Below, piece after piece: positions 1 through 64,000 of a DNA stretch of 64,000 bases. Made by a program: the position numbers and the translations under genes. Source of the DNA: Erodium maritimum (lineage: Eukaryota > Streptophyta > Magnoliopsida > Geraniales > Geraniaceae); NCBI GenBank assembly GCA_963921825.1, contig OY997592.1, positions 32,467,730-32,531,729 on the forward strand, given 5' to 3'. Position 1 is the first letter of the stretch. Every line of letters begins with the position of its first letter. The notes beneath the pieces were generated by a model, which was not told the origin of the DNA, did no database searches, and was given only the letters and a program-made list of their open reading frames with translations.

Positions 1-497
1 TAAAGGAACCTTGAGTAGAGAAGAAGATATGTTGGGAGGTTTTTTGAGAGGGAGAAAATTTCTGCAGATTTTTTAGAGGAATGAATGTTTTGAGAGAGAA
101 GAAAGAGTTTGGTAGGGAATGTAATGGCAAGTTGGTGGGAATTAAAGACGTTATTACATCTAAGACAGAATGAGAAATGTAGTCGTAGAACTATGTATAA
201 CCCTACGACTACATGGAATGTAGTCATAGAAGTTTAGTTCCTCTACGACTATGATTCAATGTAGTCGTAGAGGCATGTATACCTCTACGACCACATTAAA
301 TGTAGTCGTAGAGGAATATATGCCTCTATGACTACATAAGAATGTAGTCGTAGAGGACTATATCCTCTACGACTACATGTAATGTAATCGTAGAGGTTAT
401 TACCTCTACGACTACATTTAATGTAGTCGTAGAGGAACGAAACTTCTATGACTACATACAAAGTGCCTAGTCGCAGAAGTAAAAAGCTGGTGTAGTG
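1..497. mobile_element. CACTA (En/Spm-type) transposon, one terminal region
   Basis: The segment ends in TAGTG at 493-497, so read outward-in on the minus strand it begins CACTACACCAGC, the classic CACTA terminal inverted repeat start. The preceding bases hold a subterminal array of GTCGTAGAGG-type motifs, as expected for this superfamily. Immediately at 498 the integrase reading frame of gypsy element A begins, so the transposon inserted into that gene. The other terminus lies outside the window, so the flanking GTT/AAC triplet cannot be confirmed as the 3-bp TSD. Bases 1-176 are AG-rich internal sequence with no ORF I recognise. No transposase is visible. Confidence 0.8.
177..457. repeat. 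Array of seven self-complementary ~40-bp units (CACTA subterminal repeats)
   Basis: Seven units follow head to tail, beginning near 177, 218, 259, 300, 342, 381 and 421. Each starts ATGTAGTCGTAGAGG (or a close variant) and ends with its reverse complement CCTCTACGACTACAT, separated by a variable 8-12 base centre. Each unit can therefore fold as its own hairpin, and the array reads nearly the same on both strands. Such subterminal motifs are where CACTA transposases are known to bind. That role is inferred here from position. Confidence 0.85.
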
Positions 498-1294
498 AAC
501 GCTTCGAACGGTGCCATCCCGATACTGGCCTGGAAGCTGTTGTTGTAGGCGAACTCGACTAACGGTAGGTGGGTCTCCCACGACCCCCTAAAGTCTAGCA
601 CACATGCCCGCAGCATGTCCTCCAAAATCTGAATCGTGCGCTCGGACTGGCCGTTTGTCTGGGGATGGTGTGCTGTACTGAGTAGAACTTCGGTCCCCAA
701 CGCGGTCTGCAGACTCGGCCAAAATCTGGACGTAAAACGAGGATCCCTGTCGGACACTATCGACACAGGGACTCCATGGAGACGCACTATCTTTTGAATG
801 TACAGGCTGCTCAACTTGTCGACCGGATCAGTCATCCTCATGGCCAGGAAATGGGCCGACTTGGTCAACCGATCGACTACTACCCATACGGCGTCGTGTC
901 CCTTTGGCGATCTCGGCCGCCCACTCACGAAGTCCATCGTGACATGCTCCCACTTCCACTGGGCAATCGGTAGTAGCTGCAATAATCCGGCGGGACGCTG
1001 ATGTTCGGCTTTCACTTGTTGACAGACGAGACATCTCGACACAAATTCCGCGACCGCTCTCCGCATCCCGCTCCACCAGAAGTGCCGCCTGATGTCGCGG
1101 TACATCTTGGTGCTACCCGGGTGCACTGTAAGACGCGAATGATGTGAATCTTGCAACACGTCGTCTCTACAGTTGCCCGGCACGAGCAATCCTCCTCGAT
1201 ACCATAGCCCCCAATCAGCACTGAGTTCCCAGCCTTCCGCCTCATCACCGCTGACGACCCTCTCTCGGATCTCTGACGTCTCGACATCCTCTGA
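498..1294 (-). pseudogene. Ty3/gypsy A integrase, truncated
   Basis: This is the integrase end of the pol polyprotein, which inserts retrotransposon cDNA into the host chromosome. The N-terminal HHCC zinc-binding domain is recognisable, with the histidine pair in the HSRLTVHPG segment and the cysteines in CLVCQQ. The DDE catalytic core is complete: Asp in TMDFVSG, Asp in SDRDPRF and Glu in NGQSERT. The reading ends at an FEA motif just before the CACTA insertion at 497, so the C-terminal part and any chromodomain are lost. The frame is continuous with the upstream RNase H except for one TAG stop at 1295-1297. Beyond 498 the frame translates transposon DNA. Confidence 0.93.
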
Positions 1295-1936
1295 CTACGC
1301 CTCCAGCACTCGGGCAAGTAGTGAGGGCTGAGCCACCAATGAGCACATGGCCACGTCACCAGTGACCTCCTTTAGCTCAAGCCCGAACATGCCCAGTTCC
1401 CCCATCATGTTCCACTCTCGGACTGATATGCTAACAATACTCGGAACCGACTTCCTACTCAGGGCGTCGGCAACCACGTTCGCCTTACCCGGATGGTAAT
1501 ATAGTTCAAATTCGTACTCCTCAAGTAGCTCCATCCATCGCCGCTGGCACATGTTCAGGTCTCGTTGGGAAAAGATGTACTTGAGGCTCTTGTGGTCCGA
1601 GAACACCTGAAATCGCTCGTCGTACAGATAATATCGCCAACCCTTTAGCGCGAACACAACTGCTGCTAGTTCCAAGTCATGGGTAGGATAGTTGCGCTCA
1701 TGTGTCTTCAACTTCCTGGAGCCATAAGCAACAACTCTACCCAACTGCATCAGTACACAGCCCAGTCCTTCCCCGGACGCATCACAATAGACCTCATACC
1801 CGACCCCTCTCTCTGGCACTATCAATACTGGCGCGGTAGTCAGACGAGTCTTCAGCTCCGTGAACGCACATTCATAATCCTCTGTCCACACAAACCCAAC
1901 TCCTTTGCTCGTCACCAGAGTCATAGGCGCGGCTAG
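1295..1936 (-). pseudogene. Ty3/gypsy A RNase H region
   Basis: This is the RNase H and connection part of pol, which removes the RNA strand during reverse transcription. Recognisable signatures are [15 protein letters not shown] (first catalytic Asp), the [20 protein letters not shown] segment (Glu and strand motif), [11 protein letters not shown], and the closing [10 protein letters not shown] motif typical of gypsy RNase H. It is in the same frame as the RT before it and the integrase after it. It is separated from RT by a TGA at 1937-1939, which may be a decayed CGA arginine codon, and from integrase by a TAG. Confidence 0.93.
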
Positions 1937-2608
1937 TCACACAAAGTCCTGGACAAACCACCGATAATATCCTGTCAACCCCAGAAAGCTGCAGATCTCG
2001 AAGACACTCGTGGGCCGTGCCCACTTCGAAACCGCGTCGATCTTCGATGGATCGACCAGTATACCATCACGGGATACAATATGACCGAGGAATCTCACCT
2101 CAACGAGCCAAAACTCGCACTTCTCCAGGTTGGCATATAGCTGATGTGTGCGCAGTAGGGTCAGAACAGTCCTCAGATGCTCCTCATGTGCTGCCTCGTT
2201 CTGCGAGCAGATCAAGATGTCGTCTACAAACACCACCACAAATTGGTCTAAGAACGGCCGGAATATACTGTTCATCAGATCCATGAACGCTGCAGGTGCG
2301 TTCGTCAGTCCAAACGGCATCACCAAGAACTCGTAATGCCCATAGCGTGTCCAGAATGCAGTTTTTGCGACGTCCCCCTCTCGAACTCGCAACTGGTAAT
2401 ATCCGGATTGCAAATCGATCTTCGAGAAGCATGTCGACCCTCTCAACTGGTCGAACAAGTCATCGATCCTCGGCATCGGGTATCGGTTCTTCACCGTAAC
2501 CCGGTTTAGCTTTTGGTAGTCTATACATATCCGAAGCTCTCTACTCTTCTTCTTCACGAAGAGTGCTGGTGCTCCCCACAGCGATACGCTTGGACGGATA
2601 AACCCCGT
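1937..2608 (-). pseudogene. Ty3/gypsy A reverse transcriptase
   Basis: This is an RNA-dependent DNA polymerase of gypsy type. Visible motifs in order are [33 protein letters not shown] (catalytic Asp of motif A), [11 protein letters not shown] and [11 protein letters not shown] (the FVDD catalytic pair), followed by KCEFW and FLGHIVS. All catalytic aspartates are preserved. The frame is interrupted only by stops at 2609 (TAG, where a Lys would be expected) and 1937 (TGA). It is a decayed but recent-looking pol. Confidence 0.95.
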
Positions 2609-3290
2609 CTACTGAAGCTCCTCGAGCTGACGCTTCATCTCGGTCAACTCTGCTGGCGCGAACCTGTAAGGCGCCATCGATATCGCTGTCGTTCCCGGCA
2701 TCAGGTCAATCCCGAACTCCACCTCACGAACTGGTGGTAATCCGCTCAACTCCTCGGGAAAGACCTCGGGGAACTCGCACACCACTCGCGGTAACTCTCG
2801 GCTCTGCACGACCGATACTTCCTCCACTAGGGACAACGCCGACAGGAGAACCCCGCTCTTACTACCCAGAACACAAGAAACCTTCGTGTTGCCTGTTGAC
2901 ACTGTCACTCGTCGCCTATAGCAGTCGATATTGGCTCGGTACTTCGCCAGCCAATCCATTCCCAAGATCACGTCAAAGGTCGTCATTCCCAGCACGAGAA
3001 GGTCACTAGGGAAAGGACAATCTGCGACTCTAACTTCGCAGGCACGAAAGACCCTAGTCAACATCACTCACCCCCAACTGGGGTGTCCAGACAAAGGGGT
3101 GGACTCAACTGCTCTAAACTCAGCCCCAACCTCTCAGCATAACTCGACGAAATAAACGAGTGCGACGCCCCGGTATCAAATAAAAATAACGCCAACAAAT
3201 GATACAGTAAACACGTACCTTGAATGGTCTTAGGGTAGGTAGTTGATCCTGTGGCCCGGGAGTCGGTAACTGCGTACACTCTACCTTGTG
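2609..3290 (-). pseudogene. Ty3/gypsy A aspartic protease
   Basis: This is the retropepsin-like protease that processes gag-pol. The active-site segment LFDTGASHSFIS lies in one frame (3064-3279). After a frame change at about 3065-3067 the second half follows with VILGMDWLAKYRA, a typical plant gypsy protease motif, leading into the ELSGLPPVREVEF linker before RT. The overlap of TGA and ATG at the frame change could suggest a frameshift site. A random indel is the simpler explanation, since the rest of the element is decayed. Confidence 0.88.
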
Positions 3291-4440
3291 ACGCCTGCTG
3301 CCTCTGACCTGACGCACTGACTGCTGGTTGTCCAGGCCTCTGCTGCTGTCTCAGAACTGGCGCGCTCGTGGACGGCTACGAGAACCTCGACGGCTAACTC
3401 TGACGCTGGCGACCCCTAGGTAACTGCACTGTATGCGACTGCTGCGGTCGCTGCGCTGACGTTGCCCCAATCGGATCAGGGCACCTTGCAATTGAGTGCC
3501 CAACCCGGCCTCACCGGAACACCTAAAATCGTCGGCCCTCGGCCCCGTGCCCTGGCCTGTCCGGCTGATCGCTGGTAGCGCCGCGGGCCCTCCTCCCATC
3601 AGACACTCTCGCCGCATGTAGCCTGGTTGCCCGCAGATAAAACATACCGACCCCCTCTCTGAAGCGACTGACCCTACTAACGCCACCGACCCCATCCGTC
3701 TCGCTCCGCCCTGCTGAGTCTGTGGCCGAAAGAACCCCGCAGTCCTCTCTCTCCTCGGATCTCGGGACTTGGACGGCCCCGCAACACTGGTCGGCCGCTG
3801 CCGAACCTCACGGGTCCTCGTTGCCTCTCGGAGACCCTACTCCACTGTCGCTGTAGTGTCTACGAGCTCTTAGTGAACCCGCAACCTCAGGGCGAGGACT
3901 TGATCCCGAATCGTCGGCCTCAGCCCCGCCTCGAACCGCCGGCAACGGTTCAGCTCTGTCGCCACCATTTCTGGTGCAAATCGGGTCAGGGCCGTGAATC
4001 TGGCCTTATACTCGGCCACTGACACCCCGTCCTGTTTTAGTTCCAGGAACTACTGATGTCGGTCCACCCTGGCCGACTCGGGGAAATACTGCTCCAGAAA
4101 GACCGTCTCGAAGCAACTGTAGTCGTCCCCGACTCTGTCCCGTACGCGCCCCCACCAGTGGTAGGCGTTGTCCCTCAGCTGATGAGCTGCAAAGGACACC
4201 CTGGTGTGACCGTCCTCGATGCCTGGCATGTACAGGTCCCAAGTGACCTGCTCCAGCCATATCTCGGCTATGTCGGGGTTCGGCTCCCCGACGAACGTAG
4301 GTATGCCCAGCTTCAGAAAATCCAGCAGTGTCCGGGCCATATGGCCTTCGGCCTGAACAGGCCTCGCTGGAACGGTTGCTGTCTCCGGAGCTGGCGATGC
4401 AGACTCTCTGCGGGCGATGATCGCCACCAAGCTCGGCACC
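3291..4440 (-). pseudogene. Ty3/gypsy A gag
   Basis: This is the nucleocapsid and capsid precursor. The first part (about 4050-4439) has the retrotransposon gag signature W-LEQVT, AYHWWGRV and F-EQYFP. It stops at an in-frame TAG at 4051-4053 where a Gln codon is likely, then continues FLELKQDGVSVAEYKARF, with two more stops near 3870 and 3843. The zinc knuckle at about 3600-3640 reads CFICGQPGYMRREC, with Tyr in place of the expected His, a C-to-T type change. It is non-functional as it stands. The true N-terminus upstream of 4440 is unclear. Confidence 0.85.
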
Positions 4441-5380
4441 GTCCGGTGGGACGGTGGGCGTGCCCGCAGAAGGTCATGCGTCGTTCCTCATGTCCTCCCC
4501 GACGGGAGTACCATGGGCTTCTGTGGAATCAACGGGTTCGGCGGTGGGCATCCGCCCTGGTGCCCTAGCTGACCGTCCCCTCCTGCCACGTGTGGGCGCC
4601 CGTCCCGATGTCACAGCTGATCGTCCTCTCCTGCCACGTGCCCTGTACTCGATATCCTCTGTACGGATACACGCAAACGCTTAGTTTGCGAACTTATACA
4701 ACGACGACGTGCTCAAAATACTAGCGTTCACACCGCCTACGCCTACTCTAGCGTACTCGTTACCAAAACGCCACACTGCTCACGCTATTAACACCTCAAT
4801 TACCAGAACACGTAAGGGAAACCTCAAAACGACCCGACACAATCGTGAACAACGTCACTCAAAAACAACACACAAACTGCACACGACTCACAGACAAATT
4901 CAAGTCCCCCAACCTCGATCACAAGCCCACAAGGCCAACCAAGTTCAAAACATGCCCACCGGGCCAACCAAAATCAAACACGCCCACCGGGCCAACAAAT
5001 TTAAAAACACGCCCGCAGGGCCAACCAATTTTTAAAACTTTCTCCTTTTCATCATAAAACCTCATTTTGACATCACGTAGTTACAACCCAGTCCAGGCGT
5101 CCCCGAACTACATTGTACCCACTTGATATCAGCGTCGTCACGTTCGACTACAGGAGCGCTCCTGAGTCGAGTCGCGATAGCTTAAAAACGTTTCACGCAG
5201 CAACACACAAACATTATGCCAGTAACCAAGGTACTGAACATACACACAACAACAAATAGGACTCCTGTCACTACGGGTCTACACACGGTTTCCGACTTGC
5301 GCAACCAACGCACGACGTGACTTTTAACGAATCGACTCTCCCCGCCTAATTGACGTACCGTCCGAGATGTGTAACCTCGA
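4441..5380 (-). other. Gypsy A leader, no gene seen
   Basis: This is the untranslated region between the primer binding site and gag of element A. It is CA-rich on the plus strand. At 4925-5035 there are three to four imperfect ~31-bp repeats built around CGCCCACCGGGCCAAC. At about 4571-4650 a CCTCCTGCCACGTG block occurs twice. I see no ORF of recognised function. Confidence 0.6.
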
Positions 5381-5392
5381 GCTCTGATACCA
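5381..5392 (-). promoter_or_regulatory. Primer binding site of gypsy A (initiator Met tRNA)
   Basis: The minus strand reads TGGTATCAGAGC, complementary to the 3' end of plant initiator methionine tRNA. It lies three bases inside the LTR boundary at 5396, as expected for minus-strand cDNA priming. It is not a tRNA gene. Confidence 0.92.
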
Positions 5393-5395
5393 AGC

Positions 5396-8234
5396 TGTCA
5401 CGCCCCGAATTCGGTATAACCGGACCCGGAACGCGAACGGTGAAACAATAAAACACTTTTTAAACATTTTAGTAAACCACTTAAAATTATCACTTAAGTT
5501 AAACAAAATAATATTTTAAAACTTAAAGTACGTCCAAAACAAGCGGACAAAAACCAAAGCGTACGTCGCTAAACTCCCAAAAAGAAACCCGGACTCGCAC
5601 TCCCAGCTCTTCAAGCTTCGAGAGTTCCCCTAGTCCGTCTCGCGATCAGTACCTTTAGGAAAAGAAGCTAGGGGTGAGCGTTCGCTCACCACCACGGATA
5701 CCAGACTAACTACGACATACTAGCAGAAAATGCCGGAAACACCAACAACAACCCAAACACCGGGGACTACTATCCCCAAACTCAATTAACCCAACTGACA
5801 CACGAACTGTTACTTCCCCAACCAACTCAACACCCAGACACGTAATGTAGACCCGACACAACGGTTACGACCTCAACCCAAAACGCGAATAATAACCACG
5901 CAACACCCAAGATCACAAAGGATCGCACACAGCAAACAAGATCACAAAGGATCGCACTCCAGCTGGTCAGTGCCGGTTGCTAACCGGCTGGGCTCGAGCC
6001 TGCCCCACGCAACTTTCCCCGATCTCTGTCGGGCCAGGCGGTCGACCTGTTAGCGATACATGCCGCAATACTTTTCCGATAGCTGGTCGGAAGGGGAGCC
6101 GCCCTCCATCGCCAAAGAATGCACAACTTTACCGGTGGTTAACCCGGAAGGCTAGCCAACCCCCACGCGCGCGACTATAGGACCCCTTTATTGTCAGGCG
6201 GGCCCCCAACCGCAGGCAACCACAATCACAACCAAAGTTCAACAACAAGCGACAACACAGGTTTAACACCCCCACAGGCACACATGGCCACCCACGACAC
6301 ACACAACAGTAACACACGGGTTCAACACCCAAAAGGCACACCTGGCCACCTACGACACACAAACAGTAAAAATACGGGTTCAACTCCCCACGGGCACTCA
6401 TGGCCACCCAAGACACACAAACAGTAAAATACAGGTTCAACTCCCCACGGGCACTCATGGCCACCCAAGACACACAAACAGTAAAATACGGGTTCAACTC
6501 CCCACGGGCACTCATGGCCACCCAAGACACACAAACAATTCAATCAACCTCCGGGCACAACCAAATGCCTCCAGTATTTCTAATGTTCGATAAGTTCGCT
6601 TATCCTACGACACTACTAAGTGTCACATGCCTTTCTATTGTTCGATACGTTCACGTATCATACGACACCTCCCGGTGTCGCCTGCCATTCTATTATTCGA
6701 TAAACTTACCTATCCCACGACACCCAAGTGTCACATGCATTTCTACTGTTAACTTTCCCTAATCAGAACCGAGATCCGGCTACTTTTCCCTACCTCGTAC
6801 GCTTTCCCAAAAGTTCCCAACCAAGCTCCGGCGTGCTCACGATCACTCGCCAAGCTTTCCCTTTCCGCGGTCCTCGGCACGATCTAACAAGATCACAGTT
6901 AATACACTTTTTAAGTTTGCAGGCAAAAACTGAATTTAAAGAATTAGACGCCCAAATGCAACCCCGGTAATGTCGATCACTCCCAAACTTCCCAATTACT
7001 CGACATTGTCAATAATGGGCCCGGAAAGGCCTGATTCGCCCGGCTCGGGGAATCTGCCCGGGAATGGAAAACGCCATTCCGGGGCTCCGAAAATTCCCGT
7101 TTTCGTTTCTACAATCTTAGAATAATTCAAGGGTTCCAACGCAATCGACGGAATAAATTTCCGACTTGCGAGCAATTTAATTCGCGTTTAAAGTTTCTAA
7201 ACCCGTCATTTCCAACTTTTACAATTTAATTCCAAAATTCGTTCCGGGTGTGGATAAACGACTTGGGGATCGTCCTAAACCACCCGAACACGAAAACCCG
7301 AGACTCGAGCACGTGGGCCCCACTCGGCCATCAAGACCCGTGGGTGGCTGGGCCGGTTTTGGGTCGGTTCACCACCATGGTGGCCGGTCCTAGCTCCGGC
7401 CAGCCACCACGCACGGTGGCCGGAGCTCCACCGAGCCTCCGGTCACCGGAAACCGCTCATTTTTCGCTCCAAAACGCCTCCAACAAACCCCACACCTCAA
7501 CTCAACCATAGTCTACTCGTTTCAACCCAAACCCTAACTTTTAAACATATCAAAACGAAAATCGAATAGGTTCTCAGCGTAGGGAATGATGACGGGAACT
7601 CGATTCTTCGATCGTTGAGACGATCCGTTGGTTGGATCGTCGGGAAATCCCTAAGCTCCAACCCTTTCCTTCTCTTTTTCTTTTTCTCTCTTCTTTCTCT
7701 CTCTTCTTTTCTCTCTTTTTTTCTCTTTTTTGAAGTGTCCGACCACACCTATGTGGTCTTCCCTTTGTTTGGTTCAATATTACCTAACACCACCACATGT
7801 GTGACAAGTGGCAAGTGGGTCCCACCCCTTTTGAAAATATTTTCTAGATATTTTTCAGTTAGATTCGCGAAATTCGCCGTCTCGGGCCCCGAACGGGCCC
7901 ATTTTCCAAGAAATTACGAAACTTCACGGGCTACAAGGAAACGGCTCAACTAAGACCGCTGTGATGACGGCTAATCTTTTTGGATCCAAAACGGGTCTCG
8001 AACTTAACAAAACGTCGCTCGGTTGCCTTTTCCAACAAAAAGTCAACCTTTCCCAAACTGGTCAGAAAGTTGCCCTGAGTCCCCTAGAACTCACTTTGGT
8101 CAATATCGGGGTCAAATTAAGTCCGGTATTACCCTCAGGGTCAAATTTAGGTTCATTTAAGTGTCTGTCCCAAAAATTTTAATTTTCCTGTTTTTCGCCG
8201 ATTTGACTGGCGTTGACCGGGAGTGGTTCTTACA
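5396..8234 (-). repeat. 5' LTR of gypsy A, 2,839 bp
   Basis: On the plus strand the LTR starts TGTCACGCCCC at 5396, three bases from the primer site, and ends TTCTTACA at 8234, giving the TG...CA termini of an LTR. Homologous copies lie at 16307-25785 (same orientation) and from 62988 to the window end (opposite orientation), which fixes both boundaries. It contains a 58-bp minisatellite, a short perfect hairpin at 5673-5690 and a pyrimidine-rich tract at about 7660-7735. No protein-coding gene is supported within it. Confidence 0.9.
6240..6545. repeat. 58-bp minisatellite inside LTR A
   Basis: About five copies of a unit containing GGTTCAACTCCCCACGGGCA and CTCATGGCCACCCAAGACAC follow in tandem with a spacing of 58 bases. 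The same unit, 59 bases long, is expanded in the related solo LTR at 17226-25125. The small ORFs here are by-products of the repeat. Confidence 0.85.
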
Positions 8235-8660
8235 AGAGACAACAAAGTGTCCCACCAGAGCTGGAACAAATATGAAAGGCGTGAGCAAGGAAAAGGCCTA
8301 CAAAACTAAGCTCCTAAAAGCACATAAACTATATGTTATCGATGTGGTGGAACAGGCCATTGGGCACATATTTTTCATGTACCGGATCGCTTGGCAAAAC
8401 CATATCAAGAATTGATCAAAGGCAAAGGGAAGGTCGTAGAGACAAATTTTATTGATCATATTGATTCTCCTGATCCAATCAAGCTTACTGTCTCTAACTT
8501 CTTCGAAGATGATGATGAAAATATAAGTCGTGGTGAAAATATGGCATGAACTTATGATTACTAGTATTTCCTTTGTCTATTGCAATGCACGTATGCTTCT
8601 AGTATTTCCTTTTGAGGATTGTAATGCACATATGATGTTTTTTAATAATCTCTTTGAACT
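8235..8660 (+). other. Degenerate sequence before a copia remnant
   Basis: Starting just outside LTR A, one plus-strand frame can be read through LAKPYQELIKGKGK and TNFIDHIDSPDPIKL, ending about 8547. It has no start or domain I recognise. It may be part of the copia remnant that follows. The rest is AT-rich with a small repeat (CTAGTATTTCCTTT twice). Confidence 0.3.
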
Positions 8661-9530
8661 AATGTAATGCCTTTTGTTTTATGAAAGGATATGGATCCCA
8701 ACTATGGGTTGCGTGCTTGCAGAAATGATGGTGATTTGTGTATTGTTGATTGTACTAAATGATGGTGATTTGTGTATTGTTGATTGTGCTACTACACACA
8801 CAATCCTGACTGACAAGAAATATTTTTCTTGCCTAACCTTGGTTGAAGCAAATGTTAACAGAATCATGGAACTGTAAGTTTGATAGAGGGCTCGGGAAGA
8901 ACTACCTTGATATTAGAAAATGGAACAAAGTTGAGTACCCATAATGCTTTGTATGCAAGTAGATCTAGAAGAAATCTACTTAGCTTTAAGGATATTCGTG
9001 ACAACGGATATCATATCGAGACCAGAAATCAAAATGAGATTGAGTTTCTCTGTATCACCTTTGATAAGTGTGGTGAAAAGCGTGTACTAGAAAAGTTACT
9101 TATTCTATCATCAGGATTGTACTATACAACCATAAGAACAGTTGAAAGCTACGCTACAATGAACCATAAGTTCATTAATCCAGATATTTTTATGCTCTAG
9201 CATAATCGTCTTGGTCATCCTAGATCAACGATTATGCGTAGGATTATTGAGAACTCATATGGTCATTCATTAAAGGACAAGAAGATCCTTTTATCCAATG
9301 AGATATCTTGTACACCTTGTTCACAAGAGAAATTAGTGGTCCGACCATCTCGAACCAAGGTTAATGTTGAATCCCCATCCTTCTTGCAAAAGATTCAGGG
9401 AGACATATGTGGCTCTATTCATCCATCAAGGGGACCATTTAGTTATTTCATGGTCCTGATAGACGCATCCAGCAGATGGATTCGAATCTCACAAGACAAA
9501 TCAAGACATAGAAATTAATTATCTAAATAA
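8661..9530 (+). pseudogene. Ty1/copia pol fragment (protease to integrase start)
   Basis: The translation gives CIVDCATTHTILTDKKYF (decayed protease active-site region), then LIEGSGRTTLILENGTK, LYASRSRRNLLSFKDIR and HNRLGHPRSTIMRRII. The last is the copia GAG-pre-integrase zinc-binding motif, which normally reads WH-RLGHP. The beginning of the integrase core, GDICGSIHPSRGPF-YFMVLIDASS, follows. It breaks off around 9520. A stop precedes the HNRLGHP motif at about 9198, and a 31-bp tandem duplication near 8730-8790 repeats the CIVDC codons. RT and RNase H are absent. This is a truncated old copy. Confidence 0.85.
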
Positions 9531-9600
9531 TCAGGACCATTTAGTTATTTCATGGAAGTTGAATTTGTTAGCTATTACAGATCACATAAGTTGAACATAT
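9531..9600. other. Junction between two copia remnants
   Basis: GACCATTTAGTTATTTCATG at 9434 recurs at about 9534, and a CTAATAGACGCATCTA-like string at about 9610 echoes the integrase end at about 9458. This indicates a small duplication at the break between the plus-strand remnant and the minus-strand gag. Confidence 0.4.
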
Positions 9601-9843
9601 CTTGAACGTCCTAATAGACGCATCTAACTTTGTTATTGTTCTTCTTCAAATCATCCATATACTTCTGGCAGTCTCTCTTCTAATGACCAGTCTATTTGCA
9701 ATAATAGAAAGTGGTATCCTTTTGGGGTCGAGCTTGGGTTCAAGGACTTTGTATGAACTCGGGCCTTGGTTTTGTTATGGGGTTTTTTTTAAAACCATTT
9801 GAGCCTTTATCGTACGCACTCCCTTTCTCTTGAAATTTGTTCC
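9600..9843 (-). pseudogene. Ty1/copia gag, 3' half with zinc knuckle
   Basis: The minus-strand translation gives FYYCK-stop-TGH-stop-KRDCQKYMDDLK, a decayed CCHC zinc knuckle of a copia gag. Two codons have become stops, and the first Cys position reads Tyr. It continues from the gag 5' half at 14561-15190, from which it is separated by the hAT-type element. It is not part of the plus-strand copia remnant next door. Confidence 0.75.
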
Positions 9844-10214
9844 TAGGGATGGAAAAAAAGACCCATACCCAATGGGTATCCGTTTGTCTATTTATTCGGG
9901 TCAGATTCGGGTATGGGTAATTTCGGGTTCGGGTCGGGTATGGATTATTACTGAGTTTGGGTTAGCAGATTTCGGGTTGGGTTTGGGTTTGGGTTCGGAT
10001 ACCCATGTTACCCTAACTACTCGCGTGCCCATTCACCACCCCCAGTCTCCCACGTCCCAACTTCCACCCACTATCTCACCCACGGTCCCACCCTCACCTT
10101 CATATATATCTCACATATATATTGATTCATCCCACTCTTATTTTTCTTTCCACCATTATATATATATATACACACGCGTATAAATATATATATGTATATA
10201 TATATACATACATA

Positions 10215-10471
10215 GGATAACAATCAGGTAAAAACTTGTATCTTTCGTCAGAACGTAGAACTATCAATCTGGGCCCTTGGATCGTAGAATTAATGACCCA
10301 GATTTAATGCATATCTTCTAATATCTTTTTAATTAATGCATATCTTGTAATTGATTTCGTAATCAATCACCACCCCCCCTGAATTTCGGTTGCCATCCGA
10401 TCTAGTTAATCAATGGCCCATATTAGTTCTACGTTCTGACCCGAATTAAGGTTTGTACTTGATTGTTCCCC
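10215..10471. mobile_element. Inverted-repeat element 1 (257 bp) in TA-rich microsatellite
   Basis: The left arm starts GGATAACAATCAGGTAAAAA and reaches GTCAGAACGTAGAACTA. The right arm is its inverted copy, TAGTTCTACGTTCTGAC to TTGATTGTTCCCC. Arms are about 50 bp with several mismatches. TA/ACAT-rich simple sequence flanks both sides. No ORF. It is MITE-like, and the superfamily is not assignable with confidence. Confidence 0.8.
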
Positions 10472-10489
10472 TACATACATATATATATA

Positions 10490-10963
10490 GGGTAGCTGTC
10501 CAGTAAAAACCACCCTTATTGTGCAAACTACGAACCAATCTAAGTCACAGGATGCGGTCAAAGAGACGTCAGTAGAGCGCACGCGATGCTGACATGTGCC
10601 GCTTCGCGCGCGCCTCTGCCCATGCGTGTGAGCGTGTTGACCACGCGCGCGCACAGTGCTGATGGTTTGCGCGTGCAGGTGCTGATAGTTTGGTATAAAT
10701 GCAAACTATCAGCACTGTGCACGCAAACGATCAGCACTGTGCGCGCAAAACGATCAGCACTGTGCGCGCGCGCACCAGCAGCGCACGCGCCCACGTGTCA
10801 ACACCTGGTGAGTTCGTAGTTTGCACAATAAGGTGCGGTGTTTTATATATTTATTTCCCACGTGTCAGCATCTGGTGCGCTCTGCTGACATCACTTTGGG
10901 GGGATCCTATGACTCAGATTGGTTCGTAGTTTGCACAATAAGGGATGGTTTGTACTTGATATC

Positions 10964-10965
<2 letters not shown>
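10490..10965. mobile_element. Inverted-repeat element 2 (about 475 bp) in TA-rich microsatellite
   Basis: The arms share ACCACCCTTATTGTGCAAAC and TACGAACCAATCTAAGTCA, inverted at 10910-10960. The right-arm motif occurs twice (about 10808-10850 and 10919-10963), so one end is partly duplicated. The interior at 10560-10800 is GC-rich with CGCGCG runs and a second palindrome centred near 10696, whose arms carry GCACAGTGCTGAT and ATCAGCACTGTGC. TA-rich DNA flanks it. No coding potential. Confidence 0.8.
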
Positions 10966-10999
<34 letters not shown>

Positions 11000-11000
11000 A

Positions 11001-13161
11001 GAGGAGAAATCTATTGAGAACCACTCTTAACATAGGAACCGTGAGAACCAATCCTAGCCACTATCACCTATGATCCAACACTCATCAAAATGCCACATCA
11101 TCACCCAAATTCAACCCTCATACACGCCTATTTCATTCATTCACACAAGCAAGGGTATAATTGTAATAGCATGGTGCCATGTGGACAAGTGTCCATTTTT
11201 TTCCACCAATTCACTAATTTAATATTTCTCGTTTCGTTTGAACTCCGATTAACTTCATACTTGCGCCAATATTTTTCTTTTCTCAAGGGCTTTAAATCAA
11301 GATCAGTCATGAATATATTTTGAAGCACGAAAATAAAAATTTGTATCAAGGTGATAAAAATAATGTTGAGCGTTGATAAATCTTCACTAATAAATGTTTT
11401 ATATCGGAGTACCAAACTAGTGCTAAATGTTGATAAAAAAACATGTAATGAGGTGATAAAAACCATTTTCAATTTTGATAATAAGTGTGATACACTAGAG
11501 TTTAACGTTGATAAAAAAAGCTTGTGATGAGGTGATAAAGGGTATAATTGTAATAACATGGTGCCATGTGGACAAGTGTCCATTTTTTTTTCCACCAATT
11601 CACTAATTTAATATTTCCCATTTCGTTTGGACTCCGATTAACTTCAAACTTGCGCCAATATTTTTCTTTTTTCAAGGGCTTTAAATCAAGATCAGTCATG
11701 AATATATTTTGAAGCACGAAAATAAAAATTTGTATCAAGGTGATAAAAATAATGTTGAACGTTGATAAATCTTCACTAATAAATGTTTTATATCGGAGTA
11801 CCAAAATAGTGCTAAATGCTGATAAAAAAAACATGTAATGAGGTGATAAGAAACAAATAATGAGGTGATAAAAATCATTTTCAATTTTGATAATAAGTGT
11901 GATACACTAGAGTTTAACGTTGATAAAAAAAACTTGTGATGGGGTGATAAAGGGTATAATTGTAATAGCATGGTGCCATGTGGACAAGTGTCCATTTTTT
12001 TCCACCAATTCACTAATTTAATATTTCCCGTTTCGTTTGAACTCCGATTAACTTCAAACTTGCGCCAATATTTTTCTTTTTTCAAGGGCTTTAAATCAAG
12101 ATCAGTCATGAATATATTTTGAAGCACGAAAATAAAAATTTGTATCAAGTTGATAAAAATAATGTTGAGCGTTGATAAATCTTCACTAATAAATGTTTTA
12201 TATCGGAGTACCAAACTAGTGCTAAATGTTGATAAAAAAAACATGTAATGAGGTGATGAGAAACAAATAATGAGGTGATAAAAACCATTTTCAATTTTGA
12301 TAATAAGTGTGATACAGTAGAGTTTAACGTTGATAAAAAAACTTGTGATGGGGTGATAAAAAACACGTAATTCAATGATAAATCTAGTGTTTAGTGTTGA
12401 TAAAACTAGTGTTCATAAAAAACACGTGATGAGATGATAAAAATCATGATCAGTTTTGGAGAATGGGGTGATAAAACCATTGTAAAGTGTTGATAAAAAC
12501 AGGGTTAAGTGTTGATAAACTTAGAGCAAAGTGTTGATAAAAATTACCCATATATAATTCCTTTAAAAACCTGCCCTAAATATATTTTTTTCGTGCTTCA
12601 AAAAAACATGTGATGGGGGTGATAAAACACACGTAATTTGAATGATAAACCTACTGTTTAGTGTTGATAAAACTAGTGTTCATAAAAACACGCGATGAAG
12701 TGATAAAATCATGATCAATTTTGGAAAATGAGGTGATAAAACCAGAGTAAAGTGTTGATAAAACCAATTTAAAAGTGTTGATAAATCCAGAGCAACGTGT
12801 TGATAAAAATGACCCAGATTTTTTTTTTAAAAAAATCTACCCCGAAATAATTTTTTTTTCGTGCTTCAAAATATATTCATGACTGATCTTGATTGAAAGC
12901 CCTTAAAAACAAAACTAATGGTGCAAGTTTGAAGCCAATCGGAGTTCAAACGAAGCGGGAAAAATTAAATTAGTGAATTGGTTAAAAAATATATGATAGT
13001 TTTACTAAAAAGCCCTTACCACTTACTAAAAAGTGCTGTTTTTTTGCAGTCAACAAGTCAACTACTCAATTGCATCTCATCCATCCATTCTTAAAATTGA
13101 TGACTTAGATTGGTTCTCGCGGTTCCTACATTAAAACATGGTTCTCACCAGATTTCTCCTC
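11001..13161. mobile_element. Inverted-repeat element 3 (2,161 bp) in TA-rich microsatellite
   Basis: The ends are GAGGAGAAATCT and AGATTTCTCCTC. The arms continue with GAGAACCAATC and its inverse. Homology between arms extends further: 12840-12995 is an inverted version of about 11200-11340, including CGTGCTTCAAAATATATTCA. The interior has three direct copies of a roughly 400-bp unit and many GATAAA-based short repeats. The flanks are (TA)n on both sides. The long open frames here are repeat by-products. Confidence 0.82.
11153..12360. repeat. Three tandem copies of a 387-412 bp unit inside element 3
   Basis: Copies begin with GGGTATAATTGTAATA at 11153, 11540 and 11952 and each runs through CATGGTGCCATGTGGACAAG to blocks of GATAAAAA. 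From 12360 to 12830 the repeats shorten to about 20-bp units of the form GTGTTGATAAAA. Spacing differs by a 25-bp indel between copies 1 and 2. Confidence 0.88.
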
Positions 13162-13219
13162 TGTATGTGTATATATATATACTCTTACTTTTCTTTCCAC
13201 CATTATATATACATATACA

Positions 13220-13520
13220 GGGAGACAATCACGTGCGAACCACCCTTACGGTGTGAACCTGCGAACCTCAAATCTGGTTTGCGGAAATAGCGAACATGGT
13301 TTGCGGAAATAAGCATCCCAGTTTGCGGAAAAAAAGTTTGAAAAAACAGCATTTTATCTTGAGAAAATATGGTTTGTGAAAATAGTGTTTCTGGTTTGCG
13401 AAATTTTTGTCTGAGAATATTCACCGCAAACTGAGAACACTATTTCCGCAAACCAGATACACTAAATCAGCAGGTTCGCACGTTCGCACCGTAAGCCATG
13501 GTTCGCACCTGATTGCACCC
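13220..13520. mobile_element. Inverted-repeat element 4 (301 bp) in TA-rich microsatellite
   Basis: The left end GGGAGACAATCACGTGCGAA matches, inverted, the right end TTCGCACCTGATTGCACCC. Both arms carry CTTACGGTG(T/C)GAAC and CTGGTTTGCGGAAATAG. The interior repeats GTTTGCGGAAA several times. It is flanked by (TA)n and (GTATATA)n. Its ends share the plan of elements 2 and 3 (GAACCACCCTTA near the tip). Confidence 0.8.
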
Positions 13521-13627
13521 GTACACACGCGTACACATATATATGTACATATATATACATACATATATATATGTGTGTATATATGTATATGTGTATATGT
13601 ATATACGTGTATATATATATGTGTATG

Positions 13628-13676
<49 letters not shown>

Positions 13677-13750
13677 GTGTATATATACGTGTATATATGT
13701 ATATGTATATATACCTATATATTCATGTAATATGTATATGTATATACGTC
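13521..13750. repeat. TA/GTATATA microsatellite
   Basis: About 230 bases of TA, GTATATA and ACATATATA simple sequence. The long ORFs rich in Tyr, Ile, Cys and Val translated from it are artefacts of the repeat. Confidence 0.9.
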
Positions 13751-13829
13751 TACGTTGGGACACCGATGCAATAATATCTGTTTTGGTGGATTTTTTTCCG
13801 GTGAGTTTTTGGACGACGGACTTAAAGCT

Positions 13830-14345
13830 TAAGTTTTTGCAACTATCAAAGAAGATGGCTAAAACTCAAGTTTAGTGTATATTTTTGCAACTATCAAAGA
13901 AGTTGACTACAAATTAAGTTTAGGGCATATTTTTTCAACTCTCAAAGAAGTTGACTAAAAATTAAGTTTAGGGGTATGTTTTTGCAACTATTAAAGAAGG
14001 TGACTAAAAGTTCAGTTTAGGGTATGTTTTTGCAACTATTAAAGAAGGTGACTAAAAGTTAAGTTTAGGCTATGTTTTTGCAACTATCAAAGAAGGTGAC
14101 TAAAAGTAAGTTTAGGGTATGTGTTTGCAACTATCAAAGAAGGTGACTAAAAGTTAAGTTTAGGGTATGTTTTTGCAACTATCAAAGAAGATGGCAAAAC
14201 TTAAGTTTAGGGTATGTTTTTGTAACTAGCAAAGAAGGTGACTAAAAATTAACTTTAAGGTATGTTTTTGCAACTATCAAAAAAGTTGACTAAAATTTAA
14301 GTTTAGGGTCTGTTTTTGCAACTATCAAAGAAGGTGATTAGAATG
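13830..14345. repeat. 48-bp minisatellite, about ten copies
   Basis: The unit contains TTTTGCAACTATCAAAGAAG, GTGACTAAAAGTTAAG and TTTAGGGTATG with a 48-base period, and decays at both ends. It lies just inside the right end of the hAT-type element, so it is a subterminal repeat block of that element. Confidence 0.88.
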
Positions 14346-14560
14346 GCTAGAAAAAGCTTTTTAAGATGAATATCCAAATGGATATATTAATATGGGTACA
14401 AATGGGTATTCGTGGATACCCAAATGGGTATTGGGTAAAGATGGGTGAGACAAAGATGGGTTTAAATGGGTATTGGATGGGTATGGGGAGTGACAAAATA
14501 GTAAATGAGTGGAAATGGGTATTATGACTCATACCCTTACCCGCCCATTTGCCATCCCTA

Positions 14561-15190
14561 CTTGTTCCCTTCCTGGCCATTTAAACTTCTTTAGTACTAT
14601 TGTAGATGCTTTTCTCAACAGTTTGTAGCATCTCATGCAGCTCCGAGACAATATTTTTCGTATTGTGCGTGTTATAGTACATGATGAAACTATCATATTC
14701 AATAAGAAAGGAATGGAGAATGATGTCTGTAGCCAAGTCTATGTTCATCTAGAGACCAAGTCTATCCAGATGCTCAAGATGGCCCTTTATCTTAAGAACA
14801 TAGGTGCTCACAGGTTTACTAGAAAGCATCTTGCATAGCATGAGGCTCTTCATATTATTGAACCTCCGAATTCTAGAATTTTTTTGGAACATTTTGTTGA
14901 GTTGAGGCATCATGTCGTATGGATTTTCTTCCGTTAGTTGCTTTTGGATATCAGCCTCCATACAAACCAACATGATGCAAGCGACATCAATAGTCATTGA
15001 AATGAGTGGTCAAAGCATCATTTAAGCTTTGGAATCATTTAAATTGGTTCCTTGGGAACGGGCTCATTAAGTATATACGTATTTCTTTCCTGTCTGAAAA
15101 CAATCCTCAACTTTGTAGACTAATTCAGAAAATTTGTCCCATTAAGCTTATCCTTATCAAAGATCGATCACAATGATAATGTATGTATAT
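14561..15190 (-). pseudogene. Ty1/copia gag, 5' half
   Basis: On the minus strand the copia gag start region is readable near 15180-15040 (KLNGTNFLN-stop-STKLRIVF, where the stop replaces a Trp). It is followed by the capsid core DVACIMLVCMEADIQKQL, MFQKNSRIRRFNNMKSLMLCKM and VSTYVLKIKGHLEHLDRLG. The gag is interrupted at 14568 by the hAT-type element and continues at 9843. It resembles the gag of the copia family at 29871-54965, but here the capsid core is present. No pol of this copy is seen. Confidence 0.82.
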
Positions 15191-16306
15191 TGTTGGAAGA
15201 CATGATCTACAATAAAATACATATGAAAAGTAAATAACATAAATTTCATAAAATTTAATCTAAGCAACCCTCATGTATATATTTTTTATCAACTAATTTT
15301 TTTTATTAGAGAACCGCGTGGGTTGGGAGGGAATTACATGACCCAAATGCCAAAGGAAATTAATGTAAAATAAGATTATTGTGAATAAGGACTTTTATTT
15401 AGGAGAAAAAGAAATAGAGCGTTGGGATACCCAAAAGACTTGGGAATCTGAACGAATAGGACACCTCAGGAATCTCATGTCGCATGTCGAGCATGAGGAA
15501 TGCCATAATTGCCAAACAGGGAAGCCGTACTTGCCAAGGAGAAGAGCACATAAATCTTAAGATAACCAACATAAGGCATAGAATCGTCGGGGGCTAGCAC
15601 CCGCATGAAACAAACGAGCCCCCAAGCTTCTACAACGAGGAGGGTCAGAGAGAAGACAAGGCTTCCAGAACAAAAATATCATAGCAGCCATAAGCTCTCG
15701 GTAGTAGAGCACCAAATCTAAGCAGATCAAAGCCAAGAGACTAAATAAGGCCAAGGGCCGGCCTGACATCGGCAGGGTCAGCATCCAAATAGAGATCGGC
15801 CAGGGCCATCCACCTACAGCGAGATAGGACAGAGAGAGAAGGATCTTCGACGTAAGCACCACAAAATATAATAACAAGGCAGCGATACCAAAACAAGATC
15901 CGAGAACCATCGGGAGGAGACATGATGCTATGAGCCAACACCCAAAAACCCGACGAGCATGAAACAGGAACCGCTCCAAAGAACGGAAAAACAAGTTGAT
16001 AGAGGAGGAGGCGAGACGGAAGACGTCGGAGAGGACCCAAAGGTCAGGAGGAGAGCACCAGATACACGAAGAAGGAGGACTGAAACCCGATGAAAGAGGG
16101 AAAGATCCGGAGGAGGTTGTGGAGAAGCGATTCCAAGGCTACAGTGAATCGTATGGGCTAGAGTAGATGATCGCGACGACATGAAACCAGAGGTGGAGAA
16201 GGAGAAGGAAATAAGAAAAGCCATATATAGTTGAAGGGTGTAATTATTGGGTTTTGTGCCCTAGAACGAGACATGATATATATAGAATATCATTTGTTAG
16301 TTAATA
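15191..16306. other. Unassigned 1.1-kb segment
   Basis: 15191-15300 is AT-rich. From about 15330 to 16230 the minus strand is mildly GC-richer, with overlapping open frames of 98-145 codons (15557-15994 and 15928-16224). These have Leu/Ser-rich, low-complexity translations that I do not recognise. Read on the minus strand the segment ends in an A-rich tail near 15300 (TAATAAAAAAAATTAG), so it could be a non-LTR retroelement end or a captured transcript. No domain supports either. Confidence 0.3.
16302..16306. repeat. Target-site duplication, left copy (TAATA)
   Basis: TAATA directly before the LTR start TGTCACG at 16307 is matched by TAATA at 25786-25790 directly after its end. Confidence 0.85.
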
Positions 16307-16579
16307 TGTCACGCCCCAATTTCAGTAACCCGAACTCGGGACGCGAACGTTTAAAACAATAAAACATTTTGAAACCCTTTACATAAATCACTTTAAAATC
16401 ACCGTTTGTTCATCAAAATAATCGTTTACAACTTAAAGGTACGTCCCAACAAATGGACAAAATGCAAGGTATACGTCGCTAGACTCAAAATAAACCCAGA
16501 ATCCCGCTCCTAGCTCTTCAAGCTTCAGAAGCTCACCTAGTCCAACCTGCGACCGGTACCTGTAGGAAAAGCAGCTAGG

Positions 16580-16597
16580 GGTGAGCGTTCGCTCACC
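16580..16597. other. Conserved LTR hairpin
   Basis: GGTGAGCG and CGCTCACC separated by TT form a perfect 8-bp stem. The same hairpin occurs at 5673-5690 in LTR A. Its function is unknown. Confidence 0.7.
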
Positions 16598-17225
16598 ACC
16601 ACGGATAACAGACTGACTACGGCATACTTAGCAGACAATGGCGGCAACACCAACAACCAACTCAACACCGGGGATCACTATCCCCAACTCAAGTAACCCG
16701 ACCGACACCCACGCACTGATACTTTCCTCAACCGACTCAACACTCGAACTCGTAAAGTAGACTTGACACAACGATTGACGACCTCCTCCAAAGACACGAC
16801 AGACAACCACGCAACACCAAAGATCACAAAGGATCGCACACCAAACATGATCACAATGGATCGCACTCCTGTCAGCTACTCAGTGCCTCCCTCACGCCCT
16901 TTACCAATCTCAATCAGGTCAGGCGGTCGACCTATCGCAATTCCTCGACACGAAGTCGGATCAGGCTGTCGACCTATCGCAATTCATCGACACAAAGTCG
17001 GATCAGGCTGTCGACCTATCGCAATTCATCGACCCAAAGTCGGATCAGGCTGTCGACGTATCGCAATTCATCGACACAAAGTCGGATCAGGCTGTCGACC
17101 TATCACACTCACAACCCCAAACCACACACGCGCGGCCAGGACCCCTTTGTTGTCGGGCGGGCCCCCCCTACCCCGTCTGAACATGCAGACGCGTGTGCTC
17201 GTGGACCCCCGTTTCATGAAGCGGG

Positions 17226-20200
17226 CCCCCAACCTCAGGTAAACACAATCACAATCACAAGCAAGTTCAACAAACAGCAACAACACAGGTTCAACACTCC
17301 ACATGCACTCATGGCCACACAAGACACCAACCGTAAAACACGGACTCAACAACCCCACAAGCACTCACGGCCTCCCAAGATACACCAACAGTAACTCACG
17401 GGCTCAACCACCCCCACGGGCACTCACGACCTCTCAAAACCACCGACAGTAACTCACGGGCTCAACAACCCCACGGGCACTCACGACCTCTCAAAACCAC
17501 CAACAGTAACTCACAGGCTCAACGACCCCACAGGCACTCACGGCCTCCTAAGACACACCAACAATAACTCACGTGTTCAACAACCCCACTGGAACTCATG
17601 GCCACCCAAGAAACACCAACAGTAAAGACACGGGTTCAACAACCCCACGGGCACTCATGGCCACCCAAGACACACCAACAGTAAAGACACGGGTTCAACA
17701 ACCCCACGACCACTCATGGCCACCCAAGACACACCAACAGTAAAGACACGGGTTCAACAACCCCACTGGCACTCATGGCCACCCAAGACACACCAACAGT
17801 AAAGACACGGGTTCAACAACCCCACTGACACTCATGACCACCCAAGACACACCAACAGTAAAGACACGGGTTCAGCAACCGCACGGGCACTCATGGCCAC
17901 CCAAGACACACCAACAGTAAAGACACGGGTTCAACAACCCCACTGGCACTCATGGCCACCCAAGACACACCAACAATAAAGACACAACAGTAAAACACGG
18001 GCTCTCATGGCCACCCACGACACACCAACAGTAAAGACATGGGTTCAACAACCCCACGGGCACTCATGGCCACCCAAGACACACCAACAGTAAAGACACA
18101 ACAGTACACAATCAACCTCCGGCATAACCAATGCCTCCAACAGTCCTAATATCAACAGTTTCACAATCAACCTCCGGGCATGGTTATATGCCTCCAGTAC
18201 TCCTAATCTCGATAAGTTCGCAACCAACCTCCGGGCATGGTCATATGCCTCCAGTAATTCTACTAACGCTAAGTTCTCTGCTCCTACGACACTACTAAGT
18301 GTCACATGCATTTCCAATACTCGCTACGTTCCCGTATCATGCCTTTCTAATATTCGATAACCCACGACACCCAGTGTCACATGCATTTCTACTGTTAACT
18401 TTCTATAGTCAGGGCCGAGATCCGGCTACTTTTCCCTACCTCGTATGCTTTCTCCAAAAGTGCACAATTAAGCTCCGGCGTGATCTCGTTCACTCGCCTA
18501 GCTTTCCCTTTCCTCGGTCTGCAGCACGATCTAACAAGAACACAATTTTAAACTCTCTTAAGCTTGCAGGCATAAACTGAGTTTTAATAAACCCGACACC
18601 CAAAAGTAACCCCGACAATGTCGATCACTCCCAAACTCCCCAATTACTCGACATTGTCGATATTGGACTGGGAAAAGCCCGATTCGCCCGACATGGCGAA
18701 TCTGCCCGGGTTTTGGAAACGCCCTTCCGGGGCTCCGAAAATTCCCGTTTTCGTTTCTACGGTCTTAGAATAATTCAAGGGTTTCTAGGCACTCGACGGA
18801 ATCGAATTCCGACTTCCGAGTCATTTAATTTGCGTTTCAAGTTTCTAAAACCCGTTAATTACAACTTTTCCAATTTAATTCTAAATTTCGATCTGGTTGT
18901 GGATTAATGATCCGGGGAACGTTCTAAACCACCCAAACACAAAAACCCGATACCCGGGCATGTGGGCCCCACACGGCCATAATGGGAAAATTCCCTTTTC
19001 GCCCCGAAACATTCCTCACGAACTTTAAACCTCAACCATTCATCTTTAAACCAATCTTAAACAAAACCCAACCTTACTCAACCCATTTAAACTCAAACCT
19101 TGAAATTCAAACGTTCCAAAACGAAAATCGATTAGGTGCTCATCGTAGGGAATGACGACGGGATGACAAATCTTCAATCGTTGAGTCGATCGGTCGGTGG
19201 CCCCCAACCTCAGGTAACCACAATCACAACCACAAGCAAGTTCAACAAACAGCAACAACACAGGTTCAACACTCCACATGCACTCATGGCCACACAAGAC
19301 ACCAACCGTAAAACACGGACTCAACAACCCCACAGGCATTCACGGCCTCCCAAGATACACCAACAGTAACTCACGGGCTCAACCACCCCCACGGGCACTC
19401 ACGACCTCTCAAAACCACCGACAGTAACTCACGGGCTCAACAACCCCACGGGCACTCACGACCTCTCAAAACCACCAACAGTAACTCACAGGCTCAACGA
19501 CCCCACAGGCACTCACGGCCTCCTAAGACACACCAACAATAACTCACGTGTTCAACAACCCCACTGGAACTCATGGCCACCCAAGAAACACCAACAGTAA
19601 AGACACGGGTTCAACAACCCCACGGGCACTCATGGCCACCCAAGACACACCAACAGTAAAGACACGGGTTCAACAACCCCACGACCACTCATGGCCACCC
19701 AAGACACACCAACAGTAAAGACACGGGTTCAACAACCCCACTGGCACTCATGGCCACCCAAGACACACCAACAGTAAAGACACGGGTTCAACAACCCCAC
19801 GGGCACTCATGACCACCCAAGACACACCAACAGTAAAGACACGGGTTCAGCAACCGCACGGGCACTCATGGCCACCCAAGACACACCAACAGTAAAGACA
19901 CGGGTTCAACAACCCCACTGGCACTCATGGCCACCCAAGACACACCAACAATAAAGACACAACAGTAAAACACGGGCTCTCATGGCCACCCACGACACAC
20001 CAACAGTAAAGACATGGGTTCAACAACCCCACGGGCACTCATGGCCACCCAAGACACACCAACAGTAAAGACACAACAGTACACAATCAACCTCCGGCAT
20101 AACCAATGCCTCCAACAGTCCTAATATCAACAGTTTCACAATCAACCTCCGGGCATGGTTATATGCCTCCAGTACTCCTAATCTCGATAAGTTCGCAACC

Positions 20201-23200
20201 AACCTCCGGGCATGGTCATATGCCTCCAGTAATTCTACTAACGCTAAGTTCTCTGCTCCTACGACACTACTAAGTGTCACATGCATTTCCAATACTCGCT
20301 ACGTTCCCGTATCATGCCTTTCTAATATTCGATAACCCACGACACCCAGTGTCACATGCATTTCTACTGTTAACTTTCTATAGTCAGGGCCGAGATCCGG
20401 CTACTTTTCCCTACCTCGTATGCTTTCTCCAAAAGTGCACAATTAAGCTCCGGCGTGATCTCGTTCACTCGCCTAGCTTTCCCTTTCCTCGGTCTGCAGC
20501 ACGATCTAACAAGAACACAATTTTAAACTCTCTTAAGCTTGCAGGCATAAACTGAGTTTTAATAAACCCGACGCCCAAAAGTAACCCCGACAATGTCGAT
20601 CACTCCCAAACTCCCCAATTACTCGACATTGTCGATATTGGACTGGGAAAAGCCCGATTCGCCCGACATGGCGAATCTGCCCGGGTTTTGGAAACGCCCT
20701 TCCGGGGCTCCGAAAATTCCCGTTTTCGTTTCTACGGTCTTAGAATAATTCAAGGGTTTCTAGGCACTCGACGGAATCGAATTCCGACTTCCGAGTCATT
20801 TAATTTGCGTTTCAAGTTTCTAAAACCCGTTAATTACAACTTTTCCAATTTAATTCTAAATTTCGATCTGGTTGTGGATTAATGATCCGGGGAACGTTCT
20901 AAACCACCCAAACACAAAAACCCGATACCCGGGCATGTGGGCCCCACACGGCCATAATGGGAAAATTCCCTTTTCGCCCCGAAACATTCCTCACGAACTT
21001 TAAACCTCAACCATTCATCTTTAAACCAATCTTAAACAAAACCCAACCTTACTCAACCCATTTAAACTCAAACCTTGAAATTCAAACGTTCCAAAACGAA
21101 AATCGATTAGGTGCTCATCGTAGGGAATGACGACGGGATGACAAATCTTCAATCGTTGAGTCGATCGGTCGGTGGCCCCCAACCTCAGGTAACCACAATC
21201 ACAACCACAAGCAAGTTCAACAAACAGCAACAACACAGGTTCAACACTCCACATGCACTCATGGCCACACAAGACACCAACCGTAAAACACGGACTCAAC
21301 AACCCCACAGGCATTCACGGCCTCCCAAGATACACCAACAGTAACTCACGGGCTCAACCACCCCCACGGGCACTCACGACCTCTCAAAACCACCGACAGT
21401 AACTCACGGGCTCAACAACCCCACGGGCACTCACGACCTCTCAAAACCACCAACAGTAACTCACAGGCTCAACGACCCCACAGGCACTCACGGCCTCCTA
21501 AGACACACCAACAATAACTCACGTGTTCAACAACCCCACTGGAACTCATGGCCACCCAAGAAACACCAACAGTAAAGACACGGGTTCAACAACCCCACGG
21601 GCACTCATGGCCACCCAAGACACACCAACAGTAAAGACACGGGTTCAACAACCCCACGACCACTCATGGCCACCCAAGACACACCAACAGTAAAGACACG
21701 GGTTCAACAACCCCACTGGCACTCATGGCCACCCAAGACACACCAACAGTAAAGACACGGGTTCAACAACCCCACGGGCACTCATGACCACCCAAGACAC
21801 ACCAACAGTAAAGACACGGGTTCAGCAACCGCACGGGCACTCATGGCCACCCAAGACACACCAACAGTAAAGACACGGGTTCAACAACCCCACTGGCACT
21901 CATGGCCACCCAAGACACACCAACAATAAAGACACAACAGTAAAACACGGGCTCTCATGGCCACCCACGACACACCAACAGTAAAGACATGGGTTCAACA
22001 ACCCCACGGGCACTCATGGCCACCCAAGACACACCAACAGTAAAGACACAACAGTACACAATCAACCTCCGGCATAACCAATGCCTCCAACAGTCCTAAT
22101 ATCAACAGTTTCACAATCAACCTCCGGGCATGGTTATATGCCTCCAGTACTCCTAATCTCGATAAGTTCGCAACCAACCTCCGGGCATGGTCATATGCCT
22201 CCAGTAATTCTACTAACGCTAAGTTCTCTGCTCCTACGACACTACTAAGTGTCACATGCATTTCCAATACTCGCTACGTTCCCGTATCATGCCTTTCTAA
22301 TATTCGATAACCCACGACACCCAGTGTCACATGCATTTCTACTGTTAACTTTCTATAGTCAGGGCCGAGATCCGGCTACTTTTCCCTACCTCGTATGCTT
22401 TCTCCAAAAGTGCACAATTAAGCTCCGGCGTGATCTCGTTCACTCGCCTAGCTTTCCCTTTCCTCGGTCTGCAGCACGATCTAACAAGAACACAATTTTA
22501 AACTCTCTTAAGCTTGCAGGCATAAACTGAGTTTTAATAAACCCGACGCCCAAAAGTAACCCCGACAATGTCGATCACTCCCAAACTCCCCAATTACTCG
22601 ACATTGTCGATATTGGACTGGGAAAAGCCCGATTCGCCCGACATGGCGAATCTGCCCGGGTTTTGGAAACGCCCTTCCGGGGCTCCGAAAATTCCCGTTT
22701 TCGTTTCTACGGTCTTAGAATAATTCAAGGGTTTCTAGGCACTCGACGGAATCGAATTCCGACTTCCGAGTCATTTAATTTGCGTTTCAAGTTTCTAAAA
22801 CCCGTTAATTACAACTTTTCCAATTTAATTCTAAATTTCGATCTGGTTGTGGATTAATGATCCGGGGAACGTTCTAAACCACCCAAACACAAAAACCCGA
22901 TACCCGGGCATGTGGGCCCCACACGGCCATAATGGGAAAATTCCCTTTTCGCCCCGAAACATTCCTCACGAACTTTAAACCTCAACCATTCATCTTTAAA
23001 CCAATCTTAAACAAAACCCAACCTTACTCAACCCATTTAAACTCAAACCTTGAAATTCAAACGTTCCAAAACGAAAATCGATTAGGTGCTCATCGTAGGG
23101 AATGACGACGGGATGACAAATCTTCAATCGTTGAGTCGATCGGTCGGTGGCCCCCAACCTCAGGTAACCACAATCACAACCACAAGCAAGTTCAACAAAC

Positions 23201-25125
23201 AGCAACAACACAGGTTCAACACTCCACATGCACTCATGGCCACACAAGACACCAACCGTAAAACACGGACTCAACAACCCCACAGGCATTCACGGCCTCC
23301 CAAGATACACCAACAGTAACTCACGGGCTCAACCACCCCCACGGGCACTCACGACCTCTCAAAACCACCGACAGTAACTCACGGGCTCAACAACCCCACG
23401 GGCACTCACGACCTCTCAAAACCACCAACAGTAACTCACAGGCTCAACGACCCCACAGGCACTCACGGCCTCCTAAGACACACCAACAATAACTCACGTG
23501 TTCAACAACCCCACTGGAACTCATGGCCACCCAAGAAACACCAACAGTAAAGACACGGGTTCAACAACCCCACGGGCACTCATGGCCACCCAAGACACAC
23601 CAACAGTAAAGACACGGGTTCAACAACCCCACGACCACTCATGGCCACCCAAGACACACCAACAGTAAAGACACGGGTTCAACAACCCCACTGGCACTCA
23701 TGGCCACCCAAGACACACCAACAGTAAAGACACGGGTTCAACAACCCCACGGGCACTCATGACCACCCAAGACACACCAACAGTAAAGACACGGGTTCAG
23801 CAACCGCACGGGCACTCATGGCCACCCAAGACACACCAACAGTAAAGACACGGGTTCAACAACCCCACTGGCACTCATGGCCACCCAAGACACACCAACA
23901 ATAAAGACACAACAGTAAAACACGGGCTCTCATGGCCACCCACGACACACCAACAGTAAAGACATGGGTTCAACAACCCCACGGGCACTCATGGCCACCC
24001 AAGACACACCAACAGTAAAGACACAACAGTACACAATCAACCTCCGGCATAACCAATGCCTCCAACAGTCCTAATATCAACAGTTTCACAATCAACCTCC
24101 GGGCATGGTTATATGCCTCCAGTACTCCTAATCTCGATAAGTTCGCAACCAACCTCCGGGCATGGTCATATGCCTCCAGTAATTCTACTAACGCTAAGTT
24201 CTCTGCTCCTACGACACTACTAAGTGTCACATGCATTTCCAATACTCGCTACGTTCCCGTATCATGCCTTTCTAATATTCGATAACCCACGACACCCAGT
24301 GTCACATGCATTTCTACTGTTAACTTTCTATAGTCAGGGCCGAGATCCGGCTACTTTTCCCTACCTCGTATGCTTTCTCCAAAAGTGCACAATTAAGCTC
24401 CGGCGTGATCTCGTTCACTCGCCTAGCTTTCCCTTTCCTCGGTCTGCAGCACGATCTAACAAGAACACAATTTTAAACTCTCTTAAGCTTGCAGGCATAA
24501 ACTGAGTTTTAATAAACCCGACGCCCAAAAGTAACCCCGACAATGTCGATCACTCCCAAACTCCCCAATTACTCGACATTGTCGATATTGGACTGGGAAA
24601 AGCCCGATTCGCCCGACATGGCGAATCTGCCCGGGTTTTGGAAACGCCCTTCCGGGGCTCCGAAAATTCCCGTTTTCGTTTCTACGGTCTTAGAATAATT
24701 CAAGGGTTTCTAGGCACTCGACGGAATCGAATTCCGACTTCCGAGTCATTTAATTTGCGTTTCAAGTTTCTAAAACCCGTTAATTACAACTTTTCCAATT
24801 TAATTCTAAATTTCGATCTGGTTGTGGATTAATGATCCGGGGAACGTTCTAAACCACCCAAACACAAAAACCCGATACCCGGGCATGTGGGCCCCACACG
24901 GCCATAATGGGAAAATTCCCTTTTCGCCCCGAAACATTCCTCACGAACTTTAAACCTCAACCATTCATCTTTAAACCAATCTTAAACAAAACCCAACCTT
25001 ACTCAACCCATTTAAACTCAAACCTTGAAATTCAAACGTTCCAAAACGAAAATCGATTAGGTGCTCATCGTAGGGAATGACGACGGGATGACAAATCTTC
25101 AATCGTTGAGTCGATCGGTCGGTCG
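17226..25125. repeat. Four tandem 1,975-bp units within the solo LTR
   Basis: Units are 17226-19200, 19201-21175, 21176-23150 and 23151-25125. The junction reads GGTCGGTGG then CCCCCAACCTC. In the unduplicated flanks these are GCGGG-CCCCCAACCTC (left) and GGTCGGTCGGATCG (right). Units 2-4 look identical wherever I compared them. Unit 1 differs by a few bases (for example GACACCC against GACGCCC near 18595). Each unit includes roughly a dozen or more 59-bp minisatellite copies followed by about 1.1 kb of LTR sequence. Confidence 0.95.
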
Positions 25126-25785
25126 GATCGTCGGGAAATCACCAAAATCTCCCCTTTTATTTCCTTTTCTCTCCTTCCCTTTCTCTCTCTTCTTTCTCTC
25201 TCCATTTCTCTATTTTTGCTGAAGTGCCGTGTATCACCAATTCATCCCCCTTTTCTTTTAAAATCAAAACTAATACTTAATTACAAAACTAACACTTAAA
25301 AGTAGTCTTCTCTTGTATTGTCCAATAAACCTAACACCACCACATTGGTGACATGTGGCAAGTGGGTCCCACACCTTTTTGGAAAATATGTTCTAGATAT
25401 TTTCCAATCAGATTCGGGAAATTCGGTCGCTTCGGGCCCCGGACGGGCACTTTTTCCAATAAATTACGAAACTTCACGGGATACAAGGAAACGACTCAAC
25501 TAAGACCGCAGCGACGACGGCTAAGTTTTTTGGATCCAAAACGGTCCTCAAATGGACCAAAACGTTGCTCGGTTGACTTTTCCAGCGAAAAGTCAACATT
25601 TTCCAAATTGGTCAGAAAGTTGCCCTGAGTCCCCCGGAACTCACTTTGGTCGATATCAGTGTCAACTTAAGTCCGGTATGACCCTCGGGGTCAATTTTAG
25701 GTTCAATTAAGTGTCTGTCTTAAAAATTTTAAATTTTCCTGTTTTTCGCAGATTTGACTAGCGTTGACCGGGAGTGGTTATTACA

Positions 25786-25838
25786 TAATAAAAGTTGGCA
25801 AACGTTTTGTCATCATGTAATGTAATGTTAACTACATG
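25786..25838. other. Short segment between solo LTR and hAT MITE
   Basis: This contains the right TAATA duplication (25786-25790) and the left copy of the hAT duplication ACTACATG (25831-25838). Nothing else is seen. Confidence 0.7.
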
Positions 25839-26591
25839 CAGTGGCGGACTTAAGGGGGACCCAAGGGGGGCACGTGCCCCCCCCCCCCCCCCCCCCCTCA
25901 AATTTTGGAATTTTTTATTACTTGTAATTTAATATATTTTCTTGTATAAAAAACTTTTTTTTATTAAAAATGCCCCCCTCAAATATGAAAAAAATAATCT
26001 TACTTATTTTTTTTCCATTTTTTTCATACAATTCTATTTTTATTATAATTTTTTAATTAATTAATTTTATTTGCTTAGATTTCTATATCTATGTTATTAT
26101 TACGTTAAAATTTATATTTTTATAACTTTTTATATTATGTATATTTTGAAGTTTCTCAATTTGAACCAAGACTTAATTTAAGTTATTGTTTTAAAATTCA
26201 AGAATATTATTAACTTAAGTTTTTAGTTTAGTTATGAATTAAAATTTGAGACGATTACCAATTTAAATTTAGTTATCTACAAAATTTCTAAAATCATTAC
26301 GAGATATTTAAAAATAAAAAATGAGTCCATAATATTTGACCAAAACAAAAAGAAATCGAATAAAAAGCTAATAAATATCGTATACGTCGTAAAAGATATT
26401 TTTTTTACTGGGTTGACAATGAAAGAGTTTTACAAGATTGTCAAAATATGAAACATTGATGTCATATTTTGTAATATATATTAATTATTATCTTTGTATA
26501 CGATATTAAAAAAATATAATTATATTTTTACGTCAATTATTTCTACAAAAAATTCGGTGCCCCCCTCACTAAAAAGCTAAATCCGCCACTG
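25839..26591. mobile_element. hAT-type non-autonomous element (753 bp, CAGTGGCGGA ends)
   Basis: The ends are CAGTGGCGGA and TCCGCCACTG, a standard hAT inverted repeat. They are flanked by perfect 8-bp duplications ACTACATG (25831-25838 and 26592-26599). The interior is very AT-rich with a poly-C tract of about 20 at 25879-25897 and no transposase. Confidence 0.92.
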
Positions 26592-26635
26592 ACTACATGG
26601 ATAGACTACTATTTATAAGGTATCAAGGCACTATT

Positions 26636-27038
26636 TGTTGGATGATAATGGAAAAATATGATGGTTTCCATGAGCAATTCAAGGGATTTGTCACCCTTTG
26701 AATTCCCCATCTTGCACTTCTAAAAGGGCTATATATATTTTCTTGTTTAGTCTTATTTGAAACACGTCAAAAACATGTAGAAATCGTCTCCCTTTTATAC
26801 TTTCTCGACGGTTTTGAGTTCGCCGACGTTAATCATTGTATTCTAGGAGATCGTTGCCCATACGGGGCAATAAGTGTCTTAAGAAAAGTGGAGTACCACG
26901 CCTCGACTAAACCTTAAATTTCCTTAATTCTAATCAGTAAGCTAGCTTATTGGTAAAGGTTATTCTAATTTTGTTTTGCAATTTCTATTATCATTTTAAA
27001 TTTGTTTATTGTTGATATACTAACTCTTATGTCCTACA
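26636..27038 (+). repeat. 5' LTR of retroelement D (about 400 bp)
   Basis: It starts TGTTGGATGATAATGG and is homologous to 61036-61560 (TGTTAGATGATATTG). The two share AATTCAAGGGATTTGTCACC, GGGCTATATATATT (a likely TATA box) and AGTGGAGTACCACGCCTCGA, up to TATGTCCTA. The right boundary is set at TACA (27038) but is not certain. Relative to the downstream copy it lacks an internal ~100-bp stretch. No convincing initiator-Met primer site follows. Confidence 0.7.
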
Positions 27039-27258
27039 ATCTTAAGACACTCAAACACAAAGTATATAGACTATGAACAGATTCTAAAGGTTCTAAAAGC
27101 TCTATTTTGACTGGTTCTTCACTCTCTGGATTTGAAGTACCTGAATAGAAATTGTAAAAGACAATTTAGAATATAGTTTTATTATCTGTTTGTAACTATA
27201 TGTTTCGCAGGTTTGTTATGCCGGGAAATAAAAATTCTTTTCTAAAATTTGATACTGG
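27039..27258 (+). other. Leader of retroelement D
   Basis: AT-rich leader. It contains TATGTTTCGCAG-GTTTG near 27200, which looks like a 3' splice site, followed by an ATG at 27220 opening a short frame (MPGNKNSFLKFDTG) that is cut by element B at 27259. Whether this was a gag start is unknown. Confidence 0.4.
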
Positions 27259-27662
27259 TGTCATGAGTGAGAAAACTTGGGCGCGAAGTTAAGTTTAAAT
27301 TTAAAAGTTAGTTAATAACGTTAAGTTAAGTTTGGGTGAAGCGGCGTCGTTTTGGTCGAGTCTAGGTAAGCTGAAGTGGAGGATGAACAGTGCAAGATGC
27401 TCTGTTTTGTTGCAGGGCTGTCCTTGCTAGCAGAGCACGATGGTGCGAGGGTGATATTGGGGTCCATTGACAGTGATGGGTTCAGGTATAAAAGGGTAAT
27501 GATGATTAGGGTTTGTCTTGTCGAATTTGTGTCTGTATTTCCATTTCCTAGCTGTGTTTGTTTAAGAGGAAGGTTAGAACTCTCATTGTAAACGTTTATC
27601 AATTTATCAAAGTTTCAGTCTTTCCTTAGAATCTGTAGCTTAGAATCGTTAGCTTGTTAACA
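27259..27662 (+). repeat. 5' LTR of gypsy element B (404 bp)
   Basis: It runs from TGTCATGAGTGAG to TTGTTAACA and matches the 3' LTR at 57143-57540. It contains GGTATAAAAGGG (27484-27495), a good TATA box in sense orientation, so transcription probably starts shortly after. The flanks ACTGG (27254-27258) and ATTGG (57541-57545) agree at four of five bases and are the likely TSD. Confidence 0.88.
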
Positions 27663-27663
27663 G

Positions 27664-27675
27664 TGGTATCAGAGC
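27664..27675 (+). promoter_or_regulatory. Primer binding site of gypsy B
   Basis: TGGTATCAGAGC lies one base after the LTR end TTAACA and is complementary to the 3' end of initiator Met tRNA. Confidence 0.92.
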
Positions 27676-27694
27676 ACCGATTCCTGCGACCAAA

Positions 27695-29129
27695 ATGGCC
27701 ACCAGTGATGTTGTGAATGAAGCACAAGGCGAGCAAAGCATGGAGGAGATGAGGCTAGAGATGTCCATTCTGAAGGAGATGGGTCAACGAACCAAAGTTG
27801 AGATGGAGGGCATCTGAAGGAGCCTCGACCAACTCTTGAAGGCCCAAGCTGTGAACGCAAACCCACAGCTACAAGAGGAACGAGGAAGCAATCCAACGGA
27901 GGTTCATGATAGAGGTAAGGCTGTTATTGATCCTCATAGTCATTATGGTGATGTGGCTAGCTCTACTCTTGGTTGCGAGCCCTTACAGCATGTGAGTTTT
28001 ATTCCTGAGCAGTTGTTGCATACACCACCTCAGAGGCAGATTATTATGGAAATGGGTTCTGATTCTCACACCAATCTACCTTACCACCAACCACAAAACC
28101 CTCACCACTCAAACCACCCACAAAACCCTCATATCTCACCACATAACCACCAGAATATGCCTCAGATGCAGCCCACCTATAACCACACCAACCCCTAGAT
28201 ACAACATAACATGTCTCAATGTCTGGCATGCCCATAAATCAAATACCCATGATACAACAACTTCCACCACACTTGAACCAACAGGGCTTGTTCAATCCCA
28301 TGATGCAGGAACAAACCTTTCATTACAAATTACCTAGCTTGCAATTTCCAAGGTTTGAAGGTCCAGATGTGAGAGGATGGATAAGAAGGAGCAATACATA
28401 TTTCTCTTACTGTGAGGTGCCTGAAGAGCACAAAGTGAAATTAGCCTCTTTGCATTTTGGTGGGGTAGCTGAGACTTGGTTTTCTGAATATGTCATGGGA
28501 AGAGGCATTATACCTTGGGAGGGATTCTTTCATGATCTGATTTGGAAGTTTGAAGCCTTGGGGCATGAAGATTTACTAATTGAATTCAAGCAATTGGTTC
28601 AGAATGGTACTGTGCAAAATTTGAAACCCAATTTAAAGAAATGAAGATGTTATTGGTGCACAAATATCCTAACTTGAGTGAGGAATACTTTATATCCACT
28701 TTTATTGGTGGGTTGAAACCTCATTTGAGGTTTGGGGTGCAGCTATTAGGGCTAAATTCTCTGAGGCAGGCAATGTTCTTGGCAAGACATGAGGAGGTCA
28801 GAGTACAACAGTATATAAATCTGTTCCAAGCTCAGAATAGGTCTGTTGGTGCTAGTAATTACAGGCCAAGAATTCAGAATCACAATCACTCACAACCTTG
28901 GCAGAGAAATGAGAGGAAGATGTTAGGCCATGAAGAGGTACTTGTCCCTAGAATTGCTGAGGTACTTTCCCCAAAAGCTTTTGCAATGAGCCTTGAGGAA
29001 AGAGCTAGGAAGGGTCTTTGTTATATTTGTCCAGCTAGGTATACCAGAGATCATGTTTGCCCCAATAGGGATAGACTCTATATCTTTGATACTAAGTCAA
29101 GGGATGAATTGATCAGATCATTACAATAG
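27695..29129 (+). pseudogene. Gypsy B gag
   Basis: This is a capsid precursor in a Reina-like chromovirus. The likely start is ATG 27695 (MATSDVVNEAQGEQSMEEM). A TGA at 27815 interrupts it, and a second stop and frame change lie between 28198 and 28219. The capsid core LQFPRFEGPDVRGWIRR, FGGVAETWFSEY and FKQLVQNGTVQ is then read. A frame change at about 28640 leads into YPNLSEEYFISTFIGGLKPHLR and the zinc-binding motif CYICPARYTRDHVC at about 29020-29065. A stop at 29127 separates it from the protease. The central part is Gln/His/Pro-rich. Confidence 0.9.
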
Positions 29130-29870
29130 GAAGAAGGGCGAGCATCAGCTGAAGAGGGTGCTGAAGAAGGAGGGAATGATAAGGAAGCCCCAAAAGCTGT
29201 CATTGAAGAGCTAGAGAATGAGCAGGAGTTATGCACCTTGGAAGAAGAATTTTGTAATGGAGAAGAGAGCTCCTTATCAATAAGAATCACAGGAGGTGTG
29301 GAGAACAAAAATATATCCATTCTGGTGGATTTTGGTGCAACTAAGACATTTCTGGATCAATCCTCAGCCAAGATGTTAGGCTTGGTGGTGAATCATGACA
29401 CTACAATTCTGGTTAAAATGGGGAATGGAGAAAGGCATTTTTGCAGTGCTTCTTGTGAGTTGAGTTGTGTGATGGGTGGTCAAAGATTCAGTTGGAAGGT
29501 GAGAGTCATGCCATTGGGAGGGTTTGATCTAGTACTGGGTGTAGATTGGTTGAAAACTGTATCTCCCATTGAATTGGATTATACCAGAAGGACCATCAAA
29601 GTCACACTCCTAGGCAAGGAGTTGTTGCTGCAGGAAACTGAGCTACCTGATACGTACAACATGATTGATCAGGCTAGCTTAATCAGTGAGATAAAGAAGG
29701 GCCATAGTTTGTATTAGGGCATGTTTTGCAAATTGGAAGAGGTAGAGGCTCACCAGAACAAGGATTTGAATCCAGAGCAGGAGGCTGAATTACCAGATGT
29801 ATTGGAGAGTTTCAAAGATATTTTTGAATCTCCTCAATCTTTACCTCGAAAGAGGGGCTGTGATCACAAT
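29130..29870 (+). pseudogene. Gypsy B protease, pol truncated at copia insertion
   Basis: Continuing the gag frame after one stop, an acidic linker (29130-29260) leads to ILVDFGATKTFLD. This is the retropepsin active site, but with DFG where DSG or DTG is required, so the enzyme would be inactive. FDLVLGVDWLKTVSPIELD confirms the family. A stop at 29715 is followed by the linker FKDIFESPQSLPRKRGCDHN, which normally leads straight into RT. The RT is missing: the copia LTR starts at 29871 and pol resumes only at 54966. Confidence 0.9.
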
Positions 29871-31530
29871 TGTTAGTCTTAGTGCCCGTAGTTCAATCAT
29901 AAATGTCCAAATGTATATATCATTGTTAGCAATAAAATTAAAGCGGCTTTATATTACTTATGTGTTGGAGTAATATATCGATGTGTGCTCTGATCTATGC
30001 CCACCATGTGAATAGAACCATAGATCGAGATAGATCACACTCGATGGGTCCCTAGTCAACAAAGCTTACCTAGAAGCGAATAGTATGAAAGATGGCTCTT
30101 TATGGCTTACGTTCTGTTAGTCATTGGAATGGGATTCCGGAGTCTGATCATAGATATCATGTGGGACATGATATTGGACGACCCGACATGAATATGTGCA
30201 ATAGATCAAGTCATGAACATATTCATTGTCGTAGCTTGTCATGTATCCTTAGACCAAAGAGTCTTTGTGATCGCTATGTAGTCAACAACTGAATTTGACC
30301 TGAGCCTAACGTTGTCCATAACAGGGCTTCCATAACGGCCAGGATTGGCTTGGGGACGGGCTAGATGAGTGACACGAAAGACGGCTAAGGGATTTATCCC
30401 TCATACTAAGGTATGAGAAAGATATCGGTTCTCGGTCGCTTGATCAAGAGTGACTAAAAGAATAGCATGGCCATGCGCATGATACTGGGCATCATATATT
30501 CAGTCATCTCACATATCAAGGAACAATGATTGAGAATAATAAGGATGACGGCTCTATGCCTTATCTCAATCAGGATATCGGAGATTAAAGGATAATGGCA
30601 GGGACGACGGAAAGGTTATAATCCACAGGGTCGATTCGTTATGCAGTGTCAGGCAATACTAAAGTCTCGTTAGTTGCCACTTAAATAGGATCAAGTAAAA
30701 TGGGATTTTACGTTGATCTTGACAAGCATAAACCTAAGGGTCACACCGGAGGATGAAACTCATTGACACATTTATGGAGAATGTCCAAAAGGGAGTTGTC
30801 TCGGGACATGACCAAAACTTGGTTTTGTGTCATGTGCCCGTAAGTGAATAGGACTTTACGGATCGAGACAAGGCTTGGAGTCTTGGGATTGATCGCGTCG
30901 GATAATATTGGACATTTCCGGTATGGAAGGCATGGAGGCGATGAGCGAATCACGGGACCTCGTTGGAAATGGCCATGGGCCATGTTCCAAGAGGCCCATG
31001 GAACTAATTAATCAAGTCTTGATTAATTAGTACTAAGTAAGCAAGACAAGGATTAAGGTGTTGGTGATTAACCACCTAACCCAATCTTGTCTTGCCATAC
31101 TTTGTCCTATTTACACCTTACTTGACACCATACTTGTCCCATGCCTTTAGTTGGACAAGTATGGGTTTTGTTATGTTTAAGTCATCTTTTTTCAACATAA
31201 CAAACACAAAACAAGAATAGGAAACACAACTTCTCCCTCCTCTCCATGGCAATTTCGGGTTTGGCTAGTTGCCACCTCCATTTTTGTGTTCTTGAGTCCT
31301 CAAAGAGAAGAACTACGTGACTTTGATTCCCATGTGGATACGTAGGCGTCTTGGAGACTCAAGCCAATCATTTGTTAACCGGTGTTCTTGTTTTGGTGAG
31401 AAATAGTGCTGAATTTTTCTATTGTGAATCCATTCTTTGTTAATTGTTTCATGGTTTTAACCATCTCTTGGTTTTCCTTGATTTTCCTTTGCGAGTTGGT
31501 TCATCTCCAACCCTACCTCGAGACCCAACA
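29871..31530 (+). repeat. Copia LTR1 (5' LTR of first copy), 1,660 bp
   Basis: It starts TGTTAGTCTTAGTGCCCG and ends CTCGAGACCCAACA, directly followed by a primer binding site. Related LTRs are at 36387, 39876, 46648, 51587 and 51952. LTR1 lacks a 26-bp block (GGCCCATGCAACCAA region) that the copies at 39876, 46648, 51587 and 51952 carry, which defines a short-LTR subfamily. The left flank is ACAAT. Confidence 0.93.
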
Positions 31531-31531
31531 G

Positions 31532-31543
31532 TGGTATCAGAGC
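31532..31543 (+). promoter_or_regulatory. Primer binding site of copia copy 1
   Basis: TGGTATCAGAGC lies one base inside LTR1 and is complementary to initiator Met tRNA. Confidence 0.92.
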
Positions 31544-33072
31544 CATGCTACCTTCTGGATTCACAAGACGGTGTTCAAAGTTTTGGTTTTGCTTGAAAGT
31601 TTCGTTTTTGGCGTGTTGTTTTGCTAAATTGTTTGATAACATGTTTTAAATTCTTGTTATGGATTTAATGCATGTAAAATGAATTTTTGAAAATTATTTC
31701 AAATCTGGAAATTTTGAAAAAAATTAGATTTTTCGGGTCTCGGGAGTGAGACTCTCGGGGAGCCGAAACCGGGACCGAACATGGCTCCGTTGGACGGAGC
31801 TATGCCGAGCATGACCACTGGATGGTTGATATGCCAAGGCTAAACCGTTTTGTTAGTTATGACGAGTTTGGAACCGTCATGACGAACTCGAAGATCAAAT
31901 ATTCAAAAGTTTCATTTTTGAACGGTTTCGATAAACCGAGTATCAAAATTTTTCGAAACTTGGCAATTAATTAAAATCGGAAAATCACATGATGTTTGAT
32001 AACATGCTTTTTTGATAACACGATGTGTGATGTGATGTTTGCATGGTGTACATAATAGCCCCGAGCTCGATTTAATTATTTATCGCTTTTCACGGTCTGT
32101 GAGCCGTTAGAGTTAGCTTGTAATTATTCTTTCAAGGTGTGGTCGTCGAACCACTTGTTTGTAATATTTATTTATACCCGAACTGCGAGTCGTGTATTAA
32201 ATTGTAAATTTTTACTCAAGACGAAGAAAGGGCGAAAAGGTCATTTGGTTGCTTTTCGGGTGTTGGCATCGGCTTGGAGTCGGTGGAGCTCAAGAAGCTA
32301 GTGGGAGTTAGTTTAGGGGGCTATTATGTGCATATATATCGTTTTATGCTTAATTTAGTTTATGCATGATTAATTCTATGTGTTTTAGAATTGCATGCTT
32401 AACTTTATTTACCGAGCATATCACCTCACATGCAAAGATAAAATTGGAATTTTAATCCTTGTGTGTGAGCCCTTAGAATCGTCATTACATTGGATGTAGT
32501 TGACGGGTTCGAAGGAAGAATTACATTAGATGTAATTTGAGGCATCATTGCATTTGGAATGTAGTTGATTTGCTCATCGCATCTAGGATGTGTCTAAGTT
32601 TTAAACACAACCGGACAAGTAAAATCGGGTCATGTCCGATACCTCCCAATTATCAATACCTTACTACCTCCCCGTCCCATGGGTGTTGTGCGCATTAGCG
32701 GAGCATCCATGGGAAAGCGGGGTAGTAGGTTTGGACGACATATGTGGGTGTCCTGGTATCTACATAGTGACGGGCCATAGTTGAAAATTGGTGGACTCGA
32801 CTACGATTCTCAGCCTGAGGTTGAGCAAGGGTAACAGATAGGGTAAGCTGTGTACATAAGTGCATACCCTCGCCAAGAGTCACATTGGATGTGATTGGAT
32901 GGAGTCCTACCTACATAGCTCGATTAAGTGGTGAGCATTAGTTCAGCTTAATCGAGTGAATTAAGGATCTTGGTTTCAGATTCTAAAGGTTTAGAATCGA
33001 TTGTTGGTGTTTAAGCTTGATCTTCATAAATTTATTCAGTTTACTGATTGAATTTTATCTGTTGTAGATCAA
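31544..33072 (+). other. Copia copy 1 leader (1.5 kb, non-coding)
   Basis: A long leader between primer site and gag ATG. It ends with a pyrimidine tract and GTTGTAG just before ATCAAATGG, a plausible 3' splice site, so the leader may hold an intron. It lacks a duplicated GTGCGCATTAGCGGAGCA block that copies 2 and 3 carry in the same place. No gene seen. Confidence 0.6.
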
Positions 33073-33700
33073 ATGGCAAATTCAGCGAACATTAATAGTT
33101 TGTCACTAAAAACCATTCTTGACAGGGTCAAGCTAAATGGGACAAACTATTTAGACTGGTACAGAATTTTGAGGATAGTCCTTAAGTCTGAACGCAAAGA
33201 ATATGTCCTTGACAAGGCAGTCTCTAAGACCATATCAGAGTTACATGAAGTGTCAATAACTGCTGAGAAGAATATATCAGGGATCTGGGATCCAAGGATA
33301 TTTTGATGGTAAATAAGGGAATTGGAAGTGACAAGGGCGGGGCCCATGCACACTTGGCAGGAAAGATGAGACACTTGAGAATGTCTGCTTCTACTGCCAA
33401 CAGCCTGGTCATTGGAACCGGGATTACAGGAAGTTCACGGCTGATCTGAAGAAGGGCAGTGAGACTGCGCCTTCATCAAATAGCCTGGATGATCTGAAGA
33501 AGGGCAGTAGGAGTACGCCTTCATCAGGAAACCTGGATGATCTAAGGAAGGGCGGTGGGACCGTGCCTTCATTCGGTATTAACTCTATAGAGCTACATCT
33601 CTCTACTTCCAAAGATTCATGGGTATTAGATACCAGGACTGAATCTCACACATGCACTAATATGTAGTGGCTGAAAGTAGGAGAGGATTGGAAAGCACGA
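33073..33700 (+). pseudogene. Copia copy 1 gag and protease, internally deleted
   Basis: It starts MANSANINSLSLKTILDRV and reaches the gag start motif KLNGTNYLDWYRILRIVLKS. It then jumps at about 33215-33235 from YVLDKAV to SKTISELHEV, skipping the whole capsid core that is present in the related gag at 14561-15190. A frame change follows at about 33300. The zinc knuckle (about 33386-33430) reads CFYCQQPGHWNRDY, with Tyr for the last Cys. A linker of three 16-residue repeats (about 33442-33585) precedes VLDTRTESHTCT, where the protease DTG triad reads DTR. Gag and protease functions are therefore both lost. Confidence 0.9.
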
Positions 33701-34980
33701 AGTGGACCTCAGAGTTATGGCAACTGCTGTAGGATCCATGAGTCTTGCTTTGCCAAGTGGCCTTGTCTTACTATTGTATAATGTATATTGCATACCTACT
33801 TTTAGTAGGAATATTATATCTGTATCCGTGTTTGACAAGGAAGGATATAATGTTAATATTGGAAATGGAGTTTTCAATGTTCTATGCAATGATATGTTCT
33901 ATACCGGTACTGACTTGGTTGGAGGATTGTACATATTAGATATGGGTAACAATGCCTCAAGTTCTATATATTACGTTAATACCAAGAGATCTAAATCAAA
34001 CGATTTAAACCTAACTCTGTTATGGCACTATCATTGGGGCCGCATAAACAAGAAGCGCCTATCAGCACTTCAGAAGTGCGGACTTTCAGGTTCGTTCGAA
34101 TTCCATTCGATCGATAGGTGCAAGGTTTGTTGGATGGGAGAAATGACTAAAGTGCCCTTTATCGATCGCGATGAAAGGGCGGGTGAATTATTGGGGCTGA
34201 TACACTTGAATGTGTGTAGACCAATAAGTTCACTTGCCAGGAGTGGTTTTAGCTACTTTATCACATTTACTGATGATTACAGTAAATATGGTTATGTCTA
34301 TTCGGTGAGACATAAGTCTGAAGCTTTTGATAAATTCAAAGAGTTTAAGACTAAAGTAGAAAACCAGCTCGACAAAGGTATTAAGGCACTTCGATTGGAT
34401 CGAGGTGGAAAATACTTGACCACAGAGTTATTAGATCATCTAAAAGAGAATGGGATCCTTTTGGAATGGACTCCTCCTGGGACATTGTAGTTAAAAGGTG
34501 TAGCCAAACGGAGAAATCGGACATTGTTAGACAATGGTCCGTTCCATGATTAGTTGGACTGATCTCCCAATCTCTTTCAGGGGTTATGCTCTAGAGACGA
34601 CCGCATTCATAGTGAATCGGGCTTCGACGAAGGGTGTTGAAGGGACACCATTTTAAAAATGGTACGGGATGATGCCTGCTTTGTCCTTCCTAAAGATTTG
34701 TGGTTGCGAGGCTTATGTGAAACATTTGGTTTCGACTAAGCTCGAACCAAGATCTTAGATATGCACCTTCGTGTGGTATCTCAAAGGAACAAGGGGATAC
34801 TACTTCTACAATCCCAGTGAGAACATGGTGTTCGTCGGTTGGGGTGGGGTGTTTATGGAAAAGGAGTTTTGTTTCCAAAGACGTCATTGGGAGGACTGTG
34901 CATCTCGAAGAAATTCAGGATGGTACAGATTTGTCTAAACCAATTGACAACCCAGTAGAAAGGAGCCAAAGATTGTCGTA
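33701..34980 (+). pseudogene. Copia copy 1 integrase
   Basis: 33702-34490 holds YCIPTFSRNIISVSVFD and the zinc-binding region, in which the expected H-LGH reads HYHWGRINKKR. The core follows: IHLNVCRP (catalytic Asp replaced by Asn), YFITFTDDYSKYGYVY and ALRLDRGGKYLTTELLDHL (second Asp kept). After a TAG at 34488 the reading goes on as GVAKRRNRT, with Lys in place of the catalytic Glu. The remainder to about 34980 is readable only with frame changes (FLKICGCEAYVKH at 34688). It is inactive. Confidence 0.88.
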
Positions 34981-35026
34981 GAGTAAAAACCAATTCCTGT
35001 TACAATTTCGGAAGGTCCAAGGCAAT

Positions 35027-36010
35027 TTGAAAGCATCAATCTTCCACCTCCAAGATATGGTATCCGGAGGTGACAATGAAGTCATGGTGGACCACGATGA
35101 TCCAGCCACCTTTCAGGAAGTCGTGGATGGACCCGACTCCGAGTTATGGCTGGGAGCCATGAGGGAGGAAATGCAATCCATGTCGGACAACCGAGTCTGG
35201 GAATCGGTTGATCCCATCAATGGTGTGAGGACCATTGAATGCAAATGGATCTTCAAGGTGAAGATGGACATGGAAGGCAACCCTCTGACCTACAAAGCTC
35301 AACTGGTGGGGAAAGGTTATAGGCAGATCCAATGGATTGACTATGAGGAAACCTTCTCCCTAGTGGCTACGGTCAAAATCGATCCAAATTCTTCTTGACA
35401 TAAATGTGTATCATAATTACGAGATATGGCAAGTGGATGTCAAAACCGCTTTCCTAAATGAAAATTTGACTGAGTACGTTTGTATGTCTCTGTCCAAAGG
35501 TTTTGACAATCCAAAGAATAAGGGAAAGATTTATAAGTTGTTGAAATCCATTTATGGATTGAAACGAACTTCTCGGAGTTGGATCCTTCGTTTTGATGAA
35601 ACTGTAATTGGATTTGACTTAATCAAGAACGAGGATGAATCTTGCATTTATAAGAAGGCTAGTGGGAGCAAGATTACCTTTCTGATTCTCATTGAAAACG
35701 ACATCCCAACCTTGCACGAGACTAAAGCTTGGTTGAGGAAGTGATTTTCAATAAAGGACTTAGGCGATGCTTCTTATATCTTAAGGATTAAGATATGTAG
35801 AGATCGCACCAAGAGGGTCTTGGATTTAAGTCAGGGAACCTATGTGAACAAGTCATTGAGTAGGTTCTTAATTCTCAATTCAAAGAAAGGACTCTTACCC
35901 ACTAGTCATGGCATTTGTCTCAGCAAGACTCGGTGTCCTAAGACACCTGATGAGCTGAAAAGGATGATGAGAATCCTATTCGCCTGGGGGCAGGATCGAT
36001 CATATATGAC
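35027..36010 (+). pseudogene. Copia copy 1 reverse transcriptase, YVDD box deleted
   Basis: The RT start is recognised by WLGAMREEMQSMSDN, CKWIFKVKMD and YKAQLVGKGYRQIQWIDYEETFS. A one-base insertion at about 35375 shifts the frame (VKIDPNSS-stop). The other frame continues EIWQVDVKTAFLNENLTE (motif A Asp kept) and KLLKSIYGLKRTSRSW. At 35681-35700 the text runs FLILIENDIPTL, where a copia RT has the YVDD catalytic box between these blocks. About six codons are missing in frame. The C-terminal part LGDASYILRIKICRDRTKRVLDLSQ-TYV and a stop at 35742 follow. Confidence 0.92.
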
Positions 36011-36386
36011 ATGACATGTATGAGACCGGACGTCTCGTAAGCCTTATGTTGTACCAGTAGACATCAGTCAAACCCGGGGAAAGATGATGCTGAACTAGTC
36101 GTCGAAGGATGAGTAGACGCTAGTTTTCCAAGACAAATCCAGATGACTTTAGAAGTCAGTCAGGATATGTGTTTATGTTGAATGGTAGAGCTTTAGCTGG
36201 GAGAGCGTAAAGCAAGATAACATTGCTGAATCTACAACAGAGGCCAAGTACATGGGTGCTGTAGAGGCAGCTAAGGAGGCTATGTGGATTTGGAAATTCA
36301 CGGCAGGGTTGGGTGTAATTAAAAACCCATGTAAAGTCAATGGGGACATATTAGAGTTTAGATTGGAACTAGGGTAAGTGGGAGAT
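36011..36386 (+). pseudogene. Copia copy 1 RNase H remnant
   Basis: TEAKYMGAVEAAKEAMWIWKF at about 36239-36305 is the RNase H segment. At about 36330 the sequence jumps from AAAACCCAT to GTAAAGTCAATGG. Compared with copy 2 (51308 to 51530) this is a deletion of about 210 bp with CAT microhomology. The polypurine tract GTAAGTGGGAGAT precedes LTR2. Confidence 0.82.
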
Positions 36387-38035
36387 TGTCAGTCTTAGTG
36401 CCCGTAGTTCAATCCTAAATGTCCAAATGTATATATCATCGTTAGTAATAAAATTAAAGCGGCTTTATATTACTTATGTGTTGGAGTAATATCTCGAAGT
36501 GTGCTCTGATATATGCCCACCATGCGAATAGAACCATAGATCGAGATAGATCACACTCGATGGGTCCCTAATCAACAAAGCTTCACTAGAAGCGACTAGT
36601 ATGAAAGATGGCTCTTTATGGCCTACGTTCTGTTAGTCATTGGAATGGGATTCCGGAGTCTGATCATAGATATCATGTGGTACATGATATTGGATGACCC
36701 GACATGAATATGTGCTATAGATCAAGTCATGAACATATTCATTGTCGTAGCTTGCCATGTATCCTTAGACCAAAGAGTTTTTGTGATCGCTATGTAGTCA
36801 ACAAGTGAGTTTGACCTGAGTCTAACGTTGTTCGTAACAGGGCTTCCATAACGGCCAGGATTGGGTTGGGGACGGGCTACATGAGTGACACGAAAGACGG
36901 CTAAGGGATTTATCCCTCATACTAAGGTATGAGAAAGATATCAGTTCTCGGCCGCTTGATCGAGAGTGACTGAAAGAATAGCATGGCCATGCACATGATA
37001 CTGGGTAGTCATCTCACATATCAAGGAACAATGATTGAGAAAAATAAGGATGACGGCTCTATGCCTTATCTCAATCAGGATATCGGAGTAAAAGGATAAT
37101 GACAGGGATGACGGAAAGGTTATAATCGACAGGGTCGATTCGTTATGCAGTGTCAGGCAATACTAAAGTCTCGTTAGTTGCCACTTAAATAGGATCAAAT
37201 AAAATGGGATTTTACGTTGATCTATTGACATGCATAAACCTAAGGGTCACACTGGAGGATGAAACTCATTGACACATTTATGGAGAATGGCCAAAAGGGA
37301 GTTGTCTCGGGACATGACCAAAACTGGGTTTTGGGTCATGTGCCCGTAAGTGAATAGGACTTTACGGATCGAGACAAGGCTTGGAGTCTTGGGATTGATC
37401 GCGTCGGATAATATTGGACATTTCCGGTATGGAAGGCATGGAGGCGATGAGCGAATCACGGGACCTCGTTGGAAATGGCCATGGGCCATGTTCCAAGAGG
37501 CCCATGGAACTAATTAATCAAGTCTTGATTAATTAGTACTAAGTAAGCAAGACAAGGATTAAGGTGTTGGTGATTAACCACCTAACCCAATCTTGTCTTG
37601 CCATACTTTGTCCTATTTACACCTTACTTGACACCATACTTGTCCCATGCCTTTAGTTGGACAAGTATGGGTTTTGTTATGTTTAAGTCATCTTTTTTCA
37701 ACATAACAAACACTAGACAAGAATAGGAAACACAACTTCTCTCCCCCTTCCCTTGCAATTTCGGGTTTGGCAAGTTCCCACCTCCATTTTTGTGTTCTTG
37801 AGTCCTCAAAGAGAAGAACTACGTGGCTTTGGTTCCCATGTGGATACGTAGGCGTCTTGGAGACTCAAGCCAATCATCCGTTAACCGGTGTTCTTGTTTT
37901 GGTAAGAAATAGTGCTGAATTTTTCTCTTGTGAATCCATTCTTTGTTAGTTGTTTCACGGTTTAATCGTCTCTTGGTTTTCATTGATTTTCCGCTGCGAG
38001 TTGGTTCATCTCGAACCATACCTCGAGACCCAACA
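36387..38035 (+). repeat. Copia LTR2, middle LTR, chimeric (1,649 bp)
   Basis: It starts TGTCAGTCTTAGTG after a polypurine tract (so it is a 3' LTR of copy 1) and ends GACCCAACA followed by a primer site (so it is also a 5' LTR of copy 2). Left of 37576 it carries LTR1 variants (GATAATATTGG, TATGCAGTG, no 26-bp block, GATTAACC). Right of 37714 it carries LTR5 variants (CACTAGACAAG, TTGGCAAGTTCCC, ATCATCCGTTAACC, AACCATACC). It is a recombinant between two LTRs. Confidence 0.92.
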
Positions 38036-38036
38036 G

Positions 38037-38048
38037 TGGTATCAGAGC
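38037..38048 (+). promoter_or_regulatory. Primer binding site of copia copy 2
   Basis: TGGTATCAGAGC lies one base after LTR2. Confidence 0.92.
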
Positions 38049-39592
38049 TGTGCTACCTTCGGGATTCACAAGACGGTGTTCAAAGTTTCGGTTTTGCTTG
38101 AAAGTTTCGTTTTTGGCATGTTGTTTTGCTAAATTGTTTGATAACATGTTTTAAATTCTTGTTTATGGATTTAATGCATGTAAAATGAATTTTTGAAAAT
38201 TATTTCAAATCTGGAAATTTTGAAATTTTTTTTGATTTTTCGGGTCTCGGGAGCGGGACTCTCGGGGAGCCGAAACCGGGACCGAACGGGGCTCCGTTGG
38301 ACGGAGCTAGGCCAAGCATGACCATTGGATGGTTGATATGCCAAGGCTAAACCGTTTTGTTAGTTATGACGAGTTTGGAACCGTCATGACGAACTCGAAG
38401 ATCAAATGTTCAAAAGTTTCATTTTTGAACGGTTTCGATAAACCGAGCATCAAAAAATTTCGAAACTTGGCTATTAATTAAAACCGGAAAATCACATTAT
38501 GTTTGATAACATGCTTGTTTGATAACACGATGTGTGATGTGATGTTGGCATGGTGTACATAATAGCCCCGAGCTCGATTTAATTATTTATCGCTTTTCAC
38601 GGCCTGCGAGCCGTTAGAGTTAGCGTGTAATTATTCTTTCAAGGTGTGGTCGTCGAACCACTTGTTTGTAATATTTATTTATTCCCGACCTGTGAGTCGT
38701 GTATTAAATTGTAATATTTTACTCAAGACGAAGAAAGGGCGAAAAGGTCATTTGGTGGCTTTTCGGGTGTTGGCATCGGCTTGGAGTCGGTGGAGCTCAA
38801 GAAGCTAGTGGGAGTTAGTTTAGGGGGCTATTATGTGCACATTTATCGCTTTATGCTTGGTTTAGTTTATGCATGATTAATTCTATGTGTTTTAGAATTG
38901 CATGCTTAACTTTATTTACCGAGCATATCACCTCACATGCAAAGATAAAATTGGAATTTTAATCCTTGTGTGTGAGCCCTTAGAATCGTCATTACATTGG
39001 ATGTAGTTGACGGGTTCGAAGGAAGAATTACATTGGATGTAATTTGAGGCATCATTGCATTTGGAATGTAGTTGATGTGCTCATCGCATCTAGGATGTGT
39101 CAAAGTTTTAAACACAACCGGACAAGTAAAAGCGGGTCATGTCCGATACCTCCCAATTATCAACACCTTACTACCTCTCCGTCCTATGGGTGTCGTGCGC
39201 ATTAGCGGAGCATCCATGGGAAAGCGGGGTAGTAGGTTTGGACGACATATGTGGGTGTCGTGCGCATTAGCGGAGCACCTACATAGTGACGGGCCATAGT
39301 TGAAAATTGGTGGACCCGACTACGATTCTCAGCCTGAGGTTGAGCTAGGGTAACAGATAGAGTAAGCCGTGTACATAAGTACATACCCTAGCCAAGAGTC
39401 ACATTGGATGTGATTGGATGGAGTCCTACCTACATAGCTCGATTAAGTGGTGAGCATTAGTTCAGCTTAATCGAGTGAATCAAGGATCTTGGTTTCAGAT
39501 TCTAAAGGTTTAGAATCGATTGTTGGTGTTTAAGCTTGATCTTCATAAAATTTATTCAGTTTACTGATTGAATTTTATCTATTGTAGATCAA
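38049..39592 (+). other. Copia copy 2 leader, non-coding
   Basis: Homologous to 31544-33072, but carrying the direct repeat GTGTCGTGCGCATTAGCGGA at about 39190 and 39257 that is shared with copy 3 and absent from copy 1. No gene seen. Confidence 0.6.
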
Positions 39593-39875
39593 ATGGCAAA
39601 TTCAGCGAACATTAATAGTTTGTCATTAAAAACCATTCTTGACAGGGTCAAGCTAAATGGGACAAACTATTTGGACTAGTACAGAATTTTGAGGATAGTC
39701 CACAAGTATGAACGCAAAGAATATGTCCTTGACACGACTGTCTCTAAGACCATATCAGAGTTACATGAAGTGTCATTAATTGCTGAGAAGAATATATCAG
39801 GGATCTGGGATCCAAGGATATTCTGATGGTCAACAAGGGAATTGGAAGTGGCAAGGGCGGGGCCCATGCGCACTT
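39593..39875 (+). pseudogene. Copia copy 2 gag, 5' part
   Basis: It starts ATGGCAAATTCAGCG at 39593 with the same N-terminus as copy 1. It has a stop at LD-stop-YRILRIV (Trp lost) and the same gag-core deletion junction at about 39733-39755. Copy 3 inserted at 39875/39876. The gag resumes at 48336 and duplicates the last five bases, CACTT. Confidence 0.9.
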
Positions 39876-41563
39876 TGTTGGGTCTCGAGGTAGGGTTGGA
39901 GATGAACCAACTCGTAGCGGAAAATCAAGGAAAACCAAGAGACGATTAAAACCATGAAACAACTAACAAAGAATGGATTCACAAGAGAAAAATTCAGCAC
40001 TAGTTCTTACCAAAACAAGAACACCGGGTAACGAATGATTGGCTTGAGTCTCCAAGACGCCTACGTATCCACATGGGAATCAAAGCCACGTAGTTCTTCT
40101 CTTTGAGGACTCAAGAACACAAAAATGGAGGTGGGAGCTTGCCAAACCCGAAATTGCAAGGGAAGGGAGAGAGAAGTTGTGTTTCCTATTCTTGTCTTGT
40201 GTTTGTTATGTTGAAAAAAGATGACTTAAACATAACAAAACACATACTTGTCCAACTAAAGGCATGGGACAAGTATGATGTCAAGTAAGGTGTAAATAGG
40301 ACAAAGTATGGCAAGACAAGATTGGGTTAGGTGGTGAATCACCAACACCTTAATCCTTGTCTTGCTTACTTAGTACTAATTAATCAAGACTTGATTAATT
40401 AGTTCCATGGGCCTTGGTTGCATGGGCCTTTCATGGGCCTCTTGGAACATGGCCCGTGGCCATTTCCAACGAGGTCCCGTGATTCGCTCATCGCCTCCAA
40501 GCCTTCCATACCGGAAATGTCCAACATTATCCGACGCGATCAATCCCAAGACTCCAAGCCTTGTCTCGATCCGTAAAGTCCTATTCACTTACGGGCACAT
40601 GACCCAAAACCCAGTTTTGGTCATGTCCCGAGACAACTCCCTTTTGGCCATTCTCCATAAATGTGTCAATGAGTTTCATCCTCCGGTGTGACCCTTAGGT
40701 TTATGCATGTCAATAGATCAACGTAAAATCCCATTTTACTTGATCCTATTTAAGTGGCAACTAACGAGACTTTAGTATTGCCCGACATTACATAACGAAT
40801 CGACCCTGTCGATTCTAACCTTTCCGTCGTCCCTGTCATTATCCTTTTATCTCCGATATCCTAATTGAGATAAGGCATAGAGCCGTCATCCTTATTATTC
40901 TCAATCAATGTTCCTTGATATGTGAGATGACTAAAGATATGATACCCAGTATCATGTGCATGGCCATGCTATTCTTTCAGTCACTCTCGATCAAGCGGCC
41001 GAGAACCGATATCTTTCTCATACCTCAGTATGAGGGATAAATGCCTTAGCCGTCTTTCGTGTCACTCATGTAGCCCGTCCCCAAGCCAATCCTGGCCGTT
41101 ATGGAAGCCCTGTTACGGACAACGTTAGGCTCAGGTCAAACTCAGTTGTTGACTACATAGCGATCACAAAGACTCCTTGGTCTAAGGATACATGACAAGC
41201 TACGACACTGAATATGTTCATGACTTAATCTATGGCACATATTCAGGGCGGGTCGTCCAATATCATGTCCCACATGATATCTATGATCAGACTCCGGAAT
41301 CCCATTCCAATGACTAACAGAACGTAAGCCATAAAGAGCCATATTTCATACTAGTCGGTTCTAGTGAAGCTTTGTTGACTAGGGACCCATCGAGTGTGAT
41401 CTATCTCGATCTATGGTTCTATTCGCATGGTGGGCATAGATCAGAGCACACATCGATATATTACTCCAACACATAAGTAATATAAAGCCGCTTTAATTTT
41501 ATTGCTAACGATGATATATACATTTGGACATTTAGGATTGAACTACGGGCACTAAGACTAACA
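39876..41563 (-). repeat. Copia LTR3 (3' LTR of copy 3)
   Basis: On the plus strand it begins TGTTGGGTCTCGAGG and ends AAGACTAACA. It carries the 26-bp long-subfamily block and is followed on the internal side by the polypurine tract (plus strand ATCTCCCACTTG, 41564-41575). Confidence 0.95.
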
Positions 41564-41575
41564 ATCTCCCACTTG

Positions 41576-42180
41576 CCCTAGTTCCAATCTAAACTCCAAT
41601 ATGTCCCCATCGACTTTACATGTCTAACATGTTCAGGCAGCGACACTGCCTTAGTCAAAGGGTTGGCTATGTTATCATCTGTTGCAATATAGGTTATCTT
41701 CACTTCACCTCAGTTCAGTATTTATCTGATGAGGTGGATACGCCGCAGTACATGTTTGGATTTGTTATACGATCTAGGCTTTTAGCTTGCGCAATGGCCC
41801 TTGTGTTGTCGCAAGATGGATTCACGGGGCTGGATGGGTTTTTGATTACACCCAGCCCTGCCATGAATTTCCAAATCCACATAGCCTCCTTAGCTGCCTC
41901 TGCAGCATCCATGTACTTGGCCTCTGTCGTAGATTCGGCAATGGTATCTTGCTTTACGCTCTCCCAGCTAAAGCTCTGCCATTCAGCGTAAACACATATC
42001 CTGACTGACTTTTAAAGTCATCTGGATTTGTCCTTGAAAACTAGCGTCTACTCATCCTTCGACGACTAGTTCAGCATCATCTTTCCCCCGGGTTAGAATG
42101 ATGTCTACTGGTACAACATAAGGCTTACGAGACGTCCGGTCTCATACATGTCATGGCATAGATGATCAATCCTGCCCCTA
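41576..42180 (-). pseudogene. Copia copy 3 RNase H
   Basis: On the minus strand MDAAEAAKEAMWIWKFMAG, CDNTRAIAQAKSLDRITNP and PNMYCGVSTSS (about 41715-41912) are the copia RNase H segment, with Glu and Asp positions visible. Unlike copy 1, the 210-bp region is present. Multiple frame changes occur between here and RT (42001-42180). Confidence 0.82.
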
Positions 42181-43140
42181 GGCTCATAGGATTCTCATCA
42201 TCCTTTTCAGCTCATCAGCTGTCTTAGGACATCGAGTCTTGCTGAGATGAATGCCATGACTAGTGGGTAAGAGTACTTTCTTTGAATCGAGCATTAAGAA
42301 CCTACTCAATGCCTTGTTCACATAGGTTCCCTGACTTAAATCCAAGACCCTCTTGGTGCTATCTCTACATATCTTAATCCCTAAGATATAAGAAGCATCG
42401 CCTAAGTCATTTATTGAAAAACACTTCCTCAACCAAGCTTAAGTCTCGTCCAAGGTTGGGATGTCGTTTTCAATGAGAACCAGAAAGGTAATCTTGCTCC
42501 CACTAGCCTTCTTATAAACGCAAGATTCATCCTCGTTCTTGATTAAGCCAAATCCAATTATAGCTTCATCAAACCGAAGGATCCAACTCCGAGAAGTTCG
42601 TTTCAATCCATAAATGGATTTCAACAACTTATAACTCTTTCCCTTATTCTTCGGATCATCAAAACCTTTGGGCCGAGACATACAAACGTACTCAGTCAAT
42701 TTCTATTTAGGAAAGCGGTTTTGACATCCACTTGCCATATCTCGTAATTATGATACGCAGTTATGTCAAGAAGAATTTGGATCGATTTTGACCATAGCCA
42801 CTAGGGAGAAGGTTTCCTCATAGTCAATCCATTGGATCTGCCTATAACCTTTCGCCACCAGTTGAGCTTTGTAGGTCAGAGGGTTGCCGTCCATGTCCAT
42901 ATTCACCTTGAAGATCCATTTGCATCCGATGGTCCTCACACCATTGATGGGATCAACCGGTTCCCAGGCTCGGTTGTCCGACATGGATTGCATTTCCTCC
43001 CTCATGGCTCCCAGCCATAACTCGGAGTCGGGCCCATCCACGACTTCTTGAAAGGTGGCTGGATCATCGTGATCCACCATGACTTCATTGTCACCTCCGG
43101 ATACCATATCTTGGAGGTGGAAGATTGACCCTTTCAAATC
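42181..43140 (-). pseudogene. Copia copy 3 reverse transcriptase, YVDD box deleted
   Basis: On the minus strand WLGAMREEMQSMSDN, YKAQLVAKGYRQIQ and the shared frameshift ending VKIDPNSS are followed by SRPKGFDDPKNKGK and KLLKSIYGLKRTSRSW. FLVLIENDIPTL then appears at about 42460-42490, with the same in-frame loss of the YVDD box as copies 1 and 2. A TAA at about 42439 precedes the C-terminal LGDASYILGIKICRDSTKRV. Confidence 0.92.
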
Positions 43141-44470
43141 GCCTTGGACCTTCCGGAATTGTAACAGGAATTGGTTCTCACTCTACGACAATCTCTGGCT
43201 CCTTTCTACTAGGTTGTCAATTGGTTTAGACAGATCTGTACCATCCTGAATTTCTTCGAGATGCACAGTCCTCCCAATGACGTCTTTGGAAACAAAACTT
43301 CTTTTCCATAAAGACCCCACCCCAAGCGACGAACACCATGTTCTCACTGGGATTGTAGAAATAGTATCCCCTTGTTGCTTTGGGATACCACACGAAGGTG
43401 CATATCTCAGATCTTGGTTCGAGCTTAGTCGAAACCAAATGTTTCACATAAGCTTCGCAACCACAAATCTTTAGGAAGGACAAAGCGGGCATCATCCCGT
43501 ACCATTTTTAAAATGGTGTCCCTTCCACACCATTCGTCGAAGCCCGATTCACTATGAATGCGGTCGTCTCTAGAGCAAAACCCCTAAAAGAGATTGGGAG
43601 ATCAGTCCAACTAATCATGGAACAGACCATTGTCTAACAATGTCCGATTTCTCCGCTTGGCTACACCTTTCATCTACAGTGTCCCAAGAGGAGTCCATTC
43701 CAAAAGGATCCCATTCTCTTTTAGATGATCTAATAACTCTGTGGTCAAGTATTTTCCACCTCGATCCAATCGAAGTGCCTTAATACCTTTGTCCAACTGG
43801 TTTTCTACTTTAATCTTAAACTCTTTGAATTTATCAAAAGCTTCAGACTTATGTCTCAGCGAATAGACATAACCATATTTACTGTAATCATCAGTAAATG
43901 TGATAAAGTAGCTAAAACCCCTCCTGGCAAGTGAAGTTATTGGTCTACACACATTCGAGTGTATCAGCCCCAATAATTCACCCGCCCTTTCATCGCGATC
44001 GATAAAGGGCACTTTAGTCATTTTGCCTATCAAACAAACCTTGCACCTATCGATCGAATGGAATTCGAATGGACCTGAAAGCCCGCACTTCTGAAGTGCT
44101 GATAGGCGCTTCTTGTTTATGCGACCCAAATGACAGTACCATAACAGAGTTAGGTTTAAATCGTTGGATTTAGACCTCTTGGTATTAACGGAATATATAG
44201 AACTTGAGGCATTGTTACCCATATCTAATTTGTACAATCCTCCAACCAAGTCAGTACTGGTATAAAACATATCATTGCATAGAACATTGAAAACTCCATT
44301 TCCAATATTAACATTATATCCTTCCTTGTCAAACACGGATACAAATATAATATTCCTACTAAAAGTAGGTATGCAATATACATTATACAACACTAAGAAA
44401 AGGCCTCTTGGCAAAGCAAGACTCATGGATCCTACATCAGTTGCCACAACTCTGAGGTCCACTTCGTGCT
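43141..44470 (-). pseudogene. Copia copy 3 integrase
   Basis: The zinc-binding part reads CHLGRINKKR and CKVCLIGKMTK. The core has IHSNVCRPI (catalytic Asp to Asn), FTDDYSKYGYVY and RLDRGGKYL (Asp kept). After a stop at 43674 comes GVAKRRNR (Glu to Lys, about 43650-43660). FLKICGCEAYVKHLVSTK at 43226-43495 is the downstream copia segment. It is inactive in the same way as copies 1 and 2. Confidence 0.88.
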
Positions 44471-45091
44471 TTCCAAACCTCTCCTACTTTTAGCCACCAT
44501 TTTTAAGTGCATGTGTGAGATTCAGTCCTGGTATCTAATACCCATGAATCTTTGGAAGTAGAGAGATGTAGCTCTATAGAGTTAATACCGGATGAAGGCA
44601 CGGTCCCACCGCCCTTCCTTAGATCATCCAGGTTTCCTGATGAAGGCGCAGTCCTACTGCCCTTCTTCAGATCATCCAGGCTATTTGATGAAGGCGCAGT
44701 CCCACTGCCCTTCTTCAGATCAGCCGTGAACTTCATGTAATCCCGGTTCCAATGACCAGGCTGTTGGCAGTAGAAGCAGACATTCTTAGGTGTCTCATCT
44801 TTCCTGCCAAGTGCGCATGGGCCCCGCCCTTGCCACTTCCAATTACCTTGTTGATCATCAGAATATCCTTGGATCCCAGATCCCTGATATATTCTTCTCA
44901 GCAATTAATGACACTTCATGTAACTCTGATATGGTCTTAGAGACAGCCTTGTCAAGGACATATTCTTTGCGTTCAGACTTGAGGACTATCCTCAAAATTC
45001 TGTACCAGTCCAACTAGTTTGTCCCATTTAGCTTGACCCTGTCAAGAATGGTTTTTAATGACAAACTATTAATATTCGCTGAATTTATCAT
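44471..45091 (-). pseudogene. Copia copy 3 gag and protease, internally deleted
   Basis: The ATG is at 45089-45091 (MINSANINSLSLKTI). A stop replaces the residue after NGTN. The gag-core deletion junction lies at about 44930-44955. After a frame change, 44503-44904 reads through the zinc knuckle CFYCQQPGHWNRDY, the three 16-residue linker repeats (DLKKGSGTAPSSNSLD type) and VLDTRTESHTCT. The lesions are identical to copies 1 and 2. Confidence 0.9.
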
Positions 45092-46634
45092 TTGATCTAC
45101 AACAGATAAAATTCAATCAGTAAACTGAATAAATTTTATGAAGATCAAGCTTAAACACCAACAATCGATTCTAAACCTTTAGAATTTGAAACCAAGATCC
45201 TTGATTCACTCGATTAAGCTGAACTAATGCTCACCACTTAATCGAGCTATGTAGGTAGGACTCCATCCAATCACATCCAATGTGACTCTTGGCTAGGGTA
45301 TGTACTTATGTACACGACTTACCCTATCTGTTACCCTAGCTCAACCTCAGGCTGAGAATCGTAGTCGGGTCCACCAATTTTCAACAATGGCCCGTCACTA
45401 TGTAGGTGCTCCGCTAATGCGCACGACACCCACATATGTCGTCCAAACCTACTACCCCGCTTCCCCATGGATGCTCCGCTAATGCGCACGACACCCATAG
45501 GACGGGGAGGTAGTAAGGTGTTGATGATTGGGAGGTATCGGACATGACCCGCTTTTACTTGTCCAGTTGTGTTCAAAACTTTGGCACATCCTAGATGCGA
45601 TGAGCACATCAACTACATTCCAAATGCAATGATGCCTCAAATTACATCCAATGTAATTCTTCCTTTGAACCCATCAACTACATCCAATGCAATGACGGTT
45701 CTAAGGGTTCACACACAAGGATTAAAATTCCAATTTTATCTTTGCATGTGAGGTGATATGCTCGGTAAATAAAGTTAAGCATGCAATTCTAAAACACATA
45801 GAATTAATCATGCATACACTAAACCAAGCATAAAGCGATAAATGTGCACATAATAGCCACCTAAACTAACTCCCACTAGCTTCTTGAGCTCCACCGACTC
45901 CAAGCCGATGCCAACACCCGAAAAGCCACCAAATGACCTTTTCGCCCTTTCTTCGTCTTGAGTAAAATATTACAATTTAATACACGACTCGCAGGTCGGG
46001 AATAAATAAATATTACAAACAAGTGGTTCGACGACCACACCTTGAAAGAATAATTACACGCTAACACTAACGGCTCGCAGGCCGTGAAAAGCGATAAATA
46101 ATTAAATCGAGCTCGGGGCTATTATATACACCATGCCAACATCACATCACACATCGTGTTATCAAACAAGCATGTTATCAAACATCATGTGATTTTCCGG
46201 TTTTAATTAATAGCCAAGTTTCGAAAATTTTTGATGCTCGGTTTATCGAAACCGTTCAAAAATGAAACTTTTGAACATTTGATCTTCGAGTTCGTCATGA
46301 CGGTACCAAACTCGTCATAACTAACAAAACGGTTTAGCCTTGGCATATCAACCATCCAATGGTCATGCTTGGCCTAGCTCCGTCCAACGGAGCCCCGTTC
46401 GGTCCCGGTTTCGGCTCCCCGAGAGTCCCGCTCCCGAGACCCGAAAAATCAAATTTTTTTCAAAATTTCCAGATTTGAAATAATTTTCAAAATTTCATTA
46501 TACATGCATTAAATCCATAAACAAGAATTTAAAACATGTTATCAAACAATTTAGCAAAACAACATGCCAAAAACGAAACTTTCAAGCAAAACTGAAACTT
46601 TGAACACCGTCTTGTGAATCCCAAAGGTAGCACG
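45092..46634 (-). other. Copia copy 3 leader, non-coding
   Basis: Homologous to 38049-39592 in inverted orientation, including the duplicated AATGCGCACGACACCCA block (about 45416 and 45481). No gene seen. Confidence 0.6.
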
Positions 46635-46646
46635 GCTCTGATACCA
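46635..46646 (-). promoter_or_regulatory. Primer binding site of copia copy 3
   Basis: The minus strand reads TGGTATCAGAGC, one base inside the LTR that starts at 46648. Confidence 0.92.
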
Positions 46647-46647
46647 C

Positions 46648-48335
46648 TGTTGGGTCTCGAGGTAGGGTTGGAGATGAACCAACTCGCAGCGGAAAATCAA
46701 GGAAAACCAAGAGACGATTAAAACCATGAAACAACTAACAAAGAATGGATTCACAAGAGAAAAATTCAGCACTAGTTCTTACCAAAACAAGAACACCGGG
46801 TAACGAATGATTGGCTTGAGTCTCCAAGACGCCTACGTATCCACATGGGAATCAAAGCCACGTAGTTCTTCTCTTTGAGGACTCAAGAACACAAAAATGG
46901 AGGTGGGAGCTTGCCAAACCCGAAATTGCAAGGGAAGGGAGAGAGAAGTTGTGTTTCCTATTCTTGTCTTGTGTTTGTTATGTTGAAAAAAGATGACTTA
47001 AACATAACAAAACCCATACTTGTCCAACTAAAGGCATGGGACAAGTATGGTGTCAAGTAAGGTGTAAATAGGACAAAGTATGGCAAGACAAGATTGGGTT
47101 AGGTGGTGAATCACCAACACCTTAATCCTTGTCTTGCTTACTTAGTACTAATTAATCAAGACTTGATTAATTAGTTCCATGGGCCTTGGTTGCATGGGCC
47201 TTTCATGGGCCTCTTGGAACATGGCCCGTGGCCATTTCCAACGAGGTCCCGTGATTCGCTCATCGCCTCCAAGCCTTCCATACTGGAAATGTCCAACATT
47301 ATCCGACGCGATCAATCCCAAGACTCCAAGCCTTGTCTTGATCCGTAAAGTCCTATTCACTTACGGGCACATGACCCAAAACCCAGTTTTGGTCATGTCC
47401 CGAGACAACTCCCTTTTGGCCATTCTCCATAAATGTGTCAATGAGTTTCATCCTCCGGTGTGACCCTTAGGTTTATGCATGTCAATAGATCAACGTAAAA
47501 TCCCATTTTACTTGATCCTATTTAAGTGGCAACTAACGAGACTTTAGTATTGCCCGACATTAGATAACGAATCGACCCTATCGATTCTAACCTTTCCGTC
47601 GTCCCTGTCATTATCCTTTTATCTCCGATATCCTGATTGAGATAAGGCATAGAGCTGTCATCCTTATTATTCTCAATCAATGTTCCTTGATATGTGAGAT
47701 GACTAAAGATATGATACCTAGTATCATGTGCATGGCCATGCTATTCTTTCAGTCACTCTCGATCAAGCGGCCGAGAACCGATATCTTTCTCATACCTCAG
47801 TATGAGGGATAAATCCCTTAGCCGTCTTTCGTGTCACTCATGTAGCCAATCCCCAAGCCAATCCTGGCCGTTATGGAAGCCCTGTTACGGACAACGTTAG
47901 GCTCAGGTCAAACTCAGTTGTTGACTACATAGCGATCACAAAGACTCCTTGGTCTAAGGATACATGACAAGCTACGACACTGAATATGTTCATGACTTAA
48001 TCTATGGCACATATTCAGGGCGGGTCGTCCAATATCATGTCCCACATGATATCTATGATCAGACTCCGGAATCCCATTCCAATGACTAACAGAACGTAAG
48101 CCATAAAGAGCCATCTTTCATACTAGTCGGTTCTAGTGAAGCTTTGTTGACTAGGGACCCATCGAGTGTGATCTATCTCGATCTATGGTTCTATTCGCAT
48201 GGTGGGCATAGATCAGAGCACACATCGATATATTACTCCAACACATAAGTAATATAAAGGCGCTTTAATTTTATTGCTAACGATGATATATACATTTGGA
48301 CATTTAGGATTGAACTACGGGCACTAAGACTAACA
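46648..48335 (-). repeat. Copia LTR4 (5' LTR of copy 3)
   Basis: 1,688 bp, the same length as LTR3, from TGTTGGGTCTCG to AGACTAACA. Differences from LTR3 include ATACTGG/ATACCGG, AAAGGCGC/AAAGCCGC and TAGCCAATCC/TAGCCCGTCC. Confidence 0.95.
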
Positions 48336-48685
48336 CACTTGGCAGGAAAGATGAGACACATGAGAATGTCTGCTTCTACTGCCAATAGCCTGGTCATTGG
48401 AACCGGGATTATAGGAAGTTCACGGCTGATCTGAAGAAGGGCAGTGGGACTGCGCCTTCATCAAATAACGTGGATGATCTGAAGAAGGGCAGTAGGACTG
48501 CGCCTTCATCAGGAAACCTGGATGATCTAAGGAAGGGCGGTGGGACCGTGCCTTCATCCGGTATTAACTCTATAGAGCTACATCTCTCTACTTCCAAAGA
48601 TTCATGGGTATTAGATACCAGGACTGAATCTCACACATGCACTTATATATGGTGGCTGAAAGTAGGAGAGGTTTGGAAAGCACGA
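48336..48685 (+). pseudogene. Copia copy 2 gag 3' part and protease
   Basis: This resumes the gag interrupted at 39875. The zinc knuckle again ends in Tyr instead of Cys (GHWNRDY), with a TAG inside (CFYCQ-stop-PGHW). The three 16-residue repeats occupy about 48428-48575. VLDTRTESHTCT at about 48606-48645 has DTR instead of the protease DTG. Confidence 0.88.
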
Positions 48686-49990
48686 AGTGGACCTCAGAGT
48701 TGTGGCAACTGCTGTAGGATCCATGAGTCTTGCTTTGCCAAGAGGCCTTGTCTTAGTACTGTATAATGTATATTGCATACCTACTTTTAGTAGGAATATT
48801 ATATCTGTATCCGTGTTTGACAAGGAAGGATATAATGTTAATATTGGAAATGGAGTTTTCAATGTTCTATGCAATGATATGTTTTATACCAGTACTGACT
48901 TGGTTGGAGGATTGTACATATTAGATATGGGTAACAATGCCTCAAGTTCTATATATTCCGTTAATACCAAGAGGTCTAAATCCAACGATTTAAACCTAAC
49001 TCTGTTATGGCACTGTCATTTATGTCGCATAAACAAGAAGCACCTATCAGCACTTCAAAAGTGCGGACTTTCAGGTTCATTCGAATTCCATTCGATCGAT
49101 AGGTGCAAGGTTTGTTTGATGGCCAAAATGACTAAAGTGCCCTTTTATCGATCGCGATGAAAGGGCGGGTGAATTATTGGGGCTGATACACTCGAATGTG
49201 TGTAGACCAATAACTTCACTTGCCAGGAGGGGTTTTAGCTACTTTATCACATTTACTGATGATTACAGTAAATATGGTTATGTCTATTCGCTGAGACATA
49301 AGTCTGAATCTTTTGATAAATTCAAAGAGTTTAAGATTAAAGTAGAAAACCAGTTGGACAAAGGTATTAAGGCACTTCGATTGGATCGAGGTGGAAAATA
49401 CTTGACCACAGAGTTATTAGATCATCTAAAAGAGAATGGGATCCTTTTGGAATGGACTCCTCTTGGGACACTGTAGATGAAAGGTGTAGCCAAACGGAGA
49501 AATCGGACATTATTAGACAATGGTCCGTTCCATTATTAGTTGGACTGATCTCCCAATCTCTTTCTGGGATTATGCTCTAGAGACGACCGCATTCATAGTG
49601 AATCGGGCTTCGACGAAGGGTGTGGAAGGGACACCATTTTAAAATGATATGGGATGATGCCCGCTTTGTCCTTCCTAAAGATTTGTGGTTGCGAGGCTTA
49701 TGTGAAACATTTGGTTTCGACTAAGCTCGAACCAAGATCTGAGATATGCACCTTCGTGTGGTATCCCAAAGCAACAAGGGGATACTACTTCTACAATCCC
49801 AGTGAGAACATGGTGTTCGTCGCATGGGGTGGGGTCTTAATGGAAAAGAAGTTTTGTTTCCAAAGACGTCATTGGAAGGACTGTGCATCTCGAAGAAATT
49901 CAGGATGGTACAGATCTGTCTAAACCAATTGACAACCCAGTAGAAAGGAGGCAGAGATTGTCGTAGAGTGAGAACCAATTCCTGTTACAA
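48686..49990 (+). pseudogene. Copia copy 2 integrase
   Basis: 48687-49160 holds the zinc-binding region (WHCHLCRINKKHL, CKVCLMAKMTK). A one-base insertion at about 49145 shifts the frame. 49177-49476 holds IHSNVCRPI (Asp to Asn), FTDDYSKYGYVY and RLDRGGKYL. GVAKRRNRT at about 49480-49505 has Lys for the catalytic Glu. 49654-49923 is the downstream FLKICGCEAYVKH segment. Confidence 0.88.
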
Positions 49991-50985
49991 TTCCGGAAGG
50001 TCCAAGGCGATTTGAAAGGGTCAATCTTCCACCTCCAAGATATGGTATCCGGAGGTGACAATGAAGTCATGGTGGATCACGATGATCCAGCCACCTTTCA
50101 AGAGTTTGTGGATGGGCCCGACTCCGAGTTATGGCTGGGAGCCATGAGGGAGGAAATGCAATCCATGTCGGACAACCGATTCTGGGAACCGGTTGATCCC
50201 ATCAATGGTTTTAGGACCATCGGATGCAAATGGATCTTCAAGGTGAAGATGGACATGGATGACATCCCTCTGACCTACAAAGCTCAACTGGTGGCGAAAG
50301 GTTATAGGCAGATCCAATGGATTGACTATGAGGAAACCTTCTCCCTAGTGGCTATGGTCAAAATCGATCCAAATTCTTCTTGACATAACTGCGTATCATA
50401 ATTACGAGATATGGCAAGTGGATGTCAAAACCGCTTTCCTAAATGGAAATTTGACTGAATACGTTTGTATGTCTCGGCCCAAAGGTTTTGATGATCCGAA
50501 GAATAAGGGAAAGATTTATAAGTTGTTGAAATCCATTTATGGATTGGAACGAACTTCTCGGAATTGGATCCTTCGTTTTGATGAAGCTGTAATTGGATTT
50601 GGCTTAATCAAGAACGAGGATGAATCTTGCGTTTATAAGAAGGCTAGTGGGAGCAAGATTACCTTTCTGGTTCTCATTGAAAACGACATCCCAACCTTGC
50701 ACGAGACTAAAGCTTGGTTGAGGAAGTGTTTTTCAACAAAGGACTTAGGCGATGCTTCTTATATCTTAAGGATTAAGATATGTAGAGATCGCACCAAGAG
50801 GGTCTTGGATTTAAGTCAGGGAACCTATGTGAACAAGGCATTGAGTAGGTTCTTAGTGCTCGATTCAAAGAAAGGACTCTTACCCACTAGTCATGGCATT
50901 CATCTCAGCAAGACTCAGTGTTCTGAGACACCTGATGAGCTGAAAAGGATGATAAGAATCCCATGTACCTAGGGGCAGGATCGAT
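49991..50985 (+). pseudogene. Copia copy 2 reverse transcriptase, YVDD box deleted
   Basis: 50012-50383 covers the N-terminal RT blocks (WLGAMREEMQSMSDN, YKAQLVAKGYRQIQ) up to the shared frameshift VKIDPNSS-stop. 50418-50972 is one open frame: VKTAFLNGNLTEYVCMSRP, KSIYGLERTSRNW, FLVLIENDIPTL (YVDD box missing, about 50666-50690), KDLGDASYILRIKICRDRTKR and SQGTYVNKALSRFL. This is the longest intact stretch of the family here. Confidence 0.93.
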
Positions 50986-51586
50986 CATAAATGCCATGAC
51001 ATGTACGAGACCGGACGTTTCGTAAGCTTTATGTTGTACCAGTAGACATCAGTCTAACCCGAGGGAAAGATGATGCTGAACTAGTCGTCGAAGGATGAGT
51101 AGACGCTAGTTTTCCAAGACAAATCCAGATGAGTTTAGAAGTCAATCAGGATATGTGTTTACGCTGAAGGGTAGAGCTTTAGCTGGGAGAGCGTAAAGCA
51201 AGATACCACTGCCGAATCTACGACAGAGGCCAAGTACATGGATGCTGCAGAGGCAGCTAAGGAGGCTATATGGATTTGGAAATTCACGGCAGGGTTGGGT
51301 GTAATCAAAAACCCATCCAGCCCGGTGAATCCATTTTGCGACAATACAAGGGCCATTGCACAAGCTAAAAGCCCAGATCGCATAACAAATCCAAACATGT
51401 ATTGCGGCGTATCCACCTCATCAGAGAAATACTGAACTGAGGTGAAGTGAAGATAACCTATATTGCAACAGATGATAACATAGCCAACCCTTTGACTAAG
51501 ACAGTGTCGCTGCCTGAACATGTTAGACATGTAAAGTCAATGGGGACATATTGGAGTTTAGATTGGAACTAGGGCAAGTGGGAGAT
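50986..51586 (+). pseudogene. Copia copy 2 RNase H and polypurine tract
   Basis: TEAKYMDAAEAAKEAIWIWKF, CDNTRAIAQAKSPDRITNP and the following copia C-terminal region are readable with frame changes. GCAAGTGGGAGAT at 51574-51586 is the polypurine tract adjoining LTR5. Confidence 0.85.
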
Positions 51587-54500
51587 TGTTAGTCTTAGTG
51601 CCCGTAGTTCAATCCTAAATGTCCAAATGCATATATCATCGTTAGCAATAAAATTAAAGCGGCTTTATATTAATTATGTGTTGGAGTAATATATCGATGT
51701 GTGCTCTGATCTATGCCCACCATGCGAATAGAACCATAGATCGAGATAGATCACACTCGATGGGTCCCTAGTCAACAAAGCTTCACTAGAAGCGACTAGT
51801 ATGAAAGATGGCTCTTTATGGCTTACGTTCTGTTAGTCCTTGGAATGAGATTCCGGAGTCTGATCATAGATATCATGTGGGACATGATATTGGACGACCC
51901 GCCCTGAATATGTGCCATAGATTAAGTCATGAACATATTCAGTGTTGTAGCTGTTAGTCTTAGTGCCCGTAGTTCAATCCTAAATGTCCAAATGTATATA
52001 TCATCGTTAGCAATAAAATTAAAGCGGCTTTATATTACTTATGTGTTGGAGTAATATATCGATGTGTGCTCTGATCTATGCCCACCATGCGAATAGAACC
52101 ATAGATCGAGATAGATCACACTCGATGGGTCCCTAGTCAACAAAGCTTCACTAGAAGCGACTAGTATGAAAGATGGCTCTTTATGGCTTACGTTCTGTTA
52201 GTCATTGGAATGGGATTCCGGAGTCTGATCATAGATATCATGTGGGACATGATATTGGACGACCCGCCCTGAATATGTGCCATAGATTAAGTCATGAACA
52301 TATTCAGTGTTGTAGCTTGTCATGTATCCTTAGACCAAGGAGTCTTTGTGATCGCTATGTAGTCAACAACTGAGTTTGACCTGAGCCTAACGTTGTCCGT
52401 AACAGGGCTTCCATAACGGCCAGGATTGGCTTGGGGATGGGCTACATGAGTGACACGAAAGACGGCTAAGGGATTTATCCCTCATACTAAGGTATGGGAA
52501 AGATATCGGTTCTCGGCCGCTTGATCGAGAGTGACTGGAAGAATAGCATGGCCATGCACATGATACTGGGTATCATATCTTCAGTCATCTCACATATCAA
52601 GGAACGGTGATTGAGAATAATAAGGATGACGGCTCTATGCCTTATCTCAATCAGGATATCGGAGATAAAAGGATAATGACAGGGACGACGGAAAGGTTAG
52701 AATCGACAGGGTCGATTCGTTATGTAGTGTCAGGCAATACTAAAGTCTCGTTAGTTGCCACTTAAATAGGATCAAGTAAAATGGGATTTTACGTTGATCT
52801 ATTGACATGCATAAACCTAAGGGTCACACCGGAGGATGAAACTCATTGACACATTTATGGAGAATGGCCAAAAGGGAGTTGTCTCGGGACATGACCAAAA
52901 CTGGGTTTTGGGTCATGTGCCCGTAAGTGAATAGGACTTTACGGATCGAGACAAGGCTTGGAGTCTTGGGATTGATCGCGTCGGATAATGTTGGACATTT
53001 CCGGTATGGAAGGCATGGAGGCGATGAGCGAATCACGGGACCTCGTTGGAAATGGTCACGGGCCATGTTCCAAGAGGCCCATGAAAGGCCCATGCAACCA
53101 AGGCCCATGGAACTAATTAATCAAGTCTTGATTAATTAGTACTAAGTAAGCAAGACAAGGATTAAGGTGTTGGTGATTCACCACCTAACCCAATCTTGTC
53201 TTGCCATACTTTGTCCTATTCACACCTTACTTGACACCATACTTGTCCCATGCCTTTAGTTGGACAAGTATGGGTTTTGTTATGTTTAAGTCATCTTTTT
53301 TCAACATAACAAACACAAGACAAGAATAGGAAACACATTTTCTCTCCCTCTTCCATGGCCATTTCGGGTTTGGCTAGTTTCCACCTCCATGTTTGTGTTC
53401 TTGAGTCCTCAAAGAGAAGAACTACGTGGCTTTGATTCCCATGTGGATACGTAGGCGTCTTGGAGACTCAAGCCAATCATTCGTTAACCGGTGTTCTTGT
53501 TTTGGTAAGAACTAGTGCTGAATTTTTCTCTTGTTAATCCATTCTTTGTTAGTTGTTTCATGGTTCTAATTGTCTCTTGGTTTTCATTGATTTTCCGCTG
53601 CGAGTTGGTTCATCTCCAACCCTACCTCGAGACCCAACAGTAGCTTGTCATGTATCCTTAGACCAAGGAGTCTTTGTGATCGCTATGTAGTCAACAACTG
53701 AGTTTGACCTGAGCCTAACGTTGTCCGTAACAGGGCTTCCATAACGGCCAGGATTGGCTTAGGGACGGGCTACATGAGTGACACGAAAGGCGGCTAAGGG
53801 ATTTATCCCTCATACTGAGGTATGGAAAGATATCGGTTCTCGGCCGCTTGATCGAGAGTGACTGAAAGAATAGCATGGCCATGCACATGATACTGGGTAT
53901 CATATCTTCAGTCATCTCACATATCAAGGAACGATGATTGAGAATAATAAGGATGACAGCTCTATGCCTTATCTCAATCAGGATATCGGAGATAAAAGGA
54001 TAATGACAGGGACGACGGAAAGGTTAGAATCGACAGGGTCGATTCGTTATGTAGTGTCAGGCAATACTAAAGTCTCGTTAGTTGCCACTTAAATAGGATC
54101 AAGTAAAATGGGATTTTACGTTGATCTATTGACATGCATAAACCTAAGGGTCACACCAGAGGATGAAACTCATTGACACATTTATGGAGAATGGCCAAAA
54201 GGGAGTTGTCTCGGGACATGACCAAAACTGGGTTTTGGGTCATGTGCCCGTAAGTGAATAGGACTTTACGGATCGAGACAAGGCTTGGAGTCTTGGGATT
54301 GATCGCGTCGGATAATGTTGGACATTTCCGGTATGGAAGGCATGGAGGCGATGAGCGAATCACGGGACCTCGTTGGAAATGGCCATGGGCCATGTTCCAA
54401 GAGGCCCATGAAAGGCCCATGCAACCAAGGCCCATGGAACTAATTAATCAAGTCTTGATTAATTAGTACTAAGTAAGCAAGACAAGGATTAAGGTGTTGG

Positions 54501-54965
54501 TGATTCACCACCTAACCCAATCTTGTCTTGCCATACTTTGTCCTATTTACACCTTACTTGACACCATACTTGTCCCATGCCTTTAGTTGGACAAGTATGG
54601 GTTTTGTTATGTTTAAGTCATCTTTTTTCAACATAACAAACACTAGACAAGAATAGGAAACACAACTTCTCTCCCCCTTCCCTTGCAATTTCGGGTTTGG
54701 CAAGTTCCCACCTCCATTTTTGTGTTCTTGAGTCCTCAAAGAGAAGAACTATGTGGCTTTGATTCCCATGTGGATACGTAGGCGTCTTGGAGACTCAAGC
54801 CAATCATCCGTTAACCGGTGTTCTTATTTTGGTAAGAAATAGTGCTGAATTTTTCTCTTGTGAATCCATTCTTTGTTAGTTGTTTCACGGTTTAATCGTC
54901 TCTTGGTTTTCATTGATTTTCCGCTGCGAGTTGGTTCATCTCCAACCATACCTCGAGACCCAACA
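51587..54965 (+). repeat. Copia LTR5 (3' LTR of copy 2), split by a solo LTR
   Basis: The first part 51587-51951 and second part 53645-54965 form one 1,686-bp LTR of the long subfamily, ending GACCCAACA. It is interrupted by the solo LTR at 51952-53639. The right flank GCTAT differs from the left flank of LTR1 (ACAAT), so LTR1 and LTR5 do not bound one insertion. Confidence 0.92.
51952..53639 (+). mobile_element. Solo copia LTR6 (1,688 bp) with TSD GTAGC
   Basis: It runs from TGTTAGTCTTAG to GACCCAACA and is flanked by GTAGC at 51947-51951 and 53640-53644. No primer site or internal region accompanies it. It inserted into LTR5 of the same family and then lost its interior by LTR-LTR recombination. 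Its sequence is long-subfamily. Confidence 0.95.
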
Positions 54966-55320
54966 GCTATATGCCAAACTATCAAAATGTGAATTTGGGA
55001 AGAATAAGGTTGAATATTTGGGCCATATCATCCACAGAGAAGGAGTGTCCACTGATCCTATTAAGGTCTAAGTGATGCTGGAATGGCCAAGACCTACAAA
55101 TCTCAAGTCATTGAGGGGTATTCTGGGTCTAACAGGTTATTACAGGAGGTTCATCAAGGGTTATGGAGTATTGGCAAGACCCTTAACTCATCTGTTAAAG
55201 AAGAATGCCTTTGAATGGAATGATGGGGTTGAGGATAGCTTGGAAAACCTGAAGAAGGCTATGGTGGAAGCTATTGTGCTAAGAATGCCAGATTTCAATA
55301 TACCCTTTTACCATTGAGAC
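54966..55320 (+). pseudogene. Gypsy B reverse transcriptase, C-terminal remnant
   Basis: LYAKLSKCEFGKNKVEYLGHIIH is the segment that follows the FIDD box in gypsy RTs. After a TAA at 55069 it continues [27 protein letters not shown]. The entire catalytic palm is absent, and the preceding sequence (29870) stops just before RT. By comparison with the family roughly 170 residues are missing. A one-base insertion at about 55308 shifts into the RNase H frame. Confidence 0.9.
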
Positions 55321-55900
55321 AGATGCTTGTGACCAAGGCATAGGAGGGGTATTGATGCAGGAGGGTAGACCCATTGCTTATCTGAGCAAGGCTCTTGGGG
55401 TGAAGGAAAGAGGGTACTCCACCTATGAGAAAGAGTTATTGGCTATTATCACTGCCATTCAGAAGTGGAAGCACTATCTCACCGATCAACCTTTTGTCAT
55501 CAAGACTGAACAACAGAGTCTGAAGTACTTGCTGGAGCAAAAGCTTACCACTCCCTTTCAGCACAAGTGGCTAGCTAAACTCATGGGGCTATCCTACACC
55601 ATTGAGTACAAGAAAGGCAAGGAGAATGTAGTGGCTGATGCCTTATCAAAGTTACCAACAGAAGAATGTAGAGAGGTGGTTGTAAGTTCTCCTTCTTGGG
55701 TTAAAGAAATCCTGCAAAGTTATGAGGTTGATCTGGAGGTAGAAGGTTTATTGTTGCAGCTAGCAGTTGCTCCCCACTCTCTTCCAAATTACAAGGTGAG
55801 CCAAGGAATGATATTGGTTGATGTCAAGGTTTATATAGGGTCAAATGGTGATGTCAGAGCAAAAATTATTGACTTCATGCACAATTCATCTGTGGGATGA
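55314..55900 (+). pseudogene. Gypsy B RNase H
   Basis: FTIETDACDQGIGGVLMQEG has the first catalytic Asp. AYLSKALGVKERGYSTYEKELLAI has the Glu, IKTEQQSLKYLLEQ sits where a TD-HSL motif is usual (Asp to Glu), and [12 protein letters not shown] closes the domain. The frame is open from 55316 to a TGA at 55898. Confidence 0.93.
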
Positions 55901-56959
55901 CATTCTGGCATTGAAGCTACTGCCAAGAGGGTGAAGGGTTGTTTCTTTTGGCCTTTGTTGTTCAAGGAGATACAAGAATGGGTGCAGAGTTGTGATATCT
56001 GCCAGAGGTGCAAAGCTGAGCATTGTCTATACCCTGGGCTGTTGCAGCCTCTAAGCATCCCAAACCAGCCTTGGAAAGAGATAGCAATGGACTTCATTGA
56101 AGGGTTGCCAATGTATGAAGGTAAAGATGGTATCTTGGTAGTGGTGGACAGGTTCACTAAATTAGCCCATTTCATACCTCTCCAGCACCAATACATTGCC
56201 TCCTCTGCAGCTCAAGTCTTCTTTGACCAAGTGTTCAAGCTTCATGGATCCCCAGAAGTAATAGTCACTGATAGAGACAAGCTATTTATCAGCAACTTTT
56301 CGCAAGCCTTGTTCCAGAAGTTGGGAGTTAATCTCAGTTTGTCCACTGCGTATCACCCATAGAGTGATGGACAAACTGAGAGAATTAACCAATGTCTAGA
56401 GAATTACATAAGAGCCATGACACATCAAGCACCAAAGAAATGGATGGCCATGGCAGAATATTGGTACAATACTAATTACCAATCAGCCATCAAAATGACT
56501 CCTATTGAGGCCATGTATGGATATCCACCTCCATTCATGGGGTTGACAGATGTGGAGAGCAAGGTGAAGTATGTTGAGGAGTTCTTGCAGGGTAGAACGG
56601 CAGTGATGGAAATGCTGAAACATAACTTGCAGTTGGCTCAAGAAAGGATGAAGCACTTTGCTGACAAAAAGAGGTCCGAGAGGAAGTTTGAAGTTGGGGA
56701 ATGGGTCTATCTTAAGTTGCAACCATACAGACAGAGCTCTATAAGCTTGAGGAAGCATATGAAGGTAGCTGCTACATATTATGGGCCATATCAGGTGATT
56801 GAGAAGAAAGGAGAAGTGGCATACAAGCTGAGGTTGCCAGAGGATTCAAAAATCCATCTAGTGTTCCATGTTTCATTGTTGAAGAGGCAGCTGGGTAACA
56901 AGAACATATACATGCATTCCTTTCCAGAAGTCACCAATGAAGGAACTCTGAAACTTTAA
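55901..56959 (+). pseudogene. Gypsy B integrase
   Basis: HSGIEATAKRVKGCFFWP and CDICQRCKAEH form the zinc-binding domain. AMDFIEGLP, IVTDRDKLF and SDGQTERIN supply the three catalytic acidic residues. A TAG at 56360 (AYHP-stop-SDGQ, Gln expected) splits the core. YQSAIKMTPIEAMYGYPPP and the C-terminal GEWVYLKLQPYRQ and YGPYQVIEKKGEVAYKLRLP blocks are intact to the TAA at 56957. Confidence 0.94.
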
Positions 56960-57133
56960 CTCCAAATTCTACTGCAGAACAGAATCATCAAGAGAAACAA
57001 TGCTGATGTTGTTCAGTATTTGATTCAGTGGGAAAGGTCGACAATGGAGGATGCCACGTGGGAAGATGCTGGAGTGATAAGGAGCCAATTTCCAGTGTGG
57101 ATCACTAAGGCATTGGCTAAACCTCAGGCTTGA
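56960..57133 (+). pseudogene. Gypsy B chromodomain-like C-terminus
   Basis: In the same frame after one TAA: IIKRNNADVVQYLIQWER, then MEDATWEDAGVIRSQFP. This is the chromodomain signature (aromatic and W-E-A positions) that lets chromovirus integrases target modified histones. It ends with a TGA at 57131-57133. Confidence 0.85.
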
Positions 57134-57142
57134 GGACAAGCC
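57134..57142 (+). promoter_or_regulatory. Polypurine tract region of gypsy B
   Basis: GAGGACAAGC directly upstream of the 3' LTR matches the usual plus-strand primer of this clade. Confidence 0.6.
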
Positions 57143-57540
57143 TGATGAGTGAAGCTTGGGCACGAAGTTAAGTTTGAATTTAAAAGTTAGTTCATAACGT
57201 TAAGTTAAGTTTGAGTGAAGCGGCGTCGTTTTGGTCGAGTCTGGGTAAGCTGAGGTGGAGGATGCACAGTGCACGCTGCTCTATTTTGTTGCAGGGTTGT
57301 CCTTGCTAGACAAACACGATGGTGCGAAGGTGAATTGGGGTCCATTGACAATGATGGGTTCGGGTATAAAAGGGTAACGATGTTTAGGGTTTGTCTTGTC
57401 GAATTTGTGTCTGTATTTCCATTTCCTAGCTGTGTTTGCTGGAGAGGAAGGTTAGAACTCTCATTCTAAACGTTTATCAATTTATCAAAGTTTCAGTTTT
57501 TCCTTAGAATCTGTAGCTTATAATCGTTAGCTTGTTAACA
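57143..57540 (+). repeat. 3' LTR of gypsy element B (398 bp)
   Basis: From TGATGAGTGAAGC to TTGTTAACA. It is homologous to 27259-27662, including the GGTATAAAAGGG TATA box (57362-57373). It differs from the 5' LTR at many positions and by small indels, so this element is old. Confidence 0.9.
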
Positions 57541-59930
57541 ATTGGATTTCTTTTTCTTTTCCGAATCTGGTTGCTTGAAAAAAAGGGTTTTTTTTCCTTG
57601 ATCCTTTCTCACAAACTGGTTCTGACAGCCGAATTTTTTTTTTTGGTTCTCGGATTCAGATGTGAGTATGAAGAATAAGAGAAATTTATTTTCGAAAAGG
57701 AAAAAAATTTAGTTCAAATCTATTTTTTCCCAAAACGAGAAAAAAATTCTGAACTTATTTTTCGGATTTATGTTTAAAAAAGGTTTTGGAATTTCAGATT
57801 TATATCAAAATCAAAAGTTTGAAATCAAAATTTTTTTTCAAAAGCTGAGAATCAAAATCAAACTCTGAAAGTCGGTTTGGAAATTTTACCTTGACTTTCG
57901 ATTTCTAAGGCAAGGATTATCGTGTTACCCTTGTTAGAACCCGAATTTCCTCTTCGTTGGTGGCATATTTATGTTGCGGGTGAATCTGAAAACACCTCAT
58001 TGTCGGAGGTTGAAGTAAACGAAAAAAATTCGAAAATAAAGCTTGACTTTCGCGTCTGGAAGTCGAAGAAGCAAAAACCGTAAAAGGTTTAAATCATTTT
58101 TTTTTGTCATGTGGGCTGCAGATAATGAACAAGCCCAAGTCCAATGAAAACAAAAAACAAGACCAGCCCAAGACACAGAGGAGAGGCACACGGGTCAGGG
58201 AGCTGGCCGGGTCAGGGCTGCACGCGGGTCAGGGAGCTGGCCGGGTCACGGGTCATCCGGCACGGTGGAAGGTCGCGGGTCATGATTCGGTCCGGTCAGC
58301 CACGCGGGTCTGTAGCTGGATCAGGCCTGATCCGGACCGGGTCACAGGTCATCCGACCCGTGTTGGACATATATTATTTTTGAAAGGGGGATTTTCTTTT
58401 AAAGAAAATCAACGTTGTCTCAAGAATTATTTTTCAAACGGAAATTAAAATTCTTGTACGAGTTTGAGTTCATATGGAATTCATGGTCGAGGAAAATAAA
58501 CTTGGAATTTTAATTCCTAAACGTTTTCCCAAAAGAAACAAACTTGGAATTCAATTCCTAAATGTGTTTCTTAAACTTTCAAGAAGAAAACAAAATGGAA
58601 ATAATTTTCCTAAACGTTTTTCTATTTGAGGAACAAAAACGTATTTTCCACAACGGATCGTGGAAAATAAAAGAAAAAGAAAAGTTAACGTTTGTTTCGA
58701 GATTAATTTCTAAGGAAATTATATATTCTTTAATATATTTCGAATTCATATGGAATTCATGGTCGAGGGAATTAAAATTGGAATTTTAATTCCTAAACGT
58801 TTTTCCCAAAAGAAACAAAACTGAAATTCAATTCCTAAACGTGTTTCTTAAAATTTCAAGAAGGAAACAAATTGGATTTAGTTCCTAAACGGTTTCCTAT
58901 TTTCCCAAAGGGAATTTAAATATTTCCTTGGGAAAACGTTATTTGTAAAAATGATCGATCTTGTTTCTTGGAAACACGTAAAGACGATCAACAAACGGAT
59001 TTGTTAAATTCGCAACGTAAATTTTATTCGGTTTTAAATGTAGAACACGTACGAATAGCTAAAAATGAGAAGTCTTGTCAACGAATTGAAAACTATACGA
59101 TCAAAATTAACAAATTGACTATTATAAAAGATCAATGTGGATCTAAAAATCAATTTGTTCATGTTCTTTGTAAGAATACGCAAGGAAAAATTGGAATAAA
59201 AATATACAAGAACCTCGACATTAAAAAGTTTCGATGTCTAACGAACAGAAGATTAAATTTGATTAATCGATTCAACTCCCATGGTATAAGATAAATGGAA
59301 TGTATAGACTTGTCATTGATATGATTAATTTGATCTTTGACCAATTAATCGATTTCTGTTTCGTTACGAAACACGGTAGCATAATTAAACTTGGACTCTC
59401 AAAATTTAATTGAGAATTAAAAAATCAAAGTTGATTTTATGAGCAAATTGATTAATTTCAATGATGGATAGTTATGGAAAAGGGGAAACCATTTGCATAA
59501 TTATTCGTAAATGTGGGGGTCGGTCCCACTACTAAAGGGAAATTCATGATGGAAAGTTCTCGGGTAACCAAGATTCGTTCCAAGTTATGCGTGCATAATA
59601 AAGCATCAACTAATAAGGCACGGAACTTGATTCAACACATGTGTCGTTGACACACCAACTGATCTCAAACGAGAGTTATTGCCTTTTGATCTTTCAAAAG
59701 TTCAATCGAGATTTAGTCAGACAAACATCCAAGGGAATGTGACTAATACCTGTAGCATTTAAGGCGTTATGTGAAGGGAAACTCTACCTAGTTGACTGGA
59801 GATCTCAAGATTTAGGTTCTATGGGCCAACGTAATTGCATAAACCTTATAAGGTCCAACTACATGGAATATTTCCGATCGACTAAGATCTGGGTCTACGA
59901 TATACGAGTATAATTCAGTACTTATTAATA
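57541..59930 (+). other. Interior of retroelement D, non-coding
   Basis: No protein is recognised. 57541-58090 is AT-rich. 58190-58380 is GC-rich with CGGGTCAGGGAGCTGGCCGG twice (58191 and 58226) and further CGGGTCA motifs. 58460-58640 is repeated at about 58740-58910 (CATATGGAATTCATGGTCGA to CCTAAACG). 59340-59930 resembles LTR-type DNA. It is consistent with a large non-coding (LARD-like) retroelement interior. Confidence 0.5.
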
Positions 59931-60585
59931 GGGAAAACGCCACAAAACAACTATGCCCCGACTTTATATCTCACAAAACAACTATTGACAATTTTATCGT
60001 TCAAATCACATCGTCCCAAAAGTTAAATGTCAAAAACCATAAAAATCCGTCTAAAAATAGACGGACCGTTAACCGTGTGATGGAAAAACACCAAGAAACA
60101 ACTATGGTTTGACTTTATATTAAAAAATACAACTATAGAGTTATGACTAAAACTGAGGGCAGTTTGATCTTTACACTAACGCTGTTAACGGACCGTCACA
60201 ATTTTTATGGTTTTTGACATTTAACTTTTGGGACGATGTGATTTGATCGATAAAATTGTCAATAGTTGTTCTGTGAGCTATAAAGTTGGGGCATAGTTGT
60301 TTTGTGGCGTTTTCCCTAATTAATAAGACACATAAATTGAGTTGACATAACAACTGATCTCAAAATGAGAGTTATCGCTTGTGATTTCTCAAAGGATAAC
60401 ATTGTGGATCCGTTAACCTAAACATTAAATTGAGATCTAGTTGAGAAAAAGACATCCAAGGGAATGTGACTAAAGCCCATTTAAAGACTTTATGCGAAGG
60501 AAAACCCAACCTAGTTGACTGGAGATCCCAAGATCTAAGTTCAATGAGACAACCTAATTGCATAAACCATGTACGGTCACTGTGG
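59635..60585. repeat. Direct duplication flanking the Mutator-type MITE
   Basis: 59635-59865 and 60324-60585 are diverged direct copies (both contain ACAACTGATCTCAAA or CCAACTGATCTCAAA, CATCCAAGGGAATGTGACTA and CTAGTTGACTGGAGATC). The offset without the MITE is about 310 bp. The MITE sits between the two copies. Confidence 0.75.
59931..60316. mobile_element. Mutator-type MITE (386 bp)
   Basis: The ends are GGGAAAACGCCACAAAACAA and TTGTTTTGTGGCGTTTTCCC. The inverted arms extend over 100 bp (ATTGACAATTTTATCG, GTCAAAAACCATAAAAA). Flanks TTATTAATA (59922-59930) and TAATTAATA (60317-60325) match at eight of nine positions, as expected for a 9-bp Mutator-type duplication. No ORF. Confidence 0.85.
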
Positions 60586-61035
60586 GGGTCCAACCTTAAA
60601 TCCATTCCTATGATGAAAACTAGTGACATACAACGTGTATATGATAAGAATTGCTTTTAATGATTCCTTGCATCAAGAGTATTGAGCAAAAGTAAATCAC
60701 CTAGGTGAGAGGAGGTGGGGTCGCTTCAAGGGTGACTAATGGGGCTAGTCATCTTAAACTCTTGCAGAACCAGGCAGTGCTCATGACCATAACAGACATA
60801 CCCATGAGAACCAAAACCGTTTGTGTTGATATCTGTGTAGGGTATATCATTATTTACATAAACGACAGAATAGTTCAAAGACAACGCGTTTACTAGTCAG
60901 TCAGCAAAATAAATATACTCTTGCAAGGGAAGGTTCACGAGTATTAATGCCAACCTATCCTATGCAGGTATCGAATTTGAGAAGTCACCACCTGCTCGTT
61001 ATCCTCTCTTTCACCATCGCATTTTTGTGGGGGAT
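60586..61035 (+). other. Non-coding end of element D interior with polypurine tract
   Basis: No gene seen. TTTGTGGGGGAT at 61024-61035 is a good polypurine tract directly before the LTR start TGTTAG. Confidence 0.55.
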
Positions 61036-61560
61036 TGTTAGATGATATTGAAAAAATATGATGGTTGTCATATTATTTTTCTGATCTATTAAAATTTTGA
61101 TTCAAACTCAAAATTAAAGACTAATTCAATGTGAATTTATGGGATTAATTGGCAATAAATTCCCTAAGGAATTCAAGGGATTTGTCACCCTTTGAATTCC
61201 CCATCTTGTCCCTCTAAAAGGGCTATATATATTCAGTTGTTTAGTCTTATTTGAAACACATCAAAAACATCTAAAAATCATCTCCCTTTTATACTTTCTC
61301 TCTACTCCCTTGTTCTTGGTGACTTTCTCGACGGTTTTGAGTTCGCAGACGTTAATCGTTGTATCTTGGAAAATCGTTGCCAATACGGGGCAATAAGTGT
61401 CTTAAGGAAAGTGGAGTACCACGCCTCGACTAAACCTCCAATTTCTTTAATTCTAATCAATAAGTTAGTTGATTGGTAAATGTTATTCTAATTTCGTTTT
61501 GCAATTTCTATTACCATTTTGAATTTGTTTATTGTTGATATACTAACCCTTATGTCCTAT
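61036..61560 (+). repeat. 3' LTR of retroelement D
   Basis: It starts TGTTAGATGATATTG after a polypurine tract and is homologous to 26636-27038, with an extra ~100 bp near its start and GGGCTATATATATT as a likely TATA box. The end near 61560 is uncertain, because the sequence after TATGTCCTA differs between the two copies. Confidence 0.7.
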
Positions 61561-62837
61561 GTTATTTCCTATTAGTACAACTCTTAGTAATATGGGATAG
61601 TCTATTCATTCATCTATATCATAAACCCATTGTTAAAGTTAGTTTGACAAGTGATTGGAGGATCACGTTTTACTGATCATGCATATACATATGTGAGTCA
61701 ACGTCACAAATGTCAATGAGTTTGACATTGGATACCCACCTTGTGAATACTCCATAAAATACGGGACATGAGTATTTCTCAATTACCAAAGTAGATCTTA
61801 GTCCCACGACCATGACATCACCGTAGTATCTATATGTGTCAATTCATGTCTTGACATAACCAAGAGCTACTCCTAACAAGATAGTTATTCAAGTTGTTCT
61901 CAAATGTAGATACATTTGTATGATGTATATGGTAATGGTTATAGGGATTAGTTAGATGTCATCGGCCCCCTCTTGATGAGTGGAGGATTATATAGTAAGC
62001 ATAGCAATGCATGTGATTTGTCACTTACAATCAGAACTCAATATCAAAGGGTCTATGGACTGAATTGAAAAGGATGATGCTTCTATACCTTTTGTTCAGT
62101 CATGACATCGCCAAATGACAAAGGATGAGATCACTTATGGTAACCGGGTCTGACAAAGACAAAGTAAGACTTCATATGACTTAGTTAGTTTTGGGCCTTG
62201 CTAGGAGTTACCCATAACTTGTGGATGAAATGATGATTTCAATCTCACTACCAACATCATGTGAGTCCTAAAGGGTACATTATAGTAAAGACCAAGACAA
62301 AATGTACTTTAGAGGTTTGACTTAAATAAATCGGAAAAGTTATAATCGATATAACAAGCCTCTTATTAATTATTAATTACTTGTTCATGATACGATGTCA
62401 TTAATTTTATTTAGTTATTGTCTTGCATGGTAATTAATTAAAGATAATAAATGCACAGTATAAAAATATTTTAGGTTTGGTCGAACACCTCAATTGGGTA
62501 ATAGGGTTTTCGATCATCCCATATAATTATATATTGTTGGTGGTTTTATTTAATTAATTAATTATTTGAGGGGCAAATTCGATATTTTTCAGAAATATTT
62601 GGGTCATATGCTAGACACATGACGATTCTGGCACATGACGATTTTTCGTCCATAAATGGACGGAAAGCTAACGATGAGTACTAAATTGAGACACACATAA
62701 CTCCAGGATTAAGGGATGAGAAAAAAAATTAGAATAGTGGAAATAGAATCAGAAAATTTGAGAATAATGAGATGGAATTAGCCTAAATTTAATACAGAAA
62801 ATTGAAGCAAAAACAAAGGAGAGGTTATGCTTGCAGT
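61561..62837. other. Non-coding LTR-like DNA
   Basis: No ORF recognised. Phrases such as GGATGATGCTTCTATACCTT, GTGAGTCCTAAAGGG and TATAATCGATATAACAAG resemble the layout of copia LTRs in this window, but not closely enough to assign. 62380-62600 is AT-rich (ATTAATTA runs). Confidence 0.4.
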
Positions 62838-62987
62838 TAGGGATGGAAAAATGCCCCGGCCCCGATGGGTACCCGACGCCCCCGACCCGATTCGGGTGGG
62901 GAACGATGCAGAATTTGGGGTTTTTGATCAGGGAGGGGTGGTTACTCCCCGCCCCGTATATGTGTGTATATATATAATTAATATATA
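62838..62987. mobile_element. hAT-type end, truncated by an LTR
   Basis: TAGGGATGGAAAAATGCCCC at 62838 shares its first 14 bases with the left end of the hAT-type element at 9844, and it is followed by GGGTACCCG-type subterminal sequence. The element is interrupted by the LTR at 62988 and its other end is not in the window. Confidence 0.65.
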
Positions 62988-64000
62988 TGTAAGAACCGCT
63001 CCGGTCAACGCCACTCAAATCGCCGGAAAAACAGAAAAATTTAAAATTTTGGGACAGACACTTACATGAACCTTAATTTGACCCCGAGGGTCATATCGGA
63101 CTTAAATTGACCCCGATAACGACCAAAGTGAGTTCTAGGGGACTCAGGGAAACTTTTTGACCAATTTGGGAAAGGTTGACTTTTTGCCAGAAAAGTCAAA
63201 CGAACGACGTTTTGGTCCGTTCGAGGCTCGTTTTGGATCCAAAAAGCTTAGCCGTCATTACAGCGGTCTTAGTTGGGCCGTTTCCTTGTAGCACGTGAAG
63301 TTTCGTAATTTCTTGGAAAATGGACCCGTTCGGGTCCCGAGACGGCCAAATTTCACAAATCTGAATGAAAAATATCTAGAAAGGTATTTTTTCAGAGGGG
63401 TGGAACCCACTTGCCACTTGTCACACAAGTGATGGTAGTTGGTAATTTGAACAAAACAAAAGGAAATGGACATGAGTGTTTAGTCATTTTACAAAAAAGG
63501 TGAAGGATAGAGAAAAAAAAAGAGAAAAGGGAGAGAAGGAGGAAAGGAGAAAAGGGAAAAGAAAGGGAGAGTTTTTGTCGATTTCCCGACAATCCGACCA
63601 ACGGATCGTCTCAACGGTTTTAGAATCGAGCTCCCGTCGTCATTCCCTACGGTGAGAACCCATTCTTTTCTCGTTTTGGTACGTTTGAAAATTAGGGTTT
63701 GAGTTTAAACGAGTCATATATGGTTGGGTTTTGGTTAGAATTGGTTTAAAGATGAATGGTTGAGGTTTGGGGTTCGTTAGGAACTTTTGGGGCGAAAAGG
63801 AAATTTTCCCATTGTGGCCGTATAGGGCCCACTTTCCTGGGCCTCGGGCTTTTCGTGTTCGGGTGGTTTTCGATGATCCCCGAATCGATAATTCACACCC
63901 GGAACGAATTATGGGATTAAATTGTGGAAATTGGAAATTTCAGGTTTAGAAACTTTAAACGCGAATTAAATCGCTCGGAAGTCGGAAATTGATTCCGTCG
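62988..64000 (+). repeat. Gypsy family A LTR, partial, opposite orientation
   Basis: TGTAAGAACCGCTCCGGTCA is the reverse complement of the end of LTR A (TGACCGG...TTCTTACA). Homology continues through TTGGATCCAAAA, the pyrimidine/purine-rich tract (here AG-rich, 63510-63570) and CGTCATTCCCTACGGTGAGA, and runs off the window. In retroelement sense this is the U3 side, so it is a 5' LTR or a solo LTR. No polypurine tract precedes it. Confidence 0.9.

Follow-up and report, generated by a model that had tools for sequence, protein, structure and literature searches.

The 64,000-nt stretch of the Erodium maritimum genome analysed herein (the window) contains four insertions of one non-autonomous Ty1/copia family, namely the copies X, Y and M and a solo long terminal repeat (LTR). 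The gag-pol region of this family was wrecked before X, Y and M spread, and still the family inserts with fresh target-site duplications (TSDs) and near-identical LTRs. We consider it likely that the dead family was mobilised in trans, that it swapped cis-acting blocks with its partner, and that X and Y recombined within the reverse transcriptase (RT) gene of a Ty3/gypsy element. The first-pass annotation had read these insertions as a dead family moved by an autonomous partner; that reading is strengthened by the partner it predicted, which we found, with mobilisation in trans itself being inferred from sequence.

The copia insertions lie inside a host gypsy element with a 12-nt primer site at 27664, and a domain search placed its protease, RNase H and integrase on either side of the copia block. 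Its RT core is absent between 29870 and 54966, the size of the gap being estimated against another gypsy element in the window. The layout is as follows:

27263..57540, forward strand: host Ty3/gypsy element; its LTRs (27263-27662 and 57145-57540) form a 92% direct repeat
29871..31530, forward strand: LTR1, the 5' LTR of copy X
31531..36386, forward strand: internal region of X, with primer site (31532), leader (to 33072), gag ATG (33073), degenerate gag-pol and polypurine tract
36387..38035, forward strand: LTR2, chimeric, its 5' part being the 3' LTR of X and its 3' part the 5' LTR of Y
38036..39875, forward strand: internal region of Y, part one (leader and gag start)
39871..39875 and 48336-48340: left and right copies of the TSD of M (CACTT), exact
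39876..48335, reverse strand: copy M, a complete nested element of 8460 nt with LTR pair and TSD; 3' LTR 39876-41563, internal region 41564-46647, 5' LTR 46648-48335
48336..51586, forward strand: internal region of Y, part two (zinc knuckle to polypurine tract), its first 5 nt being the second TSD copy of M
51587..51951, forward strand: LTR3 of Y, part one
51952..53639, forward strand: solo LTR of the same copia family within LTR3, with an exact TSD, GTAGC (51947-51951 and 53640-53644)
53645..54965, forward strand: LTR3 of Y, part two

The LTRs of M differ at 15 of 1688 sites. The internal region of X had earlier been placed from 33073, which is the gag ATG; it starts at 31531, with a 1.5-kb leader. 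Both TSDs reported previously are exact, although GTAGC belongs to the solo LTR rather than to a full element. X and Y have no TSD, because both form one LTR-internal-LTR-internal-LTR compound.

Assignment to Ty1/copia follows from LTRs that begin with TG and end with CA, a 5-nt TSD, the order protease, integrase, RT, RNase H, and an RT of copia type (RVT_2). In Pfam, gag_pre-integrs and RVT_2 scored above cutoff and rve below its curated cutoff, while protease and RNase H were recognised by motif. All three of X, Y and M have the primer site TGGTATCAGAGC at the LTR end, and it presumably fits initiator tRNA-Met. The family is classed as non-autonomous since it cannot encode its own machinery and the defect is common by descent. 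LARD and TRIM elements, whose internal regions are without gag-pol sequence, were rejected because a gag-pol remnant of about 3.3 kb is present, and a Gag parasite of the BARE2 type was rejected because pol, which BARE2 keeps, is broken too.

The lesions were located in X as follows, with the integrase domains and Asp alignment demonstrated on the equivalent frame of M:

33088..33280, forward strand: gag remnant with the core deletion (in Y about 39608-39800; in M about 45076-44888)
33383..33650, forward strand: degenerate zinc knuckle and protease, with a 48-nt tandem repeat between the two
33702..34490, forward strand: degenerate integrase frame, with His to Arg and Asp to Asn, and Glu to Lys after a stop
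35027..35744, forward strand: degenerate RT, split over two frames, with the YVDD box lost at 35691

Translation, comparison with database relatives and frame tracking bore out the same set of lesions in X, Y and M. In all three the gag core is absent (YVLDKAV is joined to SKTISEL), the last Cys of the CCHC knuckle is Tyr and the protease DTG is DTR. In the integrase the second His of the zinc motif is Arg, the first catalytic Asp is Asn (as aligned to the integrase of PDB 7z0h, which we take to be that of Ty1), and the catalytic Glu is Lys, with an in-frame stop just upstream of it. The YVDD box is lost with 21 nt that the partner has. The RT frameshift described earlier belongs to a set of seven frame changes that the copies share; the first of the seven is readable in X and M only, because in Y it is where M sits. 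Beyond these there are four private ones, of which Y has two and M and X one each; X additionally lacks 214 nt at the RNase H end. An IMG/VR scan gave no relative, Rfam at gathering scores gave no match, and a PDB search with the RT piece returned nothing useful.

In the 763-Mb genome to which the window belongs, all 18 full-length relatives examined carry the same lesions; the sample favours lesion-bearing copies because these are among the best matches to a query that spans the gag deletion. Of 40 places listed, one was the window; 20 of the other 39 were taken whole and 19 left out, and two of the 20 (L009, truncated, and L010, a mosaic) were set aside from the lesion count, as was row L030 from the comparison of relatives, its figures having no meaning since the wrong strand had been compared. 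Together with the common frame changes in X, Y and M, these copies uphold the view that the lesions predate the spread. LTR pairs could be measured in 16 dead copies; six were identical, three of these with exact TSDs, and 12 of the 16 differed at no more than two sites, thus the dead family moved very recently. Exact TSDs flank 12 of the 18 copies, whereas the six without a matching TSD comprise two with a short 5' LTR match, three in tandem compounds and one unexplained.

The predicted autonomous partner is represented by two young copies in the same genome, on C6 and C3, whose LTR ends, primer site and leader match those of the dead family. Its gag-pol is one open frame of 1,341 codons (27143092 to 27147117 on C6) with CCHC, DTG, GHIN, HSDVC, RSDRGGE, NGVSERRN and YVDD motifs, and it retains the gag core that the dead family lacks. 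The LTR pairs of the two copies show 2 and 0 differences over 1,500 sites compared; judged by these pairs, the partner copies are as young as the dead ones and the two families were probably active over the same period.

Over LTR 1-1200 and the leader the dead family is much nearer to the partner than it is at the LTR 3' end and in most coding sequence. In a comparison of seven dead copies with one partner copy, the difference was 4.4% in LTR 1-1200 and 5.5% in the leader, against 23% in LTR 1201-1688, 12% at the gag start and 14% from zinc knuckle to RT, although one RT window differs by just 8-10%. The edge at LTR position 1200 is abrupt (about 4% to 22%), while that between leader and gag is gradual (6, 10 and 14% in successive windows). 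Within the dead family itself, diversity in all blocks falls in the range 1.7-3.6%, and with sites treated as independent, the ratio of segregating to fixed sites differs across blocks (p = 1e-22) and between the leader and the LTR 3' block (p = 2e-13). Low divergence from the partner in two blocks that are about as diverse as the others within the dead family therefore points to exchange rather than constraint.

Purifying selection on cis signals could also keep these blocks alike, since the machinery of the partner must recognise promoter and packaging sequences, and between Y and M the leader does differ less than the former coding region (p = 0.014). We regard this as unlikely given the abrupt edge at LTR 1200 and the diversity of LTR 1-1200 and leader within the dead family (2.7% and 3.0%), which is like that of other blocks; when X, Y and M are pooled, the leader (80 of 1524 sites) is not clearly slower than former coding sequence (208 of 3278 sites, p = 0.15). 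A seeming hot spot of differences at the 3' end of X and an early significant leader effect were rejected as alignment artefacts caused by the 214-nt deletion of X.

With exchange as the preferred reading, transcripts of the dead family would be packaged in partner Gag, partner enzymes would reverse transcribe and integrate this RNA, and strand switching between co-packaged RNAs would have replaced LTR 1-1200 and the leader, the dead family radiating from about the time of that exchange. It is also conceivable, though improbable, that another element mobilises the dead family and that the relative found is merely a cousin, as help across families is discussed for ATCOPIA57 of Arabidopsis (in the part of PMC8704663 consulted) and for Sabrina/WHAM of barley (in the part of PMC9744471 consulted). 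Against this, the relative found is equally young, and no other one met in this analysis agrees with the dead family in LTR ends, primer site, leader and most of the LTR.

Among the window copies no coding constraint was detected: of 137 private changes, 43 were synonymous (36.0 expected, P = 0.096) and 7 made stops (7.6 expected), the slight synonymous excess leaving room for weak residual constraint. A wider reading, for and against which we see the balance as even, is that the family has been without coding constraint for several million years and was recirculated by taking up LTR 1-1200 and the leader, as two separate cis blocks, from an active relative, while the LTR 3' end and the dead coding sequence stayed its own; that the pattern marks out RNA parts sufficient for trans-mobilisation in a plant; and that several dead lineages have since been their own masters. 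The block exchange and the long time without coding constraint are additions to what had been noted earlier.

A rival account is that each copy was dead on arrival, descended from an intact master and broken individually by errors of reverse transcription and by decay due to methylation. C to T changes affect 12-13% of sites in CG and CHG contexts against 4.5% in the CHH context, and the G to A counterpart affects 8-10% against 4.5%; decay of the methylation type is real because of this excess over 4.5%, and intact relatives are numerous. Nonetheless this explanation is already contradicted, and we give it very little credence: the gag core and YVDD box were lost at identical positions in all 18 copies, X, Y and M share their frame changes, all six dead copies that were compared with L010 have the same 77-nt deletion in RNase H, and the RT dS between dead and intact families (about 0.30) is far above the copy differences within either. 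An independent origin of the lesions, which would have undone the earlier reading, is thus not what the common frame changes and the 18 copies show. Strand-specific hypermutation was a separate candidate, toward which the catalytic lesions lean (several are G to A, and 26 single-step changes in conserved columns include 12 G>A and 2 C>T). It was rejected, as fixed dead-partner differences in RT-RNase H (n = 122; 28 G>A, 16 C>T, 24 A>G, 16 T>C) and private changes (61 C>T and 68 G>A of 288) show no such one-sidedness.

X and Y are separate insertions in the gypsy element that were fused by LTR-LTR recombination, as judged from LTR2, where nine derived sites matching LTR1 all lie to the left of four derived sites matching LTR3. 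They probably entered the gypsy RT gene about 570 nt apart, after which recombination between LTRs would have deleted the intervening sequence. Unequal crossing over between the LTRs of one element can yield compounds of this form, but a local duplication of a single dead insertion, under which the common lesions would say nothing on mobility, is scarcely credible and for M is already refuted, given that M and the solo LTR each have their own exact TSD, that LTR2 is chimeric, that the outer flanks of the X-Y compound are unlike (ACAAT and GCTAT) with the gypsy RT core missing between them, and that the same lesions occur in 18 copies elsewhere. The own TSDs and chimeric middle LTR also dispose of the local duplication that had been named earlier as a possible refutation. 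A tree with copies from other contigs agrees, in that X, Y and M form no clade of their own, though the relevant supports are weak.

Systems of this kind are known already, and the present case is unusually clear. Du et al. 2010 reportedly describe, going by the title, a partnership of the autonomous and nonautonomous families SNRE/SARE in soybean with swapping of LTRs, which would resemble the exchange found here. By description rather than by lineage, the present family resembles non-autonomous RLC_Angela sub-populations of wheat, copia elements with many frameshifts and stops in their coding sequence that spread beside autonomous sub-families over a long time and whose LTR tree is unlike their internal-region tree (PMC9744471); in the window family the exchanged blocks are mapped, with LTR 1-1200 and leader near the partner and LTR 1201-1688 and coding sequence not. 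According to the excerpt of PMC3735527, barley BARE2, a copia-like parasite of BARE1 with an untranslated leader, makes no Gag and has conserved dimerisation and packaging signals, and its RNA was shown in BARE1 particles. BARE2 lost its gag start codon by deletion, whereas the window family, known here from its sequence, has gag, protease, integrase, RT and RNase H all broken. Mouse VL30, which is retrovirus-like and from a vertebrate, is described in the part of PMC4859993 consulted as having gag/pol remnants with many stops in all full-length copies, and copies with identical LTRs and TSDs, with mobility attributed to trans-complementation. Noncoding regulatory blocks were homogenised between partners among non-autonomous endogenous pararetroviruses of grasses, which are not LTR retrotransposons, by region-specific recombination rather than selection (PMC5491270, as excerpted). 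Rice Tos17 is a copia element that transposes though incomplete, with gag alone reported missing in the part of PMC3977881 consulted. Tomato TARE1 was rejected as a precedent, since its paper, as far as excerpted, calls it autonomous.

The family offers a clean natural experiment in which the parts that an LTR retrotransposon must supply itself can be told from those it can borrow. Although its coding sequence is dead and drifts, there are copies whose LTRs are identical; therefore cis sequence seems enough given a partner, and the pair of exchanged blocks indicates which parts are important, probably in expression and packaging. The presence of the partner in the same assembly makes trans-mobilisation testable. 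Surveys that rely on intact RT or gag could class a very recently inserting family such as this one as a relic.

The copia family that is nested in the window shares a common death, has nevertheless gone on inserting, has an intact partner in the same genome (763 Mb in 40 contigs), and differs from that partner in a pattern of blocks. Within the window (C5:32467730-32531729) its copies are arranged as follows:

27263-27662 and 57145-57540: LTRs of the host gypsy element, which is interrupted by the copia compound
29871-54965, plus strand: copia compound, in the order LTR1, internal region X, LTR2, internal region Y, LTR3
39876-48335, minus strand: copy M, a complete element of 8,460 nt nested in Y, with the TSD CACTT
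51952-53639: solo LTR within LTR3, with the TSD GTAGC

The LTRs of the dead family measure 1.65-1.69 kb, the leader is ~1.5 kb long, and the 12-nt primer site TGGTATCAGAGC is identical in X, Y and M. The first-pass annotation had noted two perfect TSDs for the family; CACTT indeed flanks the complete copy M, while GTAGC is present but belongs to the solo LTR in LTR3 and not to a full element.

Database searches returned 774 integrase and 815 RT matches (120 of each listed) and 85 matches for the first RT piece, with identities to the listed relatives of up to 61% for integrase and up to 71% for RT (75% across one short stretch). Compared to these relatives, the family has lost the gag core, the last Cys of the zinc knuckle, the Gly of the protease DTG, the second His of the integrase zinc motif, the first catalytic Asp and the catalytic Glu of integrase, and the RT YVDD, which occurs as such in 108 of the 120 RT relatives listed. 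Of the frame changes tracked, the copies have seven in common, and four are private to single copies. The lesion set first read as common to the window copies holds up against the relatives. Among 248 conserved integrase and RT columns, 198 were kept, 10 were altered unlike and 40 altered alike in the copies compared, the last being an upper figure since a column without a residue in the other copy’s frame was scored as alike.

A query that spans the gag deletion (X, 33073-34000) yielded 3,671 candidates at first look, a figure that should not be read as a copy number; the 40 that were scored all matched at 97-100% across the full 928 nt and lie on contigs C1-C6 and C8. From the 39 places outside the window we fetched 20, of which 18, on six contigs, were full length. 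Among these best-matching copies, all 18 carry the knuckle Tyr, the integrase His to Arg, first Asp to Asn and Glu to Lys changes, as well as a replaced protease Gly (Arg in seven, Met in 11), and none has an insertion at the gag junction or the YVDD site, i.e., they have the same deletions; 17 also share an integrase stop. LTR pairs were measurable in 16 copies, with no differences in six, one or two in another six, and 6, 8, 15 and 29 in the others. Exact TSDs flank 12 of the 18, including L021, whose altered LTR end was read by eye. The remaining six comprise two copies with a short 5' LTR match, three (L019, L026 and L028) that are part of tandem compounds, since another internal region adjoins each, and L015, whose LTRs are identical (0/1688 differences) yet whose flanks are mismatched (ATTAT / ATGCC), which is unexplained. 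Sub-lineages marked by Met for Gly, by a 7-nt deletion and by an altered primer site have kept spreading. The last of these (L021 and L027) has the primer site ATGGCATCAGAGCC, with LTR pairs that differ at 15 and 6 sites.

Across 871 codons, the 137 private changes gave no sign of coding constraint: 43 were synonymous against 36.0 expected (P = 0.096) and seven made stops against 7.6 expected, when changes were redistributed with the same base and context. C to T changes were found at 12-13% of sites in CG and CHG contexts and at 4.5% in the CHH context, and G to A changes at 8-10% vs 4.5% in the same context classes, a bias that is expected for methylated plant DNA.

The intact partner was reached through L010, a mosaic (L010:58-8309) of a dead-family 5' part, an LTR piece and a partner 3' part, in which an open RT-RNase H frame including YVDD lies ahead of an LTR of this type. 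Its 1,325-nt piece gave 3,912 first-look candidates, with 40 scored matches at 99-100% including itself. Eight loci were returned, four with a 936-codon open frame that extends to the 5' limit of the sequence retrieved and four with a shorter frame (386-862 codons). Upstream sequence was also retrieved for two copies, both of which have a single frame from ATG to a stop after RNase H (C6:27143092-27147117, 1,341 codons; C3:51875634-51879659), with CCHC, DTG, GHIN, HSDVC, RSDRGGE, NGVSERRN and YVDD all present. Over the 1,500 sites compared, one of their LTR pairs shows 2 differences and the other 0, and the first and last LTR bases and the primer site match those of the dead family, as predicted for an autonomous relative. 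Relative to the L010 piece, the same deletions of 21 nt at YVDD and 77 nt in RNase H recur in all six dead copies compared, together with three 1-nt deletions and one 2-nt insertion. A 48-nt tandem repeat lies between zinc knuckle and protease (33442-33572, 44586-44722 and 48427-48558); it is apparently confined to the dead family, because aligned database relatives lack ~30 residues there and both partner copies have 96 nt less between knuckle and protease. In RT-RNase H, the partner differs from the six dead copies by a dS of 0.28-0.32 and a dN of 0.09-0.10, and four dead-dead pairs have dN/dS of 0.36-0.83. With dN/dS assumed at 0.1-0.2 on the partner branch and 0.5-0.8 on the dead branch, our arithmetic would very roughly put the dead branch at ~0.06-0.16 substitutions per site, or ~5-12 My at 1.3e-8.

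Seven dead copies were compared by block with one partner copy.

Mean difference, dead to partner, followed by the mean between pairs of dead copies
LTR 1-1200: 4.4%; 2.7%
LTR 1201-1688: 23%; 3.6%
First 110 nt after the LTR: 8%; 2.6%
Remaining leader: 5.5%; 3.0%
Gag start: 12%; 1.7%
Zinc knuckle to RT: 14%; 3.0%

At LTR 1200 the difference rises abruptly (~4% to 22%) in 7/7 dead copies, including X; the leader-to-gag transition is gradual (~6, 10 and 14% in successive windows), with single coding windows down to 8%. Slow evolution of the cis region might account for the closeness of the LTR and leader blocks, which we consider improbable, as such a region should also be poor in diversity and LTR 1-1200 and the leader are not. 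Treating sites as independent, the ratio of segregating to fixed sites was 219:72 for LTR 1-1200 plus leader vs 227:335 for the LTR 3' block, gag start and zinc knuckle-RT (p = 1e-22), and, for noncoding sites only, 122:42 in the leader vs 40:87 in LTR 1201-1688 (p = 2e-13). Because their diversity is not low, LTR 1-1200 and the leader appear to have been exchanged between dead family and partner, in either direction. Since the divergence of these close blocks is only ~1.6-1.8 times the dead-family diversity, this exchange would not long predate the radiation of the sampled copies.

We infer that dead-family RNA is packaged by partner proteins, which would also reverse transcribe and integrate the dead-family copies, with strand switching as the probable route of block exchange. 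PMC9744471 describes non-autonomous sub-populations of wheat RLC_Angela whose coding sequence is highly degenerate, which have long co-evolved with autonomous ones, and in which the LTR tree departs from the internal tree. BARE2 RNA is packaged within BARE1 particles according to PMC3735527. Regulatory blocks of grass pararetroviruses homogenised by region-specific recombination (PMC5491270), and LTR retrotransposon bursts that involve recombination, in which young elements may resurrect older relatives (PMC5668417), are further precedents. Given these four, the phenomenon is of a kind already known, to which the dead copia family adds a new example of unusual clarity.

The outer flanks of the compound are mismatched (ACAAT vs GCTAT). 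Host gypsy protease lies to its left and RNase H to its right; as read, the left flank stops at the RT start and the right one starts in the last part of RT, as placed by what we take to be RT landmarks. The corresponding stretch in the window’s other gypsy is 609 nt between landmarks, so by subtraction the host lacks ~570 nt of RT core. LTR2 shares derived states with LTR1 only at nine sites and with LTR3 only at four, all nine lying left of all four. From the mismatch, the gap and the ordered sites we conclude that X and Y were separate insertions joined by LTR-LTR recombination, with the intervening stretch deleted. K2P distances between paired LTRs are 0.036 (X, 5' part), 0.0125 (Y, 3' part, 4 differences/323) and 0.0089 (M). 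With a rate of 1.3e-8 per site and year, a value also applied in PMC3701649, these correspond to insertion ages of ~1.4, 0.5 and 0.34 My. In a tree with copies from elsewhere, no clade unites X, Y and M to the exclusion of the others, with weak supports (0.08-0.61) at the relevant nodes.

Other compounds of the form LTR-internal-LTR-internal-LTR were seen at L019 and L028, where a polypurine tract precedes the left LTR, at L026, where primer site and leader follow the right LTR, and at C5:21981017 and C5:21987790, two matches 6,773 nt apart that repeat the tandem pattern; their flanking LTRs differ at 0-1 sites. Outside the compound, weak copia-like matches (24-33% identity) at 8895-9479 and 14829-14605 probably fall outside this family, and 467-3064 on the minus strand is gypsy, with integrase, RNase H, RT and protease-like stretches, assigned by eye, in separate open frames. 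A tRNA-Ala predicted at 5937-6016 (minus strand), bordering a segment that recurs near 16.3 kb, may be spurious. Tandem repeats of 410 nt and 266 nt occupy 11151-12871, and a C-rich tandem array that repeats every ~1,975 nt and is composed of 59-nt and 57-nt sub-repeats covers 17203-25000, with a diverged copy at 6180-7331.
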